Positions 1-64,000 of a stretch of DNA of 64,000 nucleotides are shown piece by piece. Both the position numbers and the translations under genes were made by a program. The notes under the pieces are model-generated. The model searched no databases, was not told the origin of the DNA, and saw only the letters and a program-made list of their open reading frames with translations. Each line of letters starts with the position of its first letter. Position 1 is the first letter of the stretch. The stretch lies in the NCBI RefSeq assembly GCF_947258575.1, contig NZ_CAMYIV010000004.1, forward strand, positions 1 through 64,000, written 5' to 3'. Source of the DNA: an uncultured Alcanivorax sp. (GTDB lineage Bacteria; Pseudomonadota; Gammaproteobacteria; Pseudomonadales; Alcanivoracaceae).

Positions 1-266
1 GCGACGAGCTTCATGTGACCAAATCCACGATATCCGCCTGGGAAAATGGCCGTGATTCGCCCGGATTTCGTTTACTGCCGAAGTTGAAGGCGGTCCTCGG
101 TGTATCGCTGGATCATCTGATCTGCGGCGATCAGGTTGAGGGTGCCTCAGAGCTGAAGTCCAAGTATGACGCCCAGGTACGCAATGACGCCGAAGCCCAA
201 CTACTCAAGGGCTACCGGCGTCTGACTGCCAAACGTCGCAAAGGCCTGCTGGCCATGATTGATTAA
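1..266 (+). CDS. XRE-family HTH regulator, C-terminal part
   Basis: Partial gene: the frame is open to the window edge and reads DELHVTKSTISAWENGRDSP, the recognition-helix half of a Cro/C1-type helix-turn-helix, so the true start lies to the left and the GTG at 15 is internal. After the HTH comes a short tail (LKGYRRLTAKRRKGLLAMID) as in small phage- or plasmid-type repressors. It probably binds DNA as a dimer and regulates accessory genes. Its stop overlaps the stop of the convergent gene that follows. The family call is firm; the target is unknown. Confidence 0.75.
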   Translation, partial: DELHVTKSTISAWENGRDSPGFRLLPKLKAVLGVSLDHLICGDQVEGASELKSKYDAQVRNDAEAQLLKGYRRLTAKRRKGLLAMID

Positions 267-1144
267 CCTGCCTGTTTCCCGGCCAGCTTCTGGCTGAGTC
301 CCTGTACGGGCTGTGGTTGAGCATTGCCGGGTGGGGCAGTGCCTTCCGGCACGAACTCCTCCACAACCTGTAACCCTTCCTCCTCCGAGTATTCGAACTG
401 AGCGTTGAGCAGGCCGGCATGGGCTACCTTGTCCAATTCTGCCTGGTGAATGCCCTGGCTTTCCCTGACCTTGGCCGCTTCCCTGGCGTGGCTGACGGCC
501 TCCACCATGGATTGCTCTGCGCGCAGTGTCAGATCCACGTAGTAGATCGGTGCCCGGTGACTCTGGGTGGTGCTCTTCCCGCGTAGCTTCAATTCCAGAG
601 GCAGGGTGGCTAGGTTGCCACCACTGATGGCGTGGAAGTAGCGTAGCCGGGCCGCCAAGGTGCGGATGCTGTTGTAGCCAGTGGTCCGGAACACGAAGCA
701 GCCCAGTTCATCCTCTTCCCCGATCCGTACATACAGCCGTCCGTAGGGCTTGCACAGATCGTGGGCGCCGAATTCGCATAGGTCGGGTGACGGGCAGGGC
801 AGTTGTTCCAGGCCCTGGTCGGTGCGGCGTCGACAGCTCTCACCGTCGCCACTGCACAGGGGCCGGCCACTCTTGCGCTCGAAGAAGGTGTACTCCGCCC
901 GCAGATTCAGGTCCGGATCATTGAAGGGCAGGGTGACGGGAATGCTGCGTAGTTTCTTGCCCTGACCCTCCTGGCGCAGAGCCTCATCCAGTGGGTGCGG
1001 TAGCCAGCCCTCCCGGGTCTGGATCTGGGTAGTAATGGTGAATTGGTCGTCTTTCTCCGGCAGACGCTTGCCGTTCTTTTCCACCATGCGGCCAATACTG
1101 ATACGGCCAATTACGGGTGGAGTAATGGCGAGTCCTTTGATCAT
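263..1144 (-). CDS. Conserved mobile-element protein, RDF-like ('hydrolase or metal-binding')
   Basis: A 293-residue protein starting MIKGLAITPPVIGRISIGR. I associate this N-terminus with proteins on pseudomonad integrative elements labelled 'hydrolase or metal-binding protein' or recombination-directionality-factor-like. A cysteine-rich stretch at about residues 95-130 (CSGDGESC, then C...C...C) could hold zinc. The C-terminus is Pro/Gln-rich. It lies in a minus-strand series of accessory genes with the YqaJ-type nuclease upstream, though a hairpin between them suggests separate transcription. A role in excision or recombination is inferred from family resemblance; no catalytic motif is visible. 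Confidence 0.5.
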   Translation of the reverse strand: MIKGLAITPPVIGRISIGRMVEKNGKRLPEKDDQFTITTQIQTREGWLPHPLDEALRQEGQGKKLRSIPVTLPFNDPDLNLRAEYTFFERKSGRPLCSGDGESCRRRTDQGLEQLPCPSPDLCEFGAHDLCKPYGRLYVRIGEEDELGCFVFRTTGYNSIRTLAARLRYFHAISGGNLATLPLELKLRGKSTTQSHRAPIYYVDLTLRAEQSMVEAVSHAREAAKVRESQGIHQAELDKVAHAGLLNAQFEYSEEEGLQVVEEFVPEGTAPPGNAQPQPVQGLSQKLAGKQAG

Positions 1145-1174
1145 GGGAGTCTCCTGTTATAAAAAACGCACAGC

Positions 1175-1193
1175 CGCCGGGCAGGGCCCGGCG
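1175..1193 (-). terminator. Hairpin between the nuclease and RDF-like genes
   Basis: Perfect 8-bp GC stem (CGCCGGGC / GCCCGGCG) with a 3-nt loop. On the minus strand it is followed about 8 nt later by six T. It lies just downstream of the YqaJ-type gene and probably ends its transcript. Confidence 0.55.
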
Positions 1194-1239
1194 TTTATGC
1201 TTTTAGGCTGGCGTGTTGAATGAGGTGATGCGAGAACGA

Positions 1240-2247
1240 TCAGGTGGTGGCCTTGACCAGGAACCGGCGGCTGCCGGCCCGATGCTTGGGGAATTGCTGC
1301 AGTAGCGCGGGCTGAGCCTTGAGCAGGGCGTCAGTATCGAGCACCGTACTGTCCTTGCTGCGCTTCCAGCTCACCTGGCCGTCGATGAAGTAAGCCCGAG
1401 CGGCGTCACCCATGCGTTGCTGGATGCGTTGCTTGAGCCGGGCTTCCCGTTCGGCCAGACGGGCCAAGCGTTCCCGGATATCCAGCATCTCACTGAAGTC
1501 GCCGTTGAGTGCGGTGTCTTCAATGAGATCCAGGGCTTCGCCATCATCACGAGGGTAGAGCGCTCGCAATGACTGGTCGGCGGAGTCGGAGCCATCGGCG
1601 TCGGGTGGTGTATCGGTTTCTACCAAGTGCCAAAATGCCCGCTCCAGCTCGATCAGTTGCTTGATGACGGTTTCATCCCGCTCGATGCGGTGTATCTGCA
1701 ATTCCTGCCCGCAGATCAGCACCGCCACGTCCGCCGCCTGCTTGCCGGTGACGGCCAGCTGATGCTGTACCTGACACTGGATGTACTCCGGTACCCCCTC
1801 GGCCCAGAGCCTGGCGCCATTAAGGCCAGTGGTTTTGCATTCCAGGATCTGCACCTCTGGATTGCCCACAACGGAATAATCCAGATTGGCCAGCATCCAG
1901 GACTTGTCCGCATCCGGGTGCTGGAGCACGGCATTCACTCGCCGGACCTTGTTGCCCGTCGCCTTGGCATAGGCCTCGGCCACCTTGGGTTCAAGCAGGT
2001 TGCCCCAGTACAGCGGGGTATGGATGTCGTCCGGATTAGGAGCTGGTAACAGGCCATCCCGACCGGTCTTGATCATCCACAGCTCCAGGGGCGACTGATA
2101 CGGGTTGAGCCCCACCGCCGCAGCGGCATCGCTGGCCCCGATACCTTGCTTGCGGACCTTGAGCCACTGTTCCCGGTTCATGCCCTTGGTGGACACCAGG
2201 CGCAGGGCCGGACGGGATGAGGGTTTGATAGCGCGGGGTGTACTCAT
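1240..2247 (-). CDS. YqaJ-family viral recombinase/exonuclease
   Basis: A 335-residue protein. The N-terminal block WLKVRKQGIGASDAAAAVG followed by NPYQSPLELWMIKTGR is the YqaJ/lambda-exonuclease nuclease signature (PD-(D/E)XK fold). A later ILECKTTGL (about residues 134-142) supplies the E-x-K metal/catalytic motif. The C-terminal third is charged and helical (RERLARLAEREARLKQRIQQ), a likely coiled coil. Such enzymes resect double-stranded ends for phage- or ICE-type homologous recombination. Its start overlaps the stop of the upstream gene by 4 bp (ATGA), so the two are probably co-translated. No single-strand annealing partner is visible in the window. Confidence 0.8.
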   Translation of the reverse strand: MSTPRAIKPSSRPALRLVSTKGMNREQWLKVRKQGIGASDAAAAVGLNPYQSPLELWMIKTGRDGLLPAPNPDDIHTPLYWGNLLEPKVAEAYAKATGNKVRRVNAVLQHPDADKSWMLANLDYSVVGNPEVQILECKTTGLNGARLWAEGVPEYIQCQVQHQLAVTGKQAADVAVLICGQELQIHRIERDETVIKQLIELERAFWHLVETDTPPDADGSDSADQSLRALYPRDDGEALDLIEDTALNGDFSEMLDIRERLARLAEREARLKQRIQQRMGDAARAYFIDGQVSWKRSKDSTVLDTDALLKAQPALLQQFPKHRAGSRRFLVKATT

Positions 2248-2744
2248 GAGTGACCTCCTTCCAGTTGGGTCAGCCGCTTGGTAAAGCGATCATGGAGATT
2301 GATCAGCCGATGGGTCTGGGGCGTCTGATCCGAGGGGATCTCATGACTGCCGCCTTGACTGAAGAAGGTGACTACCAGATCGGTGATCATCTGTTGGATG
2401 TCGTCATGGGGTGGCAGATTGCCGTCATTCTCGAGCAGATAGGTGCCCAGCTGTTCGCCCAGGATGGACACCACCTCGTACTCGAACACCCCAGGAAACC
2501 CTTGCGGGCCGTACCAGTAGGGTTGCACCTGTTTCCAGATATCGGGGATGAAGTCACACAGGGTGCTGATCAGTTCGATACAGCCATTACCCCAGATCTC
2601 CAGAAGCCGGGTACCGCGCTCCTTGTTCAGCATCACCCCTTCATGGAGAAAGGCGCCCCAAATGGCGGCCAGATGCGGGGAGAGGGGAGGCGCAGAGCAT
2701 CTGGCTTCCGGGCCCACACGGTTATCGTGATTAGGTTCTGTCAT
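2244..2744 (-). CDS. Hypothetical accessory protein
   Basis: Start chosen at ATG 2744 (MTEPNHDN, 166 residues), which has GGAG 8 nt upstream. A longer frame reaches 2780 but would begin inside the terminator of the upstream gene. The protein is acidic and soluble (HLAAIWGAFLHEGVMLNKERG, DDIQQMITDLVVTFF) with no membrane segment or motif I recognise. Its 4-bp overlap with the YqaJ-type gene suggests a linked function in the mobile element. Function unknown. Confidence 0.6.
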   Translation of the reverse strand: MTEPNHDNRVGPEARCSAPPLSPHLAAIWGAFLHEGVMLNKERGTRLLEIWGNGCIELISTLCDFIPDIWKQVQPYWYGPQGFPGVFEYEVVSILGEQLGTYLLENDGNLPPHDDIQQMITDLVVTFFSQGGSHEIPSDQTPQTHRLINLHDRFTKRLTQLEGGHS

Positions 2745-2764
2745 GGTCAGGCTCCAAACAATAA

Positions 2765-2798
2765 AAAGCCCGACCGGCACAGAGCGGGTCGGGCTTTA
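2765..2798 (-). terminator. Terminator after the DUF932 gene
   Basis: Stem AAGCCCGACC / GGTCGGGCTT with an 11-14 nt loop, followed on the minus strand by a T-run. It lies just 3' of the DUF932 gene and rules out the upstream start of the next gene. Confidence 0.75.
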
Positions 2799-2828
2799 GT
2801 CGAGGGAAAAGAATGAGTAGGGAATCAG

Positions 2829-3797
2829 TCAGGCCACCAGTTCCAGGGTCTGGCTCAGGGCCCGCTGCTTGATTTGGGCCCCCTTGCCGAACCAGGCGGA
2901 ATCCAGCCGGTTGTCGGTACTGCGGGCGCGACGTTCGTGGTCCACGAACTCGGTGACGGCATTGAGCAGGCCGTAGGCCGTGTTCTTGGCTGACGGCAAC
3001 TCCGCGCCGCGACCGGCCCCGTCATACAACGCCATGGCCTTCTTCATGGCCTGTTCGTTGGGCTTCACCAGCATGTCCCCAGAGGAGTAGTTCACATCGG
3101 TGAAGACCGAGCGCATGACCTTCTCGGCGGTCTTGCGGGTAATGCGCCGCTCGCTGAGGGCCTTCAGGCGATACATGAAGTCATCCCAGGCGGAGACGGA
3201 GATCCCGAGCTGCTTCTTGACAGCCTGGGCATCGAAGGTGGTGTTGTGGCGGACCTTCACCGCCTGGCCGGCGCCATTGAGAGCTACCGCCAAGGTGTTG
3301 TTACACACCACTCGGATGCTGGTGAACTGGGCAGTGGTAGCCAGGGTGCCGTCACAGGCGGTAGCCAGCAGCACATAGCCGTTGGTCTGGTCATTGCCTG
3401 CCAAGGAGCCTGTTTGCCCGGTGCGGGCCAGTGCCCACAGCTTGCGGCCCCCTTTAAGGACGCCAGCGGTTTCCAGCTCAAAACCAGAGCGCTCGGTGAG
3501 ATCCCGGTAGAACTCCAGGATCTGCCGGGGTTGAACCACCTTGAAGCGGTTACTCACTACCGAAAGAGGCGCCTGATTGTCTGAGCGGAACAGAACCTTC
3601 TGATCCGGGAAGGATGAGATCTGCCCGAGAGCCCCGGCCTCGCTACTAATGAAGCGAACAGGGGTCTCACGGATCTCCCAGTCCATGCCGGCTTCCTGCA
3701 TCCAGACATTGAGGGGTTGTTGGGCGGCGAGCTGGTTGCCCAGCCCGTGCCAGGGGGTACGTCCTGCATAGGCCATGCTTTCGACAAGATGTGCCAT
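2829..3797 (-). CDS. DUF932 phage/plasmid-like protein
   Basis: A 322-residue protein from ATG 3797, chosen because GGAG lies about 7 nt upstream and the product starts MAHLVESMAYAGRTPWHGLG, the conserved N-terminus of the DUF932 family (TIGR03299 type). The open frame extends 38 codons further up, but that stretch is low-complexity and lacks a ribosome site. Family members are common on phages, plasmids and ICEs. Their biochemical role is not established, though replication- or defence-related roles have been suggested. Monocistronic between two hairpins. Confidence 0.8.
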   Translation of the reverse strand: MAHLVESMAYAGRTPWHGLGNQLAAQQPLNVWMQEAGMDWEIRETPVRFISSEAGALGQISSFPDQKVLFRSDNQAPLSVVSNRFKVVQPRQILEFYRDLTERSGFELETAGVLKGGRKLWALARTGQTGSLAGNDQTNGYVLLATACDGTLATTAQFTSIRVVCNNTLAVALNGAGQAVKVRHNTTFDAQAVKKQLGISVSAWDDFMYRLKALSERRITRKTAEKVMRSVFTDVNYSSGDMLVKPNEQAMKKAMALYDGAGRGAELPSAKNTAYGLLNAVTEFVDHERRARSTDNRLDSAWFGKGAQIKQRALSQTLELVA

Positions 3798-3897
3798 GGT
3801 AAATCTCCAAGAATAACGATGAGCCCAAAACGGGCGGCTTAACGAATGAGAAGAGGTGGTTGAGTCAGTGGTAGAGCAAAAGCCGAAGAGTGAAGGC

Positions 3898-4392
3898 TCA
3901 GAGCCAGCCACGCTGGGCTAAGCTGACCCACTCGGAGCGGGACACGACGAAGTGATCCAAGACCCGCACATCGATCAGGGCCAGAGCGTCCTTGAGCCGG
4001 GTAGTGATGGTGCGATCAGCCTGGGAGGGCTCACAGCACCCGGAGGGATGGTTATGGGCGAAGATTACGGCAGCGGCATTGCAGGCCAGGGCCTGCTGTA
4101 CCACCACACGGGGGTACACCGCCGCGCCATCAATGGTGCCGTTGAACAAGGGCTCGAAACTGAGCACCTTATGCTTGTTGTTGAGGAAGATGGCCGCGAA
4201 GACCTCGTTCTTCTTCTGGGCCAGGGCCATCTGCAGGAACTGGGCGACATCGGTGGGAGTGGTTAGCGCCTCCCGACCGGTCAGCTCATCCAGAAGAATG
4301 GTGGCCGCCGTACTGACAATTTCCTCAGGCTTAACGCAGCCCTGTACGTGGTACAGGCCCTGCTCGTTCTTTACGAAAGTGGGAATATCCAT
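3898..4392 (-). CDS. Short RadC/JAB-domain protein of the mobile element
   Basis: A 164-residue protein from ATG 4392 ([16 protein letters not shown] 5 nt upstream; an alternative ATG at 4404 is less well placed). It has the MPN/JAB metal-binding motif [16 protein letters not shown], an upstream catalytic-type glutamate ([13 protein letters not shown]) and the family C-terminus VLDHFVVS. It lacks the N-terminal helix-hairpin-helix region of chromosomal RadC (compare the 224-residue gene at 56198). Such short forms are frequent on ICEs and prophages and are likely zinc metalloproteins of unknown substrate. Confidence 0.8.
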
Positions 4393-4415
4393 CCAGGCCT
4401 CCATAGCGGCATAAA

Positions 4416-4438
4416 GAAGCCCGCACTGGGCGGGCTTC
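4416..4438 (-). terminator. Terminator after the zinc-ribbon gene
   Basis: Perfect 9-bp stem GAAGCCCGC / GCGGGCTTC with a 5-nt loop, followed on the minus strand by a T-rich stretch. It separates the zinc-ribbon gene from the JAB gene. Confidence 0.65.
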
Positions 4439-4471
4439 AGGGGTGTGTGAGTGGTAAGGGGAGAGTGGGAC

Positions 4472-4804
4472 TTACTCGGCATCGAGGCGGAAGCTGTGTC
4501 CGCAATCCAGGCATTCCAGGTTGTCGAGATAGGTCTCGTCGAGCTTGGCGCCCAGCGCAGCACCAGCTTCACCACCGGCCACGCCGCCAGCCAAACCGCC
4601 AAACACGGCACCGGCGATACCGCCGATGGCGGACCCGGCAGGGCCAAACGCCAGGCCGACCGTAGCGCCCACGCGAGCACCGCTGCTAGCCATGGCAATG
4701 CCGCTGGCGGCACCTGCAACCGTGCCTACAGAGCCGCCGACCTTGCGGCCATTCTGCAGGGCGACAACGCGGATGGAACGGCAGGACGGACATTGAATGA
4801 TCAT
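4472..4804 (-). CDS. Zinc-ribbon and glycine-zipper protein
   Basis: A 110-residue protein. ATG 4804 was chosen for the GGAGG 5 nt upstream (an ATG at 4837 has none). It has CPSC near the N-terminus and CLDCGH near the C-terminus, together a split zinc ribbon. Between them lies a long Gly/Ala-rich segment ([36 protein letters not shown]) of the glycine-zipper type that could insert in a membrane. Function unknown; it belongs to the same accessory gene set as its neighbours. Confidence 0.65.
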
Positions 4805-5607
4805 GAAACCTCCATGAGACAGGGTCAGGAAGGCCATTCCTTCCTGGCTTCATAGAGGTGATATATGGTTGAAAAAATCTGGGATAGTGGCCGCATTTCT
4901 CTTCATGCGGGTAGTTGAAGTTTCTGTGTAGTATTTGGATAGTTCGATACTACGCCGATCGCTCTTCTCTATTTAGTTGGCCGATGTTGGTGAGCTGCGG
5001 CCTAACATGCCTCTCATCTTCTCGACAGCACCTGCTTGGTGAATTCTCATACGAGTTAGGGCGGGCCTGAATATCGTGCATTTTTCGGTTTTATGATGCT
5101 CAAGAAAAGCAGCAATCAGGCGCGGCAGCTCCCGTTTCACTCCGAACAGGTTATTGGCCCCGCCAAGGTATATAGCCTGTTGGTATTCTAGGCTTGGCCA
5201 AGGTGGCACCTTTCTGTAGCCGAAGATACCTTTAATCACCCGGAATGTATGTTCACGTTAGTTCGCGCGCTGGTTTGCTGGTCTCGCATTGCTGTGCTGT
5301 CTTCCTCGTCGTGGATTGCATTCCAGAACGTTCAGCGATAAATCACTTAGTCTTGCGCTTCTTTCTTTGCGATTCTGGATATTGCAATAACTAGAATCTT
5401 GCACAGATTCAGCTCATCCCGCAGGCATCGAAAGTTCAAGGTGGAAGTTTCATCGGCATTCCGGGAAAGATAAATATTCGAAAAACAGCACACCGATTCA
5501 ATTTTATACAGCGTATCTTCCATGGTCGGACCACACTTCCAAAACCATTTAAATGCAGCTTTATGCATAATGACTGCTTCACAGAGGAGACTTGCGACCT
5601 AAGGTTA
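4805..5607. other. Intergenic region without a convincing gene
   Basis: About 800 bp, AT-richer than its surroundings, marking the change from mobile-element genes to the catabolic cluster. Two minus-strand open frames (4973-5239, 88 codons from GTG; 5347-5568, 73 codons) have no good ribosome site and no motif I recognise. The first has ordinary protein-like composition and may be a degraded gene. Confidence 0.4.
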
Positions 5608-5637
5608 TTGACATTTGGTTGTTCAGCCAAATAAGAT
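5608..5637 (+). promoter_or_regulatory. Promoter of operon 1 with TetR-type operator
   Basis: A perfect -35 box TTGACA (5608-5613) is followed after 18 bp by TAAGAT (5632-5637). The spacer is almost entirely filled by the 22-bp palindromic element at 5613-5634 that also precedes three other operons (half-sites ATTTGG and CCAAAT, 8 bp apart). A repressor bound here would block RNA polymerase directly. The promoter call is from sequence; the identity of the binding protein is inferred. Confidence 0.65.
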
Positions 5638-5681
5638 CAAGGGATGTCACTACGTAGACAGCCTGTTTATTTGGAGGAATT

Positions 5682-6551
5682 ATGAGTTCTGTATCAATTC
5701 AGCCGCGCAAAGTCGCTTTTGATGTCTCGTCAGTGCCACGGCACTGGAATGGCGGTGACCCCGTGCTGACCCGCTTCTTTGATGCCCTCTCAGTGCATTT
5801 CCCGGAGGGGGAGCGCTTCTTTATCCAGTCAGTGCGTAACTTCAAGGATCAAGTGACAGATGATCAGCTGAGCGAGGATATTCGTCACTTTATTCGCCAG
5901 GAAGGTCAGCACGGGATTGTCCATGATCGTTTCAACGATGTGATGGCCAGCCAGGGCGTGGATGTGGATAAGGTCACTGCGAATCTAAGGACCTTTATTC
6001 GCACCACACAAAAGTACCTGCCGAAGAAGTATCAGCTCGCCATGACGGCGGCGTTTGAGCACTTTACGGCAACCCTGGGCGAAACCATGGTCAGCGAGAA
6101 GAGCGAGATGTTTAGCGAGGCTGACCCCGTCATGAGAGCGCTATTTCTGTGGCACGGGGTCGAAGAAGTAGAGCACAAGGCCGTGGCCTATGATCTTTAT
6201 CAGGGCGCAGCAGGTGGAGGCTACTTGACGCGCGCGTCTGCGTTGGTGGTTGCGACCCTGATGGTTCACCTTGTCGTGGCTCCAGTATTTTGGAATATGC
6301 TCAAGCTTGATGGCGTAACGCGCCAGCCTGGTGTGATTCTGCGAGGCCTGAACAAGCTTTATGGGCGAAAAGGTATTCTCACAGGCATGCTGCCTGATTT
6401 CCTCGCTTGGTTCCGCCCTGGATTTCACCCTTGGGATACCGGTATGCCTGAGAAGGTTGCCGCGTGGTTGGCGGAGTATGAGACTCATGGAGATCCGATG
6501 CGGGCATCGGAAACCATTTACGGTCCGGCTCCAGTGAGTGAGGCAGCCTGA
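5682..6551 (+). CDS. PF10118 'metal-dependent hydrolase', diiron-like
   Basis: A 289-residue protein with TTTGGAGG upstream of its ATG, first gene of operon 1. It matches the PF10118 family (HWNGGDPVLTRFFDALSVHFPEGERFF). Conserved acid/histidine residues are E44, E74-x-x-H77, E126 and E162-x-x-H165. That order (E, ExxH, E, ExxH) is the ligand pattern of ferritin-like diiron proteins, so an oxygenase or oxidase role should be considered beside the default 'hydrolase' label. A hydrophobic segment at about residues 187-210 may anchor it to the membrane. Two paralogues lie at 14183 and 26898. It overlaps the next gene by 1 bp. Confidence 0.8.
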   Translation: MSSVSIQPRKVAFDVSSVPRHWNGGDPVLTRFFDALSVHFPEGERFFIQSVRNFKDQVTDDQLSEDIRHFIRQEGQHGIVHDRFNDVMASQGVDVDKVTANLRTFIRTTQKYLPKKYQLAMTAAFEHFTATLGETMVSEKSEMFSEADPVMRALFLWHGVEEVEHKAVAYDLYQGAAGGGYLTRASALVVATLMVHLVVAPVFWNMLKLDGVTRQPGVILRGLNKLYGRKGILTGMLPDFLAWFRPGFHPWDTGMPEKVAAWLAEYETHGDPMRASETIYGPAPVSEAA

Positions 6552-7552
6552 TGCATGGAGACAAGCAGGATGTCCCCAGTACCGTCGATGTTCCTCATAC
6601 ACATCGGCCTGGGCGTCACTGTGGCAGTTCAGCTATCAGAGACCTGCTGGAGTTTCATGGGCTTAATTTGACGGAAGCTTTCTGCTTCGGGCTGGGTGCC
6701 GGGCTTGGTATTACTTATGTGGAAATACCAGGCACGGACACCCCGTTTATTGTCCATGTCCGTTCAATGGGATTTGAGGAAACGGTGTTCTCTACACTGG
6801 GCGTGCCGTTTCGCTGGGAAACTTGGCAAGATAAATGTGCTGCCGCCGATGCGCTGGATGCCCATCTTGATGCGGGGCGGCCTGCGCTTCTCTTAACTGA
6901 TATTTTTTACCTTCCTTATTTCAAGAGCAGTACACATTTCCCCGGTCACGCCATCGTCGCCTGGCAGCGAGCCGAGAAGGGCGAGACGATGCTCGTTAGC
7001 GATACCGAGCGCCCAGGGCTTTTAGAGGTGCCTCGTGACAAGTTGGTTGAAGCCAGATTCTCCTTGTCGCCACCCTTTATCCATCATGGTTCATTGTTCG
7101 CACCCGAAAGTGTTTCGGTTCAGGTGTCTGCCGATAACGTGCGCAGTGCGATTGTGAAGAATGCAGATAATCTCCTGCAAGGAAGCAGGAATCACGGTAT
7201 TCAAGCGCTAACAACTTGGATCCAGGAACTTCCTCGCTGGAAGGCAGTGGATAAATGGCAATGGTTGCTCCGTTTCGCCTATCAAGTGATCGAGAAGCGT
7301 GGAACGGGGGGCAGCGGCTTTAGAGCGATGTATTCAGAATTTCTCGATGAAGCGAGTGAAATTGTTCCTGAAATACATGAGGCAGGCTTGGTCGAGTTGA
7401 TGCGCACGAGTGCTGCGGCATGGTCCGCTCTGGCTGATTGTCTGCGAAAGGGGTCCGAAAGTGAAACATTCCCTGAAGAGGCAATAACGGACGCCATTGA
7501 ATCTGTGCGTGTTGCAGAGACCCGGTATGCGGATGCCGCTTCAACATTCTGA
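6551..7552 (+). CDS. BtrH_N / DUF4872-type protein
   Basis: A 333-residue protein whose start overlaps the previous stop (TGATG). The N-terminal half resembles BtrH_N, a papain/C39-like fold: HCGSSAIRDLLEFHG carries the candidate nucleophilic Cys, FPGHAIVAW the His, and VSDTERPG the Asp. The C-terminal half resembles DUF4872. In butirosin biosynthesis BtrH is an acyltransferase that moves an acyl group from a carrier protein. Here the setting is fatty-acyl catabolism, so an acyltransferase or thioester-cleaving role on an acyl intermediate is a reasonable inference. No signal peptide is seen, so it is probably cytosolic. Confidence 0.65.
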   Translation: MHGDKQDVPSTVDVPHTHRPGRHCGSSAIRDLLEFHGLNLTEAFCFGLGAGLGITYVEIPGTDTPFIVHVRSMGFEETVFSTLGVPFRWETWQDKCAAADALDAHLDAGRPALLLTDIFYLPYFKSSTHFPGHAIVAWQRAEKGETMLVSDTERPGLLEVPRDKLVEARFSLSPPFIHHGSLFAPESVSVQVSADNVRSAIVKNADNLLQGSRNHGIQALTTWIQELPRWKAVDKWQWLLRFAYQVIEKRGTGGSGFRAMYSEFLDEASEIVPEIHEAGLVELMRTSAAAWSALADCLRKGSESETFPEEAITDAIESVRVAETRYADAASTF

Positions 7553-7568
7553 TAAAAAGTTGCTAACT

Positions 7569-8507
7569 ATGACAGCTGAGACATCACTCCCGAGAGAACT
7601 GCTTGCCGCAAAGGCTTTTTTTGGTTCAGGGCATCCGTTGTTCAGGGTTTTTGGTATCGCAATGGATGACATTACCAAAGATGGCGCGGTAATGAGCATG
7701 CCTTGTGTGGAAGAGGTTTGTGATCAACAGGGAAAGCTTCATCGGGGAGCCATCGCTACCTTGCTTGATACGGCATGTGGTTTGGCGATTTTTGTGCGCC
7801 TCGGCGACATGCGCCCAATTGCGACAATTGACTTGCGCGTTGATTTCATCGCTAAACCCGAGGCTGGCGAAGGGGTGGCATGTAATGTCACCTGTTTTGC
7901 AGTTGAAGAAAATATTGCTTATGTCCGTGGAGAGGCATTTGGGCGTGATGGCGGCAATTTGCTGGCGTCGGTATCAGGCAGTTTTGCGATAGGAACGGCA
8001 GGCCCGTCCTTTGATCAATCTGTGAATCCTAGCAATAAGAGAGCCCCCTCCAAGAAAAAAACAATCGATGATGAAGGAATCATCAGCTTCGAAACAGAAA
8101 GGGTAACCGCTCTCTCTACTGTGGTCGGCGATGTATCACCATACGAAAAATTTCTTGGTATGACGGCTTCGGACGATAATGGCGAAGCAACCTATAAAAT
8201 GCCGTTTCGCGAGCAGCACATTGGCAACCCTCTGATCAAGACTTTTCATGGCGGTATTATCGCAAGCTTCGCGGAGCTTGTTGCTGGCGCGCACTTAACA
8301 GCGAATCAGACTGAACAAAATAAGCCAGTATGTTCAAGTATGACTCTGGATTATTTGCGCCCGGCCTTTGCGGGTACGTTGGTGGCCAAGCCGAACATTA
8401 TTCGTGAAGGAAAGCGCTTCATTGTGGTTGTTGTGGATGTGTTTCTTGATGGCGCCCAGGTTTCCCGAGGTCGCTTCATTTATAAGAGAGCCTTCGCTTC
8501 CAGCTAA
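7569..8507 (+). CDS. Tandem hotdog (PaaI-type) thioesterase
   Basis: A 312-residue protein from ATG 7569 (MTAETSLPRELL). The frame is open back to 7497, and ATGs at 7527 and 7533 would overlap the previous gene; no candidate has a strong ribosome site. It has two hotdog domains. The first (about 15-145) has HRGAIATLLDTACGLAIF and TIDLRVDFIAKPEAGEG. The second (about 190-312) has FHGGIIASFAELVAGAHL and SMTLDYLRPAFAGTLVAKP. Each has the PaaI/4HBT helix and strand pattern, so one chain could form the usual dimer. Likely role: hydrolysis of acyl-CoA made by its operon partners. Confidence 0.75.
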   Translation: MTAETSLPRELLAAKAFFGSGHPLFRVFGIAMDDITKDGAVMSMPCVEEVCDQQGKLHRGAIATLLDTACGLAIFVRLGDMRPIATIDLRVDFIAKPEAGEGVACNVTCFAVEENIAYVRGEAFGRDGGNLLASVSGSFAIGTAGPSFDQSVNPSNKRAPSKKKTIDDEGIISFETERVTALSTVVGDVSPYEKFLGMTASDDNGEATYKMPFREQHIGNPLIKTFHGGIIASFAELVAGAHLTANQTEQNKPVCSSMTLDYLRPAFAGTLVAKPNIIREGKRFIVVVVDVFLDGAQVSRGRFIYKRAFASS

Positions 8508-8565
8508 TCCAATCTATAAACAACCCTCCCCCCTTCCTTTTCTGCCTCAATAGAGGAGTTCTGTT

Positions 8566-10116
8566 ATGTATATTTCACAGACTTTGCGCCGTGCGGTTCA
8601 ATTAAACGGCCAAGGTACGGCTACCGTTTTTGCTGGTCGGCGGCAAACCTGGCGAGAGTTTGAAGACCGTATCGCATGCCTTGCTAACGGGTTGCTAAGT
8701 CTGGGCGTCAATGCGGGTGACAGGGTTGCCATACTGGCATTAAACAGCGATCGCTACCTGGAGTATTTCTATGCAGTGCCGTGGGCCGGTGCGGCAGTGA
8801 ATCCCGTCAATATTCGGCTCGCACCACCTGAAATCGCCTATACCTTGAATGACTCAGGTTCTAAAGTGCTTTTCGTTGATGACACCTTTGCAGCATTGCT
8901 GCCATCCCTACAGCCACAGCTTGAGTCTATCAAGCATGTTGTCTTCATGGGTGAGGGTGAGTGTCCACAAGGGTGTATTGATTATGAATCCCTTGTCGCC
9001 AACGCCGATCGAATCCGTGACGCCAATGCTGGCGGTGACGATCTGGCGGGGCTGTTTTATACCGGTGGTACCACTGGGCGGTCAAAAGGCGTGATGCTGA
9101 GTCATGACAACCTGGTATTCAATGCCCTAAACGTGGTTGCCGAGATGGGCTATGACAGTGACACCATATATATGCATGCCGGGCCCATGTTCCACTTGGC
9201 TGATATGGCCAGCACGTTTGCCGTGACACTGGCTGCGGGGACACATGGCATTGTTCCTCGCTTTGATGTTGATGAAGTGCTGGCTTTCATTGAGCAGGAG
9301 AAAGTCACGAACACCCTGTTGGTGCCGACCATGGTCAATCTTCTAGCCTCATCTGGGCGCATCGCCAATTACGATGTCAGCAGCATAAAACGCATGCTGT
9401 ATGGCGCCTCGCCAATGCCAGAGGCGGTATTGATTAGTGCTATGGAACAAATGCCGACAGTGTCATTTGCTCAGGGCTATGGCCAGACCGAAGCCTCCCC
9501 AATCATTACCTCACTCGGGCCAGAACATCACATTCCCGGCGGAGAAAAATTACGTAGCGCCGGTCGCGCAGCACTGGGTGTGGAGGTGGTGGTGCTTGAT
9601 GAAAATGATCAGGTGGTATCTCAAGGTACGGTTGGCGAAATATGTGCGCGGGGACCAAACGTCATGTTGGGTTACTGGGGAATGGAATCAACAACCGCTG
9701 ATACCTTGCGCAATGGTTGGCTACATACCGGCGACCTTGGCTACATGGACGAGGATGGATTTGTCTTCATCGTTGATCGAGCCAAGGACATGGTAATCAG
9801 CGGTGGAGAAAATATTTTCTCTGTTGAAGTTGAAGGTGCCATTTATAGCCATCCTGCGGTACAGGAGTGCGCGGTAATTGGTATTCCCGATGAACGCTGG
9901 GGTGAAGCTGTGCATGCAATCGTGGTGCTGCGTGAAGGAGAGCACGCCAGTGAGGCAGAGATTATCGAACATTGCCGTGAAAGAATTGCAGGTTACAAAG
10001 TGCCTCGTAGCGTTGATTTTAAGGCAGAGTCGTTGCCGGTGAGTGGGGCAGGTAAGGTGCTGAAAAACGAACTGCGAGCCCCCTTTTGGGAGAGCAACGG
10101 TAAACAGGTTAATTGA
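8566..10116 (+). CDS. Acyl-CoA synthetase (FadD13-like AMP-binding)
   Basis: A 516-residue protein with GAGGAG upstream. It shows the AMP-binding P-loop YTGGTTGRSKG (about 165-175), YGQTEASP (about 305), GWLHTGDLGYMDEDGF (adenosine/ribose contacts) and the hinge DRAKDMVISGGENIF. Length and motifs fit the FadD13 group of medium/long-chain acyl-CoA synthetases. It would activate the carboxylic acid released upstream in the pathway to its CoA ester for the two dehydrogenases encoded next. The final catalytic-lysine region GAGKVLKNELR is present, so the enzyme looks complete. Confidence 0.9.
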   Translation: MYISQTLRRAVQLNGQGTATVFAGRRQTWREFEDRIACLANGLLSLGVNAGDRVAILALNSDRYLEYFYAVPWAGAAVNPVNIRLAPPEIAYTLNDSGSKVLFVDDTFAALLPSLQPQLESIKHVVFMGEGECPQGCIDYESLVANADRIRDANAGGDDLAGLFYTGGTTGRSKGVMLSHDNLVFNALNVVAEMGYDSDTIYMHAGPMFHLADMASTFAVTLAAGTHGIVPRFDVDEVLAFIEQEKVTNTLLVPTMVNLLASSGRIANYDVSSIKRMLYGASPMPEAVLISAMEQMPTVSFAQGYGQTEASPIITSLGPEHHIPGGEKLRSAGRAALGVEVVVLDENDQVVSQGTVGEICARGPNVMLGYWGMESTTADTLRNGWLHTGDLGYMDEDGFVFIVDRAKDMVISGGENIFSVEVEGAIYSHPAVQECAVIGIPDERWGEAVHAIVVLREGEHASEAEIIEHCRERIAGYKVPRSVDFKAESLPVSGAGKVLKNELRAPFWESNGKQVN

Positions 10117-10163
10117 GTAATTGATGACCTTGTATTGCGAAATTTATTGGCTTGGAGGCTTCC

Positions 10164-11324
10164 ATGAATCTGGATTTCAGTAATGACGAAAAAGAATTTC
10201 GTAAGAGTATCCGGCAGTGGATGAAGGAAAATGTGCCTGATGATATTCGGCGCTGTACTGCCCGAGGAGCGATGCCAGACAAGAATATGCAGCAACGATG
10301 GGAGCGTTTGCTGGGCAGTCAAGGTTGGCTCACGTCTACTTGGCCAGAACAATTTGGTGGCCCAGGGTGGAGCGCAACCCAGCGGTATATTTTCGATCAG
10401 GAACGCGCCTCGGCAGGGGCTCCGCCAACAAGTCCTTTTGGTGTGGCCATGGTTGGGCCGGTGTTATATACCTTTGGTTCTGAAGCACAGAAGGAACGGT
10501 GGTTGCCCGGCATTCAGCGTGGCGAAACGCTATGGTGCCAAGGTTATTCTGAGCCCAATGCGGGCTCAGATCTGGCCTCGTTAAAAACGCGAGCCACGCG
10601 TAATGGCGACCATTATTTGGTTAATGGTCAAAAAATCTGGACGACACAGGCCCATTGGGCAGACATGATGTTTTGCTTGGTGCGAACGGATAGCACCGTG
10701 AAACAGCAGCAGGGTATTTCATTCCTGCTGATCGATATGAAAACCCCCGGGCTTGAAGTACGGCCGATTTATTCAATTGATGGGCATCATCACCTTAACG
10801 AAGTCTATTTTACCGACGTGAAAGTGCCTGTGGAAAATTTGGTGGGTCAAGAAGGAATGGGGTGGACCATTGCCAAGTTTCTTCTTACCCACGAACGCAC
10901 CACCATTGCCGGTGTGGCGGATATTCACTACGAAATCAATCGCCTTAAAAGTGCTATCGATGCGCTACCAACGGAAACAGATAAGCAGTTGGCGGTGCGT
11001 CGGTTGGCTGGCTTGGAAGTCGATCTTATGGCACTGGAATACACCAACTTTCGCACCGTTGCTGCCACAGATGAAGGCAAGCCGTTCGGCCCAGAATCGT
11101 CAGGACTGAAAATCAAAGGCACGGAACTACAGCAAAGGGTTTCCCAAGCGATGGTGGAAATCGGAGGTTTGATGTCTTTGCCATGGGATAACGAGGAGCC
11201 CATTGGGGAGCAAATTTTTAATCAGGCCAGTCGCCGCTATAACTTCCTGCGTGCGTGCACCATCTATGGTGGATCTAACGAGATCCAGAAAAACGTGTTG
11301 GCGAAGATGTTGCTCGGATTGTGA
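10164..11324 (+). CDS. Acyl-CoA dehydrogenase (first of a pair)
   Basis: A 386-residue protein. ATG 10164 was chosen for its GGAGG 5 nt upstream; an in-frame ATG at 10152 has none. It matches the long ACAD form used in terpenoid and branched-chain catabolism: CQGYSEPNAGSDLASLKT (FAD/substrate contacts) and the C-terminal RYNFLRACTIYGGSNEIQKN. It introduces the alpha-beta double bond in an acyl-CoA, passing electrons to ETF. It ends 8 bp before a second ACAD, a pairing seen where the two form a heteromeric enzyme on bulky or sterol-like acyl-CoAs; that is inference here. Confidence 0.88.
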   Translation: MNLDFSNDEKEFRKSIRQWMKENVPDDIRRCTARGAMPDKNMQQRWERLLGSQGWLTSTWPEQFGGPGWSATQRYIFDQERASAGAPPTSPFGVAMVGPVLYTFGSEAQKERWLPGIQRGETLWCQGYSEPNAGSDLASLKTRATRNGDHYLVNGQKIWTTQAHWADMMFCLVRTDSTVKQQQGISFLLIDMKTPGLEVRPIYSIDGHHHLNEVYFTDVKVPVENLVGQEGMGWTIAKFLLTHERTTIAGVADIHYEINRLKSAIDALPTETDKQLAVRRLAGLEVDLMALEYTNFRTVAATDEGKPFGPESSGLKIKGTELQQRVSQAMVEIGGLMSLPWDNEEPIGEQIFNQASRRYNFLRACTIYGGSNEIQKNVLAKMLLGL

Positions 11325-11332
11325 GGTGAAAA

Positions 11333-12448
11333 ATGGATTTCAAGTTACCCGAAAATACCACCATGATTGCGGATACCGCGCGCCGTTATCTTAAAGACAA
11401 CTATTCATTTGACACCTACATTGCACAGTTGAATGAGAGTAATCACCTTGAAGCGAATCGCTGGCAGGCCATGAATGATTTGGGTTGGTTTGGCCTTCCG
11501 TTTGCTGAATCTGTTGGAGGGTATGGCGGCTCATTGCTTGACGTGTGCGCCATTGTTCAGGAGTTAGGAGCCGCGCTTTGTCTTGACCCTTTTGTCGATT
11601 TAATTGTTTCCCCCGGCAAGTTATTGGAGTTCGCCAATACGCCAACATCCTTGGCGTTGCTTGATCGCATTATTGCTGGTGAGGCACGTGTGGCTTGCGG
11701 TCTTTATGACCGGCATGCCGGTTATCACGTGCTGAACCCTTCCTTGAGGCTAAACGGAGAACGACTTTCCGGGCAGAAGCACGTTGTGTCTGATGGTGGC
11801 GTTGCAGACGCCGTGCTCGTCTCCGCTATGTCTGGTGATGAGTTGGTCATTGTCGCGCTACCTTTCGACGCCTGTGACGTTGAAAGATATCGACTGCTCG
11901 ATGGAAGCCGTGCTGCCAGTTTGACGCTTGATGATGTGCTCATCACAGACGAAATGGTTTTGTGTCGTGGTGATGCGGCAAAGCAAGCGGTTTCTGCCTG
12001 GTTCGATTATCTGTGCGCATTGGACTGCGCACGTATGTACGGCGCCTGCCGAGAGGTGTATCAGGCCACTCTGGAATACGCTCGAACGCGTAAACAGTTT
12101 GGTAGAACGATTGGCAGTTTTCAGGTAATCCAGCACTACCTTGTTGATGCGTTTATTGATCTCCAGCAGCTGGAATCCATGCTCTTGATGGTGTCAGTAA
12201 AAGGAGAGAGCGCAAACGTCGGTGAGCGCGGGCGCGCGACAGCGGCGGCAAAGGCTTACTACGCAAACCGGGCCGTTGGTATCACTCAGCAAGGTATCCA
12301 GATCCATGGTGGCGTTGGTGTTACGGAAGAGCTGAACATTGGCCATTACTTCCGTCTGGTGACACATGCATCATTGAGTCATGGCGACCGAGAGCACCAC
12401 ATGTCACGGTTTATTCAGGCGGGGGAGAAGCAAAATGAAGTCGTTTGA
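11333..12448 (+). CDS. Acyl-CoA dehydrogenase (second of a pair)
   Basis: A 371-residue protein with GAGGTG upstream, 8 bp after its partner. It has the ACAD N-terminal helical domain, a middle beta domain and the C-terminal flavin-site helix (QQGIQIHGGVGVTEELNIGHY, about 320-340). It is shorter and more divergent than the gene before it, as expected for the second subunit of an alpha2beta2 ACAD. It overlaps the GMC oxidoreductase start by 14 bp, so it is translationally linked to it. Confidence 0.85.
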   Translation: MDFKLPENTTMIADTARRYLKDNYSFDTYIAQLNESNHLEANRWQAMNDLGWFGLPFAESVGGYGGSLLDVCAIVQELGAALCLDPFVDLIVSPGKLLEFANTPTSLALLDRIIAGEARVACGLYDRHAGYHVLNPSLRLNGERLSGQKHVVSDGGVADAVLVSAMSGDELVIVALPFDACDVERYRLLDGSRAASLTLDDVLITDEMVLCRGDAAKQAVSAWFDYLCALDCARMYGACREVYQATLEYARTRKQFGRTIGSFQVIQHYLVDAFIDLQQLESMLLMVSVKGESANVGERGRATAAAKAYYANRAVGITQQGIQIHGGVGVTEELNIGHYFRLVTHASLSHGDREHHMSRFIQAGEKQNEVV

Positions 12449-14036
12449 TTTTATCGTCGTGGGGGCGGGCTCTTCGGGCTGTGTTCTTGCCAACCGGTTA
12501 AGCGAGTGCGGCAAGTATTCCGTTTGTCTTATTGAGGCCGGCCCCCACGATAATAGCGGTTTTATTAATATTCCGTTTGGACTCATCGGTCTAATTAAAC
12601 AAGGAAAGCGAAACTGGGGCTACGACACCGCGCCACAAAGTCACCTTAATAAAAGGCGCCTCTACTGGCCGCGAGGAAAAACACTGGGGGGCAGCAGCTC
12701 AATCAATGCCATGGTCTACATTCGAGGCCAACAACAAGACTATGATGACTGGGCAGCGCAAGGCGCAACAGGGTGGGCGTGGAAAGATGTGCAGCCGGTA
12801 TTCAATGCACATGAAAACAATGAACAATACTCCGCTGACAATTGGCATGGTGTGGGTGGGCCACTGAATGTTACCCGAGTCAGGGATGTTAACCCGTTAA
12901 CCCCGCTGTTTATTAAGTCCGGTGAAGAGCTGGGTTATACCCGAAACGATGATTTTAACGGGCCGGAACAGAAAGGCTTTGGCCGGTTTCAGGTAACACA
13001 AAAAGAAGGGCGCCGGTGGAGTGCCGCGCGTGCTTTCCTGGATCCTGCACGTGGCCGCGATAACTTGCACATCATGACGGATGTGCAGGTAACCAAGGTG
13101 TTACTGGATTGCGGCAGGGCGATTGGCGTCGAAATTTGTGATAGTGATGGTGCTCAATCGGTCATTCGTACGAACAAAGAAGTCATCCTGTCCGGTGGGG
13201 CGATCAATACCCCTCAGTTGCTGATGTTGTCGGGTATTGGAGAGCGAGAGCACCTATCGAAAATCGGCATCACCTGTTTGCAAGACTCGCCGGAAGTTGG
13301 GGAGAACCTTCAAGATCACCTTGATATGACCGTCATGATCAAGGACAAAAGCCGTCAATCAATCGGCATGTCACCGTTTTTTATACCTCGGCTGATTAGT
13401 GCCTTCTACCAGTATTTTCGTCATCGGCGCGGCTTTCTTGCCAGTAACGCGGCGGAAGCAGGGGCTTTTGTCAGCCTGCTCAGCGAGCCGGATCGTCCGG
13501 ATGCTCAGCTACACTTTTTACCGGCTTATCTTCGAGATCATGGACGTCAGTTGACGCCAGGGTTTGGTTGTACGATTCATGTGTGCCAACTCAGGCCTAA
13601 GAGTCGAGGACAGATTCGATTGGCCAATAGCGATCCATTTGCTGCGCCTTTGATAGACCCAAACTATCTTTCTCATCCTGACGATATTCTTGTGCTCCGT
13701 GAAGGCGTGAAACTAGCCAGAAAAGTGTTTCACAGTCATTCTTTCAGCTCTGCTTTTGGCGGTGATGACGAACCGGCTTCCAGCGTGGAGAGTGATGACC
13801 AGATTGACGCGGATATTCGCCAGCGCGCTGAAACAATCTACCATCCCGTCGGCACTTGCCGAATGGGTAGTGATGAAAAAGCGGTGGTGGATGTCCGTCT
13901 GCGGGTAAACGGTGTGAAGGGGTTGCGTGTCGCCGATGCCTCGATCATGCCACTGTTGATCAGTGGTAATACGAACGCGCCATGTATGATGATTGGCGAG
14001 CGAGCGGCACAATTCATTCTAGAGGATGCGCAATAA
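12435..14036 (+). CDS. GMC-family alcohol dehydrogenase/oxidoreductase
   Basis: A 533-residue protein from ATG 12435 (MKSFDFIVVGAGSSGCVLANRLSE), inside the end of the previous gene. It has the FAD-binding dinucleotide fold at the N-terminus, the GMC signature LYWPRGKTLGGSSSINAMVYIRG and the second signature SGGAINTPQLLMLSGIG. The C-terminal catalytic His region is YHPVGTCRMG and LRVADASIMPLLISGNTNAP. Such enzymes oxidise primary alcohols to aldehydes, as AlkJ and choline dehydrogenase do. As the last gene of operon 1 it could oxidise the alcohol released by ester cleavage. A paralogue lies in the CYP153 operon at 31612. Confidence 0.88.
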   Translation: MKSFDFIVVGAGSSGCVLANRLSECGKYSVCLIEAGPHDNSGFINIPFGLIGLIKQGKRNWGYDTAPQSHLNKRRLYWPRGKTLGGSSSINAMVYIRGQQQDYDDWAAQGATGWAWKDVQPVFNAHENNEQYSADNWHGVGGPLNVTRVRDVNPLTPLFIKSGEELGYTRNDDFNGPEQKGFGRFQVTQKEGRRWSAARAFLDPARGRDNLHIMTDVQVTKVLLDCGRAIGVEICDSDGAQSVIRTNKEVILSGGAINTPQLLMLSGIGEREHLSKIGITCLQDSPEVGENLQDHLDMTVMIKDKSRQSIGMSPFFIPRLISAFYQYFRHRRGFLASNAAEAGAFVSLLSEPDRPDAQLHFLPAYLRDHGRQLTPGFGCTIHVCQLRPKSRGQIRLANSDPFAAPLIDPNYLSHPDDILVLREGVKLARKVFHSHSFSSAFGGDDEPASSVESDDQIDADIRQRAETIYHPVGTCRMGSDEKAVVDVRLRVNGVKGLRVADASIMPLLISGNTNAPCMMIGERAAQFILEDAQ

Positions 14037-14070
14037 AGATCGGCTAGAGAAAAGCTATGATAAAAGGTGT

Positions 14071-14108
14071 AATGCCGGAGTTGCATGGAAGCAATTCCGG
14101 CATTTTTT
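14071..14108 (+). terminator. Terminator of operon 1
   Basis: A 14-bp stem (AATGCCGGA...TTGC / GCAA...TCCGGCATT, one G-T wobble) with a 6-nt loop, followed by seven T on the plus strand. It lies 35 bp after the GMC stop. Confidence 0.9.
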
Positions 14109-14182
14109 TGTGTGTCTTTTAGCAAACGGTGGTGACAGAGTCGTCAACTATTCAGAGGTTCCCTAAACCCCCTTGAGCATTA

Positions 14183-15067
14183 TTATGCCGCCGGATTGCT
14201 ATACAGCTCATGCAGTTGGCCACCTTCAGCGAACAACTTCTCACGCCACAGTTTTTCCAGCCCTTTGGTGTCATGTTGATCAGGGTGGAAATCCGGCTGA
14301 ATGAACTCAGGAAGGCGCGAAAGGATTTGCGATACAAACCCGTTACGACCTAGCAAAATATTCAGACCTTTAACATTATCGCTGATGTTGCCGAGCTGGC
14401 CGTCTTTGACAAGCATCCAGCTCCAGGTGATGCCCAGCATCGGCAGCAAGACGACCATCGAGGCGAGGGCTGCAGCCACGCGCTCTGTACGGCTGTTACC
14501 AATAAGCTCATATACGTCGTAGGCAACAGATTTGTGTTCCAGCTCTTCGAGCGCATGCCACTGCCATATTTTGAGCATTTCAGGGTCTGCCTGGCGTACA
14601 AAATTCTCGTCTTCAAGCAGCTGCTCGGCGAGAAGCGCAGTAAAGTGCTCCATAAACGTGGTGGCGGCTAGCCGAGTGCTCGGCGGCAACTTCTCTAGTA
14701 TGGCCAAGCCAATTTTGACAAACCGATCTGGCGACTGCATGTCATAGCCGTACTCGGCGAGAATCTGGTTCAGCCTGTCGTGCTCTCGTCCGTGAATGGC
14801 CTCCTGCCCCATGAAGCCCGATATGGCCGCCCGTAGAGATTCGTCCTTAACCTGACCACGAAAGTGTCTAACGGACTCCATGAAATAGCGTTCACCAGGT
14901 GGGAAAAAACCGGAGAGCATGGCAAAGAAAGTCGTTGCTGTGGCATTTCCAGCATAAAAATACTTTGGAATGGAATCCGGAAATTGAAAATTGATATGAC
15001 GCGGTGGAATGCCCACCAGTGCGCCGCTGAGTTTCTTAATGCTTTTTACCGTATTAGACGAGCGCAT
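14183..15067 (-). CDS. PF10118 'metal-dependent hydrolase', diiron-like (second copy)
   Basis: A 294-residue protein. ATG 15067 was chosen because GGAGG lies 5 nt upstream (the frame continues to 15082). Same family as the product of 5682, with the same set of residues: E59 (PPGERYF), E89-x-x-H92 (QEAIHGREHD), E140 (MEHFTA) and E175-x-x-H178 (LEELEHKSVAYD). It has a hydrophobic helix at about 198-220. Last gene of the minus-strand operon 2, after SDR, monooxygenase and alpha/beta hydrolase. Either a hydrolase as named, or a membrane-bound diiron oxygenase starting the pathway. Confidence 0.8.
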   Translation of the reverse strand: MRSSNTVKSIKKLSGALVGIPPRHINFQFPDSIPKYFYAGNATATTFFAMLSGFFPPGERYFMESVRHFRGQVKDESLRAAISGFMGQEAIHGREHDRLNQILAEYGYDMQSPDRFVKIGLAILEKLPPSTRLAATTFMEHFTALLAEQLLEDENFVRQADPEMLKIWQWHALEELEHKSVAYDVYELIGNSRTERVAAALASMVVLLPMLGITWSWMLVKDGQLGNISDNVKGLNILLGRNGFVSQILSRLPEFIQPDFHPDQHDTKGLEKLWREKLFAEGGQLHELYSNPAA

Positions 15068-15108
15068 ATCGCCTCCAATCAATAATGTGATAGTTAAAGA
15101 GAAAAATG

Positions 15109-15975
15109 TCAGGCCATGCCCTGATGCGTTTTTTTATTTTTGCTGCTTTGCTGTTTTTTAAACATAATTTCAAGCAAGCGTTGGTAGCCTGTGGGTATCA
15201 GTCTCTGTGTGGTGTCCAGCATGACCGCGTCACCGCCTACCAAAACTCTTCGCCGGTTTTTCCGCACGCCTTTCAGGATGGTTCTAGCGGCAGCTTCGGG
15301 TGTGGTCATGGCAATTTTTTCGAACATGCTGGCAATCTCTTCTTTGTCGCCCATGTTCATGCTGCCCATGTCTCCCATGCGACTATTACGCGCGATGTTG
15401 GTCTTTACTCCACCTGGATGAACGCAAGTCGCGCTGACAAGGCCGCCCGCGATATCCAGCTCTTCACGTAATGATTCTGTAAATCCGCGAACAGCAAATT
15501 TTGCGGCGTTGTAGGCTGACTGGGTTGGAACACCGATAATGCCGAAAACGCTGGAGATATTGACGATATGGCCTTCACCTATTTTCTGGAGATGGGGAAG
15601 AAATGCCTTTGTACCGTATACGACACCCCAGAAATTGATATTCATCAGCCATTCAAAGTTTTCATAGCTCATGTTCTCGACGGTCTCACCCAGTCCCACA
15701 CCGGCATTGTTCATGATGAGATTTACTTTTCCGTGTGTTGATACGGTATCTTCCGCGTATTGATAAACCGCATTTTTGTTGCTGACATCAACAACATGAG
15801 TGCTGATGTTGACGGCGTAGCCTGCCAGTAATTCGACCGTCTTCTCTAGGCTTTCTTCGCTGATATCAGAGATCGCTAAGTGGCAGCCTTCTTTTGCTAG
15901 AGCAATCGCCGTGGCTTGCCCGATGCCCGACCCGGCGCCAGTGATCGCCGCGACTTTTCCTGAAAATGATTTCAT
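15109..15975 (-). CDS. Short-chain dehydrogenase/reductase
   Basis: A 288-residue SDR with the cofactor motif TGAGSGIG (about 12-19), NNAGVG, and the catalytic Ser and Tyr-Lys in SSVFGIIGVPTQSAYNAAK. Full length with a basic, lysine-rich C-terminus. Its ATG overlaps the monooxygenase stop by 4 bp. In the mycobacterial mymA operon a similar SDR sits beside an EthA-like monooxygenase and a LipR-type hydrolase. By analogy it would interconvert a secondary alcohol and the ketone substrate of the monooxygenase. Confidence 0.88.
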   Translation of the reverse strand: MKSFSGKVAAITGAGSGIGQATAIALAKEGCHLAISDISEESLEKTVELLAGYAVNISTHVVDVSNKNAVYQYAEDTVSTHGKVNLIMNNAGVGLGETVENMSYENFEWLMNINFWGVVYGTKAFLPHLQKIGEGHIVNISSVFGIIGVPTQSAYNAAKFAVRGFTESLREELDIAGGLVSATCVHPGGVKTNIARNSRMGDMGSMNMGDKEEIASMFEKIAMTTPEAAARTILKGVRKNRRRVLVGGDAVMLDTTQRLIPTGYQRLLEIMFKKQQSSKNKKTHQGMA

Positions 15976-17498
15976 CGTTGCGCCTCTATATTGAGTGTGT
16001 TGCTCAGAAGTTTTTGGACGAGATTGCGTTTCGTTTTATGTAGGTTTGTCGTTTCGAATTTAAGGTGGCCATCATTCATTTTTCCATAACGAAGCGCCGG
16101 CAGGTCGTGAAGATAATCGTTGAGGTTTTGCCAAGGATCTTTGTTGCCTTGGCGTGGCAGGCGGTCATCAGCACGTTGAATGTAGCCAGAGCGAAGGTTG
16201 AGAAAGTTGACATCAGAGCCACACCCTTCCTCGTCGATAGGGGTCACCTTTTCTGCGCCTGTCTTGCGCATATGCTTGAGAAGCCGACAAACAAATTCGG
16301 AGGCAATATCTGCCTTGAGGGTCCAGGACGCGTTGGTATAGCCAAAGACCAGTGCCATATTAGGCACTTTTTCCAGCATTAAGCCTTTGTACATCATGGT
16401 GTTTGAGAGATTGACGTGCGTACCATCAACACGTAGCTCTGCGCCGCCCAACATTTGCAAATCCAGACCGGTAGCTGTGACGATAATATCGGCAGGTATC
16501 CAATCCCCAGATTCCAGTTTTATACCGGTTTTGGTGACATTTTTTATATGATCCGTCACCACGGAAGCCTTGCCTTCACGAAGCACCTTGAACAGATCCC
16601 CCTTGGGAACTGCGCACATTCGTTCCTCCCATGGGTTGTAGTGAGGTTGAAAATGCTTCATGTCGATATCCGGCCCCAGTTGTTTGCGAGCAGCGGCCAG
16701 CAGTAATCTGCGGATCGCTTTGGGCTTACGAATCGATAGGTTAAATACGGTTCTCTGCAGCAGGATATTGCGTGTGCGCGCCATGCGGTAAACAAGCATT
16801 TCTGGCAGTACTCGGCGCAGGTTTTTCGAGATGAGATCTTGCTCAGGGACGGAGGCAACATAAGTAGGGGAGCGCTGTAACATGGTGACATGCGCAGCGC
16901 GGTCGGTCATCGCGGGCACCAGTGTTACGGCGGTGGCGCCGCTGCCGATCACGACAACTCGCTTACCCGTATAGTCGTAGTTATCTGGCCAGTGCTGCGG
17001 GTGAATTACCTCGCCGCCAAAGCGATTGATTCCAGGAATTTTCGGTGTGTAGCCGGCGTCATAGTTATAATAACCGGTACAGTTGAGGACAAACCCAGCG
17101 GTGAAAACTTCTTCTTCACCGGTTTCCTCGTTCAACGCGGTAACCGTCCAGCGATTGAATTCGCTGCTCCAGTCCTCGGCAGTGACTTTCAGGCCAAAAT
17201 GAATTTTCTTGTGGACCTGATGATGCTCAGCGGTTTCTTCGATGTAATTGCGAATAGAGGGGCCATCGGCAAGCATCTTGGTGTCTGTCCAAGGCCGAAA
17301 GTTATAGCCGAGTGTGAACATATCGGAGTCCGAACGGATGCCGGGATAGCGAAATAAATCCCAGGTGCCACCAACGCGCTTGCGTCGCTCAAGGATGCCA
17401 TAGCGTAGATCTGGGCACTTGCGGCTTAGGTGACAAGCCGCACCAACGCCGGAAAGGCCCGCGCCAATGATCAGCACGTCGAGGTGTTTATGTTTCAT
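15972..17498 (-). CDS. Baeyer-Villiger flavin monooxygenase (AlmA/EthA group)
   Basis: A 508-residue protein. It has the FAD motif IGAGLSGVG (11-19), the GGTWDLFRYPGIRSDSDM block (43-60) typical of AlmA and EthA, and an NADPH Rossmann motif VIGSGATA (183-190). The Baeyer-Villiger fingerprint FxGxxxHxxxWP is exact at residues 160-171. AlmA was linked to growth on very long alkanes in Acinetobacter and Alcanivorax; EthA oxidises ketones to esters. The neighbours (SDR, esterase-type hydrolase) fit ketone-to-ester oxidation. Overlaps both flanking genes by 4 bp. Choice between alkane and ketone as real substrate is open. Confidence 0.9.
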   Translation of the reverse strand: MKHKHLDVLIIGAGLSGVGAACHLSRKCPDLRYGILERRKRVGGTWDLFRYPGIRSDSDMFTLGYNFRPWTDTKMLADGPSIRNYIEETAEHHQVHKKIHFGLKVTAEDWSSEFNRWTVTALNEETGEEEVFTAGFVLNCTGYYNYDAGYTPKIPGINRFGGEVIHPQHWPDNYDYTGKRVVVIGSGATAVTLVPAMTDRAAHVTMLQRSPTYVASVPEQDLISKNLRRVLPEMLVYRMARTRNILLQRTVFNLSIRKPKAIRRLLLAAARKQLGPDIDMKHFQPHYNPWEERMCAVPKGDLFKVLREGKASVVTDHIKNVTKTGIKLESGDWIPADIIVTATGLDLQMLGGAELRVDGTHVNLSNTMMYKGLMLEKVPNMALVFGYTNASWTLKADIASEFVCRLLKHMRKTGAEKVTPIDEEGCGSDVNFLNLRSGYIQRADDRLPRQGNKDPWQNLNDYLHDLPALRYGKMNDGHLKFETTNLHKTKRNLVQKLLSNTLNIEAQR

Positions 17499-18463
17499 GG
17501 TGTAAGTCTCCGATCGGTGGAGCGTATGTGATTTCCTTGCGGGTCAAGGTGCTGAAGAAAGTCCAGCACTGCTCCGGTAAAAATACTGTTGCGGTCACCC
17601 GCTACCATATGACCTGCTTGATGGATTACTCGGTACTTGGCATGTGGCACGAGGGCTAATAATTCCTGGGCTCCTGCTTCGCTGAGTACATCACTGTGAT
17701 GGCCGCGGATGAGTAATATCGGTAATTTGAGTTTGCTTGCTGCAAGATTGAGTCGCGCTCGGCCGAACATGCCTTCATTTGCTTCAGGGATTACCGCATG
17801 ATCAAGAAACGCAGGATCCCAGTGCCAATGGAGACGGCCATTAGCGTCCTGGCGGAGGTTTTTTCGCAAGCCCTGTGAGCTTGATTGTGCTTTTCGTGTT
17901 GGGTTATAGGCAGCCACGGCATCCTGAACCTGATCCAGAGAGTCGAAACCGTCAGGGTGGCGGCGCATGAACTCAATCACCCGGCGAACGCCTTTGGTCT
18001 CAAGCCGTGGGGCCACATCCACCAGTACCAGACCTCGACAGGGCAAGGGGGGCTCCTCCCCAAGGGTAAGCATGGCCGTCAGTCCGCCCATTGACGCTCC
18101 CACGATATAAGGTGATGTGGGAAGTGATTGGATGATGGCGCGGAGGTCTGATACCAGCGCGGTGCCGCTGTAATCCCCTTCAGGGCACCACTGGCTTTGA
18201 CCATGACCGCGGGCATCAATGCAGGTAGCGCAGTACCCGGATCTGGCCAGAGCTGTTGCCGTGTGCGCCCAGGCATGACGGGTCTGTCCGCCGCCATGCA
18301 GCAAAAGCACCTGCGGTGACTTCGGGTCCCCGAACTGGGTTGCACTAAGAACCAACCCGCCGTTTCCCGGGAACTGTATATCCCTGCCAGATTCCGGTGA
18401 GTGCTTTGAATCGCTATAGGCAAGGCTTGCGAGGCTGTCGTGAGGATGCATCATTATAGGCAT
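17495..18463 (-). CDS. Alpha/beta hydrolase (esterase-like)
   Basis: Up to 322 residues; several ATGs (18463, 18454, 18451) compete without a clear ribosome site. Oxyanion-hole motif LLHGGGQTRHAW (about 55-66), nucleophile elbow GASMGG with Ser near 124, and a late His in HQAGHMVAGD complete a catalytic triad. First gene of operon 2, with a 4-bp overlap to the monooxygenase. The job suggested by the context is to split the ester made by the monooxygenase into an alcohol and an acid. The shared palindrome (18468-18489) lies directly upstream of the start. Confidence 0.82.
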   Translation of the reverse strand: MPIMMHPHDSLASLAYSDSKHSPESGRDIQFPGNGGLVLSATQFGDPKSPQVLLLHGGGQTRHAWAHTATALARSGYCATCIDARGHGQSQWCPEGDYSGTALVSDLRAIIQSLPTSPYIVGASMGGLTAMLTLGEEPPLPCRGLVLVDVAPRLETKGVRRVIEFMRRHPDGFDSLDQVQDAVAAYNPTRKAQSSSQGLRKNLRQDANGRLHWHWDPAFLDHAVIPEANEGMFGRARLNLAASKLKLPILLIRGHHSDVLSEAGAQELLALVPHAKYRVIHQAGHMVAGDRNSIFTGAVLDFLQHLDPQGNHIRSTDRRLTP

Positions 18464-18467
18464 TTAT

Positions 18468-18489
18468 TTATTTGGCCAAACAACCAAAT
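18468..18489 (-). promoter_or_regulatory. Shared operator upstream of operon 2
   Basis: TTATTTGG, five bases, CAACCAAAT: matches the sites at 5613 (20 of 22), 23162 (17 of 22) and 27878 (17 of 22). Read on the minus strand it follows a weak -10 (TAATAT), so it would cover the transcription start. Binding by the TetR at 28024 is inferred. Confidence 0.6.
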
Positions 18490-18577
18490 ATTAGCGTTTC
18501 TTCTACACAAAGAAAAGTCCTATTTGACGATATTGATGATCATTCAGCGGTGTGGCATACGGTGAGGACAGAAAAAA

Positions 18578-18594
18578 GCCCCCATAAAGGGGGC
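18578..18594 (-). terminator. Terminator of operon 3
   Basis: Stem GCCCCC / GGGGGC with loop ATAAA, followed on the minus strand by six T. It lies about 30 bp beyond the stop of the large lipoprotein gene. Confidence 0.85.
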
Positions 18595-18624
18595 ATGAAA
18601 GTGCGTTAGCACAAGGGGAATATA

Positions 18625-21600
18625 TTAAAAATCTTTTACCGGCAAGAAGGTAAAAGTAAGGTCTACGCCGAGGGGCGGTACCTCCAATTCGACACCGGCC
18701 AAACCTATGCCAAGCAGATCAATGTTGGCTGGTATGACGAGAGAGTCAGGGTTGCGAACTTTTAGAATCAGGCGACCATCGTCAACAAAACGTAACGGCC
18801 CTTCCAAGGTGACTCCGGTTATTTTTTTACTGCGGATGTCATGCCCAAGTTCAATGATTAGTCGTGGTTCCAGTTCTGGTGCATCCACCATGAGATCAAA
18901 CGTGGTGCTAAACCAGGGGCCATCAGGGGTTCGGGTGATATAGCCAGTAATGGGCTGATTGTTTTCATATGCCAAGCGAAGCACCAGGGGGCCGGTGTCT
19001 AACGGTATTGTGATTAATCCCAGTGCACGGGCTTCCAGAAACACACTCGTCGTTGGGAGAACAGTGGGGAAGACTTTGGCAATGACGGCGCCGGTGACTT
19101 CATTTGATGTCATTGGGTCGCTGTCGATGAGGCGTCGGTTGATGGTGACATCCGGCTCATACTGGCTTACCCCGGCTTGCAAGGCGCCTGACCCGACAAA
19201 GGCAAATTTCTTTTCCGGGCAATCGTCGCCTATACCACAGCCAATGTTGGCATGGGTTATTACTCCCGATTTGTTTTTTAGCCTAAGCTGTAGGTAGTTG
19301 GCATCGGCAATGGCACCGCCGTTACCATCGGGTACCGCACCTTGCTCGTTGTCATCGATACTAAGATTAGCGTTAACATCCGCAACCGGCAGAGAGCGTA
19401 ACGACACACGGGTGATCCGGTCCTCTTCCCCTGTTACAACGAAGTGATTGGTTAGGTCTGGACCTCCTTCTCTAAGCTCTGGGGCTGAGGAACTGGACTG
19501 AGAGATTTGACGTGTTTGTAGCGGTGCACCATCGGTTGAACATATGGCATTGGTGCCACAAACAGGCGAGTTTTGCTCGGAGTGCAGGGTGTAGCGATAA
19601 AGCTCGCCAATCTGCCACGGGTTGTTCGGGAGAAACTCTATTCGCTGGGCAAGCACCTTGAGACGACCATTGATGGGGTCCCATGCGTTATTGTTGGTAT
19701 CGAAGTGTTCAACAACAAAAGTCTGATCATTAACCGTGTCGCCGTCGATACTGCGGCTAAAGATGACTCGAATACTAAAATCCTTGAACATATTCGGTAC
19801 AGGATAGAGCGGGTCGCTATTTTTACCTCCTACACATCGGCCATTGCGCCAAGTCTCTCTTTCGCCGGTAAGATCGACATCGGTTAACGCACAGGGGTAA
19901 CCGGGAAAAACAGCAGCGACAAGTGGTGCACGTAGCTCATTGGTGCTGCCATTGGGAAGCACGAAGTCCGGTAGGCGGATGTTGAGTGTCTGGTCCTGGT
20001 TGAGCGGGTTTCCCTGCGTATCTCGGAGCAGGCTGGTGAGGGTGACCCCGACGTCTTTTCCGTGTTGAAGGATATCTCCTCCGATGATGATCGTGGCTCC
20101 ATCGTGACGTATTGGGTACGTCTTTACTACATCATCAACAGAAACCTGTACGGCACCGTCAAGGAACACCGAAGCTGGGTCTAATGGTTTGTTGAAGTTC
20201 AGGATAACGGGGTCACCAGGCCTTGCATTGGGTTGGAACGTTTCTCCCGGTGCCCAAGACTGAAGCTGCAAGGGTCGAGTGTCTTGGCTTGGGGCAGGCG
20301 CTTGGCGCTGGTTTTGATAGGCCTCCATGCGGAATGAGAGCAGACCGGATGCCTTCTCCAGGCCCAGTACATCAGGTTCAACCACACTGACCGCATCCAG
20401 TACTAGTACACCATCCTTTACAACGGCTAAACCCGCTACCTGCACATTAAGCAGGTTCTGGCTGAGAGCCGCATTGGGCTCTTGACCTGCTGCAGTCATT
20501 GCTGCGTCCATATTAAGCAGGGCATAGCGGGGAACCGATGGGGAATCACTGAATGGATTCGGGATCAGATACCCATTAGCGTCGCTGAGTATCGTGATGG
20601 TGACTTCACCGGTTTCCAGCCCGGACGGTATTTCGCCCAGTATATTGACGTCCACGGGGGTGCCTCGGAGTACGGAACCAGCGGGTACTCGCAGTGGAAC
20701 GGCATTAGGAAAGTTGGGAGCAAAAGCCAGATCTGCAGCTAGATCCCCGCTCAACCCGGTAAATGATTCATCTCCCAGCACAAAGGATTGTACTGGCACC
20801 TGATTGATCGGGTTGCCGGTTAAAGTTGACACTAGTCCAGGTTGCTCAGCTCCAAGACTGCCAACTTTTAGAACGGATGTAGCACGGGGAAGAGTGGCTT
20901 CCGGAACAAAAGTCCGATTGTACTCCGGCAACTGTTCACCGGTAGTCTGGGCCCGCAGCCCAGCAATCGTTAGTGTGTGTTCCACAGGTTTCAGATCCTG
21001 GTCAGGATCCAGTGTCAGGTAACGACCCTGCAAAAATAGTGATGCGGGAACCAACTTGCCGAGGTTGTCACGAAGTTGAACCGATCCGGTTTCGCCATAT
21101 GCTGTGCTGGTCGGATCAACCGTTTGGTTAAACGACATCCTGAAGGTGCTCATGTCGTTGGGATGGCTGGCATCATCAATCGGCTCTAGCAATGACGGTT
21201 GGTCTAGAGGAGTGGCTGAAAGCAGGGTGAAAGAGCCGCTTCCCATGGTTTGCGATGCGCCGGCTTGACTGCCTGCAGTCCGAAACCGAACGCGGGCCAC
21301 GGAGTTATCATCAATGGCTCCAAGGCCATCATCGTTGACAACCAGATGGTACGCTTCCGCCGGAGCCAGCCGCGATTGAGGATACAGGGCCAGGCCTCTG
21401 CCATTGTCTACCACCTGATAGTCAACCATGACGGTATTCCCATCAGTATCACTGACCAGCTGTAGGCGTGAGTCAATGTCATCAATAACCTCTTGCTCAA
21501 GTGCAGAGGAAAATCGCAGGATTACTGGCGCGGTAGCTGGAACCTCGGTCTGGCCAGGATAAGGGTAAGAAAAAATTAATGTCTCTGGTGTGCTCCAGGG

Positions 21601-21705
21601 ATTGCTTACATCGCCCTGATCGCCACCGCACCCGGTCAGAAGGGCTGCTATGGCGACCGCCAGACTAATCAGAAACTGGTGGATTGTGATGGGGTTATTA
21701 TTCAT
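18625..21705 (-). CDS. Large Ig-like domain lipoprotein
   Basis: A 1026-residue protein with AGGAG upstream. The N-terminus has a signal sequence ending in the lipobox LLTGC (Cys near 26), so it is lipid-anchored, probably in the outer membrane. At least two Ig-like (Big_5/SbsA type) modules follow, for example YPGQTEVPATAPVILRFSSA and DQPSLLEPIDDASHP...FRMSFNQTVDP. The rest is beta-rich with no GxSxG lipase motif. It is the second gene after fadL. VolA of Vibrio is a surface lipase lipoprotein likewise paired with FadL, so this may be a non-catalytic lipid-binding partner. That role is inference. Confidence 0.75.
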   Translation of the reverse strand: MNNNPITIHQFLISLAVAIAALLTGCGGDQGDVSNPWSTPETLIFSYPYPGQTEVPATAPVILRFSSALEQEVIDDIDSRLQLVSDTDGNTVMVDYQVVDNGRGLALYPQSRLAPAEAYHLVVNDDGLGAIDDNSVARVRFRTAGSQAGASQTMGSGSFTLLSATPLDQPSLLEPIDDASHPNDMSTFRMSFNQTVDPTSTAYGETGSVQLRDNLGKLVPASLFLQGRYLTLDPDQDLKPVEHTLTIAGLRAQTTGEQLPEYNRTFVPEATLPRATSVLKVGSLGAEQPGLVSTLTGNPINQVPVQSFVLGDESFTGLSGDLAADLAFAPNFPNAVPLRVPAGSVLRGTPVDVNILGEIPSGLETGEVTITILSDANGYLIPNPFSDSPSVPRYALLNMDAAMTAAGQEPNAALSQNLLNVQVAGLAVVKDGVLVLDAVSVVEPDVLGLEKASGLLSFRMEAYQNQRQAPAPSQDTRPLQLQSWAPGETFQPNARPGDPVILNFNKPLDPASVFLDGAVQVSVDDVVKTYPIRHDGATIIIGGDILQHGKDVGVTLTSLLRDTQGNPLNQDQTLNIRLPDFVLPNGSTNELRAPLVAAVFPGYPCALTDVDLTGERETWRNGRCVGGKNSDPLYPVPNMFKDFSIRVIFSRSIDGDTVNDQTFVVEHFDTNNNAWDPINGRLKVLAQRIEFLPNNPWQIGELYRYTLHSEQNSPVCGTNAICSTDGAPLQTRQISQSSSSAPELREGGPDLTNHFVVTGEEDRITRVSLRSLPVADVNANLSIDDNEQGAVPDGNGGAIADANYLQLRLKNKSGVITHANIGCGIGDDCPEKKFAFVGSGALQAGVSQYEPDVTINRRLIDSDPMTSNEVTGAVIAKVFPTVLPTTSVFLEARALGLITIPLDTGPLVLRLAYENNQPITGYITRTPDGPWFSTTFDLMVDAPELEPRLIIELGHDIRSKKITGVTLEGPLRFVDDGRLILKVRNPDSLVIPANIDLLGIGLAGVELEVPPLGVDLTFTFLPVKDF

Positions 21706-21739
21706 TGCTCTTCTCCTGGTATTAATCGCATGCCTGTTG

Positions 21740-23101
21740 TTAAAACTTTAGCGACAGGGAGGAAGAAAATACGTTTATTTCACCATCAGCCCTTACCGTT
21801 TCATAAGGGGCTGGATCGGTGGAAGAGTTGATGGAGGTCAATTCGAAATCAGCTTCATCCAGCATTTGATACTGGTAAGCGAAGGAGAGTTCTAATGGCA
21901 TATCTATTATTGGCGCGCTGGACAGACGGTAGCTGGCACCCAGACCGAAAACCTTTTTATCGGTGTCAAGATAGTTAACGTCCTGGGATCGGCTGGATTT
22001 TAAAGGTGAGTCCTCCAGGGCTGCGCCGGCAAAGAGTTTCATGGACTCCGACCACTGATAGCTAACGCCAATTCGGGGAATGGTGATGTCGTCAAACGCT
22101 AGATTAGCCTGATCGCGAATAGTATCGTCGGCAAACTCGCTTTCAAGCGCAGACCAATTGTGCTGCTCAATGCCTGCCGTCAATTCGAATTTGCCAACGG
22201 GAAGCAAAATGGCTGCGCCGAGAACTTCAGGTTGATAGGTATCAATTGTACTAAGCGCTAGGCTCAGGCCTGGTTCAGGGATAACTCCCGGCACAACCAC
22301 ATTGGCATCCACGGATACCTCATAGCTACTTTCCCCCCGCCAGAAAAGAGCCAGCTCCATCTTATCCATTCCAAAAGGCATGCACTCGCTTGTACCGCAA
22401 AACATTTCTCCAGAGCGGATATTGATACCTAGTGCCGGTGATAGGGATGGAGAGGCTTCCAGGGAAAGTTTTTCAGAGTCTGTGTTGCCGCCAAGGTCTG
22501 AAACTGCTTCCAGGTTGGCTTTGGCCTGGAGGGTAAGACGTGCTGATGCGCCGACGTCAACGCCCCTCAGGACGTTGCTGATAGCGCCACCAAAGGCGAG
22601 ATAAAGTGGCTGAGATTCATAGCGTAGAAACTGCCCTTTCTGGCTGGTATTGGCCTGATAGGGCAATAGGTTGGATGTGTATTGGTCTACACCCACGTTC
22701 AGGCCAAAGTAAATGGGCTTGTCGATGCTGGAAATGCCGGCGACGCGGCTTTTGAAGCCGATTAATAATAGTTCGGAACTGGTGTCAGAGAGGATATCAT
22801 TCTCTCGCTCCAAAGGGTCTGTTCCTCCCAGTGATTTGGCACGTAATTCCTGGTCGCCATACTGCACAATGACTCCCAGTTCGCCCTCCGGGGAGCGGGC
22901 CATGGCGGCCGGGTTGTAGTACACCGACCAGCTGTTGGATGCAAAAGGACTGAATGCCAAGGCAGTGCCGGCATTCATTGGGCCTAGCCCATAAGTGCTC
23001 GCTCCGTCGCCAGCACCGCCAATGGCCAAGCCGGGTGAGAGCAATGCTGTAGTGCACGTGAAGAAAAGGAGAGGTAACCGTTTTGTTTTTTTTGCAGACA
23101 T
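21740..23101 (-). CDS. OmpP1/FadL-family outer-membrane lipid transporter
   Basis: A 453-residue protein with AGGAG upstream and a signal peptide cut after about residue 28. The FadL N-terminal plug is recognisable: GLGPMNAGTALAFSPFASNS, then VYYNPAAMA. A 14-strand barrel with alternating pattern follows, ending in an aromatic strand (VFSSSLSLKF). FadL proteins let long-chain fatty acids and hydrocarbons cross the outer membrane. First gene of operon 3 with the Ig-like lipoprotein; the shared operator (23162-23183) lies 61 bp upstream. It probably imports the substrate used by operons 1, 2 and 4. Confidence 0.92.
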   Translation of the reverse strand: MSAKKTKRLPLLFFTCTTALLSPGLAIGGAGDGASTYGLGPMNAGTALAFSPFASNSWSVYYNPAAMARSPEGELGVIVQYGDQELRAKSLGGTDPLERENDILSDTSSELLLIGFKSRVAGISSIDKPIYFGLNVGVDQYTSNLLPYQANTSQKGQFLRYESQPLYLAFGGAISNVLRGVDVGASARLTLQAKANLEAVSDLGGNTDSEKLSLEASPSLSPALGINIRSGEMFCGTSECMPFGMDKMELALFWRGESSYEVSVDANVVVPGVIPEPGLSLALSTIDTYQPEVLGAAILLPVGKFELTAGIEQHNWSALESEFADDTIRDQANLAFDDITIPRIGVSYQWSESMKLFAGAALEDSPLKSSRSQDVNYLDTDKKVFGLGASYRLSSAPIIDMPLELSFAYQYQMLDEADFELTSINSSTDPAPYETVRADGEINVFSSSLSLKF

Positions 23102-23435
23102 TTCAGGCTCCTAAAGGGGGCTGTTCTGGTTATAGATGGTGAGTTGTTCTGATTTTCTGTTTGTTTGGTTAAACAACCAATATTGGTCTCAGGCTTAGCT
23201 GTCTGTGTCCATGACTGTAATGACGTTGTGCTCTGGCGCTCCGGTAATGTCACACATTAATGCGTGACGCCCAGTCGTCGTCTATGACGAGATGCCGTGT
23301 TCTGTTGCTGACCAGGCATGGGTTATCGAGTGGTGTAACGCCTCCTGGGCAGCGCTAAAGCGCACGGTCAACTGGATCTGGAGAGCTCTGCTGGCGTGAC
23401 ATGTACAAGCAGGCTCCACACTTTCTCTGGCACAG
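23102..23435. other. Promoter region of operon 3 and tail of operon 4
   Basis: The 334 bp between the fadL start and the stop of the second monooxygenase hold the shared operator and presumably the operon 3 promoter. No convincing gene: the open frame that enters from 23857 is a shadow of the monooxygenase. No clear terminator for operon 4 was seen. Confidence 0.5.
23162..23183 (-). promoter_or_regulatory. Shared operator upstream of operon 3
   Basis: TTGTTTGG, five bases, CAACCAATA: 17 of 22 match the copy upstream of operon 2, and its inner part (TTTGG..AAACAACCAA) is the best conserved. It sits 61 bp before the fadL start. Confidence 0.55.
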
Positions 23436-25079
23436 TCACTGAGAATTGTTATCTGTTTGTTTTGCCGGAATGCCCTTCTCTGGCAGCTGGGGATGTGGCT
23501 CACAGGCTTGTCTCCCGCCGTCGTGTCTGCTGGGAGTGTGCCCGGCCAGTACACTGAACCGGTAGTGATCCATCGGTAAATGCTTGGCTCGCCACAGCAT
23601 TTCCAGAGAGGTAGAGGGCCGCAGCATTGGCGCGTCACCATGATGGTCGAAGTAATAACTGTTCGACAGCGCGCAGTTGTGGTTAAGGAACACGGTGTTT
23701 TGCTGGCGTTTCTGGATATTGCGGAAATACGCGTCATGGACGGACTGACGTATTTCCACTTGGCTGGCTCCACGTCGGTTGGCTTCGCGAATACAGCGAG
23801 AGAGGTGGATGGCATTCCCTTCGACCATCTTGAAGTAAGAGGTGCCGATAAGGGCATAGGGACCGAGCATGATGTAAAAGTTCGGGTAGCCCGGAATGGT
23901 CAACCCTTCATAGGCCTGGTAACGGTAGTCATGCCAGAAATCGCCCAAATTGATGTTGTTGCTGCCGATGACGTCGAACGAGGGAATATTTCCTTTCTCG
24001 AAGGTTTTGTAACCGGTGGCGAGGATCAAGGTATCGATACGCCGTGAGCGGCCGTCCTGGGTGGTGATGCCGCGGGACGTAATACGCTTGATCGGGGTCG
24101 TGACAAGCTCAACGTTGTTTCGGGCAAAGGTTCGGAAATAGTCGTTGGAAAACGTTGGCCTTTTGCACCCGAAGCCGTATTTCGGTGTCAGTGCTTGCCA
24201 CAGGTCCTGGCGGTTGGGCAGCTGTTCGCGCAGGTTGTTTATGCCCGCCTTTTCACACATGCGAACCAGCCAAGGGGCCTGCCGGTAATATATTGCGGAA
24301 AGCACCATCAGGGTTTCGCTGACGGTGTCGGTAGCGCCGCGAAGGCTGCGTTGCAAGCCCGGTACGGTTCGGAACAATACCTTGAGCCAGCCAGGCAGAG
24401 TCTGATCCGGCTTCTTCAGCACCCAGATGGGGGTGCGCTGGTAGACGTCAAGTTGACGAGCCTGGCGGGCAATTTTCGGAATCAGTTGCACTGCAGTGGC
24501 GCCAGTGCCTATTACCGCTACTCGCTTGTCACTAAGATCAAGGTCATCTGGCCAGCGTGCAGTGTGAATGACATTGCCCTGGAACGTATCAAGCCCTTCA
24601 ATATCTGGCATCTTGGGTGATATCAAACCGCCACAGGCCGAGACAATATGGCGTGCACTAAGTCGCCTGCCATCCGTAAGATCGATCAACCAGACATGGC
24701 TGTCGAGATCAAAACGGGCGCTAGCGACTTCGACACCAAAGCGAATCAGTGGGTAGATGCCATACTTGCTTGTTACCTGTCTTGTATACTGGTAAAGCTC
24801 GTTTCCCGGCGCAAAAACGCGAGACCAATTTGCGTTTTGTTCGAAGGAAAATGAATAGGTAAACGAGGTAATGTCGACAGCGATTCCCGGATAACGGTTG
24901 TCGCGCCAGGTTCCTCCCACATCCTTGCTTCGCTCAAGGATCAAGATATCTTTGATGCCATCGGCACGCAGCTGGATTGCCGCACCAATTCCAGAAATTC
25001 CCGCGCCGATGATAATGACTTCATGATCAGGAGTAACGCTGGGACGAGGGTTATGGATTGCAACAGCAGCCATATTCAT
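23436..25079 (-). CDS. Flavin-containing Baeyer-Villiger monooxygenase (second)
   Basis: A 547-residue protein with FAD motif GAGISGIG (25-32), GGTWRDNRYPGIAVDI (about 55-70), NADPH motif VIGTGATA (about 186-193) and the exact fingerprint FxGxxxHxxxWP at 166-177. It belongs to a different branch (RYPGIAVDI rather than RYPGIRSDS) from the protein at 15972, so the two probably have different substrates. It lies last in operon 4, with a 4-bp overlap to the alpha/beta hydrolase. Alternative start at the third codon (MAAVAIHN). Confidence 0.88.
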   Translation of the reverse strand: MNMAAVAIHNPRPSVTPDHEVIIIGAGISGIGAAIQLRADGIKDILILERSKDVGGTWRDNRYPGIAVDITSFTYSFSFEQNANWSRVFAPGNELYQYTRQVTSKYGIYPLIRFGVEVASARFDLDSHVWLIDLTDGRRLSARHIVSACGGLISPKMPDIEGLDTFQGNVIHTARWPDDLDLSDKRVAVIGTGATAVQLIPKIARQARQLDVYQRTPIWVLKKPDQTLPGWLKVLFRTVPGLQRSLRGATDTVSETLMVLSAIYYRQAPWLVRMCEKAGINNLREQLPNRQDLWQALTPKYGFGCKRPTFSNDYFRTFARNNVELVTTPIKRITSRGITTQDGRSRRIDTLILATGYKTFEKGNIPSFDVIGSNNINLGDFWHDYRYQAYEGLTIPGYPNFYIMLGPYALIGTSYFKMVEGNAIHLSRCIREANRRGASQVEIRQSVHDAYFRNIQKRQQNTVFLNHNCALSNSYYFDHHGDAPMLRPSTSLEMLWRAKHLPMDHYRFSVLAGHTPSRHDGGRQACEPHPQLPEKGIPAKQTDNNSQ

Positions 25080-26035
25080 GATGCAACCTCAACTATGGCG
25101 CTATCGCTAGCATTGACCGTTTGGGATGGGGCTTTGCCGACGTTATTGCTGGTCAGATACTTTCCCAGAATTCGGACGATGGTAGGGAAGTCCTGCTTTG
25201 CCTCTGGTAGCAAAAAGGTGAATACGGGCCACACGTGCGGCATATCATCGCGCTCCAGAACCTGCACGGGCACCCCCGCATCTCGCGCGCATTGTGCTGC
25301 TGCATGGGTATCGTCGCGCAGACACTCTTCGCTACTGACAGTGAAAAGTAGAGGGGGCAAGCCGGTGAAATCCGCGGTGATTGGTGAGGCATACGGGTGA
25401 GCGGGGTCCGCGCCGGCCAGATAGATATCCGTTGCCACCTCAATCATGCCATGGGAAAGCATGGTATCGCTGTCGCTATTCGCCTGTCTGGACATCAGGG
25501 TGCCTCGCGCATCCGATGCCGGCGAAATGGCGAGGGCGCAAGCCGGCATTTTCAGCAGCTGATCACGGGCACGCAGCAATGTGACTAACGTCAGGTTGCC
25601 TCCCGCAGAGTCTCCCGCAATGACCACAGGGCGAGGGTCTGCGATCAGTTCACGATACACATTAAAGGCGTCATCCGTTGCTGCCGGGAAGGGGTGCTCA
25701 GGGGCTAGTCGGTAATCCGGAAGAAAGACCCGCGCATTCAGGGCGTGAGCCAAACGGCCACAAAAGTGGTGATAGGTATCAAGCCGCCCGCCGATGAAGG
25801 CGCCACCATGCAGGTAGAGTATGGTGATTTGTGGGTCTGCGGTGCCTAGCCAGTGGCCAGCTATTCCTGCAACCTTGCCTCGCTTGAGTCGCACTCCGCG
25901 TGGCAGCAGAGAGGGGGCCAAAGGCGCGTTCATCACCCTGCGAAGATGTCTTACCAGTTTGTCCGGGTCGCGTATATCACGCTTCATGCCGGCGCGAAAA
26001 AGTAGCTTCAAAATTGTTGTAGGAATGGAGGCCAT
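25076..26035 (-). CDS. HSL-type alpha/beta hydrolase/esterase
   Basis: A 319-residue protein with AAGGA upstream of ATG 26035. It has the hormone-sensitive-lipase oxyanion motif LYLHGGAFIGG (73-83), DYRLAPEHPFPAA, nucleophile motif GDSAGGN (Ser143) and a late His in DDMPHVWPVF. This is the LipR/HSL family, which fits the mymA-like gene set (monooxygenase, LipR, SDR). Suggested role: cleavage of the ester formed by the overlapping monooxygenase gene. Confidence 0.9.
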   Translation of the reverse strand: MASIPTTILKLLFRAGMKRDIRDPDKLVRHLRRVMNAPLAPSLLPRGVRLKRGKVAGIAGHWLGTADPQITILYLHGGAFIGGRLDTYHHFCGRLAHALNARVFLPDYRLAPEHPFPAATDDAFNVYRELIADPRPVVIAGDSAGGNLTLVTLLRARDQLLKMPACALAISPASDARGTLMSRQANSDSDTMLSHGMIEVATDIYLAGADPAHPYASPITADFTGLPPLLFTVSSEECLRDDTHAAAQCARDAGVPVQVLERDDMPHVWPVFTFLLPEAKQDFPTIVRILGKYLTSNNVGKAPSQTVNASDSAIVEVAS

Positions 26036-26073
26036 ATTGAATTCCTTGCGTGTTCCGTTTCCTCAAATGCGAT

Positions 26074-26901
26074 TTAATCAGCCAGCATTCTGTAAGCTTC
26101 GCCAATCGCGCGGGCGTATAGTCGTGGCGTCAGGCGTTTCAACCGCCAGGCAAGCCGGCCGTCAATTTGTGGCAGCATGTAAAGCTCACCTCGATCAAGG
26201 GCACTGAGGGTCTGTCGGGCCACCTGGTCGGCGTTGGTGAGGGCATAGCGGGTCATCGCTGAACGGGCAAAGTCACGGCGACGTTCAGGCAGGCGCCCAT
26301 TCTCGACGATATTGGTCGGGACCACGGTTGGGCACAGGGCCGTGATTTTTACGCCGGTTCCGGTCAGTTCAGAAGACAGCGTTTCGGACAGGGCCAGTAC
26401 CCCTGCCTTGGTGACGTTGTAGGCGGCCATTTCCGGGGCGGACCCGAATGCGGCAGCAGAGGCCACATTGATGATGCCTCCATAGCCCAGATCGCGAAGC
26501 TGAGGGGCAAAATAATGGCAGCCGTGAATAACTCCCCATAGATTGACGTTCATGCACCAGTGCCAATCTTCAAGTGACACCTCGCCGATTGGGCCACCGA
26601 GGCCGACGCCGGCGTTGTTGATTACCAGGGTTACCGGCCTGCCGAGCAAAGGCTCGGCATTTTCCGCCAGGTATGCCATCTGTTTTTCATCGCCGACATC
26701 ACACCCCAGGGCTACCGCGTGAGTACCGAGTGCTCGCAGGCTGATCGCCACCTGTTCGGCGCGCTCTTCATTGATATCGACACACAGTACCGAACCGCCT
26801 CGACGGGCAACTTCGTAAGCAAAGCTACGACCGATGCCGCTACCCGCCCCGGTGATGACAGCTGCCGCCTGAGTTGACGGGTGCAAGGGTTTCTTTTTCA
26901 T
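26074..26901 (-). CDS. Short-chain dehydrogenase/reductase (second)
   Basis: A 275-residue protein from ATG 26901 (MKKKPLHPST), chosen because it overlaps the upstream stop as ATGA with a G-rich ribosome site; the frame opens at 26913. It has cofactor motif TGAGSGIG, NNAGVGLGG and active site SAAAFGSAPEMAAYNVTK. Paralogue of the product at 15109, with the same neighbour set. A SadH-like role in oxidising a secondary alcohol to a ketone is inferred from context. Confidence 0.87.
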   Translation of the reverse strand: MKKKPLHPSTQAAAVITGAGSGIGRSFAYEVARRGGSVLCVDINEERAEQVAISLRALGTHAVALGCDVGDEKQMAYLAENAEPLLGRPVTLVINNAGVGLGGPIGEVSLEDWHWCMNVNLWGVIHGCHYFAPQLRDLGYGGIINVASAAAFGSAPEMAAYNVTKAGVLALSETLSSELTGTGVKITALCPTVVPTNIVENGRLPERRRDFARSAMTRYALTNADQVARQTLSALDRGELYMLPQIDGRLAWRLKRLTPRLYARAIGEAYRMLAD

Positions 26902-27842
26902 GCCTGCCCCCATGCGGGTTCAGGTTGTGGCGTTTCGAATGTACCGTGTACATTGTTGGCTCGGTGGTCTCTGAGCGCTTGATAGGCCTTATGAGGGTCG
27001 CCAGTTCTTTCGTAGGCGCGTTTCCAGATCCGGATTACATCACGGTTATCGTCATCCCACGGGTGGAAAGTGGGGGAGAAATAGGGGGGCACGCCAGCGA
27101 GTACCTTGGAAAGAATGCCGGGACGCCAGAACAGGACTTTGGTCATTTTGGCGGCGGACCACAAATTCAGAATTTGACGATCCTTGTAGAGCAGATAGGT
27201 CTGGTTGCCGATCATAATGGGGAAGCCCAGGGCAATGGCCAGTAGCATGCCACTGATACGCAGTCGGTAACTGCGGTAGCCACCACCACTGGCATCGACG
27301 AAGACGTCATAACTGACGCTCTTGTGCTCGGTTTCTTCGACAAAGTGCCAGTAGAGCATGGCACGCAAATCCGGGTGGGTTTCGTCAAACAGCTCCGGGT
27401 GCTCAAGCAGTACCGAGGAAATAATGGCCGTGAAATGTTCAAACGCCGCTGCGATGGAGCTCTGCATATCGTCACTGAGGCGGTGTTGGAGTTGCTTACG
27501 GATCAGCTTGAACACGCCTTCAACCTTGTCGATGGGAACCCCGTGTTGCACGCCGATGGCGTTCATTTCATCGTGCTCACGAGCATGAATGCGCTCCTGG
27601 CGAATGAATTCTTTAGCTGCGTTCAGCACTTCTGGATCGTCAAGCTTGCCAAGCTGCCGTCTTGCAGAATTCATCACCCAGCGTTCACCGTCGGGGACGG
27701 CGGCGAGAATGGCATTCATCCAGTGAGTGGACCACGGGTCGTTGCGAAACCAGTGGCGAGCCACGTTTTCGATGTTCATGGGAAAGTGAATGTCACGGGT
27801 TACAACCTCGTCGTAACCAATCTTGCGGTTTGCCAGAGCCAT
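26898..27842 (-). CDS. PF10118 'metal-dependent hydrolase', diiron-like (third copy)
   Basis: A 314-residue protein from ATG 27842 (MALANRKIGYDEV; GGGAG upstream). The frame opens at 27893, but that stretch would run through the operator. Ligand-like residues: E53 (DGERW), E83-x-x-H86 (QERIHAREHD), E135 (FEHFTA) and E170-x-x-H173 (EETEHKSVSYD). A hydrophobic helix lies at about 200-222 and the family C-terminal motif is FHPWDDD. First gene of operon 4. Same alternatives as the other two copies. Confidence 0.8.
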   Translation of the reverse strand: MALANRKIGYDEVVTRDIHFPMNIENVARHWFRNDPWSTHWMNAILAAVPDGERWVMNSARRQLGKLDDPEVLNAAKEFIRQERIHAREHDEMNAIGVQHGVPIDKVEGVFKLIRKQLQHRLSDDMQSSIAAAFEHFTAIISSVLLEHPELFDETHPDLRAMLYWHFVEETEHKSVSYDVFVDASGGGYRSYRLRISGMLLAIALGFPIMIGNQTYLLYKDRQILNLWSAAKMTKVLFWRPGILSKVLAGVPPYFSPTFHPWDDDNRDVIRIWKRAYERTGDPHKAYQALRDHRANNVHGTFETPQPEPAWGQA

Positions 27843-27877
27843 TGGATCGCTCCCAAGTAAAGTGCATTCATTGGACT

Positions 27878-27910
27878 TTATTTGTATGACCAACCAAATT
27901 CAAGATTATA
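27878..27910 (-). promoter_or_regulatory. Promoter and shared operator of operon 4
   Basis: On the minus strand a perfect -10 box TATAAT (27905-27910) is followed by the 22-bp element (27878-27899: TTATTTGT, five bases, CAACCAAAT on the plus strand). The operator would therefore cover the first 20 or so transcribed bases. No good -35 is visible. The element lies in the divergent gap with the TetR gene, its most likely reader. Confidence 0.6.
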
Positions 27911-28023
27911 AGGTAGACAGCGTGTTTTTATCTGTATAGATCGAATAGTGCCATCGGCCAGGAAGGCTGGGCCGACTTTAAAAGGAATGCTAGAATCAAA
28001 GGCTTACAGCATGGGAGTGCCTT

Positions 28024-28629
28024 GTGGGAAGAAAGAAAAATCAGGTAACGCCGGTGGCGGAGGCGGATCGAGTGTTTGTGCTCGGTGCTGCAGCTCGTCT
28101 ATTTCGTCAAAAGGGGTTCGATAAAACCACCGTTAAAGAAATCGCCGAGGCTTGTGGCATGCTGCCTGGCAGCTTGCATTACCGTTACCCCTCCAAGGAA
28201 AGCATTCTGGTCGACTTGATGCGCCTTGCGCTTGAGCAAGCGTCTACGGCCTTGTCTGAGGCCATTCGGGGGGAAAGTGAGCCGCTTGAGCAGTTGCGTC
28301 AGGGGATCAATGCTCACCTTGAGTTGCTGGTTGGTGGGTCGGATATGGTCTATGTCCTCCTTTTTGAATGGCGCTCCTTGCATGGTGAGTCCCGCCAGGA
28401 AATGATTGATCTACGAGACAAATACGAGCTTCTTTGGTCTGCCATGTTGCAATCTTTGTCCTCTCAGGGCCTGATTCGTGCTGATGTGGATCGTGATCTT
28501 TTGCGTCTTATCGGGCTGGGCGCGTTGAACTGGGTAGCAACGTGGTTCAATGAGGGGGGGCGATATACGGTGAAGGATGTCGGAGATTTTGTGTGGACGG
28601 TAATTAAGGATGGTGTGCTCAAGCGGTAG
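28024..28629 (+). CDS. TetR/AcrR-family regulator, candidate controller of the cluster
   Basis: A 201-residue protein from GTG 28024 with GGGAG upstream. TetR HTH at about 20-65 (AARLFRQKGFDKTTVKEIAEACGMLPGSLHYRYPSKESIL). The C-terminal ligand domain is helical with aromatic and hydrophobic residues. It is divergent from operon 4, and the shared palindrome lies in the gap about 125 bp upstream. A -10-like TAGAAT is near 27990. TetR proteins usually repress until a ligand, here perhaps an acyl-CoA or oxidised lipid, releases them. That it reads all four sites is inference. Confidence 0.85.
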   Translation: MGRKKNQVTPVAEADRVFVLGAAARLFRQKGFDKTTVKEIAEACGMLPGSLHYRYPSKESILVDLMRLALEQASTALSEAIRGESEPLEQLRQGINAHLELLVGGSDMVYVLLFEWRSLHGESRQEMIDLRDKYELLWSAMLQSLSSQGLIRADVDRDLLRLIGLGALNWVATWFNEGGRYTVKDVGDFVWTVIKDGVLKR

Positions 28630-28698
28630 ACGTTGCTATTCAGTGAGAACTGATGGCCGTACTCGCTGCTGATTGTGAGTGCAGTCTGTTTATAAACA

Positions 28699-29742
28699 CT
28701 AACCTGCATGCTGCCTGTATTGATCGGGTGTCTGACCAAACCAGCGTTTAAATGCCCGTCTGAAGCTCGCCGTGTCGTGATAATTCAACAGTGTGGCGGT
28801 GGCTTCGACGGACAGCTGGCTATTGCACAAATAGCTTACTGCTTGCTTCGATAGTACCTCCTCGCGAATCTTCCTGAAACTGCTGTTCTCATTTTTGAGT
28901 TTCCGTGCCAGGGTGCGCTTGCTTATAAAGAGAGAGGCAGCCGCCTCTTCTTCACTAAGTGTTCCGGGTGGCCGGGACAGCATCATTTTCTGTAACCGAG
29001 TCCGATAGTCCGGTTCAGGACTCTGAAGACGCGCAAGCATGGATTCGCACTGCTGAAAGGCTAGATGATAGCTTTCATGATTGGCCGATGCGTTCGGTTT
29101 TCGACACAACCCCATTGCCAATTTTAGCTTGAAGTGATCGGAGTTAAAGTAAACCTTGCCTGGTAAATACTCCCGGTACATGCCCTGGTAGACGGGGGCT
29201 GGATGGGGGAAATGAACCTCTGATTCATACAATGGGCGACCTACGATGAACTCGCCAATTTCAAAAAAAGCCTTGATCACAGTATCTGCCAAGCAGCGCT
29301 CCACGTCGTTGTCCATCGCTACCTGAAAGCTCACAACACATTCCAGATAATCCTCAGTGTTTTGCAGGTTCACCTGAATAAAGCTTGCTCGCGTAGGCAG
29401 GAAAGTGTGAACGGCTTGCAGCGCGGTATAAAGGTCGGGGCTGCTGTTAGCAACAAAGCCCATCACCCCATGGGTTGCCGGGGTGAGGCGCCTGCCCAAC
29501 CGCAAGCCGAACTCTGGTTTACCGGATAGATCCAAAGCATTACGCAAGATCTGCATCTGTTGGGTTGCGGTGAGTCGACTCTCATCTTTGAGTAATTGCG
29601 TAACATCCACATCTGTTTTGCGCAGGAGTCGGGGCAGCTCTCGTGCACTCAGACCAAGTTCACGGGCGATAAGGCGTGAGTAGTTCGATGGGATATCAGC
29701 ATCCACGCTTTGCAAGCTATCACTCTGCGTAGTTATTGCCAT
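28699..29742 (-). CDS. AraC-family regulator of the CYP153 operon
   Basis: A 347-residue protein with GAGGAGAGG upstream. The N-terminal half is of the Arabinose_bd (PF12625) type (ARELGLSARELPRLL, RLGRRLTPATHGVMGF). The C-terminal AraC HTH pair is complete (EEEAAASLFISKRTLARKLK and LLNYHDTASFRRAFKRWFG). It is divergent from the ferredoxin-P450 operon, as in the known Alcanivorax arrangement. Two 11-bp direct repeats in the gap are plausible binding sites. Likely an alkane- or fatty-acid-responsive activator. Confidence 0.88.
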   Translation of the reverse strand: MAITTQSDSLQSVDADIPSNYSRLIARELGLSARELPRLLRKTDVDVTQLLKDESRLTATQQMQILRNALDLSGKPEFGLRLGRRLTPATHGVMGFVANSSPDLYTALQAVHTFLPTRASFIQVNLQNTEDYLECVVSFQVAMDNDVERCLADTVIKAFFEIGEFIVGRPLYESEVHFPHPAPVYQGMYREYLPGKVYFNSDHFKLKLAMGLCRKPNASANHESYHLAFQQCESMLARLQSPEPDYRTRLQKMMLSRPPGTLSEEEAAASLFISKRTLARKLKNENSSFRKIREEVLSKQAVSYLCNSQLSVEATATLLNYHDTASFRRAFKRWFGQTPDQYRQHAG

Positions 29743-29774
29743 TAGCCTCTCCTCGGAAAGTCATTACTGTCTTT

Positions 29775-29806
29775 AAATGTCCCCGTCCTGTCAAGAAATG
29801 TCCTCG
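29775..29806. promoter_or_regulatory. Direct repeats, candidate AraC-type binding site
   Basis: AAATGTCCCCG (29775-29785) and AAATGTCCTCG (29796-29806) match at 10 of 11 positions and are 21 bp apart, two helical turns. Same-face direct repeats are the usual site architecture of AraC-family activators. They lie in the gap between the AraC gene and the ferredoxin gene. Confidence 0.55.
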
Positions 29807-29864
29807 CTGGCATGCCGCTATATAGCCAATCTTCAGGTTAGACATAAATACTAGGAGACGCGCT

Positions 29865-30185
29865 GTGGGAAAAATTATCTTTATTGAACATGACGATACC
29901 GAGCATGTGACGGAATTCAGGGCGGGTTCTACGCTTATGCAAGTTGCGGTTGATAACGCCGTGCCAGGTATCGATGGTGATTGTGGCGGCGAGTGCGCCT
30001 GTGGTACCTGCCACATGATTGTTGCCGATGAGTGGTTCGGCAATACCGGAACGGTTGGTGACGCGGAAGAACAGATGCTGTCCATGACCCCGGAGCGGGC
30101 GAGAACCTCGCGTCTGGGCTGCCAGGTAGAAATTACTGAGGCGATGGACGGTATGACCGTGCATTTGCCTGAATTCCAGATGTAA
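29865..30185 (+). CDS. 2Fe-2S ferredoxin of the P450 system
   Basis: A 106-residue protein from GTG 29865. The cluster motif is C-x5-C-x2-C (DCGGECACGTC, near residues 45-53) with the fourth Cys in RLGCQVEI (near 91), a vertebrate/putidaredoxin-type [2Fe-2S] ferredoxin. It carries electrons from the FAD reductase (33365) to the P450 encoded 14 bp downstream. First gene of the operon. Confidence 0.92.
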   Translation: MGKIIFIEHDDTEHVTEFRAGSTLMQVAVDNAVPGIDGDCGGECACGTCHMIVADEWFGNTGTVGDAEEQMLSMTPERARTSRLGCQVEITEAMDGMTVHLPEFQM

Positions 30186-30199
30186 GCAGGGAGAAAGCT

Positions 30200-31612
30200 A
30201 TGTCAACAAAAACAAGCTCAAGCAACAGTTTGCAGACCAAGGTTTTCAACGTTTCGTCGAAAGTGGTGCCAATGCATTTTCAGATTAAAACCATGAAAAT
30301 GTTGATGAAGGCAAAGAGAAAGGCCGTGGGTTCTCGCTCCACACAAATGGAGTTTGTCGAAACTCCCCTGCCTGATGTTAGCACCTTGGCACTGGAAGAT
30401 ATCGACACCAGCAACCCTTTTCTGTATCGACAAGATCAGTGGCGCGCCTATTTTAAGCGGTTACGAGATGAAGCTCCGGTACATTACCAGAAGAACAGTC
30501 CATTCGGGCCTTTCTGGTCAATAACGCGCTATGAAGATATTTTGTTCGTCGACAAGAGCCATGAACTGTTTTCCTCTGAGCCGCAAATTATTCTGGGTGA
30601 TCCACCGGACGGACTATCGGTGGAAATGTTTATCGCCATGGATCCGCCCAAACATGATGTACAGCGCCGAGCGGTGCAGGGCGTCGTTGCTCCGAAAAAC
30701 CTTAAAGAAATGGAAGGGCTGATTCGTTCTCGTGCGGCGGAAGTGCTAGACAGCTTGCCTCTGGATAAACCTTTCGATTGGGTGCCGGCGGTGTCCAAAG
30801 AACTGACTGGCCGTATGCTCGCTACGTTGCTGGATTTCCCTTATGAGGATCGTCACAAACTCGTTGAATGGTCTGATCGTTTGTCTGGCGCGGCATCCGC
30901 CACGGGTGGAGAATTTACCGACGAAGATGTCATGTTTGATGACGCGGCAGATATGGCGAGGGCGTTCTCCAGGCTGTGGCGAGACAAGGAGGCGCGACGT
31001 GCTTCCGGCGAAGAACCCGGTTTCGATTTGATCAGTATGCTGCAGAGCAACGAAGATACAAAAGACCTGATCAATCGGCCGATGGAGTTTATCGGGAATC
31101 TGGCGCTGCTTATTGTTGGTGGAAATGATACCACTCGCAACTCGATGAGTGGTGGCGTGCTGGCTTTGAATCAGTTTCCCGAGGAATTTAGAAAACTGAA
31201 GGCAAAACCGGAGTTGATTCCGAATATGGTTTCGGAAATCATCCGTTGGCAAACCCCGTTGGCGAATATGCGCAGGGTTGCTACCCAGGATGTTGAGCTT
31301 CGTGGTCAGACCATCAAGAAAGGGGACCGGGTGTTAATGTGGTATGCCTCGGGAAACCGGGACGAACGCAAGTTCGAAAACCCTGATCAACTTATTATTG
31401 ATCGCAAGGACGCGCGAAACCATATCTCTTTTGGTTACGGCATTCACCGTTGCATGGGTAACCGCTTGGCCGAGCTGCAACTTCGCATTCTGTGGGAAGA
31501 GTTACTGAAACGCTTCGAGAATATTGAAGTTGTTGGCGAGCCCGAGCGTGTGCAGTCTAACTTCGTGCGGGGCTATTCCAAATTGATGGTCAAGCTGACG
31601 GCAAAAAGTTAA
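30200..31612 (+). CDS. CYP153-family cytochrome P450 alkane hydroxylase
   Basis: A 470-residue protein. I-helix oxygen-activation motif GGNDTTRNSM, K-helix ExxR in EIIRWQTPL, and heme-binding loop FGYGIHRCMGNRLAE with the ligand Cys near 418. Together with MDPPKHDVQRRAVQG this is CYP153-like. Such soluble or membrane-associated P450s hydroxylate the terminal carbon of medium-chain n-alkanes. Its stop overlaps the start of the alcohol dehydrogenase by one base. The product, a primary alcohol, is the substrate of that next enzyme. Confidence 0.93.
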   Translation: MSTKTSSSNSLQTKVFNVSSKVVPMHFQIKTMKMLMKAKRKAVGSRSTQMEFVETPLPDVSTLALEDIDTSNPFLYRQDQWRAYFKRLRDEAPVHYQKNSPFGPFWSITRYEDILFVDKSHELFSSEPQIILGDPPDGLSVEMFIAMDPPKHDVQRRAVQGVVAPKNLKEMEGLIRSRAAEVLDSLPLDKPFDWVPAVSKELTGRMLATLLDFPYEDRHKLVEWSDRLSGAASATGGEFTDEDVMFDDAADMARAFSRLWRDKEARRASGEEPGFDLISMLQSNEDTKDLINRPMEFIGNLALLIVGGNDTTRNSMSGGVLALNQFPEEFRKLKAKPELIPNMVSEIIRWQTPLANMRRVATQDVELRGQTIKKGDRVLMWYASGNRDERKFENPDQLIIDRKDARNHISFGYGIHRCMGNRLAELQLRILWEELLKRFENIEVVGEPERVQSNFVRGYSKLMVKLTAKS

Positions 31613-33267
31613 TGAAATGTCTGAGCGGGGTGTCGCCTGAAGCATTCGATTATGTGGTGGTCGGCGCGGGCTCTGCTGGGTGTGCGGTTGCAAGCCGTTT
31701 GTCCGAGAGCGGCCGCTATTCGGTGCTGCTGCTTGAAGCCGGACCTGAGAGCCGCGGTAACCCTTTTGTGAACATGCCGTTGGGTTTCCTGCAGCTGATG
31801 TTCAGCCGCCGATTCAATTGGCAGTTCAATACCGAACCGCAGCCCCATATGCATGACCGTGTCTTGTTCCAGCCGCGGGGCAGAATGCTTGGTGGTTCTA
31901 GTGGCATGAACGCGCAGGTCTACATCCGCGGGCATGCCTGGGACTACGACGAATGGGCGCGGCAGGGCTGTGATGGGTGGTCATACACTGATGTTCTACC
32001 TTACTTTCGTAGATCCGAACATTTCGAGCCGAAGCTGAACCCGGCCGAGGTTGAATTTCATGGCCTCGGAGGTCCGCTCAATGTTGCCGAGCGCCGTTAC
32101 ACCAACCCGTTAAGTGCGACCTTCGTTGAGGCAGCGAGGCAGGCAGGGTACCGGCTCAATAGGGACTTCAACGGTAGTGAGCAGGAGGGAGTGGGGTTCT
32201 ACTACGCTTATCAGAAAGACGGCATGCGGTGCAGTAATGCGCGCGCCTATCTCGAACCCGCCGAGGAGCGTTCCAACCTGACGGTTCGCAGCGGCGCGCA
32301 TGTTACCCGTGTGCTGCTTGATGGCACCCGTGCCACCGGTGTCGAGTACCGAAGCGCTAAGGGGCTGGTGCAGGTCAGTGCCGGGCGCGAAGTTGTGCTC
32401 TGCGGCGGAACGTTCAACTCGCCGCAATTGCTAATGTTATCCGGCATCGGTCCGCGTGAGGAGCTGTACCGGCATGGCATTGAATTGCGTCATGTCCTGG
32501 AGGGCGTTGGACAGAATCTACAGGACCATATCGACGTGTTCGTGCGCGCCAGAACGCGCAGCCGCCAGAGTATCTCGATGCATCCTAGCTACTGGCTAAA
32601 GGGCCTGGGGGCACTGCTGCAATACCTGATCGGTCGGCGCGGTGTGCTGTCCAGCAACGGCGCCGAGGCAGGCGGGTTCATCCGCTCCCGGCCGGAGGAG
32701 GCGATACCCGACCTGCAACTACACTTTGGCCCTATGCTGTACGCCGATCACGGGAGGGACATGAAGGTCGCAATGAGTGGTTATGGCTACATAGTGATGA
32801 TCTACGGACTTAGGCCATTGTCGCGTGGGCGGATTGGTTTGCACAGTGCTGATCCGTTCACTGCCCCGTTGATAGATCCCAACTACATGGCCGAATCCGC
32901 CGACGTCGAGCAGCTCGTTCGCGGGGTACGTCTGGTGCGTAAGATCTTGGCGCAGCCTGCATTCTGCTTGCACCACGAAGTCGAGATGTCGCCAGGGTCG
33001 GAGCTGCAGAATGATGAGGACCTGGCCGCATGGGTGCGGCGTAGCGGCGAGTCCGCCTACCATCCAGTCGGAACCTGTAAGATGGGTGTGGATCCGATGG
33101 CGGTGGTCGATTCGCGTCTGCGAGTGCACGGCCTGCGATCCTTGAGGGTAGTTGATGCCTCTATCATGCCGACACTGGTCGGCGGTAACACCAACCAGCC
33201 GGCAACCATGATCGGCGAGAAGGGAGCCGCGATGATACTTGAGGATGCTGAGATGCTCAGCAGTTAG
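31612..33267 (+). CDS. GMC alcohol dehydrogenase (AlkJ-like)
   Basis: A 551-residue protein with FAD motif VGAGSAGCAVASRLSE, GMC signature FQPRGRMLGGSSGMNAQVYIRG, second signature CGGTFNSPQLLMLSGIG and catalytic His region YHPVGTCKMG. It follows the P450 with a 1-bp overlap and would oxidise the alkanol to an aldehyde. By eye the gene is richer in GC than the P450 and ferredoxin genes before it, which suggests a different origin or an exchanged segment. About 50% similar in layout to the product at 12435. Confidence 0.9.
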   Translation: MKCLSGVSPEAFDYVVVGAGSAGCAVASRLSESGRYSVLLLEAGPESRGNPFVNMPLGFLQLMFSRRFNWQFNTEPQPHMHDRVLFQPRGRMLGGSSGMNAQVYIRGHAWDYDEWARQGCDGWSYTDVLPYFRRSEHFEPKLNPAEVEFHGLGGPLNVAERRYTNPLSATFVEAARQAGYRLNRDFNGSEQEGVGFYYAYQKDGMRCSNARAYLEPAEERSNLTVRSGAHVTRVLLDGTRATGVEYRSAKGLVQVSAGREVVLCGGTFNSPQLLMLSGIGPREELYRHGIELRHVLEGVGQNLQDHIDVFVRARTRSRQSISMHPSYWLKGLGALLQYLIGRRGVLSSNGAEAGGFIRSRPEEAIPDLQLHFGPMLYADHGRDMKVAMSGYGYIVMIYGLRPLSRGRIGLHSADPFTAPLIDPNYMAESADVEQLVRGVRLVRKILAQPAFCLHHEVEMSPGSELQNDEDLAAWVRRSGESAYHPVGTCKMGVDPMAVVDSRLRVHGLRSLRVVDASIMPTLVGGNTNQPATMIGEKGAAMILEDAEMLSS

Positions 33268-33364
33268 GCATCCTGTGCGTGCGCGATCGATATCGCGGCC
33301 TCTTGCTCACCTGCGGTGTTGGGATATGAAAATACGCTTCCAAGGCGCACAAAAGAGACAACCT

Positions 33365-34597
33365 ATGGTTAACAAAAAGAAAGATACGACAGTCATCGTT
33401 GGTGGTGGACATGCAGCCGGTACGCTCTTGACAGCCTTGCTGCAAAAGAAATATCAGCATGAGGTAGTACTGGTGAGCGATGAGCCTCATCCTCCCTACC
33501 AGCGTCCACCTTTGTCCAAAAGTTATCTTGCAGGAGAGGTTGATCAGTCGTCTCTGTACCTGAAGCCGCGTTCGGTGTATGAGAATGCGGGGCAGCAGTT
33601 GCGGCTCGGTGTGCGCGTCGAAGGGATCGACCGATACGCGAAAAGCATCAAGTTGTCGGATCAAAGCACATTGAAATACGATCGATTGGTTCTGGCGACG
33701 GGGTCACATGTTCGTCGCCTTAAAGCGCCCGGATCAGATTTGAAAGGAATACACTATCTGCATGATATCGCTGACACCGATGCTCTGCGCAATCAATTAG
33801 TGCCGGGTAAACGCCTGGTCATCGTGGGCGGCGGTTATATTGGCCTTGAAGTGGCTGCCAGCGCTATCAAGAAAGGTGTTAATGTCACGGTCCTGGAAGC
33901 CGCCGAACGCTTGATGCAGCGTGTTACGGGGCCAGAAATGTCCACGTTTTTCTACGCCAAGCACACTGCTGCTGGCGTTGATGTGCGTCTTGGCACGGCG
34001 GTAACTGGCTTCGAAGCGGGTGATAAGGGGCGTGTGGCAGGCGTGACCTTGGCCGATGGTGGCAATGTTCCGGCTGATATCGTGCTCGTATCAATAGGTG
34101 TCATACCGGAAACTACATTGGCCGAGAACGCTGGCCTACTCTGCGATGACGGTATTGTCGTGGATGAATTTACCCGCACTGATGATCGCGACATCTTGGC
34201 AATCGGCGACTGTACCCGCCACCGGAATCTTTTTTTCGAAAAGATGCAACGGCTTGAGTCTGTTGCCAACGCGGTTGATCAAGCGCGTACGGCGGCGGCG
34301 ACCTTGATGGGCGAGGAGATGCCCTACGATAGCGCACCATGGTTCTGGTCGAACCAATATGACGTCCGCTTACAGATGGTTGGGCTGTCGCAAAATCATG
34401 ATCAGCGGGTGCTGCGCGGCACCACCAATGATAAGGGATTTGCGGTGTTCTATCTGCTCGAGGGCTCTGTCATTGCTGTTGACGCGGTCAATCTGCCCAT
34501 TGCTTTCATGGTGGGCAAGCAGTTGGTCCAGCAACGCAAGAGCGTTAGCGCTGACGCATTGAGTAATACGGATATCGAGCTGAAGTCTTTAATCTGA
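33365..34597 (+). CDS. FAD-dependent ferredoxin reductase
   Basis: A 410-residue protein from ATG 33365 (MVNKKKDTTVIVGGGHAAG); the frame is open back to 33239, but that stretch overlaps the previous gene and has no family match. FAD motif VIVGGGHAAG, PPLSKSYLAGE, NADH motif VIVGGGYIGLEVAASA and AIGDCTRH (FAD). This is the putidaredoxin-reductase type. It feeds electrons from NAD(P)H to the ferredoxin of the same operon. Confidence 0.9.
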   Translation: MVNKKKDTTVIVGGGHAAGTLLTALLQKKYQHEVVLVSDEPHPPYQRPPLSKSYLAGEVDQSSLYLKPRSVYENAGQQLRLGVRVEGIDRYAKSIKLSDQSTLKYDRLVLATGSHVRRLKAPGSDLKGIHYLHDIADTDALRNQLVPGKRLVIVGGGYIGLEVAASAIKKGVNVTVLEAAERLMQRVTGPEMSTFFYAKHTAAGVDVRLGTAVTGFEAGDKGRVAGVTLADGGNVPADIVLVSIGVIPETTLAENAGLLCDDGIVVDEFTRTDDRDILAIGDCTRHRNLFFEKMQRLESVANAVDQARTAAATLMGEEMPYDSAPWFWSNQYDVRLQMVGLSQNHDQRVLRGTTNDKGFAVFYLLEGSVIAVDAVNLPIAFMVGKQLVQQRKSVSADALSNTDIELKSLI

Positions 34598-34990
34598 AGC
34601 ATGCGAAGTGCGATCAGTAACCGGTCATCCTTTCGTGGTATCCCAATAGAGATTCCGGTTTAAAGGAGGGATCCACTGGCATGGCCTCCTTGAGAGCATC
34701 GGCTGGGTAAATTGTAGTGAGATAGTTAATTTGACACTACATCTGAATGTACGATCACTCATTGGGGCCTAAGGTGGATGCCTGTGTGGAAAGGAAAATA
34801 TTATAGAGTGTTGGAGTCTCTTCAGTGGGACGATCCTGGCTGTGCTGGCGATTTTCCATCGTTCGATGACTTGTCGTGAGGGCTGCGATACACTGCTACT
34901 CGCTAGGGGTTCGGGCCCCATCTTCAGGTTATTTTTGATGGGCTAACCGTGTTGGGCAACACCTTTTTCGACTTTGTACTTTTATTTAAA
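34598..34990. other. Intergenic, nothing recognised
   Basis: About 390 bp after the CYP153 operon with no open frame of note, no clear terminator and no repeat that I could see. It leads into the gene remnant at 34991. Confidence 0.4.
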
Positions 34991-35155
34991 TCAGCTGGTT
35001 AGGCTGTATTTCAGTCCGGCTTCTGTAACCGTACTGAAAGTGTAGTAATTGGTGTAGCCAGCCTCTTCCCTGTCTTGGAAATTCCACTGACTTTGCCCAT
35101 AAACACCTGTGCATCAGTCGTAGCGATACTCGGGTACCTTTGTATTATTGGCGTA
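34991..35155 (-). pseudogene. C-terminal remnant of a beta-barrel-like protein
   Basis: On the minus strand this reads AYANNTKVPEYRYD, stop, CTGVYGQSQWNFQD, REEAGYTNYYTFSTVT, EAGLKYSLTS, stop. The alternating polar/aromatic pattern resembles the last strands of an outer-membrane barrel. An in-frame TGA (35114-35116) and further stops upstream show it is not functional. Family not identified; the call rests on translation pattern only. Confidence 0.35.
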
Positions 35156-35278
35156 TGCTCAACTGAGGATACCCCTGTCTGCCATTATCGCTGCTAGCCA
35201 GGGGCGAAATGCTGTGACATATCGAGTATTGGATAAGCGATACGTTGACATAAACATGGCGTGCTGAGATAGCTACCG

Positions 35279-35944
35279 TCAAACATCAGTCAGCGGTAGA
35301 TCCCACCTGGGTGGATAAGGGGGCGGTGTCGTTACGCCCGCCCTAGCTCGCAAGTGAAGGGCAAGCGTGTCACACCAAAGCTTCAGATAACGGTCAAACA
35401 GCGCCTTGTCCGCAACGATGTGCAGGTCCTGTGCCATGCCGCGCAATAGCCATTGCGTCAACATCATCATCGAGCGCACATCGGTATCTTCCTTGGTGGC
35501 CTCCAGGTAGTGATCGGCTGCGTTACCCACGATGAAATAACTGGATGTCCAGACGCGCTGCAAAATGGCGGCGAGTTCCTGATCGTGCTGGCTGGCGGTC
35601 AGTAGCTGCATCAACGGGATGTATTCCGGTTGATCAAAGACATTTTTCCAGGCGCCAAAGATCAGCTCTTCCAGTCGGTCCTCAGAGCCGTGCAGCTTGG
35701 CAATGGCTTTGCCCAGTTGAATATATTGCTGGCGAATCAGTTGCTCGGCAGCAGCGGCAATCATGGCGGCTTTGCTGTGGAAATGGTGTAGCGGTGCTCC
35801 CCGGGAAACGCCAGCGACCTCGATGATGCGACTCACTGTCGTGCCTGCAAATCCGTCCTTCTCAAGACACGTGAGTACCGCCTGGATGATGCGTTCTCGC
35901 ATGGCATCGCTACGTTGTTCCTGGGTTCGTCGCTGTGCCTTCAT
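35279..35944 (-). CDS. TetR-family regulator of the beta-oxidation unit
   Basis: A 221-residue protein. HTH at about 20-65 (LEKDGFAGTTVSRIIEVAGVSRGAPLHHFHSKAAMI). The C-terminal ligand domain has PEYIPLMQLLTASQHDQEL and a helical tail. It is divergent from the acyl-CoA dehydrogenase operon across 162 bp, in which ACGTACGT (36044-36051) is a small perfect palindrome and possible operator core. Probably an acyl-CoA-responsive repressor of the downstream dehydrogenase, MFE-2 and thiolase genes. Confidence 0.85.
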   Translation of the reverse strand: MKAQRRTQEQRSDAMRERIIQAVLTCLEKDGFAGTTVSRIIEVAGVSRGAPLHHFHSKAAMIAAAAEQLIRQQYIQLGKAIAKLHGSEDRLEELIFGAWKNVFDQPEYIPLMQLLTASQHDQELAAILQRVWTSSYFIVGNAADHYLEATKEDTDVRSMMMLTQWLLRGMAQDLHIVADKALFDRYLKLWCDTLALHLRARAGVTTPPPYPPRWDLPLTDV

Positions 35945-36106
35945 GACGTTATCTGCCTGTTGTCGGGTTTGCTTTCTCTGGCGTAGGATGCTGATTCTAA
36001 ACGATATATAGCTTATGCGCGCGAACGATTAAAAACAAGTTGAACGTACGTATTGTAAGTTATAGAGTTCTTGTCATGTTTATGAATCAACAGTGGAAAA
36101 CCTGTA

Positions 36107-37282
36107 ATGAGTGACGTGCATGTACCGGCGGCTGTGTCGCCAATGATTCCCCGTACCCTGTTCAATGAAGACCATGAAGCGTTTCGCGCCACCGCTCGAC
36201 GTTTCTTCGAGACGGAAATTGCCCCTTATCACGAGAAGTGGGAAGAGCAGCAGCATCTCGATCGCGAGCTGTGGAACAAGGCGGGTGAGCTTGGGCTGCT
36301 GTGTGCCACCATGCCCGAGGAATACGGTGGCTGCGGCGTTGACCGCCTCTACTCGATGATTCTTATGGAAGAGCAGGCCCGGGTGGGTGATTCGGCCAGC
36401 GGCTTTGCGCTGCATTCGGACATTGTTGCCAACTACATCAACAACTTTGGCTCCCATGAACAGAAAAGCCAGTGGTTGCCCAAAATGGCCACCGGTGAAG
36501 CGGTCACTGCCGTGGCCATGACCGAGCCGGGTACCGGTTCCGATCTGCAGCGCATCAAGACCACTGCCACCCTTGAGGGTGATCACTATGTGGTGAATGG
36601 CTCGAAAATCTTTATCACCAACGGTTACCTCTGTGACATGGCGGTGGTGGCGGTGCGAACCGGGCCGGCGGATCTGGGAGCACAAAGTGTATCCCTGATG
36701 ATTATCGAGGCGGATCGCGAGGGCTTCTCCAAGGGCAAGCCGCTGAAGAAAGTGGGCATGCGCGGGCAGGACACCTGCGAGTTGTTCTTCGACAACGTCA
36801 AGGTGCCTAAGGAAAACCTGCTGGGCGCCGAGGGTATGGGCTTTATTGCCTTGATGAAGGAGTTGGCCTGGGAGCGGATGATGATCGCCATCATCTGTGC
36901 GTCGGCTGCCGAGCATGCGCTGGCAACCACCGTGGAATATGTGAAACAGAGGCAGGCGTTTGGCAAGCCGGTGGCGGCGTTCCAGAACACCCGTTTTGAA
37001 CTGGCCGAGATGCGTTCTGAAATCCAGATTGCGCGGGTCTATGTGGATCGCTGTATGGAGTTGGTGGTGCGCAATGCCTTGTCCCCCGAGGCAGCCTGTG
37101 CGGCCAAGTACTGGGTGTCCGATTTGCTCAGTAATGTGGTTGATCGCTGTGTGCAGCTACACGGTGGCTACGGCTACATGCTCGAGTACCCCATCGCCCG
37201 CGCCTATATCGACACCCGTGCCAACCGCATCTACGGCGGCACCAACGAAATCATGAAAGAACTCATTTCCCGCTCTATCTAA
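36107..37282 (+). CDS. Acyl-CoA dehydrogenase
   Basis: A 391-residue protein. ATG 36107 is used; MIPRTLFNEDHEAF at 36143 is the more usual family start and cannot be excluded. It has AMTEPGTGSDLQRIKTTA, ITNGYLCDMAVVAV, the QLHGGYGYMLEYPIARAY flavin-site helix and the C-terminal IYGGTNEIMKEL. The catalytic base is probably the Glu in that last motif. It starts the beta-oxidation cycle; the next two genes supply hydratase/dehydrogenase and thiolase steps. Confidence 0.9.
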   Translation: MSDVHVPAAVSPMIPRTLFNEDHEAFRATARRFFETEIAPYHEKWEEQQHLDRELWNKAGELGLLCATMPEEYGGCGVDRLYSMILMEEQARVGDSASGFALHSDIVANYINNFGSHEQKSQWLPKMATGEAVTAVAMTEPGTGSDLQRIKTTATLEGDHYVVNGSKIFITNGYLCDMAVVAVRTGPADLGAQSVSLMIIEADREGFSKGKPLKKVGMRGQDTCELFFDNVKVPKENLLGAEGMGFIALMKELAWERMMIAIICASAAEHALATTVEYVKQRQAFGKPVAAFQNTRFELAEMRSEIQIARVYVDRCMELVVRNALSPEAACAAKYWVSDLLSNVVDRCVQLHGGYGYMLEYPIARAYIDTRANRIYGGTNEIMKELISRSI

Positions 37283-37338
37283 AGATTTTCCCGGGCTCGC
37301 GCGGCAAGTGGGCCCGGGAATGAAAAGAGGAAAGCATC

Positions 37339-40326
37339 ATGGCAGAACGTCGTTTTGATGATCGTGTGGCCATCGTCACCGGTGCCGGGGGCGGGTTGGG
37401 CCGCCAGCATGCACTGACCCTGGCCGAGCGCGGCTGCAAGGTGGTGGTTAACGATCTGGGTGGTAGTGCCCACGGTGATGGCAAGTCATCGTCCGCCGCA
37501 GACAAGGTGGTGGAAGAGATCCGGGCCATGGGGGGAAAAGCGGTTGCCAACTATGACTCCGTGGAAAACGGCGAGTCGATAGTGCAGACCGCCCTGGATA
37601 ACTTCGGCACCGTGGACATCGTGGTCAACAATGCTGGCATCTTGCGTGATGTGAGCTTCGCCAAGATGTCGAAGCAGGACTGGGACCTGGTGCTAAAAGT
37701 CCACCTGGAAGGCTCCATGAGCGTGACCCATGCGGCCTGGCCGATCATGCGCGAGAAGGGCTATGGCCGCATCATCATGACCACCTCGGCAGCGGGCCTG
37801 TATGGCAACTTCGGTCAGGCCAACTACTGTGCCGCCAAGCTGGGACTGGCCGGGCTGGCCAACTGTCTGGCCGAGGAAGGGCGCAGCAAGAACATTCATG
37901 TGAATACCATCGCGCCGATTGCCGCCTCGCGGCTGACGGAAACCATCATGCCGCCGAATCTGCTGGAAAACCTGAAGCCGGAAGCGGTCAGCCCACTGGT
38001 GGCCTGGTTGTGTCATGAAGACTGTGAAGAGACCAAGGGCATCTTCGAAGTGGGCGCCGGTTACATCAGCAAGCTGCGCTGGGAGCGCACCCAGGGCAAC
38101 AACTTCCCGCTCGGCAAGGCATTCAGCGTCGATGATGTGGCCCGTCGCTGGGACAAGATCACCGATTTTACCGACGCGGATCATCCGTCCAACGTCAACG
38201 AATCCTTCTCGCCGATCCTCGACAACATCAATAATCCGTCTCTGGGCGGCAACGAGTTCATCGATCTGGATGTGGCCAGCAAGGAAAGCGTCGAGCTGGA
38301 ATCGGCCTATGATGAAAATGATTTGTCGCTGTACGCGCTGAGTGTTGGCGCCGCCCGTGACCCGCTCGATAAAGATGAACTGAAATTCGTCTACGAGCTG
38401 GGCGGCAATTTCCAGGCGTTGCCCACCTATGGCGTCATGCCGCAGATCGGCGCGATGCTGAAAGCGGCGAAGGAAGGTGCGCTGACCTTGCCGGGGATGA
38501 ACTTTGGTTTTGACCGCTTACTGCATGGTGAGCAGTACACCGAGATCAAGCGGCCACTGCCGCCGCATGCCAAGCTGAAACACACCTTCAAATTCAAGAA
38601 GGCGCTGGACAAGGACCCGAACGCAGTCGTCACCTTCGCCATTACTTCCACCGACGAGAACGGTAACGAGGTGGCCTACAACGAGATGACCTCGTTCGTG
38701 AAAGGTGCCGGTGGCTGGGGCGGTGAGCGTGGCGATTCCGGCGAGATCAATGTGCCGCCCGCCCGCGAACCGGATGCGGTGATCGAGGAAAAAACCGACG
38801 CCAACCAGACATTGCTGTACCGCCTGTGCGGTGACTGGAACCCGCTGCATGCGGACCCGGCGTTTGCCAAGGCCTTTGGCTATGACAAACCGATCCTGCA
38901 CGGGCTTTGTACCTTTGGTTACGCGGGCCGCCATGTGATCAAGGCGTTCAGCAATAACGATGGCCGTTACTTCAAGAGCATCAAGGTGCGCTTTGCCAAG
39001 ACGGTGTTCCCGGGTGAAACCCTGGAAACACGCATGTGGAAGGAATCCGATAACCGCATCATCTTCGAAACCTGGGTGAAAGAGCGTAACGAGGTGGTGC
39101 TGAAGAATGCCGCCATCGAGCTGTTCTCCGAGATTCCGGCAGAGGCGCCGGTGCCGGAGCAGGCTTCCGCCGAGGAAGATTCTGCGCCGCAGGTGGAGCA
39201 GGCGGTGACGCCTGACGATGTGTTCGCCGCGGTGGCGACCTACATCGAGCAGAAGCCGGAACTGGTCGACCAGACCGGCACCAGTTTCCTGTTCGAGTTC
39301 AGCAATCCGGATCAGCAGTTCTTTATTGACCTGAAAAATGCACCGGGCGCGGCAGGGCCGGGCACGATTGACAAACCGGACGTGACCCTGGCACTGGACA
39401 GCGAGCACCTTTCCACCGTGTTTGGTGGCGATCTCGCTGCCGTGCAGAAACTGTTCTTCGGTGGTGAGCTGAAAATCTCCGGCAACGTGATGGCCTCCAA
39501 CAAGTTGACCGTGTTGCAGGACATGGACCCGAAACTGGCCGAACAGGAACGCGACAAGCGTGTGGCTGACGGTGGTGGTTCACAAGCTGCCGCCGCACCG
39601 GTCGAATCGCAGGAGCCGACCATGGTGGATGTGTTCAGTGCCATCGGCCACTTCATCGCCGACAACCCGGACCTGATCGAGAAGACCGGCACCAGCTTCC
39701 AGTTTGCGTTCAGCAACCCGGATCAGGATTTCTATATCGATCTGAAGAATGCACCGGGCACCGCCGGGCCGGGGCAACTGGACAAGGCGGATGTGACGCT
39801 GGAACTGGATACCAAACATGCGCCGACCCTGTTTGGCGGTGACCTGGCCGCCGTGCAGAAACTGTTCTTCGGTGGCGAGCTGAAGATCGACGGCAATGTG
39901 ATGGCCTCCAACAAGCTCACCGTGTTGCAGGGCATGGACCCGAAGCTGGTGGATCAGGCGCGGGACAAGCGACTGGCCTCCGGCCAGCCGGACACCGCCG
40001 CCGCGCCACCGAAAAAGCAGAAAGAACCGCAGGCGGAAAAAGTGCTGCCGCAGCTGGCGGAAAAATTGTCCGCCATCGGCGGGCAGGGTGGTGTATTGCA
40101 GATCAAGGTACAACGCCCTGACAGTGCCTGGTTTATCGACCTGTCCGATTCGTCGCCTGCTGTCTCCAGCGGCGAAAAAGACGCTGCGGCGGTGATGACA
40201 CTGGACGACGGCAAGCTGGCCGATCTGATTACCGGCAAGGTGGCCTTGCGCGCCCTGTATCAGCAAGGCGACATGCGCGTGGACGGTGATCTGTCGCTGG
40301 TACGCAAACTCGAACAAATCCTGTAA
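37339..40326 (+). CDS. MFE-2-like multifunctional enzyme with three SCP2 domains
   Basis: A 995-residue protein with GAGGAAA upstream. Residues about 5-290 are an SDR 3-hydroxyacyl-CoA dehydrogenase (TGAGGGLG; active site [18 protein letters not shown]). Residues about 310-610 are a double-hotdog MaoC hydratase 2 ([14 protein letters not shown] at about 494, then ILHGLCTFG). Three SCP2 sterol-carrier domains follow at about 625-735, 760-872 and 899-995. The first two are nearly identical, the third divergent. This copies the domain order of peroxisomal MFE-2, which has one SCP2. It would hydrate and oxidise enoyl-CoA. Confidence 0.9.
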
Positions 40327-40349
40327 CACCCGAATTCGGAGAAACGACA

Positions 40350-41531
40350 ATGAAACGTAGAGTGAATGTAATCGGTGTCGGGATGACCAAGTTTGCCAAG
40401 CCCGGTGCCAGCGATGATTACCATGTGATGGCAAAGGCTGCAGGCCTCGCCGCCATGAAGGATGCCGGCATCCAGTACAGCGATGTGGAGCAGGCGTTCT
40501 GCGGTTATGTCTACGGCGATTCCACTTGTGGTCAGCGCGCCGTGTATGAGCTGGGATTGACCGGTATTCCTGTGGTCAATGTGAACAACAACTGCTCCAC
40601 CGGGTCGTCGGCCCTGTTCCTGGCCCGCCAGGCCATCGAGGGCGGCTTGGCCGAATGTGTGATTGCGCTCGGTTTCGAGAAAATGGAACGCGGGGCGCTG
40701 GGCTCCAAGTTCAATGATCGCGAAAACCCCATGAGTCAGCATGCGCAGGTGATGATGGATGCGCAGGGTTTCAACCAGGCGCCGCCGGCGGCACAGATGT
40801 TCGGTGGCGCGGGCCGCGAGTACCGGTGGCAGCACGGCACCAAACGGGAAACCTTCGGCAAGATCGCCGAGAAGGCGCGCCGCCATGCCGGCAACAACCC
40901 CTACGCGCTGTTCAACCAGGTGCTGTCGCTGGAAGAAATCATGGCGTCCGACGAGGTGTTTGATCCGCTCACCCGCTTCCAGTGCTGTCCTCCCACCTGT
41001 GGTGCCGGTGCGGCGATCCTGTGCTCGGACGAGTTCGCGAAAAAGCATGGCATTGAGAATCCGGTGTATATCGCCGCCCAGGCCATGACCACGGATTTCG
41101 CCAGCAGCTTTGACGAAAAATCCATGATCAAGATGGTCGGCTACGACATGACACGCGCGGCTGCAGAGAGTGTGTACGAGCAGGCCGGCATTGGTCCGCA
41201 AGACATCAATGTGGTCGAGTTGCATGACTGTTTTACCGCCAATGAGCTGCTCACTTATGAAGGCCTGGGTCTGTGCCCGGAAGGCGGTGCGGAGCAATTC
41301 ATCTGGGATGGTGACAACACCTATGGCGGCAAGTATGTGACCAATCCATCCGGTGGCCTGCTGTCCAAGGGCCATCCGTTGGGCGCCACCGGGCTGGCGC
41401 AATGTACTGAGCTGGTGTGGCAGTTGCGCGGTCAGGCGGACAAGCGTCAGGTAGACGGTGCACGGGTGGCCTTGCAGCATAACCTCGGTCTGGGTGGTGC
41501 CTGTGTGGTAACCATGTATCGCAATGACTGA
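40350..41531 (+). CDS. SCPx-type thiolase / lipid-transfer protein
   Basis: A 393-residue protein with GGAG upstream. It has the SCPx thiolase pattern: nucleophile region [18 protein letters not shown], catalytic [16 protein letters not shown] and [17 protein letters not shown], and an alternative Cys near [10 protein letters not shown]. It completes the cycle with the ACAD and MFE-2, cleaving 3-ketoacyl-CoA. Such thiolases often act on branched or sterol-side-chain substrates. A strong hairpin follows the gene. Confidence 0.9.
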
Positions 41532-41558
41532 GTACCGTAAAGACTGAACTGTCACATA

Positions 41559-41597
41559 CAGGGTGCCGGCCTGCCGGTTCGCAGGCCGGCTTCCCTG
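41559..41597 (+). terminator. Hairpin after the beta-oxidation operon
   Basis: Stem GCCGGCCTGC / GCAGGCCGGC with a 6-nt loop, extended by CAGGG / CCCTG. It has a weak T-run but a very stable stem, 28 bp after the thiolase stop. Confidence 0.7.
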
Positions 41598-41612
41598 TTA
41601 AGGAGGTCCGGG

Positions 41613-42054
41613 ATGAATGCGGTAACGACAAAAAGTAAAAGCAAGGTAGTAAAGGCCAGCTTCTCACCGCGCCGGTCTTGGCTACGCCCACGGCATTGCC
41701 CACAACTTCGGCGCCCACTATCACACGCCCCATGGCCTGGCGAATGCCATTGTGCTGCCTCACGTACTCGAATATTCCGCCCCCGCCTGCATTGAGCGCC
41801 TGGCCGAACTGGCCCGCGTCAGCGGCCTGGAGCAGGGCGGTGAAACCGATGAAGCGCTGGCAGGAAAATTCATCAAACGTGTCCGCGAACTGAAACAGGA
41901 GCTTGGCATTCCCGAGAAGCTGGACGCATTGCGCAGCGAAGATGTTCCCGACATTGCCAGGGCTGCATTGCAGGAAGCGCATTTCAGTTATGCGGTACCG
42001 CGCTATATGAATCAGACGGTGTGTGAGGCACTGTTGAAGAAGATGCAGGCCTGA
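41613..42054 (+). pseudogene. Iron-containing alcohol dehydrogenase remnant
   Basis: A ribosome site (AAGGAGG) and ATG begin MNAVTTKSKSKVVKASF, then the frame changes and continues (from about 41674, other frame) as GLGYAHGIAHNFGAHYHTPHG and ANAIVLPHVLEYSAP to the stop at 42054. That second part is the C-terminal third of a Fe-dependent alcohol dehydrogenase, including the metal-binding His region. Roughly 250 residues are missing between the two. This is an internal deletion with frameshift; no active enzyme is expected. Confidence 0.75.
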
Positions 42055-42061
42055 GGTTTTG

Positions 42062-42235
42062 TGGAAACGGGGACAACGATTTAATCGAACGACATGGCGC
42101 GAGTGGCTGGATCTCCACGAGTTCACCTGCGTTGCCCATGCCCAGCTATTAACCACACAGTGGCGGTGGCAATACAATAACGGATGGCCCAATTCGGCCA
42201 TTGGCGGAGTGCCTCCGGCCCGATTGCTACAGTGA
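42062..42235 (+). pseudogene. Tail of an IS3-like transposase
   Basis: The frame ending at the TGA 42233-42235 reads RTTWREWLDLHEF, AHAQLLTTQWRWQYNNGWPN, SAIGGVPPARLLQ. This is the end of the integrase-core transposase of IS3-type elements (W-x-x-x-YN...RPN..IGG.PP). The rest of the element, and any terminal repeat, is missing. It adjoins the dehydrogenase remnant, so an IS-mediated deletion is likely. Confidence 0.6.
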
Positions 42236-42429
42236 CTCTATACTCAAACGAGCGATGAAAAATGGGTGGATTACACCTTCATGGATTGCTTCCTCAGTGA
42301 GCCCGTAGAACGATTCTGCTTTCCGTGATAGACGTCGGTGACACGCATGAATCACTAAATCTGGCACCCCTCCGCGCTTCATGCTTTCATGATCAATACC
42401 GAATCAGCCATTAGCGCAGCTAATTAGTC

Positions 42430-43315
42430 ATGAAAGAGAACCTGAACGATCTGATCGCCTTTATGGCCGTGGCTCGGGAACAGAGCTTTACCCGCGCCGC
42501 CGCCGGGCTGGGTGTGTCCCAGTCCCCTCAGTCAGACCCTGCGTAACCTGGAGGAGCGGCTGGACCTGAAGCTGCTCAACCGCACCACCCGCAGCGTCAC
42601 CACCACGGAAGCCGGCGACCGGCTGCTGGAACTGGTAGGGCCGGCGCTGGACGATATCGACGCCGGGCTGGCGGAGCTGCACTCGCTCAAGGGCAAACCC
42701 GCCGGCACCGTACGCATCACCGCCGATGAATTTGCCGTCTCCACCGTGCTGTGGCCAGCCCTGCAGCCCCTGCTGCGTGACCACCCGGATATCAAGGTGG
42801 AACTAAGCGTGGACTATGGACTGGTGGATATTGCCAAGGAACGATTCGATGCCGGGGTACGCCGCGCCGGACTGATTGCCAAGGACATGATTGCAGTACC
42901 GATCTGCCCGCCGATCCGCATGGTCGTGGTGGGCTCACCGGACTACTTCAACCGACACACGCCACCGCAAAAACCCCAGGACCTGGTGGCACACAACGCC
43001 ATCAACCTGCGCCTGCCCACCCAGGGCGGCGTCTTCCCCTGGCTGTTTCAGGTACGCAAGAAAGAAGTGAAAACCCACACGGAAGGACAACTGGTATTCA
43101 ACAGCATCCTGCAAGTGCTGCAAGCGGCCAAAGACGGCATGGGCCTGGCCTACCTTCCAGAAGCCCTGGCCCAGCCGGGACTGGACGACGGCAGCCTGAT
43201 CTCCGTGCTGGATCGCTATAGCCACACCTTTCCCGGCTATCACCTCTATTACACCAGCCGCCGCAAGGCCTCCACTGCCTTTGCCATGGTGGTTGATGCC
43301 TTGCGCCTTACCTGA
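42430..43315 (+). pseudogene. LysR-family regulator with a frameshift
   Basis: ATG 42430 begins KENLNDLIAFMAVAREQSF and TRAAAGLGVSQS, then the frame breaks near 42525 (TCCCC region) and continues from about 42527 as LSQTLRNLEERLDLKLLNRT. The break lies inside the HTH. The rest to 43315 is a normal LysR effector domain (IRMVVVGSPDYFNRHTPP, GMGLAYLPEALAQPGL). About two bases appear to be missing. Everything else is intact, so a recent mutation or a sequencing error is possible. Confidence 0.75.
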
Positions 43316-43347
43316 GAGCTCTCGAAACCAATCGACCGAATATAAAA

Positions 43348-43372
43348 AAGGGCGACCAACCTGGCCGCCCTT
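43348..43372 (-). terminator. Terminator after the dienelactone-hydrolase-like gene
   Basis: Stem AAGGGCG / CGCCCTT with an 11-nt loop and, on the minus strand, a run of T. It lies between the convergent LysR pseudogene and the hydrolase gene and may serve both. Confidence 0.75.
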
Positions 43373-43389
43373 GATGCTGTCGCGATGTG

Positions 43390-44313
43390 TTACAAGTGAT
43401 CCTGATAAAACTGCTGCAGTTTTGCCAACGCCTGATCCACCGCTTGCGGCTGATCGTACAGGTCATAATGGCTGGCACCATCGACCACCAGCAGATCCTT
43501 GTTTTTCGACGCCGCACGGCCATACAGCTCGTAGCCATCCCGGTGAGAACCGAAGGCCCCGGTCTTGCTGCCGATGATGACTTGCAGCGGCTGGGTCAGC
43601 AGATGCTCAGCCAGATGGAACGCATCGAAGGCCACTGCCGGTGCCAGCCCTGAGAAACGCAGCTTGTTGGGGGAACCCGGCTGCTGCCCGCGCGGCGTGG
43701 TGTAGTAATCCACCGCTTCCACCACATCAATATCGGTAATGCCTGCCTGCTCACACTCGTCTTTCGAGTTGGGAATATAGCCGGTGATCAGCGGCTCCGC
43801 CCCACGGGCCTCGGCGGTACGCTGCTGGCCAATGGCCTCCAGGGTCTGGATCGCTGCATTCGGGGACATATCCCCCTCGCGCATCAGCCGCCCATAGTTG
43901 GCCGCCACCACGGTGCCCACCGCCTTGATACGACGCTCCGTCATGGCCGCATGCACGGCATAACCGCCACCGCCACAAATACCCAGCACCCCGATGCGGC
44001 TCTCATCCACAAAATCCTGGGTCACCAGATAGTCCACCGCACAGCGGAAGTCCTCCACCCGGGTCGCCGGGTCTTCCAGAAAACGTGGCTCGCCACCACT
44101 TTCCCCCTGGAAGGACGCATCAAACGCCAGCGTCACATACCCCATTTTCGCCAGCCGGGCGGCATAGATCGCACCGGAGGTCTGCTCCTTGCAGCTACTG
44201 ATCGGGTGCGCACAGATAATCGTGGGGTACTGCCGGGACGCATCAAAGCCTTCCGGGAAGTACAGATTGGCGGCCACATCGACATTACGGTTCTTGAAGC
44301 TCACAGCTTTCAT
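43390..44313 (-). CDS. Dienelactone-hydrolase-like alpha/beta hydrolase
   Basis: A 307-residue protein from ATG 44313 (MKAVSFKNRNVDVAANLYFP), chosen for GAGGG upstream; the frame opens at 44337. Motifs: YPTIICAHPISSCKEQTSG (oxyanion), nucleophile elbow GICGGGGYAVHA with a Cys in the nucleophile position as in dienelactone hydrolases, and a late His in VDGASHYDLYD. It is often found beside a divergent LysR or AraC regulator, as here, where both neighbouring regulators are broken. Substrate unknown. Confidence 0.82.
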   Translation of the reverse strand: MKAVSFKNRNVDVAANLYFPEGFDASRQYPTIICAHPISSCKEQTSGAIYAARLAKMGYVTLAFDASFQGESGGEPRFLEDPATRVEDFRCAVDYLVTQDFVDESRIGVLGICGGGGYAVHAAMTERRIKAVGTVVAANYGRLMREGDMSPNAAIQTLEAIGQQRTAEARGAEPLITGYIPNSKDECEQAGITDIDVVEAVDYYTTPRGQQPGSPNKLRFSGLAPAVAFDAFHLAEHLLTQPLQVIIGSKTGAFGSHRDGYELYGRAASKNKDLLVVDGASHYDLYDQPQAVDQALAKLQQFYQDHL

Positions 44314-44546
44314 GGTCTTACCCTCTTGTGAATCCATTAGGTTGGTCAGTGACTATGGGATTCACGGTAGCAAGCGGGGATTGTTCTGATTAGATGGCAA
44401 TTTAAGGAAGGGGTTATTAGCTTAGCCAATGAATTAAGGCAGTACTACATTTTCGACACTGCGCTTTACTGCATGATGCAATATCTTCCCAGATCTCTTA
44501 TTTCGTACCCCAAAGGGGGGTAGGCCAGCTCCATGTCTACGAGCAC

Positions 44547-45020
44547 CTAAACCCCACTCTCAATCGCCAAACTAGACCGCATCATCGCCTTGTCTCGATC
44601 TGACGGAGCACCAAAAAGCTTGTGGTAGTCGCGGCTGAACTGGGACGGGCTTTCATAACCGACCAGGTAATCAACGCTGGCCACGTCCTGCTCGCTGAAT
44701 AGCAGCCGCCAGGCTTCCTGCAAACGCACCCGCTCCTGGAACTGCACCTGGGTTAGCTGGCTGATGGTCTTGAAATGCCGATGAAAAACGCGGGGCTTAT
44801 ATTCGGCATAGCGGTCAGCTCCCCGACTTTGAAAGACTTTTGATAATTCGCATGCATCCAAGTCGTGACCCGACCGATGCGAGTGATGTCGCTGTCTTTC
44901 TGCCGATTTGGTGTAACGCCGCCGCCCCCCCCCAGCGGCGAGCACAACAGGCTCCAACAAATTTCCCTGCGTATAAGCGGCGCCATCTTTTCGCAAGCGG
45001 CCAGTATCTTGAGCGGTTAT
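44547..45020 (-). pseudogene. AraC-family regulator with frameshift and lost N-terminus
   Basis: One minus-strand frame gives KILAACEKMAPLIRREICW through ITRIGRVTTWMHANYQKSF and KVGELTAMPNISPAF. A shifted frame continues as HRHFKTISQLTQVQFQERVR to a normal AraC end (DYLVGYESPSQFSRDYHKLFG). The break is at the A5/T5 run 44784-44788. A nine-base C tract (44925-44933) lies in the upstream part. The N-terminal ligand domain is mostly missing. Confidence 0.7.
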
Positions 45021-45310
45021 AGATTGACTAAACAACCTGGCTGGCAAAAATGAATCCGAGGCAGAAGCGACAACCTGTGGCGCTAGGGAGCTGGATCAGG
45101 TTAAAAGATTATGCATAAGCCATTGGGCGGCGCAGGGTAGCAGGACAGCGATTCGTGGCCACATTTGCTGTTGTGTGATGCAGGCTGCTGATTGTCCAGA
45201 GGTGTCCAAGCGAGTCCATCAAAATCCCGATTCTTTGTATAGGTTGTAGTTCAGGGTCTTGGCTTATGGTTGTCGATAGTCAATAAATACAGCCTAAACA
45301 CACCTGTACA

Positions 45311-46528
45311 TCATAGGTGTATTAAGGCTTCTATGGCGTTGGCTACTCGCTGGTGAGCTATTTTTCGCTCCTCAAAATAATCATACCGATCATAAATCCC
45401 CTCAACCCCCTTCAGCTTGTGATTCAAACACCTCTCCGCCACATGGCTCGGCACACCTTCCGCAGCTGCGAGGCTGCGGAAGGTGCGTCGCAGGTCGTGG
45501 ATGGTGAAGTGTTCCAAGTCGTCCATTTTGTTGGGTGGCTGCACCTTCCGGCCAGCCTCTCGGCCAAATAGCTTGGAAATGGCGCGGTTCAGGGTGTCAG
45601 GGCCCATGTGGGGGCGTTTGCTGGCGCGCCTGGCAGGGAACACATAGGGGGAGCCGCAGGCATGGCCTTGCTGTACCTTTAGCCACTCAATGGCTTGGGT
45701 TGGCAGAGGGATGGTGATCGATGCGCCAGTCTTGCTGCGCTCTTTGGAGAGATCCCAGATTCCGGCCTCGAGGTCGAATTCTTCCCAGCGGGCCTCGCAT
45801 AGCTCGCTTTTTCTCACGCCTAGCACCAGGAACAAGCAGCAGGCCCGATAGTTGTCTCGACCAAAGCTGCTGATGTGCTCCCGGAAGACCCCAAAGGAAT
45901 GTTCGATTTCTTCCAGCGTCAGGGTGCGCTCCCGGCTGGCTTCGACGCCGCCGGCGTCGCTGACGGTGAAGGGACTGGCCGGGTTGTTCTGGCACAGGTC
46001 CAGTTTGATGCCATGACGAAACAGCTGCTTCATGTACATCAGGGTGTCATTGGCGATGGTGGGGCGGTTGCTGCGCTGAACGCGCTGCAGGACTGCCCGG
46101 ATATCCCTTGGGGTGACGTCGGCAATCGGGTAGAGGCCGATCACCGGGTGGATTTCTTTCTGGTAGATGCGCTTGGGGATGTTGGGGTGTTTCAGGCGCC
46201 GGGACAGATCGGTCTCATGCCAGTCCTGGAAGAGGTCTTTGACGGTGCGGATGTCGGGCTGGACAACTTTGGCCCTTTCCTGGATTGGGTCGGTGCCCGT
46301 TCGGATGCCTTGCTTGGTCAGCACAGCGGCTTCCCGGGCGTCACCCAGGGACATCTGGGGGTATTGGCCCAAGGTAATCTCGTGGCGCTTGCCTTGGGCG
46401 CTGTAGCGCAGCATCCAGTAGGGCGTGCCTGACTTGCGCACGCAGAAATAGAGGCCGCCACCATCGGTATGCTTCTTGGGGGCCTGCTTTGCCAGGGACT
46501 TGATCTGAGTGGCGCTGAGTTTGCTCAT
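45311..46528 (-). CDS. Tyrosine-type integrase
   Basis: A 405-residue protein. N-terminal DUF4102-type arm-binding domain (KKHTDGGGLYFCVRKSG, YWMLRYSAQGKRHEITLGQYP), core-binding domain at about 100-200, then the catalytic set: Arg in LGVRKSELC, Lys in RSKTGA, H-x-x-R in HDLRRTFRS, His in ERCLNHK, Tyr in GIYDRYDYFEER. It appears complete. Its 5' end faces the 3' end of yicC. Four copies of a 12-bp repeat lie in the 292-bp gap. It is likely the integrase of a genomic island extending to the left. Confidence 0.92.
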   Translation of the reverse strand: MSKLSATQIKSLAKQAPKKHTDGGGLYFCVRKSGTPYWMLRYSAQGKRHEITLGQYPQMSLGDAREAAVLTKQGIRTGTDPIQERAKVVQPDIRTVKDLFQDWHETDLSRRLKHPNIPKRIYQKEIHPVIGLYPIADVTPRDIRAVLQRVQRSNRPTIANDTLMYMKQLFRHGIKLDLCQNNPASPFTVSDAGGVEASRERTLTLEEIEHSFGVFREHISSFGRDNYRACCLFLVLGVRKSELCEARWEEFDLEAGIWDLSKERSKTGASITIPLPTQAIEWLKVQQGHACGSPYVFPARRASKRPHMGPDTLNRAISKLFGREAGRKVQPPNKMDDLEHFTIHDLRRTFRSLAAAEGVPSHVAERCLNHKLKGVEGIYDRYDYFEERKIAHQRVANAIEALIHL

Positions 46529-46564
46529 TTTGACCTTGTGGCGTTTGAGCCTATAAAAACAGGC

Positions 46565-46735
46565 TGCCCACCACTTTTTGTTTGTTGATTAAAGAGAAAA
46601 ATTCTCTGTTATCAATGGTATGCAGGCAGTCTCTTGATGGCTGCCCACCATTTCAGGTCAATATAGGTGTCAGGGAGGGAAAAGTCACGTTTTTGCCCAC
46701 CATTTTGCCCACCACTTTTGTCTGGATAGTGGTGG
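46565..46735. repeat. Four 12-bp direct repeats plus an inverted half copy (candidate attachment arm sites)
   Basis: TGCCCACCAYTT occurs at 46565-46576, 46642-46653, 46694-46705 and 46706-46717 (the last two adjoining). AGTGGTGG, the reverse complement of its CCACCACT part, is at 46728-46735. They lie only in the gap between the integrase start and yicC. Repeats of this size at this place are typical arm-type binding sites of tyrosine integrases. The crossover core is not identified; it should lie between here and the yicC end. Confidence 0.65.
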
Positions 46736-46820
46736 ATGGCAGTGGATTTCCATGGATTGAGTTTCGAATTTAATTCTTTAAAAACAACGTATTAAATACG
46801 ATTATGGACTTACCTGGATT

Positions 46821-47684
46821 TTACTCGATATTCTGGATCTGTTCCCGCATCTGCTCGATGAGCACTTTCAGTTCCACTGCCGCCGCCGTGGTTTCGCTGT
46901 CCACGGATTTGCTTGCCAGGGTATTGGCTTCGCGGTTGAGTTCCTGCATCAAAAAATCCAGTCGGCGGCCGATGTGGCCGCCTTTCTTGAGGATGCGCCG
47001 TACTTCGCTGACGTGTGTCACCAGGCGGTCCAGCTCTTCGTCCACGTCCATTTTCTGGGCCAGCATGACCAGCTCCTGCTCCAGGCGATCCGGGTCCGGG
47101 GACTCGATCACGTCCTGGATACGAGTGCGCAGGCGGTCGCGCTGCGCCTCCTTGATGCGGGGGATGGCGGCTTTGACGATATCGATCTGGGTGCCGATAC
47201 CATCCAGCCGGTCGACGATCAGCTGGCCCAATTGCTCGCCTTCCCGGCGGCGTGTGTCGATCAGGGCGTCAAGGGCTTCATCCAGCAGGGACTGGGATTC
47301 GTTCTGCAGCAGTTCCACATCCAGCTTGCGGGTGCTGAGTACGCCAGGATGGCGGAGGATTTCCATGGGGTTTACCTGGCCGGGATGCTGGACCAGGTCG
47401 CCGACCCGACGGGATACATCGGAAAGCTGCTTCACCAGTTCCTCGTTGAGCTCCAGGGACACCTCGCTGTCGTCCTGCTGGTAGCGCAGGGTCACTTCCA
47501 CCTTGCCCCGGGCCAGCGCCTTGCGGCATTTCTCACGCACGCCGTTTTCCAGGGCGCGCAGGGCGTCGGGCAGGCGCGGGCTCACTTCCAGGTAGCGGTG
47601 ATTCACGGCTTTGATCTCCCAGACCAGGCTGTAGCCTTCCAGATGACGGTCGGCGCGGGCGAAAGCGGTCATACTGCAGATCAT
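46821..47684 (-). CDS. yicC: YicC-family endoribonuclease
   Basis: A 287-residue protein, full length for YicC (MICSMTAFARADRHLEGYSLVWEIKAVN... to the end QMREQIQNIE). YicC is a conserved RNase with roles in sRNA turnover in E. coli. It has the family N-terminal domain (VNHRYLEVSPRLPDALR) and C-terminal DUF1732 (MDVDEELDRLVTHVSEVRRIL). It is divergent from rph. The intact 3' end beside an integrase fits an attachment site that restores the gene on integration. Confidence 0.93.
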   Translation of the reverse strand: MICSMTAFARADRHLEGYSLVWEIKAVNHRYLEVSPRLPDALRALENGVREKCRKALARGKVEVTLRYQQDDSEVSLELNEELVKQLSDVSRRVGDLVQHPGQVNPMEILRHPGVLSTRKLDVELLQNESQSLLDEALDALIDTRRREGEQLGQLIVDRLDGIGTQIDIVKAAIPRIKEAQRDRLRTRIQDVIESPDPDRLEQELVMLAQKMDVDEELDRLVTHVSEVRRILKKGGHIGRRLDFLMQELNREANTLASKSVDSETTAAAVELKVLIEQMREQIQNIE

Positions 47685-47830
47685 GTGAACCTCGAAACAG
47701 CGGTTGGACGGGCCCCATAGTCTAGACCACGAGGGCCCATCGGGCCTAATGACCCACCAAGCAGGCAGAACCGCCCCTGCCTTTGCTACAATGGCGGCCC
47801 TTTTGCATTCAAGACACTTCAGGAGTTTCC

Positions 47831-48547
47831 ATGCGTCCTTCCGGCCGAGCCCATGATCAGCTGCGTGAACTGAGCTTCACCCGCAACTACACCGTTCACG
47901 CCGAGGGCAGCGTGCTGGTCGCTTTCGGGGATACCAAGGTGCTGTGTACCGCGTCCGTGGAGGAAGGTGTGCCGCGCTTTCTGAAGGGCAAGGGCCAGGG
48001 CTGGATCACTGCCGAGTACGGCATGCTGCCCCGTTCCACCCACACCCGCTCCGGTCGCGAGGCTTCCCGGGGCAAGCAAGGTGGCCGTACCCTTGAAATC
48101 CAGCGTCTGATCGGTCGTTCCCTGCGTGCTGCCGTAGATATGAAAAAGCTGGGTGAGCGCACCATCTTCCTGGATTGTGATGTACTGCAGGCTGATGGCG
48201 GCACCCGCACCGCCTCCATTTCCGGTGCCTGCGTGGCCCTGGTGGATGCCTTTTCCCATCTGCTGGAAACCAAGAAGATCAAGGATGACCCGCTTACCGG
48301 TCTGGTCGGTGCGGTATCCGTGGGCGTTTACAAGGACGAGCCGGTGCTGGATCTGGATTATGCGGAAGACTCCAACGCCGGCACCGACATGAACGTGGTC
48401 ATGACCCAGCAGGGCGGCTTTATCGAAATCCAGGGCTCCGCTGAAGGGGCTCCCTTTACCCGCGAACAGTCCGACACCCTGCTGGGGCTGGCGGAAAAGG
48501 GCATTGGTGAAATCATTCAGGCACAGCAGCAGGTGCTGGGCTGGTAA
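47831..48547 (+). CDS. rph: Ribonuclease PH
   Basis: A 239-residue protein from ATG 47831 with AGGAG upstream. Start [20 protein letters not shown] is the family N-terminus; the frame opens at 47783 without a match. It has the tRNA- and phosphate-binding region [19 protein letters not shown] and the catalytic acidic block [19 protein letters not shown]. It trims tRNA 3' ends phosphorolytically and forms a hexamer. It is followed 9 bp later by pyrE, the usual gene pair. Confidence 0.96.
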
Positions 48548-48556
48548 GGATAGACA

Positions 48557-49219
48557 ATGAAGAACTACAAGAAGCATTTTCTGCGTTTTGCCCAGGAGCG
48601 TGAAGCGCTGAAATTCGGCGAATTCACCCTCAAATCCGGTCGCAAGAGCCCGTACTTCTTCAATGCGGGCACCTTCAACACCGGTGAGGCCCTGGCGCGG
48701 CTGGGTCGCTATTATGCGGACGCCATCGTCGCCTCCGGGCAGGAATTCGATATGCTGTTCGGGCCTGCCTATAAAGGGATTCCGCTGGTGGCAGCGGTGG
48801 CAGTGGCGCTGGCCGAGCACCATGGCCGCGATTTGCCCTGGGCCTTTAACCGCAAGGAAGCCAAGGATCATGGCGAAGGCGGCTGGTTGGTCGGGGCGCC
48901 CTTACAGGGCCGGGTGCTGGTGATTGATGATGTGATTACCGCGGGCACTGCCATCCGTGAAGTGGCAGCGTTGTTCGAAAAGACCGATGCCACCATGGCG
49001 GGGGTCATGGTGGCACTGGATCGCCAGGAGTGCGGTAAGGAGCCTTCCGAAGCAGGGAGAGGGCTGTCAGCGATTCAGGAAGTGGAGCAATCGTTGGGGG
49101 TGCCGGTGGGCAGTATCGTGGCGATGAACGATATTATTCACTGGCTGGAACAGCAACCGGATAGCGAGCCCATGGTGTACCGTATGCGGCAGTACCGGGA
49201 GCGTTATGGAGTGGAATAA
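48557..49219 (+). CDS. pyrE: Orotate phosphoribosyltransferase
   Basis: A 220-residue protein. It has the orotate loop [18 protein letters not shown], the flexible catalytic loop [20 protein letters not shown] and the PRPP-binding motif [16 protein letters not shown]. It converts orotate and PRPP to OMP in pyrimidine synthesis. Co-directional with rph (9-bp gap) and the next gene (2-bp gap). Confidence 0.96.
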
Positions 49220-49221
49220 TA

Positions 49222-49842
49222 ATGAGATGTATTGCTCTGATTCTGGTGCTGATTCTGTCAGCGCCAACACTGGCGGCGCGATTTGGACAGCGCGCCAGTG
49301 AGCGCATGCCGGACGGTGCCTATTTTCGGCATGTGACTGCCGATGGTGTGGTCCACCTGAACCGTACTCTGACCACCGATGCCATGCGTAGCGGTTATCA
49401 GCTGCTGGATCAGCATGGGCGGGTTCTGGAAGATGTGGATGGCGTTAATCTGAATGATGAAGAGGCCCGGCAGGTTCGTCTGCAGCGGGCTCGTCAGGCC
49501 CGTGAAGACAAGGAGCTGGTGCGTCTGTATGCGGGGCCGGAAGATGCGGTACGCGCCAGGGACCGCAAGATCGATTCCCTGGAACTGAGCATCAGCTATG
49601 AAGAAAACAGCCTGGCTCAGCTACAGATGAAGCTGGATGACGAGATCGCGGTGGCGGCCCGGAATGAACGAGCCGGTCGCGATGTGCCGGAGGGTGTCCA
49701 GGAAGCCATTGAGCGTCTGAAGCGCCAGATTGAAGTAACGGAAGAAAAGCTGGTGGAGTTCGAAACCGATATCGACGCGGCAAAAAAGGAATACGCGCCG
49801 ATCATCCAGCGGCTGAAGGAAATCGAGAAGGCAGAACGTTAA
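49222..49842 (+). CDS. Secreted DUF4124-like protein with coiled coil
   Basis: A 206-residue protein starting 2 bp after pyrE. It has a signal peptide (MRCIALILVLILSAPTLAA). A short N-terminal domain with a DUF4124-like pattern (YFRHVTADGVVHLNRTLTTD) follows. A long charged helix (about 90-205: LELSISYEENSLAQLQMKLD, QIEVTEEKLVEFETDIDAAK) is predicted to form a coiled coil. Probably periplasmic; function unknown. Similar small genes are found near pyrE in related genera. Confidence 0.75.
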   Translation: MRCIALILVLILSAPTLAARFGQRASERMPDGAYFRHVTADGVVHLNRTLTTDAMRSGYQLLDQHGRVLEDVDGVNLNDEEARQVRLQRARQAREDKELVRLYAGPEDAVRARDRKIDSLELSISYEENSLAQLQMKLDDEIAVAARNERAGRDVPEGVQEAIERLKRQIEVTEEKLVEFETDIDAAKKEYAPIIQRLKEIEKAER

Positions 49843-49952
49843 ACCCTGGCCCTTATCTGGCAGGGCCTGCCAGTGGGCAGGTTATTCGCTTCGCTCATCC
49901 CGTCGGGGCGCGCCCTGCGATCGCTGCGTCGTTACACGCCCCGCCTGCAGGG

Positions 49953-50540
49953 CTATTCCCGGAACAAGGTGGGGATCAGCAATTCCCACTGCGCCTGCCA
50001 GTCCTGGCCAGGGCGGATTTTGAAACCTGAGCGAACAAATTGGGCAATGCGCCCCTCGACCACTGCCAGCAACAGGTTGGCAGTAATGGTGGGAGTGGCC
50101 CGGGTGCGCAGCCCTTCCTTCAGCTCCGCGTCGCGCAGCACCTGCTTGAGCTGACTTTCCACCCGATCATAGAACTGCAGGATGCGCTGGTGCAGGCGTT
50201 CATTCTCGCCGGTCAGTGCATCACCGGTGAGCAGCCGGGTAATCCCCGGGTTGCGCTCGGTAAAGGCCAGCATCAGGGTCAGGATCTGTTCCACCTGGCC
50301 GGTGGCATCCCCTTCTTCGGTAATGCGGTTGATGCGGGAGAAGATCGCCTCTTCAATAAACTCGATCAGCCCCTCGAACATCTTCGCCTTGCTGGGAAAA
50401 TGCCGGTACAGCGCCGCCTCTGAGACCCCCACTTCCCGAGCCAGACCGGCGGTGGTGATACGCCCCCCGGGCCCGGCTTCCAGCATGTGGGCGAGCGACT
50501 GCAGAATCTGCTCTTTGCGCGACGGTTTTTTTTCGGTCAT
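49953..50540 (-). CDS. slmA: Nucleoid occlusion factor SlmA
   Basis: A 195-residue TetR-fold protein. N-terminal HTH (GGRITTAGLAREVGVSEAALYRHFPSKAKMF) and C-terminal LRTRATPTITANLLLAVVEGRIAQFVRSGF match SlmA. SlmA binds DNA and FtsZ to stop division over the nucleoid. The place between pyrE and argB/coaBC is also typical. Possible confusion with other TetR proteins is small. Confidence 0.93.
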   Translation of the reverse strand: MTEKKPSRKEQILQSLAHMLEAGPGGRITTAGLAREVGVSEAALYRHFPSKAKMFEGLIEFIEEAIFSRINRITEEGDATGQVEQILTLMLAFTERNPGITRLLTGDALTGENERLHQRILQFYDRVESQLKQVLRDAELKEGLRTRATPTITANLLLAVVEGRIAQFVRSGFKIRPGQDWQAQWELLIPTLFRE

Positions 50541-50575
50541 GTAGCGTCGTTCCCGTTGTTATATTGTCAGCCCTC

Positions 50576-50647
50576 GTAGGAGCTATGCTTGCATGGCGAA
50601 ATCCCTGAAGGGCGTTGCCATGTTCGCCATGCGAGCATGGGTCCTAC
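50576..50647. repeat. REP-like long inverted repeat
   Basis: Arms of 25 nt at 50576-50600 (starting GTAGGAGC, ending GGCGAA) and 50623-50647 (starting TTCGCC, ending TCCTAC) pair at 22 of 25 positions around a 22-nt spacer. The GTAGGAGC...CGAA form resembles Pseudomonas REP units. It lies between slmA and argB and may also affect transcript ends. Confidence 0.7.
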
Positions 50648-50651
50648 AATC

Positions 50652-51572
<921 letters not shown>

Positions 51573-51619
51573 TTAGCCAGGGCGTTGAACACTCAACGCC
51601 TCGGCTGTCTGATTCTAAC

Positions 51620-54016
51620 TTAAAACGGCAATTCCAGGCTGTCGTCCACGGCCTGCAGGTGCTTGCGGAACTGTTCCTTGACCCTTGCCAGGGCTTCCTC
51701 GTCGCGGCCTTCGAAACGGGCTACCAGCGACGGTGTCGTGTTGGAGGCGCGCACCAGGCCCCAGCCGTCCGGGTAGTCCACCCGTAAACCATCGATGGTG
51801 TTGGGGCGGCCACCGGCGAATTGTTCGGCGCGAGCGGCGAGGGCGTCGACAAGGGCAAATTTGTTTTCTTCGCTCACATCAATGTACAGGGCCGGGGTGG
51901 TGAGGCCGGTCTTCAGGCCGTCGAACACCTGGCTGGCGCTGTCATCCTGAAGAGAGAGGATTTCCAGTAGACGAGCGCCGGCGTAAAGGCCGTCGTCGCA
52001 GCCGAACCAGCGGTCGGCGAAGAAGATGTGGCCGCTGATCTCGCCGGCCAGCGGCGCACCGCACTCTTTCATTTTGGCCTTGATCAGCGAGTGCCCGGTC
52101 TTGTACATCATCGGGCGGCCACCGTTCTTGCGGATAATGGCCGGCAGAGCCCGGCTGCATTTTACGTCAAAGAGAATGTCCGCGCCCGGGCTGCGCCCCA
52201 GCAGATCCTTGGCGAACAGCATCAACAGGCGATCGGGCCAGATGATTTCGCCGCTGTTGGTGACCACCGCCACGCGATCAGCGTCGCCATCAAAGGCCAG
52301 GCCGAGGTCCAGATTTTCCTGCTGCACTATCCTGATCAGGTCGGCCAGGTTCTCCGGGTTGCCCGGATCTGGAGCGTGATTGGGGAAGTTGCCGTCGATA
52401 TCGGTGTAGAGAGGGGTGACCTCACAGCCAAGTTGCCTGAAGAGCTGTGGAGCCAGTTCGCCGCCAGCGCCGTTTCCGCAGTCGATGGCGATTTTGAGGG
52501 GCCGCGCCAACACGATATCGCTGAGAATATCGTCCAGATAACGATCGGCGACATCGCGCTCTTCCTCGCGGCCCTGGCCTTCGCTGAACGACTTGCTGCG
52601 GATACGTTCCTGCAGGGCAGCAATGCGCTCGCCGTAGAGGGTGTCGCCATTGATGACGATTTTCAGACCGTTGTGGCTGGGCGGATTGTGGCTGCCGGTG
52701 AGCATGACGCCGCTACGGGTTTCCAGCACTTCGGTGGCGTAGTAGAGCACCGGAGTGGGCACCAGCCCCAGATTGATAACATCGCGACCGGATTCCAGCA
52801 GGCCCTTGATCAGCGAACGGCTCAGTTCCGGGCTCGACAGGCGCCCGTCCCGGGCCACCAGTACGCTTTGCTGGCCGGCTTCGCCAGCTTCGGTGCCGAT
52901 GGCGCGGCCAAGCAGATACACGCCCTGGGCGGTGAGTGTGTCGCCGGCCACGCCACGGATGTCATAGGCACGGAAGATGCTGTCCGGCAGGGTTTCTCCG
53001 TGCTCCTCGTCCATCAGCAGAATGCCGTCGTCATTCTCTTCCACCACGACCAGGTCTTCCGACTGTTTTTTGGCAGCCGGGCGAGCTGGCCCGCTCCGCT
53101 CGCGGAGCTTGCTTGCCATGCGCGCCTGGGCGTCGTTGACGGTGCTAAAAAGCGGAAAATGGAAGTGATTGCGGGCGCTGACCCCGGGTTGGCGGGCGAG
53201 CTCGTCGCAGTAACGGACCAGCTCGGCACAATCCTGCTTGAGAAATCGGGCCAGCAAGCGGTTTACCACCAGGGTGCCAAGTAACAACAGCACGATGCCC
53301 AGGGCCACAACGATGGTGCTGATCATCAGCAGATTGCTGTCGGTGGGGGGGAGCGTCAGCTGGACCCCCACCGGGCCGGCAGTAGCGTCTGCACGGGTGC
53401 CATTGTTGCTGCCGGGCTGCTTGAAGAGGTTGTTGCCAGCGAAGGTTACCTGCAGCTGGCTACCGGCGGGGGCCAGGGATTGCAGGCTTTTCGTCAATGC
53501 GTTGAGAGGCAGTTGCAGCAGAAGGGCGCCACTCTGGTTGCGGGTGGCTTTCACCAGAATCAGGGTGGGAGGCTGGCCGGCGATGATGACCGGGCCCGGT
53601 GATTGGCCCAGACGCACTTCCTTGAGCAGTTCCTGGGCGGTATAGCTGAAATCATCAGTATTCGCGCCACGGCGTGGCACCAGGCGCAGGCTGGCATCCG
53701 GCAACCACTGGTGGTGACGGGCGTTAAAGTTCGCGATGGTGTCAGCGGATAGTGCCTGCTCCACATCGTTGCGGGTGGCCAGCAACGCCAGCTGCTGCTG
53801 GTGTGCCTGGATATGGCTCTGCCCCAGGTTGGCGATGGACTGGGCAAGCTGCGTGGCGTTTTGCTGTTGTTGTGCCGCGTCTGCGACCCGGGTCTGGTAA
53901 AGCCAGGTAGCGCCGCCGGCCACCAGGATGGCAGCCAGGGCAGCAATCAGCAGGGGCGCCAGTGGCTTGAATACGCTCACGTCGGCGCGTTTATTGTTCT
54001 TCTTGTTGTTCCCCAT
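51620..54016 (-). CDS. algC: Phosphomannomutase/phosphoglucomutase with membrane-anchored N-terminus
   Basis: A 798-residue protein with GGAGG upstream. Residues about 345-798 are an AlgC-type mutase: start FRAYDIRGVAGDTL, phosphoserine loop VMLTGSHNPPSHNGLK, metal loop FDGDADRV, sugar loop GEISGHIFF. It interconverts mannose- or glucose-1- and 6-phosphates for polysaccharide and LPS synthesis. The N-terminal about 340 residues carry two membrane helices (about 13-32 and 228-250) around a periplasmic-type domain. This extension is absent from the 463-residue P. aeruginosa enzyme. Confidence 0.9.
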   Translation of the reverse strand: MGNNKKNNKRADVSVFKPLAPLLIAALAAILVAGGATWLYQTRVADAAQQQQNATQLAQSIANLGQSHIQAHQQQLALLATRNDVEQALSADTIANFNARHHQWLPDASLRLVPRRGANTDDFSYTAQELLKEVRLGQSPGPVIIAGQPPTLILVKATRNQSGALLLQLPLNALTKSLQSLAPAGSQLQVTFAGNNLFKQPGSNNGTRADATAGPVGVQLTLPPTDSNLLMISTIVVALGIVLLLLGTLVVNRLLARFLKQDCAELVRYCDELARQPGVSARNHFHFPLFSTVNDAQARMASKLRERSGPARPAAKKQSEDLVVVEENDDGILLMDEEHGETLPDSIFRAYDIRGVAGDTLTAQGVYLLGRAIGTEAGEAGQQSVLVARDGRLSSPELSRSLIKGLLESGRDVINLGLVPTPVLYYATEVLETRSGVMLTGSHNPPSHNGLKIVINGDTLYGERIAALQERIRSKSFSEGQGREEERDVADRYLDDILSDIVLARPLKIAIDCGNGAGGELAPQLFRQLGCEVTPLYTDIDGNFPNHAPDPGNPENLADLIRIVQQENLDLGLAFDGDADRVAVVTNSGEIIWPDRLLMLFAKDLLGRSPGADILFDVKCSRALPAIIRKNGGRPMMYKTGHSLIKAKMKECGAPLAGEISGHIFFADRWFGCDDGLYAGARLLEILSLQDDSASQVFDGLKTGLTTPALYIDVSEENKFALVDALAARAEQFAGGRPNTIDGLRVDYPDGWGLVRASNTTPSLVARFEGRDEEALARVKEQFRKHLQAVDDSLELPF

Positions 54017-54034
54017 ATCCCCTCCGGATCAGGC

Positions 54035-54487
54035 TCAGTGGCGGCCGCTGTGGCCGAAACCGCCGCTGCCCCGCTCAGTGTTGGTGAAAGTCTCCACCTG
54101 TTCCAGTTGCACTTGCATCACCGGCACGATCACCAGCTGGGCAATGCGCTCGCCGGGTTCCACGGTGAATGGCTGGTTGCCACGGTTCCAGCAGGACACC
54201 ATCAGCTCGCCCTGGTAGTCGGAATCAATCAGTCCCACCAGATTGCCCAGCACGATGCCGTGTTTGTGGCCCAGCCCGGAGCGTGGCAGGATCATGCCGG
54301 CATAGCCGGGATCGCTGATGTGGATGGACATGCCGGTGGGCAGTAACTCGGTCTGCCCCGGTTCCAGCGTCAGTGGCTCTTTGACCATGGCGCGCAGGTC
54401 CAGTCCGGCGGAGCCGTCGGTGGCGTAATGGGGCAGAGGAATCGTGTCGCCCAGTCGGGTGTCGAGAACGCGGTATTGCAGTTTCAT
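54035..54487 (-). CDS. dut: dUTP diphosphatase
   Basis: A 150-residue protein from ATG 54487 ([13 protein letters not shown]), the family start; the frame opens at 54514. All five dUTPase motifs are present: [42 protein letters not shown], and the C-terminal arm [10 protein letters not shown]. It hydrolyses dUTP to dUMP as a trimer. It lies between coaBC and algC on the same strand, as in related gammaproteobacteria. Confidence 0.96.
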
Positions 54488-54577
54488 GGAGTCAGTTCCT
54501 GATTGGCCGGACACCTGATGCTGAACGCCGGACGCGGCGGGCGTCTGGCATCTGGGGTCAGGTGTCTGGCGTTGTTA

Positions 54578-55777
54578 TTAATCTTTATACCGTATCGCAA
54601 TCAGTTCGATCAGTTGTTTGGCGATCTGGGCTTTGGAGGCCAGCGGCAGCACCTTGTGGCCACCGGGCCAGATGACGGTGAGGGCGTTGTTGTCGCTGTT
54701 GAAGCCCACATTGCTTCCGGACACATCGTTGGTAGCGATCATGTCCAGTTTCTTGTTCACCAGTTTGGCCTGGGCGTACGCCACTACATCCCGGGTTTCA
54801 GCGGCGAAGCCCAGGGTGAAGGGGCGTTTGTCGTGTTCTGCTACCGACGCCACGATGTCCGGGTTTTTTACCAGTGTGAGGTGAATTTCCTCGGTGGATT
54901 TCTTGATCTTGTGGTCGGCGGTGACGGTGGGGCGGTAGTCGGCTACAGCGGCGGTGGCAATGAATACATCACAGCCCTCGTCCACGGTTTTCATGCAGGC
55001 ATCGAACATGTCCACCGCACGGCTCACGTCCACTCGGTCTACCCGTGACGGGGTCGGCAAATTGACCGGCCCGGCGATCAGGGTGACTCGCGCACCGGCT
55101 TCGGCAGCAGCCTCGGCCAGGGCGAAGCCCATTTTCCCGGAACTCTTGTTGGTGATATAGCGCACCGGGTCGATGGCTTCGCGGGTAGGACCTGCGGTAA
55201 TCACCACATGCTTGCCGGTGAGCAACTGGTAATCGAATACCTCGGCGGCATGCTGGAGAATCTCCAGTGGCTCGAGCATCCGCCCTGCGCCGATTTCGCC
55301 GCAGGCCTGGCTGCCGCTGCCGGGGCCGAACACCTTGATGCCCTTTTCCTGCAGGATCAGCAGGTTTTTCTGGGTGCTGGTATCCGCCCACATCTGCTGG
55401 TTCATGGCCGGCGCGATGGCGATGGGGGCGCCGGTGGCCAGGCAGAGGGTGGCAAGCAGGTCGTTGCCATGGCCGTGGGCCAGGCGCGCCATGAAGTTTG
55501 CTGAGGCCGGGGCAATCAGCACCAGATCCGCCCAGCGGGCCAGCTCGATATGGCCCATGGCGGCTTCCGCGGTGGGGTCCAGCAAGGTGGTATGCACCGG
55601 ATGCCCGGACAGGGCCTGCATGGTCAACGGGGTAATGAATTCGCAGGCTCCCTGGGTCATCACCACTCGCACCTGGGCGCCCACATCCTGCAGGCGGCGA
55701 ACCAGGTCTGCGGCTTTATAGGCGGCAATTCCGCCCGTGACTCCCAGAAGGATGCGTTTGTTCACCAGACGATGCAT
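54578..55777 (-). CDS. coaBC: Bifunctional phosphopantothenoylcysteine synthetase/decarboxylase
   Basis: A 399-residue protein from ATG 55777 (MHRLVNKRILLGVTGGIAAYK) with AAGGG upstream; the frame opens at 55804. N-terminal CoaC: flavin site GVTGGIAAYKAADLV, catalytic His in AAMGHIELARWAD, APAMNQQMW. C-terminal CoaB: ITAGPTREAIDPVRYITN and SSGKMGFALAEAA, KKSTEEIHLTLVKNPDI. It makes 4'-phosphopantetheine from phosphopantothenate, cysteine and CTP for coenzyme A. Divergent from radC. Confidence 0.96.
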   Translation of the reverse strand: MHRLVNKRILLGVTGGIAAYKAADLVRRLQDVGAQVRVVMTQGACEFITPLTMQALSGHPVHTTLLDPTAEAAMGHIELARWADLVLIAPASANFMARLAHGHGNDLLATLCLATGAPIAIAPAMNQQMWADTSTQKNLLILQEKGIKVFGPGSGSQACGEIGAGRMLEPLEILQHAAEVFDYQLLTGKHVVITAGPTREAIDPVRYITNKSSGKMGFALAEAAAEAGARVTLIAGPVNLPTPSRVDRVDVSRAVDMFDACMKTVDEGCDVFIATAAVADYRPTVTADHKIKKSTEEIHLTLVKNPDIVASVAEHDKRPFTLGFAAETRDVVAYAQAKLVNKKLDMIATNDVSGSNVGFNSDNNALTVIWPGGHKVLPLASKAQIAKQLIELIAIRYKD

Positions 55778-55933
55778 GCGAGAACCCTTATTGGCTGACG
55801 GCAATCATGGCAAATCTCGTCTGCCGATGCTGCCCCCGGAATGCTATTAATCGAGGCGCATAGGGTAGCACTGTAAAAGAGACGCGGCACGCAGCATGCA
55901 AGGACGCAACACGGAAAGATCAGGAGCAGGAAG

Positions 55934-56148
55934 ATGGAAAGAGAGAATCGGCGCTATAAGAACTTGAGAGTTTGCCAGGAAGCGGTGGAATTGGCCGAAG
56001 GATATATGGCATGACCGAGGGGTGGCCGAGAGAAGAACGCTTTGGGCTGGCTGGCCAGATGGAAAGAACGGCGCTGGGAATCCCGTCCAATATCACCGTG
56101 ATCGAAAAGGTGTTTGCGCTGATGTCGGGAATGCTGGAGGCTGCGTGA
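55934..56148 (+). pseudogene. Decayed four-helix-bundle (23S IVS-type) gene
   Basis: ATG 55934 gives MERENRRYKNLRVCQEAVEL, then a stop. A shifted frame continues as TEGWPREERFGLAGQMERTA, LGIPSNI and then VIEKVFALMSGMLEAA to TGA 56148. These are the start, middle and end of the about 120-residue four-helix-bundle family, with a frameshift and about 40 missing residues. The family is linked to intervening sequences of 23S rRNA in some bacteria, but also occurs alone. Confidence 0.65.
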
Positions 56149-56197
56149 TGTCTGATTATTCCATGTTGCGGGGTCGCATGCCCTGTGAGGCGTTCCT

Positions 56198-56872
56198 GTG
56201 GCCATAACCGACTGGCCGGCGGATGAGCGGCCCAGGGAAAAGTTGCTGGCGAGAGGGGCGGGAGCACTGAGTGATGCGGAACTGCTGGCGATCTTTCTGC
56301 GCACTGGCCAACAGGGTATGACAGCGGTGGATCTGGCCAGAACACAGTTGGCGGCAGGGGGCGGGCTGCGGGCCCTGCTGGATGCCGGGCCGGAGCGCAT
56401 GGCCCGGTTACCGGGTATGGGCACGGCCCGGCGCGCCCTGTTGCTGGCGGCCCTGGAGCTGGGGCGGCGTTATCTGGCGGAACCGCTGGAGCGAGGGTTG
56501 CCACTGGATAACCCGGACAAGGCCGGGCAGCTACTCACCGCGCGCTTGCGCGGGCTGCCCTACGAAGTGTTTGCCTGCCTGTTTCTGGATAACAAACACC
56601 GCCTGATTGCCTTCGAACAGTTGTTTCAGGGCACCATCGATGCGGCAGCGGTGTATCCGCGGGAAGTAGTGCGCCGGGCTATGGAGCACAATGCCGCTGC
56701 GGTGATTCTGGCTCACAACCACCCTTCCGGCGTGGCCGAACCCAGTCAGTCGGACCATGCCATCACCCGGCGGCTGGTAGAAGCGCTTGGGCTGTTGGAG
56801 ATTCGGGTGCTGGATCATCTGGTAATCGGTGACGGTGGCTGGGTGTCGCTGGCCTCGAGAGGGGCTGTTTAG
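56198..56872 (+). CDS. radC: DNA repair protein RadC (chromosomal)
   Basis: A 224-residue protein from GTG 56198 ([20 protein letters not shown]). It has the N-terminal helix-hairpin-helix-like region ([30 protein letters not shown]) and the C-terminal JAB domain ([19 protein letters not shown]; end [19 protein letters not shown]). Despite the name its repair role is doubtful. It is the core copy, unlike the short version at 3898. It is followed by the rpmB promoter. Confidence 0.94.
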
Positions 56873-56905
56873 TCAGGCTGCGAAAATCCCCTGTCGGGTA
56901 TTTTT

Positions 56906-56928
56906 GCCCTGCCAGGTCCTGGCAGGGC
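56906..56928. repeat. Perfect GC-rich hairpin after radC
   Basis: GCCCTGCCAG / CTGGCAGGGC with a 3-nt loop. There is no T-run after it on the plus strand (a T-run precedes it), so it is a weak terminator candidate. Confidence 0.4.
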
Positions 56929-56980
56929 CGAGCTAAGTCCCTGAATCCTGGCCCATCCGGTCGAATATCCAAGATTTAGC

Positions 56981-57009
56981 TTGAAACTTGACCGGCAGAT
57001 TGGTATAAA
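56981..57009 (+). promoter_or_regulatory. Promoter of rpmB-rpmG
   Basis: TTGAAA (56981-56986), 17-bp spacer, TATAAA (57004-57009): a near-consensus sigma-70 promoter 58 bp before rpmB. Confidence 0.8.
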
Positions 57010-57066
57010 ACGCGCCTTTTCCGGGGCTCTACCGTCCCCCCGCAAGAAGATTTACGGAGCAAGACA

Positions 57067-57303
57067 ATGTCCAAGGTTTGCCAGGTGACCGGTAAGCGCC
57101 CTGTAACGGGCAATAGAGTTTCTCACTCGAACATCAAGACCAAGCGTCGTTTCGAGCCGAATCTGCACCACCATCGTTTCTGGGTTGAGTCCGAGAAGCG
57201 CTTTGTGCGCCTGCGTGTGACCTCCAAGGGCATGCGTATTATCGACAAGAAAGGGATTGATGCCGTGCTGGCTGACATCCGTTCTCGCGGCGAGCGTGTT
57301 TAA
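57067..57303 (+). CDS. rpmB: Ribosomal protein L28
   Basis: A 78-residue protein, full length ([39 protein letters not shown]). A basic protein of the large subunit; the CxxC-type zinc set of some L28 proteins is absent. It is 21 bp upstream of rpmG. Confidence 0.97.
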
Positions 57304-57324
57304 GGCTAATTAAGGAGCTAACCC

Positions 57325-57492
57325 ATGGCCGGTCCTATTCGTGAAAAAATCCGCCTGGTGTCCTCTGCTGGCACGGGGCACTTCTACACCACTACCAAGA
57401 ACAAGCGTCTCCATCCTGAAAAGATGGAAACCAAGAAGTATGATCCGGTCGTGCGCAAGCACGTGGCCTACAAGGAAGCGAAGATCAAGTAA
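57325..57492 (+). CDS. rpmG: Ribosomal protein L33
   Basis: A 55-codon gene with AAGGAG upstream of ATG 57325. It reads [20 protein letters not shown], then [20 protein letters not shown], and ends [13 protein letters not shown]. This is the zinc-free (C-minus) L33 form. Cotranscribed with rpmB and closed by a strong terminator. Confidence 0.97.
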
Positions 57493-57520
57493 CGATTTTC
57501 TTCCTGCCTGCCTGGCAACG

Positions 57521-57563
57521 GACATAAAAAAACCCGGGATTCTGTTCCGGGTTTTTTTATGTC
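57521..57563. terminator. Terminator of rpmB-rpmG
   Basis: A perfect inverted repeat: ACCCGGGA / TCCGGGT core flanked by A7 and T7 and then by GACAT / ATGTC, with a 5-6 nt loop. It is symmetric, so it should work in both directions. Confidence 0.95.
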
Positions 57564-57948
57564 CGAAATCTGGCCAGGGAGGGCAAATAAGGGTGGTTTG
57601 AAGGTGGGTTTTTGTCGGCTGGCCGCGGCGGATTTTCTCCTGACGGGTGGCAATAGTTCACCGATGTTCAAATCGATATCACAAAGCCACCACCTTTGTC
57701 TGTCACATACGTGCAATTCTGTGCTTTTGAAACACCGTTCGTCACCTTTCAGGCCCGAATGGGGCTTTTGCCATGCTGCTGCCGGTACTCTGGTGCTACG
57801 TTTACAGAAAGCGGTACATCGCAACAAAACACTACGCAGTGAAAGTTGTGATGCACTTCTCAGATGCATAGCATTAAATAAGTAGTTCACTTTTTCGCAT
57901 ATGCATTCACGTAATGTTCACATCAAGGGACGTGCAACGGAGAGCACT
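57564..57948. other. Leader region of the tad operon
   Basis: 385 bp without a gene, AT-richer than the flanking core genes. It must hold the flp promoter. TTGTGA and TAGCAT spaced by 17 bp (about 57846-57874) are a weak candidate. No clear operator was seen. Confidence 0.35.
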
Positions 57949-58176
57949 ATGAGTACCTTTAAAGATATGTTTCGTTTATTGATGATCCGCCTGTACACCC
58001 AATTGCCAGGGCGGGCACGTAACCAGCGTGGTGCCAGTGCGCTTGAATACATCGTGCTGGCTGCCGCACTGATAATTATCATTGGTGTTTTGGCAACCAA
58101 TGATACTGTCCAGACCACTATTAATACTGCATTTACAGATCTGTTCTCTGACGCCTCCAACGCTGGTGGTTCGTAA
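57949..58176 (+). CDS. flp: Flp-type pilin
   Basis: A 75-residue protein from ATG 57949 (MSTFKDMFRLLMIRLYTQLP); the frame is open back to 57901. The Flp prepilin motif is clear: NQRGASALEYIVLAAALIII, with the cleavage Gly followed four residues later by Glu-Tyr and a hydrophobic helix. The mature pilin of about 48 residues would form the type IVb (Tad) pilus used for surface attachment. First gene of the operon. Confidence 0.9.
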   Translation: MSTFKDMFRLLMIRLYTQLPGRARNQRGASALEYIVLAAALIIIIGVLATNDTVQTTINTAFTDLFSDASNAGGS

Positions 58177-58194
58177 GGTCTAGCCGACGTTCGG

Positions 58195-58662
58195 GTGCGA
58201 AGTATGCGGATACGCCGGAGAGTAACAGGGGCGGTGGCATTAGAGTTTTTAATGCTTTTCCCCTTCGTGATAGCCATGCTTTATGGTGCGGCGGTCTACG
58301 GCCTGACCTTCTTTGCCCAGTATCGTATGCAGGCCGCCGTGGATACCGCAGTATCCACGGCGCTGTATGTGGACAGGTCCGATAACGAGGCCAGTAACAT
58401 CGGCACAGCTGTAACGCAGAGAGCGAACACGGCTCTGGCTGGCCTGGTGGCGCAGTTACCGGAAACCCTGAGGGATAACCTGAATACGGCTTCGGCCTGC
58501 GGGCTGGAAACCATCGCGGGGGGGGTAGTAGTGCTTCGCTGCAGTCTGGTATACCCCAATTATCAAACCAACCCGATTGTGCCGGTGTTGAGTTTCGGCA
58601 TGCTGGGGGATTTTCCGCCCCTGCCGGCACAACTGGATGTGGATGCCCGGGCTGCGTTTTGA
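58195..58662 (+). CDS. TadE-like minor pseudopilin
   Basis: A 155-residue protein (GTG 58195, or ATG 58204 MRIRRRVTG). RRVTGAVALEFLMLFPFVIAM has the TadE/TadF-type prepilin motif (G, then ALEF and a hydrophobic helix). The rest is periplasmic with two Cys (SACGLE, VLRCSL) that may pair. Likely a minor component of the Flp pilus. Confidence 0.8.
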   Translation: MRSMRIRRRVTGAVALEFLMLFPFVIAMLYGAAVYGLTFFAQYRMQAAVDTAVSTALYVDRSDNEASNIGTAVTQRANTALAGLVAQLPETLRDNLNTASACGLETIAGGVVVLRCSLVYPNYQTNPIVPVLSFGMLGDFPPLPAQLDVDARAAF

Positions 58663-58720
58663 TCTAGAAATGCGGATCGGCAAAAGAATCAATATTTGAC
58701 AGGGATGTTCCGGAGAGAAC

Positions 58721-59563
58721 ATGGGATCAAGACTGCTCTACATGCTGCCGGCGTTGGCGGTGGCATTGGTTGCGCTGATACTGGCGCTGGTGGGATTAAG
58801 TCGCGACCCGGCACCGTCGCTGGTAGTCCGCGATAATACCGCTGGCGAGGATGTGCGCGATCAGGAAACGCCCAGTTACCGCTATTGGGTCGTCACTGAA
58901 AGTCTCAACATTGGTGACTCCCTGGATGAAGAGGTTCTGGCGGTAGTGTCCTCGCCGGCCCCCATCCCCAATGTGCTGACCGCCGATGAAAAGGTAGTCG
59001 GCAAGGAATTACGTCAATACGCCCGTCCGGGCGAGCTGCTTTCCCGCAACCACCTTGAGCCTGGCGGCACCCTGCCAAGCACTCTGCCCTCCGGCTTCCG
59101 CGCCGTGGCGGTAGGGGTGGATGATGTGGTCATGGCCGGTGGTTTGCTGCAACCCGGCGATCTGGTGGATGTGGCGGTGGCATTTCGCAAATCGGAACGG
59201 GATAACCCGGCTGCCATGGTGCTGCTGCGCAGCCTTCAGGTGCTTGCCGTGAAGGGTGCCATGGCAGCGGCCAGCAGCGATCAGGATCGCGAGGCCCAGC
59301 GCCGCAACAATACGGTGGTTCTGGCGGTGCCCAAAGACAAGGTGCCGACACTGCTGCTTGCCTCGGAAGAAGGTACGTTGCGATTGGCGGTGGTGGCCAG
59401 CCAGGACAAGGCAGCTGACGACAGCGACGAAGAAAAGAAAGCCAAACCGGTTTACTACAAGGATCTGTTCCCGGCGGCCCGCGCACCTGCACCACGGGCG
59501 ACACCGGGTCAGAAAGTGGAAGTGTATGAGGGATCAGAGTCAAGGAGCACCTATGTGCGTTAA
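58721..59563 (+). CDS. cpaB: Flp pilus assembly protein CpaB/RcpC
   Basis: A 280-residue protein. N-terminal membrane helix (LLYMLPALAVALVALILALV). SAF-type domain at about 60-130 (VVGKELRQYARPGELLSRNH), then the RcpC/CpaB region (AVGVDDVVMAGGLLQPGDLVDV; LAVPKDKVPTLLLASEEGTL). It is thought to work with the secretin in the outer-membrane channel. It overlaps the secretin start by 11 bp. Confidence 0.9.
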   Translation: MGSRLLYMLPALAVALVALILALVGLSRDPAPSLVVRDNTAGEDVRDQETPSYRYWVVTESLNIGDSLDEEVLAVVSSPAPIPNVLTADEKVVGKELRQYARPGELLSRNHLEPGGTLPSTLPSGFRAVAVGVDDVVMAGGLLQPGDLVDVAVAFRKSERDNPAAMVLLRSLQVLAVKGAMAAASSDQDREAQRRNNTVVLAVPKDKVPTLLLASEEGTLRLAVVASQDKAADDSDEEKKAKPVYYKDLFPAARAPAPRATPGQKVEVYEGSESRSTYVR

Positions 59564-60725
59564 GTGGTTGTGGAAGGGGGCCGGGACCTGCCTGGCACTG
59601 TGGTTCTCCCTGTCGCTTGCCATGGTGGCGCAGGCGGAAACCCTTCAAGGCACCATGCGGGTCGCGCCCGGAGATCAGAAAGTCCTGAATTTCCCGGATG
59701 CTGTGGCCAAGGTGGCGACGTCGGACCCCAAGGTGGCAGCGCTTACCGTGACCGGCAGTGAGGAGCTGTTACTCACGGCCAAGGCTGAGGGGTCGGCGGT
59801 GATATCAGTATGGTTGCGCGGTGAGTCAAAACCGCTACGCAGTACTGTGGTAGTCGCAACAACACTGGGGTCAGCGTTGCCCTTTGGTACCCAGGTGCAG
59901 ACAGATATCCGGGTGCTGGAAGTGAGTCGCTCGGAACTTAACCAGTTGGGCATGAGCTATAGCAATATCTTCAATGATGGCCAGTCGGCCGTGGGCATTG
60001 CTCCGCCGGGGACCGGTTTCCAGGTGCCGGGAGTGGTGCCGGCACCACTGAGCAGTGACGGGTTTAATTTGTTTGGTTTCGGTCCCAATTCCGTCCTGGC
60101 GATCAACGCCCTGGAAGCCGGCGGTTTTGCCTATACCCTGGCGGAACCCTCGCTGACCAGCCTGTCCGGGCAGAGCGCCAGTTTCCTGTCAGGCGGTGAG
60201 TTTCCCGTTCCCATTCGCAGTGACAACAGCGGCATACAGATCGAATTCAAGGAATTCGGTATTGGCCTGAGCCTGACGCCTACGGTGATTGATGCCGGGC
60301 AGATTATCCTCAAGGTGGCGCCGGAAGTGTCCGAACTGGATTTTTCCGCCGGGGTGGAAACGGGCGGCGTGGCGGTGCCGGGCCTACGGGTGCGGCGAGC
60401 AGAGACCACCGTGTCTCTGGCGCCAGGAGAGACTTTTATCATCAGTGGTTTGGTAAGTCGCAATACCATCAACAACAGTGACCGCCTGCCGGGTATCGGC
60501 AATATTCCGCTGCTGGGTGCCTTTTTCCGCTCTTCGCGTATCGAGAAAAGTGACAAGGAGCTGGTGATGGTGGTGACGCCCCATCTGGTGACACCACAGA
60601 AAAGTACCGAACCTCCTGTGACCTTGCCTGGTGCTGGTTACCACAGTAGCAGCATGGGCTGGCTGGATATGGCCACGGAAAGCCGTCGTGGTTCCCAGCC
60701 CATTCGTCACGGCCTGAGCTGGTGA
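59553..60725 (+). CDS. rcpA: Tad secretin CpaC/RcpA
   Basis: A 390-residue protein from ATG 59553 (AAGGAG upstream), overlapping cpaB. It has a signal peptide (to about AQA, residue 28), an N-terminal pilus-assembly domain (VAPGDQKVLNFPDAVAKVAT), a short N1-like domain, and the secretin domain ending in ETFIISGLVSRNTINNSDRL, PGIGNIPLLGAFFRS and ELVMVVTPHLV. It forms the outer-membrane channel for the Flp pilus. Confidence 0.92.
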   Translation: MCVKWLWKGAGTCLALWFSLSLAMVAQAETLQGTMRVAPGDQKVLNFPDAVAKVATSDPKVAALTVTGSEELLLTAKAEGSAVISVWLRGESKPLRSTVVVATTLGSALPFGTQVQTDIRVLEVSRSELNQLGMSYSNIFNDGQSAVGIAPPGTGFQVPGVVPAPLSSDGFNLFGFGPNSVLAINALEAGGFAYTLAEPSLTSLSGQSASFLSGGEFPVPIRSDNSGIQIEFKEFGIGLSLTPTVIDAGQIILKVAPEVSELDFSAGVETGGVAVPGLRVRRAETTVSLAPGETFIISGLVSRNTINNSDRLPGIGNIPLLGAFFRSSRIEKSDKELVMVVTPHLVTPQKSTEPPVTLPGAGYHSSSMGWLDMATESRRGSQPIRHGLSW

Positions 60726-60729
60726 TGCT

Positions 60730-61920
60730 ATGAGTGATCATGACATTGTTCTTTCCGTCGTTGACGATGAAGGCATCGAGGCCTGGCTGGAACGGGTGGT
60801 GGATGAGCCTTTCCGGCTGGAACAGGTCAGCCGCAGCGACCTGACCCGGGTGCTGCGTTTGCTGGAAGCCACCACTGCGCATGTGGTGATGGTGGAAATT
60901 TCCGAAGTGGATATGGACCAGTCACTGGCCATTATCACTGCCCTGACCAGTGCACGCCCCTGGGTAACCGTGATTACCGTCTGTGCCCGCGCCAATCAGG
61001 AATTGCTGCTGCAGTCCATGCGTGCCGGTGCCCGGGATTGTTTTGTGGCAGGCAGTGAAGCCGGTGATGTGCGGGATCGCTTGCGCCGCCATCAATTGCT
61101 ACGGGTCGGTCACTATGATGATCAGGCGCGTTCGGCTACCAATAATCTGACCCTGGTCGCAGCAGCCAGCCCCACGGTGGATACCCGTTTTCTGGCTCAG
61201 AATGTGGCGTTGGGGTTGAATCGCCTGTTTCCCAATGAGCGTTGCCTGGCCATTGATACCCAGCCCGCCGAGCGCGGTATTTTCTATCTGGATGTGCATA
61301 ACGAATACACCCTGGAGAACTTGCTGGCGAGCCCGGAAACCCTGGATGAAACCCTGATCGGCACCGCTCTGGAAGAGTATCGGCCGGGACTGCGATTGCT
61401 GGCCGGCGGTATCGACAGCCGTGAGCTGGAGGGAGATCGCAGTGCTGATCTGTTTATTGCGCTCAATCATCTGATGCAGATGTTCGATCGCATCGTGATT
61501 AATGTGGGCACGCTGGAGAGCCGCCACTGGGTGCGGGCGCTGGGCATCCATGCTCGCCACCTGTTGATCACCATGCAGCCGCTGGTGGACCAGGCCCATG
61601 CCGTGCGGACCCTGGGCAATGAATGGCGTTCCCATCTTGGCCGCGATAGCCAGGTTCATCTTGTTGTGGACGGCATGGAAGGCAAGGTGCCGCCGGGGCT
61701 GGATGAACTGTCGGAAACCGCCGGCGTGAGTCTGCTGGGTGGATTGCCCATGGACTGGCGTCATCGTCTGATGGCCATGAACAGTGGATTGCCGATTCAA
61801 GAGCAGTCTCCCCGCTGTCGTTACAGCCGTAGCCTGCAGACGTTGATGAACAAACTGGAGTCCCAGCAGGAAAACGGTGCCGGTGACAGCTGGTGGCAAC
61901 GACTGCGTAGCAACGGATAG
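60730..61920 (+). CDS. tadZ: TadZ/CpaE-like pilus localisation protein without P-loop
   Basis: A 396-residue protein. An N-terminal receiver-like domain (about 1-115) is followed by a MinD/ParA-like domain (about 130-380; LFPNERCLAIDTQPAERGIF, FDRIVINVGTLESRHWVRAL). At the expected Walker A position stands LTLVAAASPTVDTRFLAQN, which has no G-K-T/S. TadZ places the Tad machine at the pole; several TadZ proteins have atypical P-loops. The position between secretin and TadA confirms the family. Confidence 0.85.
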   Translation: MSDHDIVLSVVDDEGIEAWLERVVDEPFRLEQVSRSDLTRVLRLLEATTAHVVMVEISEVDMDQSLAIITALTSARPWVTVITVCARANQELLLQSMRAGARDCFVAGSEAGDVRDRLRRHQLLRVGHYDDQARSATNNLTLVAAASPTVDTRFLAQNVALGLNRLFPNERCLAIDTQPAERGIFYLDVHNEYTLENLLASPETLDETLIGTALEEYRPGLRLLAGGIDSRELEGDRSADLFIALNHLMQMFDRIVINVGTLESRHWVRALGIHARHLLITMQPLVDQAHAVRTLGNEWRSHLGRDSQVHLVVDGMEGKVPPGLDELSETAGVSLLGGLPMDWRHRLMAMNSGLPIQEQSPRCRYSRSLQTLMNKLESQQENGAGDSWWQRLRSNG

Positions 61921-61931
61921 CAGGAGCGCTT

Positions 61932-63092
61932 GTGGCGGGACGAATCGACGCGGAGTACCAGCACCTCAAGGATCGCACTCATCGCTGGGTGGTGGAGCGG
62001 CTGGATGAAGAGGGCATCGAGGTAGGCAATGCCGGCCGCGATCAGCTTGCGGATTTTGTCCGGACCGCAGCAGGGCAGCATATCGCGCTTAACCGGGTGC
62101 CCCTGTCCACCCAGGATCTTAATCAGCTGGTCCGCGATACGCTGGACGAGGTTACCGGCTATGGCCCACTGGAGCCGTTGCTGGCAGACCCTCGGATCAA
62201 CGATATTCTGGTGAATGGTCCTGACAGCGTCTTCATTGAGGTGGCCGGGGTGCTGCAAAAGGCATCGGTGCGGTTCATCAATGATGATCATGTGGTGCGG
62301 GTGATTCGTCGCATGCTGGCTCCCCTGGGGCGCCGGCTGGATGAATCCAGTCCCATGGTGGATGCCCGTCTGCCGGATGGTTCCCGTGTCAATGCGATTA
62401 TTCCACCGCTGGCCCTTGATGGCCCCAGTATCAGTATCCGCAAATTTACCGGTAACCACCTGAGTGCCCAGGAGCTGATTGACAGCGGTTCCCTGACCGA
62501 GGCGTGCCTGGACACTATGGTCAAGGCAGTGGAGTCGCAGCGAAATATCATCATCAGTGGTGGTACCGGTACCGGTAAGACCACCATGCTGAACTTGATC
62601 AGCCAGTACATTCCTCGTCAGGAGCGTATTCTCACCATTGAGGATTCTGCCGAACTGGTGCTTAACCATCCCCATGTGGTTCGTCTGGAAACCCGCCCGG
62701 CCAATACCGAAGGCAAGGGTAGAATCAGTGCCAGGGAGTTGGTCATCAACGCCCTGCGGATGCGCCCTGACCGGATTATTCTTGGCGAGGTGCGTTCCAA
62801 CGAAATCATCGAATTGCTCCAGGCCATGAACACCGGCCATGACGGCTCCATGAGTACCATTCATGCCAATAGCACCCGCGATGCCCTGGTGCGAATCGAA
62901 ACCCTGCTGGCGGTAAGTGGTTATGAAGCCAGCGAAACCGCCATCGGCCGACTGATCGGCTCGGCGCTGGATATCATCATTCAGCTGGAAAGGCTGCCCG
63001 ATGGCCGCCGCCGAGTCAGTGAGGTGGTGGCGCTGACACCCACGGAAAATGACCTCTACCACATGGATTACCTGTACAGGAGTCAGGAATGA
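61932..63092 (+). CDS. tadA: Tad secretion ATPase TadA/CpaF
   Basis: A 386-residue protein from GTG 61932. N-terminal helical domain, then the GspE/VirB11-type ATPase: Walker [16 protein letters not shown], Asp box ([10 protein letters not shown]), Walker B region [14 protein letters not shown], His box [16 protein letters not shown]. It powers pilin assembly. The stop overlaps the tadB start by 4 bp. Confidence 0.95.
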
Positions 63093-64000
63093 GTGCGGTG
63101 GAGTTGCTCGGCATGGCACAGATGCTCGGCATTATTGCCGTGCTGACCGTGCTGATGCAGCTCGTCTGGTTCCGCTACCGGCAACGTAGCCTGCTCACCG
63201 AGCGGGTACGCCAGCGTTTGCAGCAGCGTACGGAAATTGGCAGTGAGTCCGGGCAGGTGCGGGTAGTGGCCGGGCCGTTGGAGCGGCTGTTGCTGCGTGC
63301 GGATATCCGCCTGTCCAGAGTGCAGTTGTCATTGCTCGGTATCGTTATCTTCCTGATCGTGGTGCTGGTTATGGCATCGTCGGGTTTCATTGCGGCTGCC
63401 GTGGTAATGGCGTTGCTGGCAGCAAGTCTGTGGATGTACTGGCGGTTTCGCTTCCAGCAACAACGGCGCATGATTTTTGAATCACTGCCCGGAATCATGG
63501 AATCCACCTTGCGCTATATGAGCGCGGGTCGGTCTCTGGAGGCATCCCTACTGGAATCCTTTCAGGATGCGCCGCCCGTGTTTGCGCCGTTGACCTTCCG
63601 GTTGCGCAGTGCCATTGAATCCGGACGGGATTACACCGGCCTGTTTGAAGATTTTTCCCGGCTTTATCAGGTGTCGTCCCTGGTGCTGGTTTCCATTGCC
63701 TTGCGCACTTCTGCCCGGTTTGGTTCCTCCATTCGGCCGGTTCTGGAGCAGGTTGCCGGCTCGCTGCGCTCTCAACAGGAGCTGCGCCGGGAGTTTCTTG
63801 CTTCCACCGCAGAGACCCGTTTTACCGCCGGCGCTTTTACCCTGCTGCCGTTGGGTATGGCCGCGTACATGATGTTGATCAATGAGAAGTATGCCGAGGT
63901 TCTGCTGAACACGGATACCGGCCACACCATGCTGCTGATCGCCGGTATCTTGCAGGGTCTGGGTGTCCTCGTGATCTGGCGGATGATCCAGGGGGTGGGC
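63089..64000 (+). CDS. tadB: TadB inner-membrane platform protein (partial at window end)
   Basis: Starts ATG 63089, overlapping tadA (ATGA), and is open to the last base. It begins [19 protein letters not shown], has membrane helices at about 8-28, 75-95 and 100-118, and the GspF-type domain (ESLPGIMESTLRYMSAGRSL, SLVLVSIALRTSARFG). A further helix pair follows near 250-300. TadB and TadC form the platform for the ATPase. The end, and probably tadC and tadD, lie beyond the window. Confidence 0.9.
   Translation, partial: MSAVELLGMAQMLGIIAVLTVLMQLVWFRYRQRSLLTERVRQRLQQRTEIGSESGQVRVVAGPLERLLLRADIRLSRVQLSLLGIVIFLIVVLVMASSGFIAAAVVMALLAASLWMYWRFRFQQQRRMIFESLPGIMESTLRYMSAGRSLEASLLESFQDAPPVFAPLTFRLRSAIESGRDYTGLFEDFSRLYQVSSLVLVSIALRTSARFGSSIRPVLEQVAGSLRSQQELRREFLASTAETRFTAGAFTLLPLGMAAYMMLINEKYAEVLLNTDTGHTMLLIAGILQGLGVLVIWRMIQGVG

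Follow-up and report, generated by a model that had tools for sequence, protein, structure and literature searches.

The window, a 64,000-nucleotide stretch of Alcanivorax DNA, contains two operons that are best explained, in a reading that we hold at slightly less than even confidence, as sets of enzymes that would cleave carbon chains at an internal carbon, with a PF10118 protein as the candidate maker of the secondary alcohol. Family searches found the same four classes in each gene set, namely PF10118, SDR, Baeyer-Villiger-type monooxygenase and esterase, as the preliminary description of this DNA had claimed.

Gene content and order of operons 2 and 4

Operon 2 (14183-18463) is transcribed from the minus strand in the order ABH1, FMO1, SDR1 and PF10118_B, with gaps of -4, -4 and 26 bases, and operon 4 (23436-27893), on the same strand, in the reverse order PF10118_C, SDR2, hormone-sensitive-lipase (HSL) type esterase and FMO2, with gaps of -16, 38 and -4 bases. 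The start of PF10118_C is likely a later ATG near 27842. SDR and esterase motifs are intact in both operons (Table 1). Identities between the two operons amounted to 28% for PF10118, 33% for SDR and 28% for FMO (BLASTP). The two esterases both have the alpha/beta-hydrolase fold according to the family search, and BLASTP between ABH1 and the HSL esterase gave no match at E ≤ 10. In a tree of 93 rows, which came from a quick search, mixes similarity-gathered loci with an even sample and gave long-branch warnings, PF10118_B and PF10118_C stand in separate starred clades; in the same tree, the label FMO+SDR (15 rows) requires at least eight changes, seven of them forced by starred branches. The different gene order that had been described earlier is a reversed one, and a simple tandem duplication, which had already been set aside, is ruled out by this reversal and by the different families of the esterases. 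Because of the opposite order, the different esterase families, the identities of 28-33% elsewhere and the different clades of the PF10118 proteins, operons 2 and 4 are, judged from their sequences, two separately assembled sets.

Table 1. Coordinates of operons 1 to 4 and of the adjoining genes in the window
Feature	Position	Strand	Remarks
PF10118_A	5682..6551	+	heads operon 1; 286.5 bits with Pfam Metal_hydrol (cut-off 33.2)
BtrH_N/DUF4872 protein (DarH/BtrH-like acyltransferase family)	6551..7552	+	Pfam PF14399, PF16169; NCBIfam DarH below cut-off
Double hotdog thioesterase	7497..8507	+	two 4HBT stretches, single ORF
Acyl-CoA synthetase (AMP-binding)	8566..10116	+	family searches
Acyl-CoA dehydrogenase 1	10152..11324	+	best NCBIfam PimC, below cut-off
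Acyl-CoA dehydrogenase 2	11333..12448	+	best NCBIfam PimD, below cut-off
GMC oxidoreductase	12381..14036	+	family searches; 48% identical (BLASTP) to GMC at 31612..33267
PF10118_B, predicted ferritin-like dinuclear-metal protein	14183..15082	-	last gene of operon 2
SDR1	15109..15975	-	Pfam adh_short; TGAGSGIG, NNAG, YNAAK
FMO1, AlmA-type flavoprotein	15972..17498	-	BVMO fingerprints GGTWDLFRYPGIRSD, FGGEVIHPQHWP
ABH1, alpha/beta hydrolase	17495..18463	-	nucleophile motif GASMG; heads operon 2
1026-aa Big_5 protein	18625..21705	-	lipobox-like LTGC; starts 34 bases after FadL-type gene
FadL-family channel	21740..23101	-	AupA is its sole NCBIfam match (380.2 bits; cut-off 840)
FMO2, BVMO-type monooxygenase	23436..25079	-	GGTWRDNRYPGIAVD, FQGNVIHTARWP; last gene of operon 4
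Hormone-sensitive-lipase type esterase	25076..26035	-	GDSAG, HGG motifs
SDR2	26074..26913	-	family search, motifs
PF10118_C, predicted dinuclear-metal protein	26898..27893	-	first gene of operon 4
TetR-family regulator	28024..28629	+	family search; divergent from operon 4
AraC-family regulator CypR	28699..29742	-	NCBIfam NF053784 587.6 bits, above equivalog cut-off of 500
Small ORF, putative 2Fe-2S ferredoxin	29865..30185	+	read by eye
Cytochrome P450, probably CYP153	30200..31612	+	Pfam p450
GMC oxidoreductase beside P450	31612..33267	+	BLASTP 48% to GMC at 12381-14036
Reductase-like ORF, putative ferredoxin reductase	33239..34597	+	by eye, position after GMC

Baeyer-Villiger-type monooxygenases and the probable identity of FMO1

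FMO1 and FMO2 each carry both fingerprints that we take to be those of type I Baeyer-Villiger monooxygenases (BVMOs), [AG]GxWxxxx[FY]P[GM]xxxD and FxGxxxHxxxW[PD], and are assigned to this type on sequence. The closest solved structures of FMO1 by sequence were a 'putative monooxygenase', followed by cyclohexanone monooxygenases and OTEMO, all ahead of FMOs; for the HSL-type esterase the closest was esterase EstD11. FMO1 occupies the position of AlmA in a gene order that is shared with a relative's genome, presumably that of A. dieselolei B5, where its counterpart is 73% identical. The same counterpart is 62.4% identical to the second AlmA-like gene of the Alcanivorax genome, which is close to the 63% printed for ABO_0282 and B5T_02052. 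By sequence and gene order, FMO1 is very probably the AlmA of the Alcanivorax genome. It lies three genes from a FadL-type channel, as does by tag number B5T_02052 (AlmA; PMC6850023) from B5T_02055 (ompT; PMC5174103), and the equation of FMO1 with B5T_02052 rests on this tag spacing and on the presumed identity of the relative's genome. A report of PF10118 together with AlmA was not found in the literature searched. Recombinant AlmA from Acinetobacter reportedly converted 2-ketones and did not convert octacosane (PMC12388405), and ketone activity without alkane activity is described for Acinetobacter AlmA elsewhere (PMC12449030, citing Yin 2024). The subterminal route is therefore already known in outline, and its hydroxylases are reported to be scarcely documented in Acinetobacter (PMC12388405).

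PF10118 proteins resemble dinuclear-metal proteins

All three PF10118 proteins of the window pass the Pfam cut-off of 33.2 bits by a wide distance (286.5, 277.9 and 248.9 bits). Two models of PF10118 proteins were confident (pLDDT 93.5 and 90.6), the alignments behind them (48 and 35 rows) having many rows in common. When compared with solved structures (VIA), CmlI scored 14.4 (rmsd 4.0, 220 aligned), or 14.1 for the second model, and AurF 13.4 and 13.3; CmlI, R2 proteins and AurF led the matches, tied within about 1 Z unit, and the 50 matches listed for each model were all of dinuclear-metal types by title. Residues E64, E94, H97, E145, H176, E180 and H183 were invariant in 48 of 48 members, and the set E / ExxH / E / HxxxExxH in 93 of 93 after the most divergent members had been added. 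PF10118 proteins show, in sequence and model, the four-helix bundle and the ligand-like residues E, ExxH, E and ExxH of ferritin-like dinuclear carboxylate proteins.

With the Pfam model of AurF (PF11583), PF10118_B obtained 15.6 bits (E 0.009) and did not reach the cut-off of 29.6. The same model matched 8 of the 48 members at E ≤ 1 (best 0.0011). In three whole genomes it also hit PF10118 genes, at 1.7e-5, 1.6e-4 and 6.2e-4, all below the cut-off. Solved structures searched by sequence with the PF10118 alignment yielded three matches (E 0.58-0.85). A profile comparison with AurF-like proteins was dropped as proof (probability 0.45%). Taken singly, both the fold scores and the profile scores are weak. 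We consider it probable from the models and the invariant residues that PF10118 proteins are ferritin-like, dinuclear O2-activating enzymes of the CmlI/AurF/R2 type. They have in common with the di-iron N-oxygenases AurF and CmlI the predicted fold and the E/ExxH/E/HxxxExxH set, but they stay below the Pfam AurF cut-off, their genomic context is different and so, presumably, is their substrate. Searches of the literature for PF10118, COG3687 or Metal_hydrol found the accession in a single paper, as a protease candidate; broader searches covered the best 15 of 802 and the best 20 of 110 papers, and other wordings may have escaped them.

Conservation in other genomes

A search for the same gene set in other genomes had been proposed, and both orders proved to be conserved. 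The order FMO-SDR-PF10118, on one strand and with gaps of at most 400 bases, was present at 34 of 65 loci, which had been gathered by similarity to PF10118_B, so that the count indicates conserved order and not frequency in nature. The order PF10118-SDR-HSL-FMO occurred in 10 genomes besides the source genome, from four families; most stretches behind this count had been picked for their similarity to the HSL esterase, and it is to be read in the same way. Of the 13 PF10118 genes of the source genome, four have their start no more than 3 kb from an FMO gene, against 0.26 expected (binomial p 1e-4; 12 of 14 FMO rows used, since one of the other two covered a further part of a gene already counted and one was weak). 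Among these four is that of a third PF10118-SDR-FMO set, on another contig (L042:12572-16026).

Among 150 sampled Pseudomonadota genomes 23, the source genome counted, carry PF10118. The other 22 hold 48 genes over the cut-off, all inspected in context, and 13 of these have an SDR match (≥35% identity) within 9 kb, nine of them within 2 kb (p 4e-4 for proximity to SDR versus an even spread, relatedness uncorrected). In the order sample of 194 genomes, 82 had an FMO1 homologue, 67 had PF10118 and 44 had both (Fisher p 1.7e-6, phylogeny uncorrected). That every AlmA-type enzyme requires PF10118 is ruled out, as 38 of the 82 genomes lack it.

Neighbouring genes and comparison with known systems

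Alkane-type genes (AupA-like FadL, CypR and P450) flank both operons. An uptake role had been assigned to the FadL-family channel, and this fits with AupA as its sole NCBIfam match, but the score falls short of the equivalog cut-off. Like the AupA/AupB alkane uptake pair, whose operon is described in PMC5989066, the channel gene is followed 34 bases on by a large partner gene, and the Big_5 protein is probably the lipoprotein partner of the channel. The adjoining P450 had been called CYP153, which agrees with the neighbouring CypR and with synteny, but none of the family models run assigns it to CYP153. It is 84% identical to the P450 of a syntenic relative's genome, which we take to be that of A. 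borkumensis SK2. The double hotdog thioesterase of operon 1 is split into two ORFs at many of the other loci inspected.

By gene families, compared by eye, operon 4 resembles the mymA operon of Mycobacterium tuberculosis, which comprises a BVMO, a LipR-type esterase, an SDR, fadD13 and VirS and is not known to include a PF10118 gene. The BVMO of the mymA operon is described in PMC9044951. Operons 2 and 4, with their predicted BVMOs and esterases, resemble the sad cluster for subterminal oxidation in Acinetobacter NyZ410, where SadD (BVMO) and the esterases SadA and SadB reportedly convert 2-ketones to acetate and primary alcohols (PMC12753306); compared by description, the sad cluster has two esterases, whereas each operon has one, plus SDR and PF10118. 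For the long-chain subterminal route of T. oleivorans, a BVMO and an esterase are reported to be induced on n-C28, and no specific subterminal hydroxylase was identified there (PMC6304351); its genes, going by their tags, lie apart, unlike those of operons 2 and 4. The new element here is the putative dinuclear-metal protein beside known subterminal-type genes.

Proposed pathway and alternatives

PF10118 would fill a C-H activation step that is apparently beyond the flavoprotein, most likely by forming a secondary alcohol, or else would oxidise an early intermediate. The SDR would then oxidise the secondary alcohol to a ketone, the AlmA- or MymA-like BVMO would insert oxygen to give an ester, and the esterase, from a different alpha/beta-hydrolase family in each operon, would release an alcohol and an acid, which may enter acyl-CoA metabolism (operon 1 being nearby). 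This succession, proposed in the preliminary description, agrees with the enzyme classes and with the BVMO type of both flavoproteins. A ketone-to-ester-to-alcohol module is likely, and long or branched alkanes are marginally favoured as substrate. Since the predicted fold and the invariant residues speak for an oxygenase or oxidase with a dinuclear metal site, PF10118 is a plausible first step; that it is the first hydroxylase of both modules is possible, if somewhat short of probable. Subterminal oxidation as such is supported by the enzyme classes, by FMO1 in the place of AlmA, by the recurrence of these classes in two separately assembled operons and by the alkane-type flanks; a first step by PF10118 is weakened by the FMO1-homologue genomes that lack PF10118.

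The same genomes would be expected if PF10118 were a dinuclear-metal oxidase or oxygenase for another intermediate (aldehyde, acid or acyl thioester), with alcohols and ketones supplied by AlkB, P450 or oxidised oil. PF10118_A leads an acyl-CoA operon without SDR or FMO, a similar operon follows P450 and GMC genes in L140, and in L074-L077, L079 and L081 an AraC gene separates the P450 operon from ABH1-FMO1-SDR1-PF10118. However, PF10118 shares an operon with SDR twice in the window and 9 of the 48 inspected genes have an SDR within 2 kb, and this co-location suits a PF10118 that makes alcohols; we regard the other-intermediate explanation as a minority option. Substrates other than alkanes, namely ketones of a cyclic, terpenoid or steroid-like kind or else wax and storage lipids, are improbable for the operons: the solved structures closest to FMO2 by sequence are phenylacetone, cyclohexanone and steroid monooxygenases, and among NCBIfam models a pentalenolactone synthase fits it best (229.6 bits, far under the cut-off of 1100), but FMO1 groups with AlmA, alkane-type genes flank the locus and a characterised AlmA reportedly accepts 2-ketones (PMC12388405).

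In the genus PF10118 is abundant, each of 17 genomes, the source genome included, having 8-15 copies, and it often stands near an AraC gene (within 2 kb for 11 of the 48), as would suit co-regulation of unrelated lipid genes without a single pathway; given that genes overlap and that their order is kept at 42-61% protein identity (L223), there is little chance of this. A hydrolase that merely aids ester cleavage is suggested by the database name of PF10118, 'metal-dependent hydrolase', and is very unlikely in view of the esterase already present in each operon and of the predicted fold and invariant residues like those of dinuclear-iron proteins.

A bolder version of the alcohol-forming reading, which we hold to be rather doubtful, is that PF10118 represents a large family, so far overlooked, of dinuclear-iron hydroxylases akin to AurF and CmlI. 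Its members would attack internal carbons to open chains of hydrocarbons or lipids, would supply the missing subterminal alkane hydroxylase of the AlmA and HSL operons, and would have been recruited into SDR-BVMO-esterase sets on more than one independent occasion. The flavoprotein AlmA is listed as a long-chain alkane hydroxylase, yet recent work on Acinetobacter AlmA points to ketones and not alkanes. A conserved dinuclear-iron-oxygenase-like gene beside almA, in a genus for which a laboratory model strain exists, is a concrete candidate for the missing first hydroxylation and, if true, this reading would supply a testable function for the PF10118 family.

Two sets of the same four families in operons 2 and 4

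ORF calls and family searches confirmed the ORFs and families assigned to this locus in the preliminary description. Its statement that operons 2 and 4 encode the same four families in different order also held, with ABH1-FMO1-SDR1-PF10118_B in operon 2 and PF10118_C-SDR2-HSL-FMO2 in operon 4, both on the minus strand; intergenic distances within a set run from -16 to 38 bases. As had been proposed too, the sets are not simple copies, as the PF10118 proteins are 28%, the SDRs 33% and the FMOs 28% identical, and the esterases ABH1 and HSL give no mutual BLASTP match. The best Pfam matches of the esterases are Abhydrolase_1 and Abhydrolase_3, both within the alpha/beta-hydrolase fold, and each esterase keeps the GxSxG serine. 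Both fingerprints of Baeyer-Villiger monooxygenases (BVMOs) are intact in FMO1 and FMO2, as are the cofactor and active-site motifs in SDR1 and SDR2. PF10118_B (14183-15082) and PF10118_C (26898-27893) belong to a family with seven invariant residues of ligand type, E64, E94, H97, E145, H176, E180 and H183.

Coordinates of features in the window and at compared loci (L-numbers)
Feature	Location	Strand	Remark
Mobile-element-like genes	window 263-4719		left of locus
PF10118_A	window 5682-6551	+	start of operon 1
BtrH/DarH-like gene	window 6551-7552		operon 1
Double hotdog ORF	window 7497-8507		operon 1
GMC	window 12381-14036	+	operon 1
Operon 2	window 14183-18463	-	four genes
Big_5 protein	window 18625-21705	-	1026 aa
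FadL	window 21740-23101	-	channel
Operon 4	window 23436-27893	-	four genes
Ferredoxin-like ORF	window 29865-30185		P450 operon region
Reductase-like gene	window 33239-34597		P450 operon region
Big_5 protein	L121:9849-12926
Ferritin-like ORF	L042:16789-17805		same genome, another contig
BVMO-type gene	L042:17876-19429		same genome, another contig
BVMO-HSL-SDR set	L049:7629-10766		same genome
Operon 1 genes	L140:4097-14495		after P450-GMC pair

FMO1 is very probably AlmA

The window comprises bases 1-64,000 of contig C4, in a genome of 3.5 Mb and 13 contigs. Among the 65 loci gathered with PF10118_B, ten (nine titled Alcanivorax, one Alcanivoracaceae) carry a 99-100% match to this protein, which identifies the host as an Alcanivorax. 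A second genome, which we take to be that of A. borkumensis SK2, shares the order operon 1, operon 2, Big_5, FadL, operon 4, TetR, AraC, P450, GMC and reductase-like gene at identities of 60-93%. FadL is separated from the ferredoxin-like ORF by six genes, and the tags in print match this spacing: ABO_0193 is reported as the FadL/ompT gene (PMC5174103), and PMC6850023 gives ABO_0200-0203 as ferredoxin, P450, alcohol dehydrogenase and ferredoxin reductase. The locus is part of an already studied Alcanivorax region. To its left, genes that look mobile-element-like by eye were noted (YqaJ-like nuclease, DUF932-like, RadC-like).

In another genome, presumably that of A. dieselolei B5, operon 1 is followed on the opposite strand by PF10118_B, SDR1, FMO1, ABH1, Big_5 and FadL, and its FMO1 is 73% identical to ours. 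This FMO1 shows 62.4% identity to the second AlmA-like gene of the host. Contig C5 of the host carries two further AlmA-like genes, 62% and 56% identical to the FMO1 of the window. AlmA of A. dieselolei is reported as B5T_02052 (PMC6850023) and ompT as B5T_02055 (PMC5174103), a spacing equal to that between FMO1 and FadL, and the printed identity between ABO_0282 and B5T_02052 is 63%. Together, tag spacing, the 73% identity and the closeness of 62.4% to the printed 63% make it very probable that this lineage's AlmA is FMO1. At six loci (L074-L077, L079 and L081) an AraC gene separates the P450 operon from the almA operon, and at L140 operon 1 genes (PF10118_A, BtrH, ligase, acyl-CoA dehydrogenases) directly follow the P450-GMC pair.

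Conservation of gene order and neighbours of PF10118 genes

FMO-SDR-PF10118, defined as genes on the same strand with gaps of at most 400 bases, was present in 34 of the 65 loci found with PF10118_B, in 30 of them with an ABH gene ahead; these loci include Alcanivorax, Alloalcanivorax, gamma proteobacterium HdN1 and MAGs titled Moraxellaceae. Minicystis rosea has a looser set with FMO1-like (54%) and SDR1-like (46%) proteins and a PF10118 protein (38%) 1.4 kb further on. Operon 4 was found complete in 10 other genomes with four family codes (f1, f72, f23 and f68); eight of these genomes came from 20 stretches gathered mostly by similarity to the HSL esterase, and the other 12 stretches showed no complete copy. 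At L223 its order is kept while protein identities fall to 42-61%, and because order is retained across such distances, the comparison speaks for maintenance by selection.

The host genome has 13 PF10118 genes, and the starts of four of them lie no more than 3 kb from an FMO gene (12 of the 14 FMO rows being used), where 0.26 were expected (p 1e-4). In an even sample of 150 Pseudomonadota genomes, PF10118 occurred in 23, the host included, and the context of all 48 over-cut-off genes of the other 22 genomes (46 loci) was read. An SDR match lay within 2 kb of nine genes, at 2-4.5 kb from two and at 4.5-9 kb from two, and an FMO match lay within the stretch for seven. Thus, the association with SDR genes is genuine, and the majority of PF10118 genes are found in other settings. 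An AraC match within 2 kb (11/48) points to a dedicated inducer; AraC-family genes were seen beside many PF10118 genes (L128-L130, L134-L136, L142 and others).

Within the order, 194 genomes were compared: 82 encode a homologue of FMO1 (E<=1e-60), 67 encode PF10118 (66 over the cut-off) and 44 have both (Fisher p 1.7e-6, kinship ignored). Thirty-eight of the 82 genomes with an FMO1 homologue are without PF10118, which speaks against a need of AlmA for PF10118. A rapidly built tree with 93 PF10118 proteins places the members from operon 2 and from operon 4 in separate starred clades. The label FMO+SDR, given to the 15 rows with both genes no more than 3 kb away, requires at least eight changes, so this link was gained or lost several times.

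Other neighbours

The Big_5 protein adjoins FadL and almA. It may be the AlmR of the literature, reported for A. dieselolei as an almA repressor with an Ig-like domain encoded near almA (PMC11784139). An apparent lipoprotein signal (LTGC) stands at its start and Big_5 is the sole domain found, for which reason the protein may instead partner the channel in the membrane, as an AupB-like protein would, and not be a transcription factor.

Operon 1, apparently catabolic, contains a BtrH/DarH-like acyltransferase-family gene and an ORF fusing two hotdog thioesterase domains that are separate ORFs in many relatives. Elsewhere in the genome, an ORF that looks ferritin-like by eye directly precedes another gene of BVMO type and a TetR-like gene points the opposite way (L042); a BVMO-HSL-SDR set with a divergent AraC-like ORF and no PF10118 gene nearby forms a second mymA-like arrangement (L049).

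Subterminal oxidation and a proposed pathway

A subterminal route via BVMO and esterases is already known (PMC12753306, PMC12388405, PMC6304351). Recombinant AlmA of Acinetobacter vivianii was reported to be inactive on octacosane and to convert 2-decanone and 2-dodecanone to acetate esters (PMC12388405), and Yin 2024, as told in PMC12449030 and PMC11784139, identifies the A. baylyi enzyme as a BVMO. The opposing claim, as told in these papers, is that purified A. dieselolei AlmA hydroxylates alkanes. In T. oleivorans grown on n-C28, a BVMO and an esterase were reported as induced, without identification of a specific subterminal monooxygenase (PMC6304351). The PF10118 accession turned up in one paper, as a protease candidate of a correlation network (PMC8960859). 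A non-exhaustive literature search found neither a dinuclear-iron view of PF10118 nor its recurrent SDR/BVMO neighbourhood.

From gene content, gene order, motifs and predicted folds we infer the following reactions. An internal carbon of the chain would be hydroxylated by PF10118 or another hydroxylase, the alcohol oxidized to a ketone by the SDR, the ketone converted to an ester by FMO1 or FMO2, and the ester cleaved by ABH1 or HSL. PF10118_A in operon 1 is likewise grouped with a GMC protein, likely alcohol-oxidising, which fits PF10118 as an alcohol maker without demonstrating that role. Products of the ester cleavage could then enter operon 1 metabolism through its GMC protein, ligase and acyl-CoA dehydrogenases.
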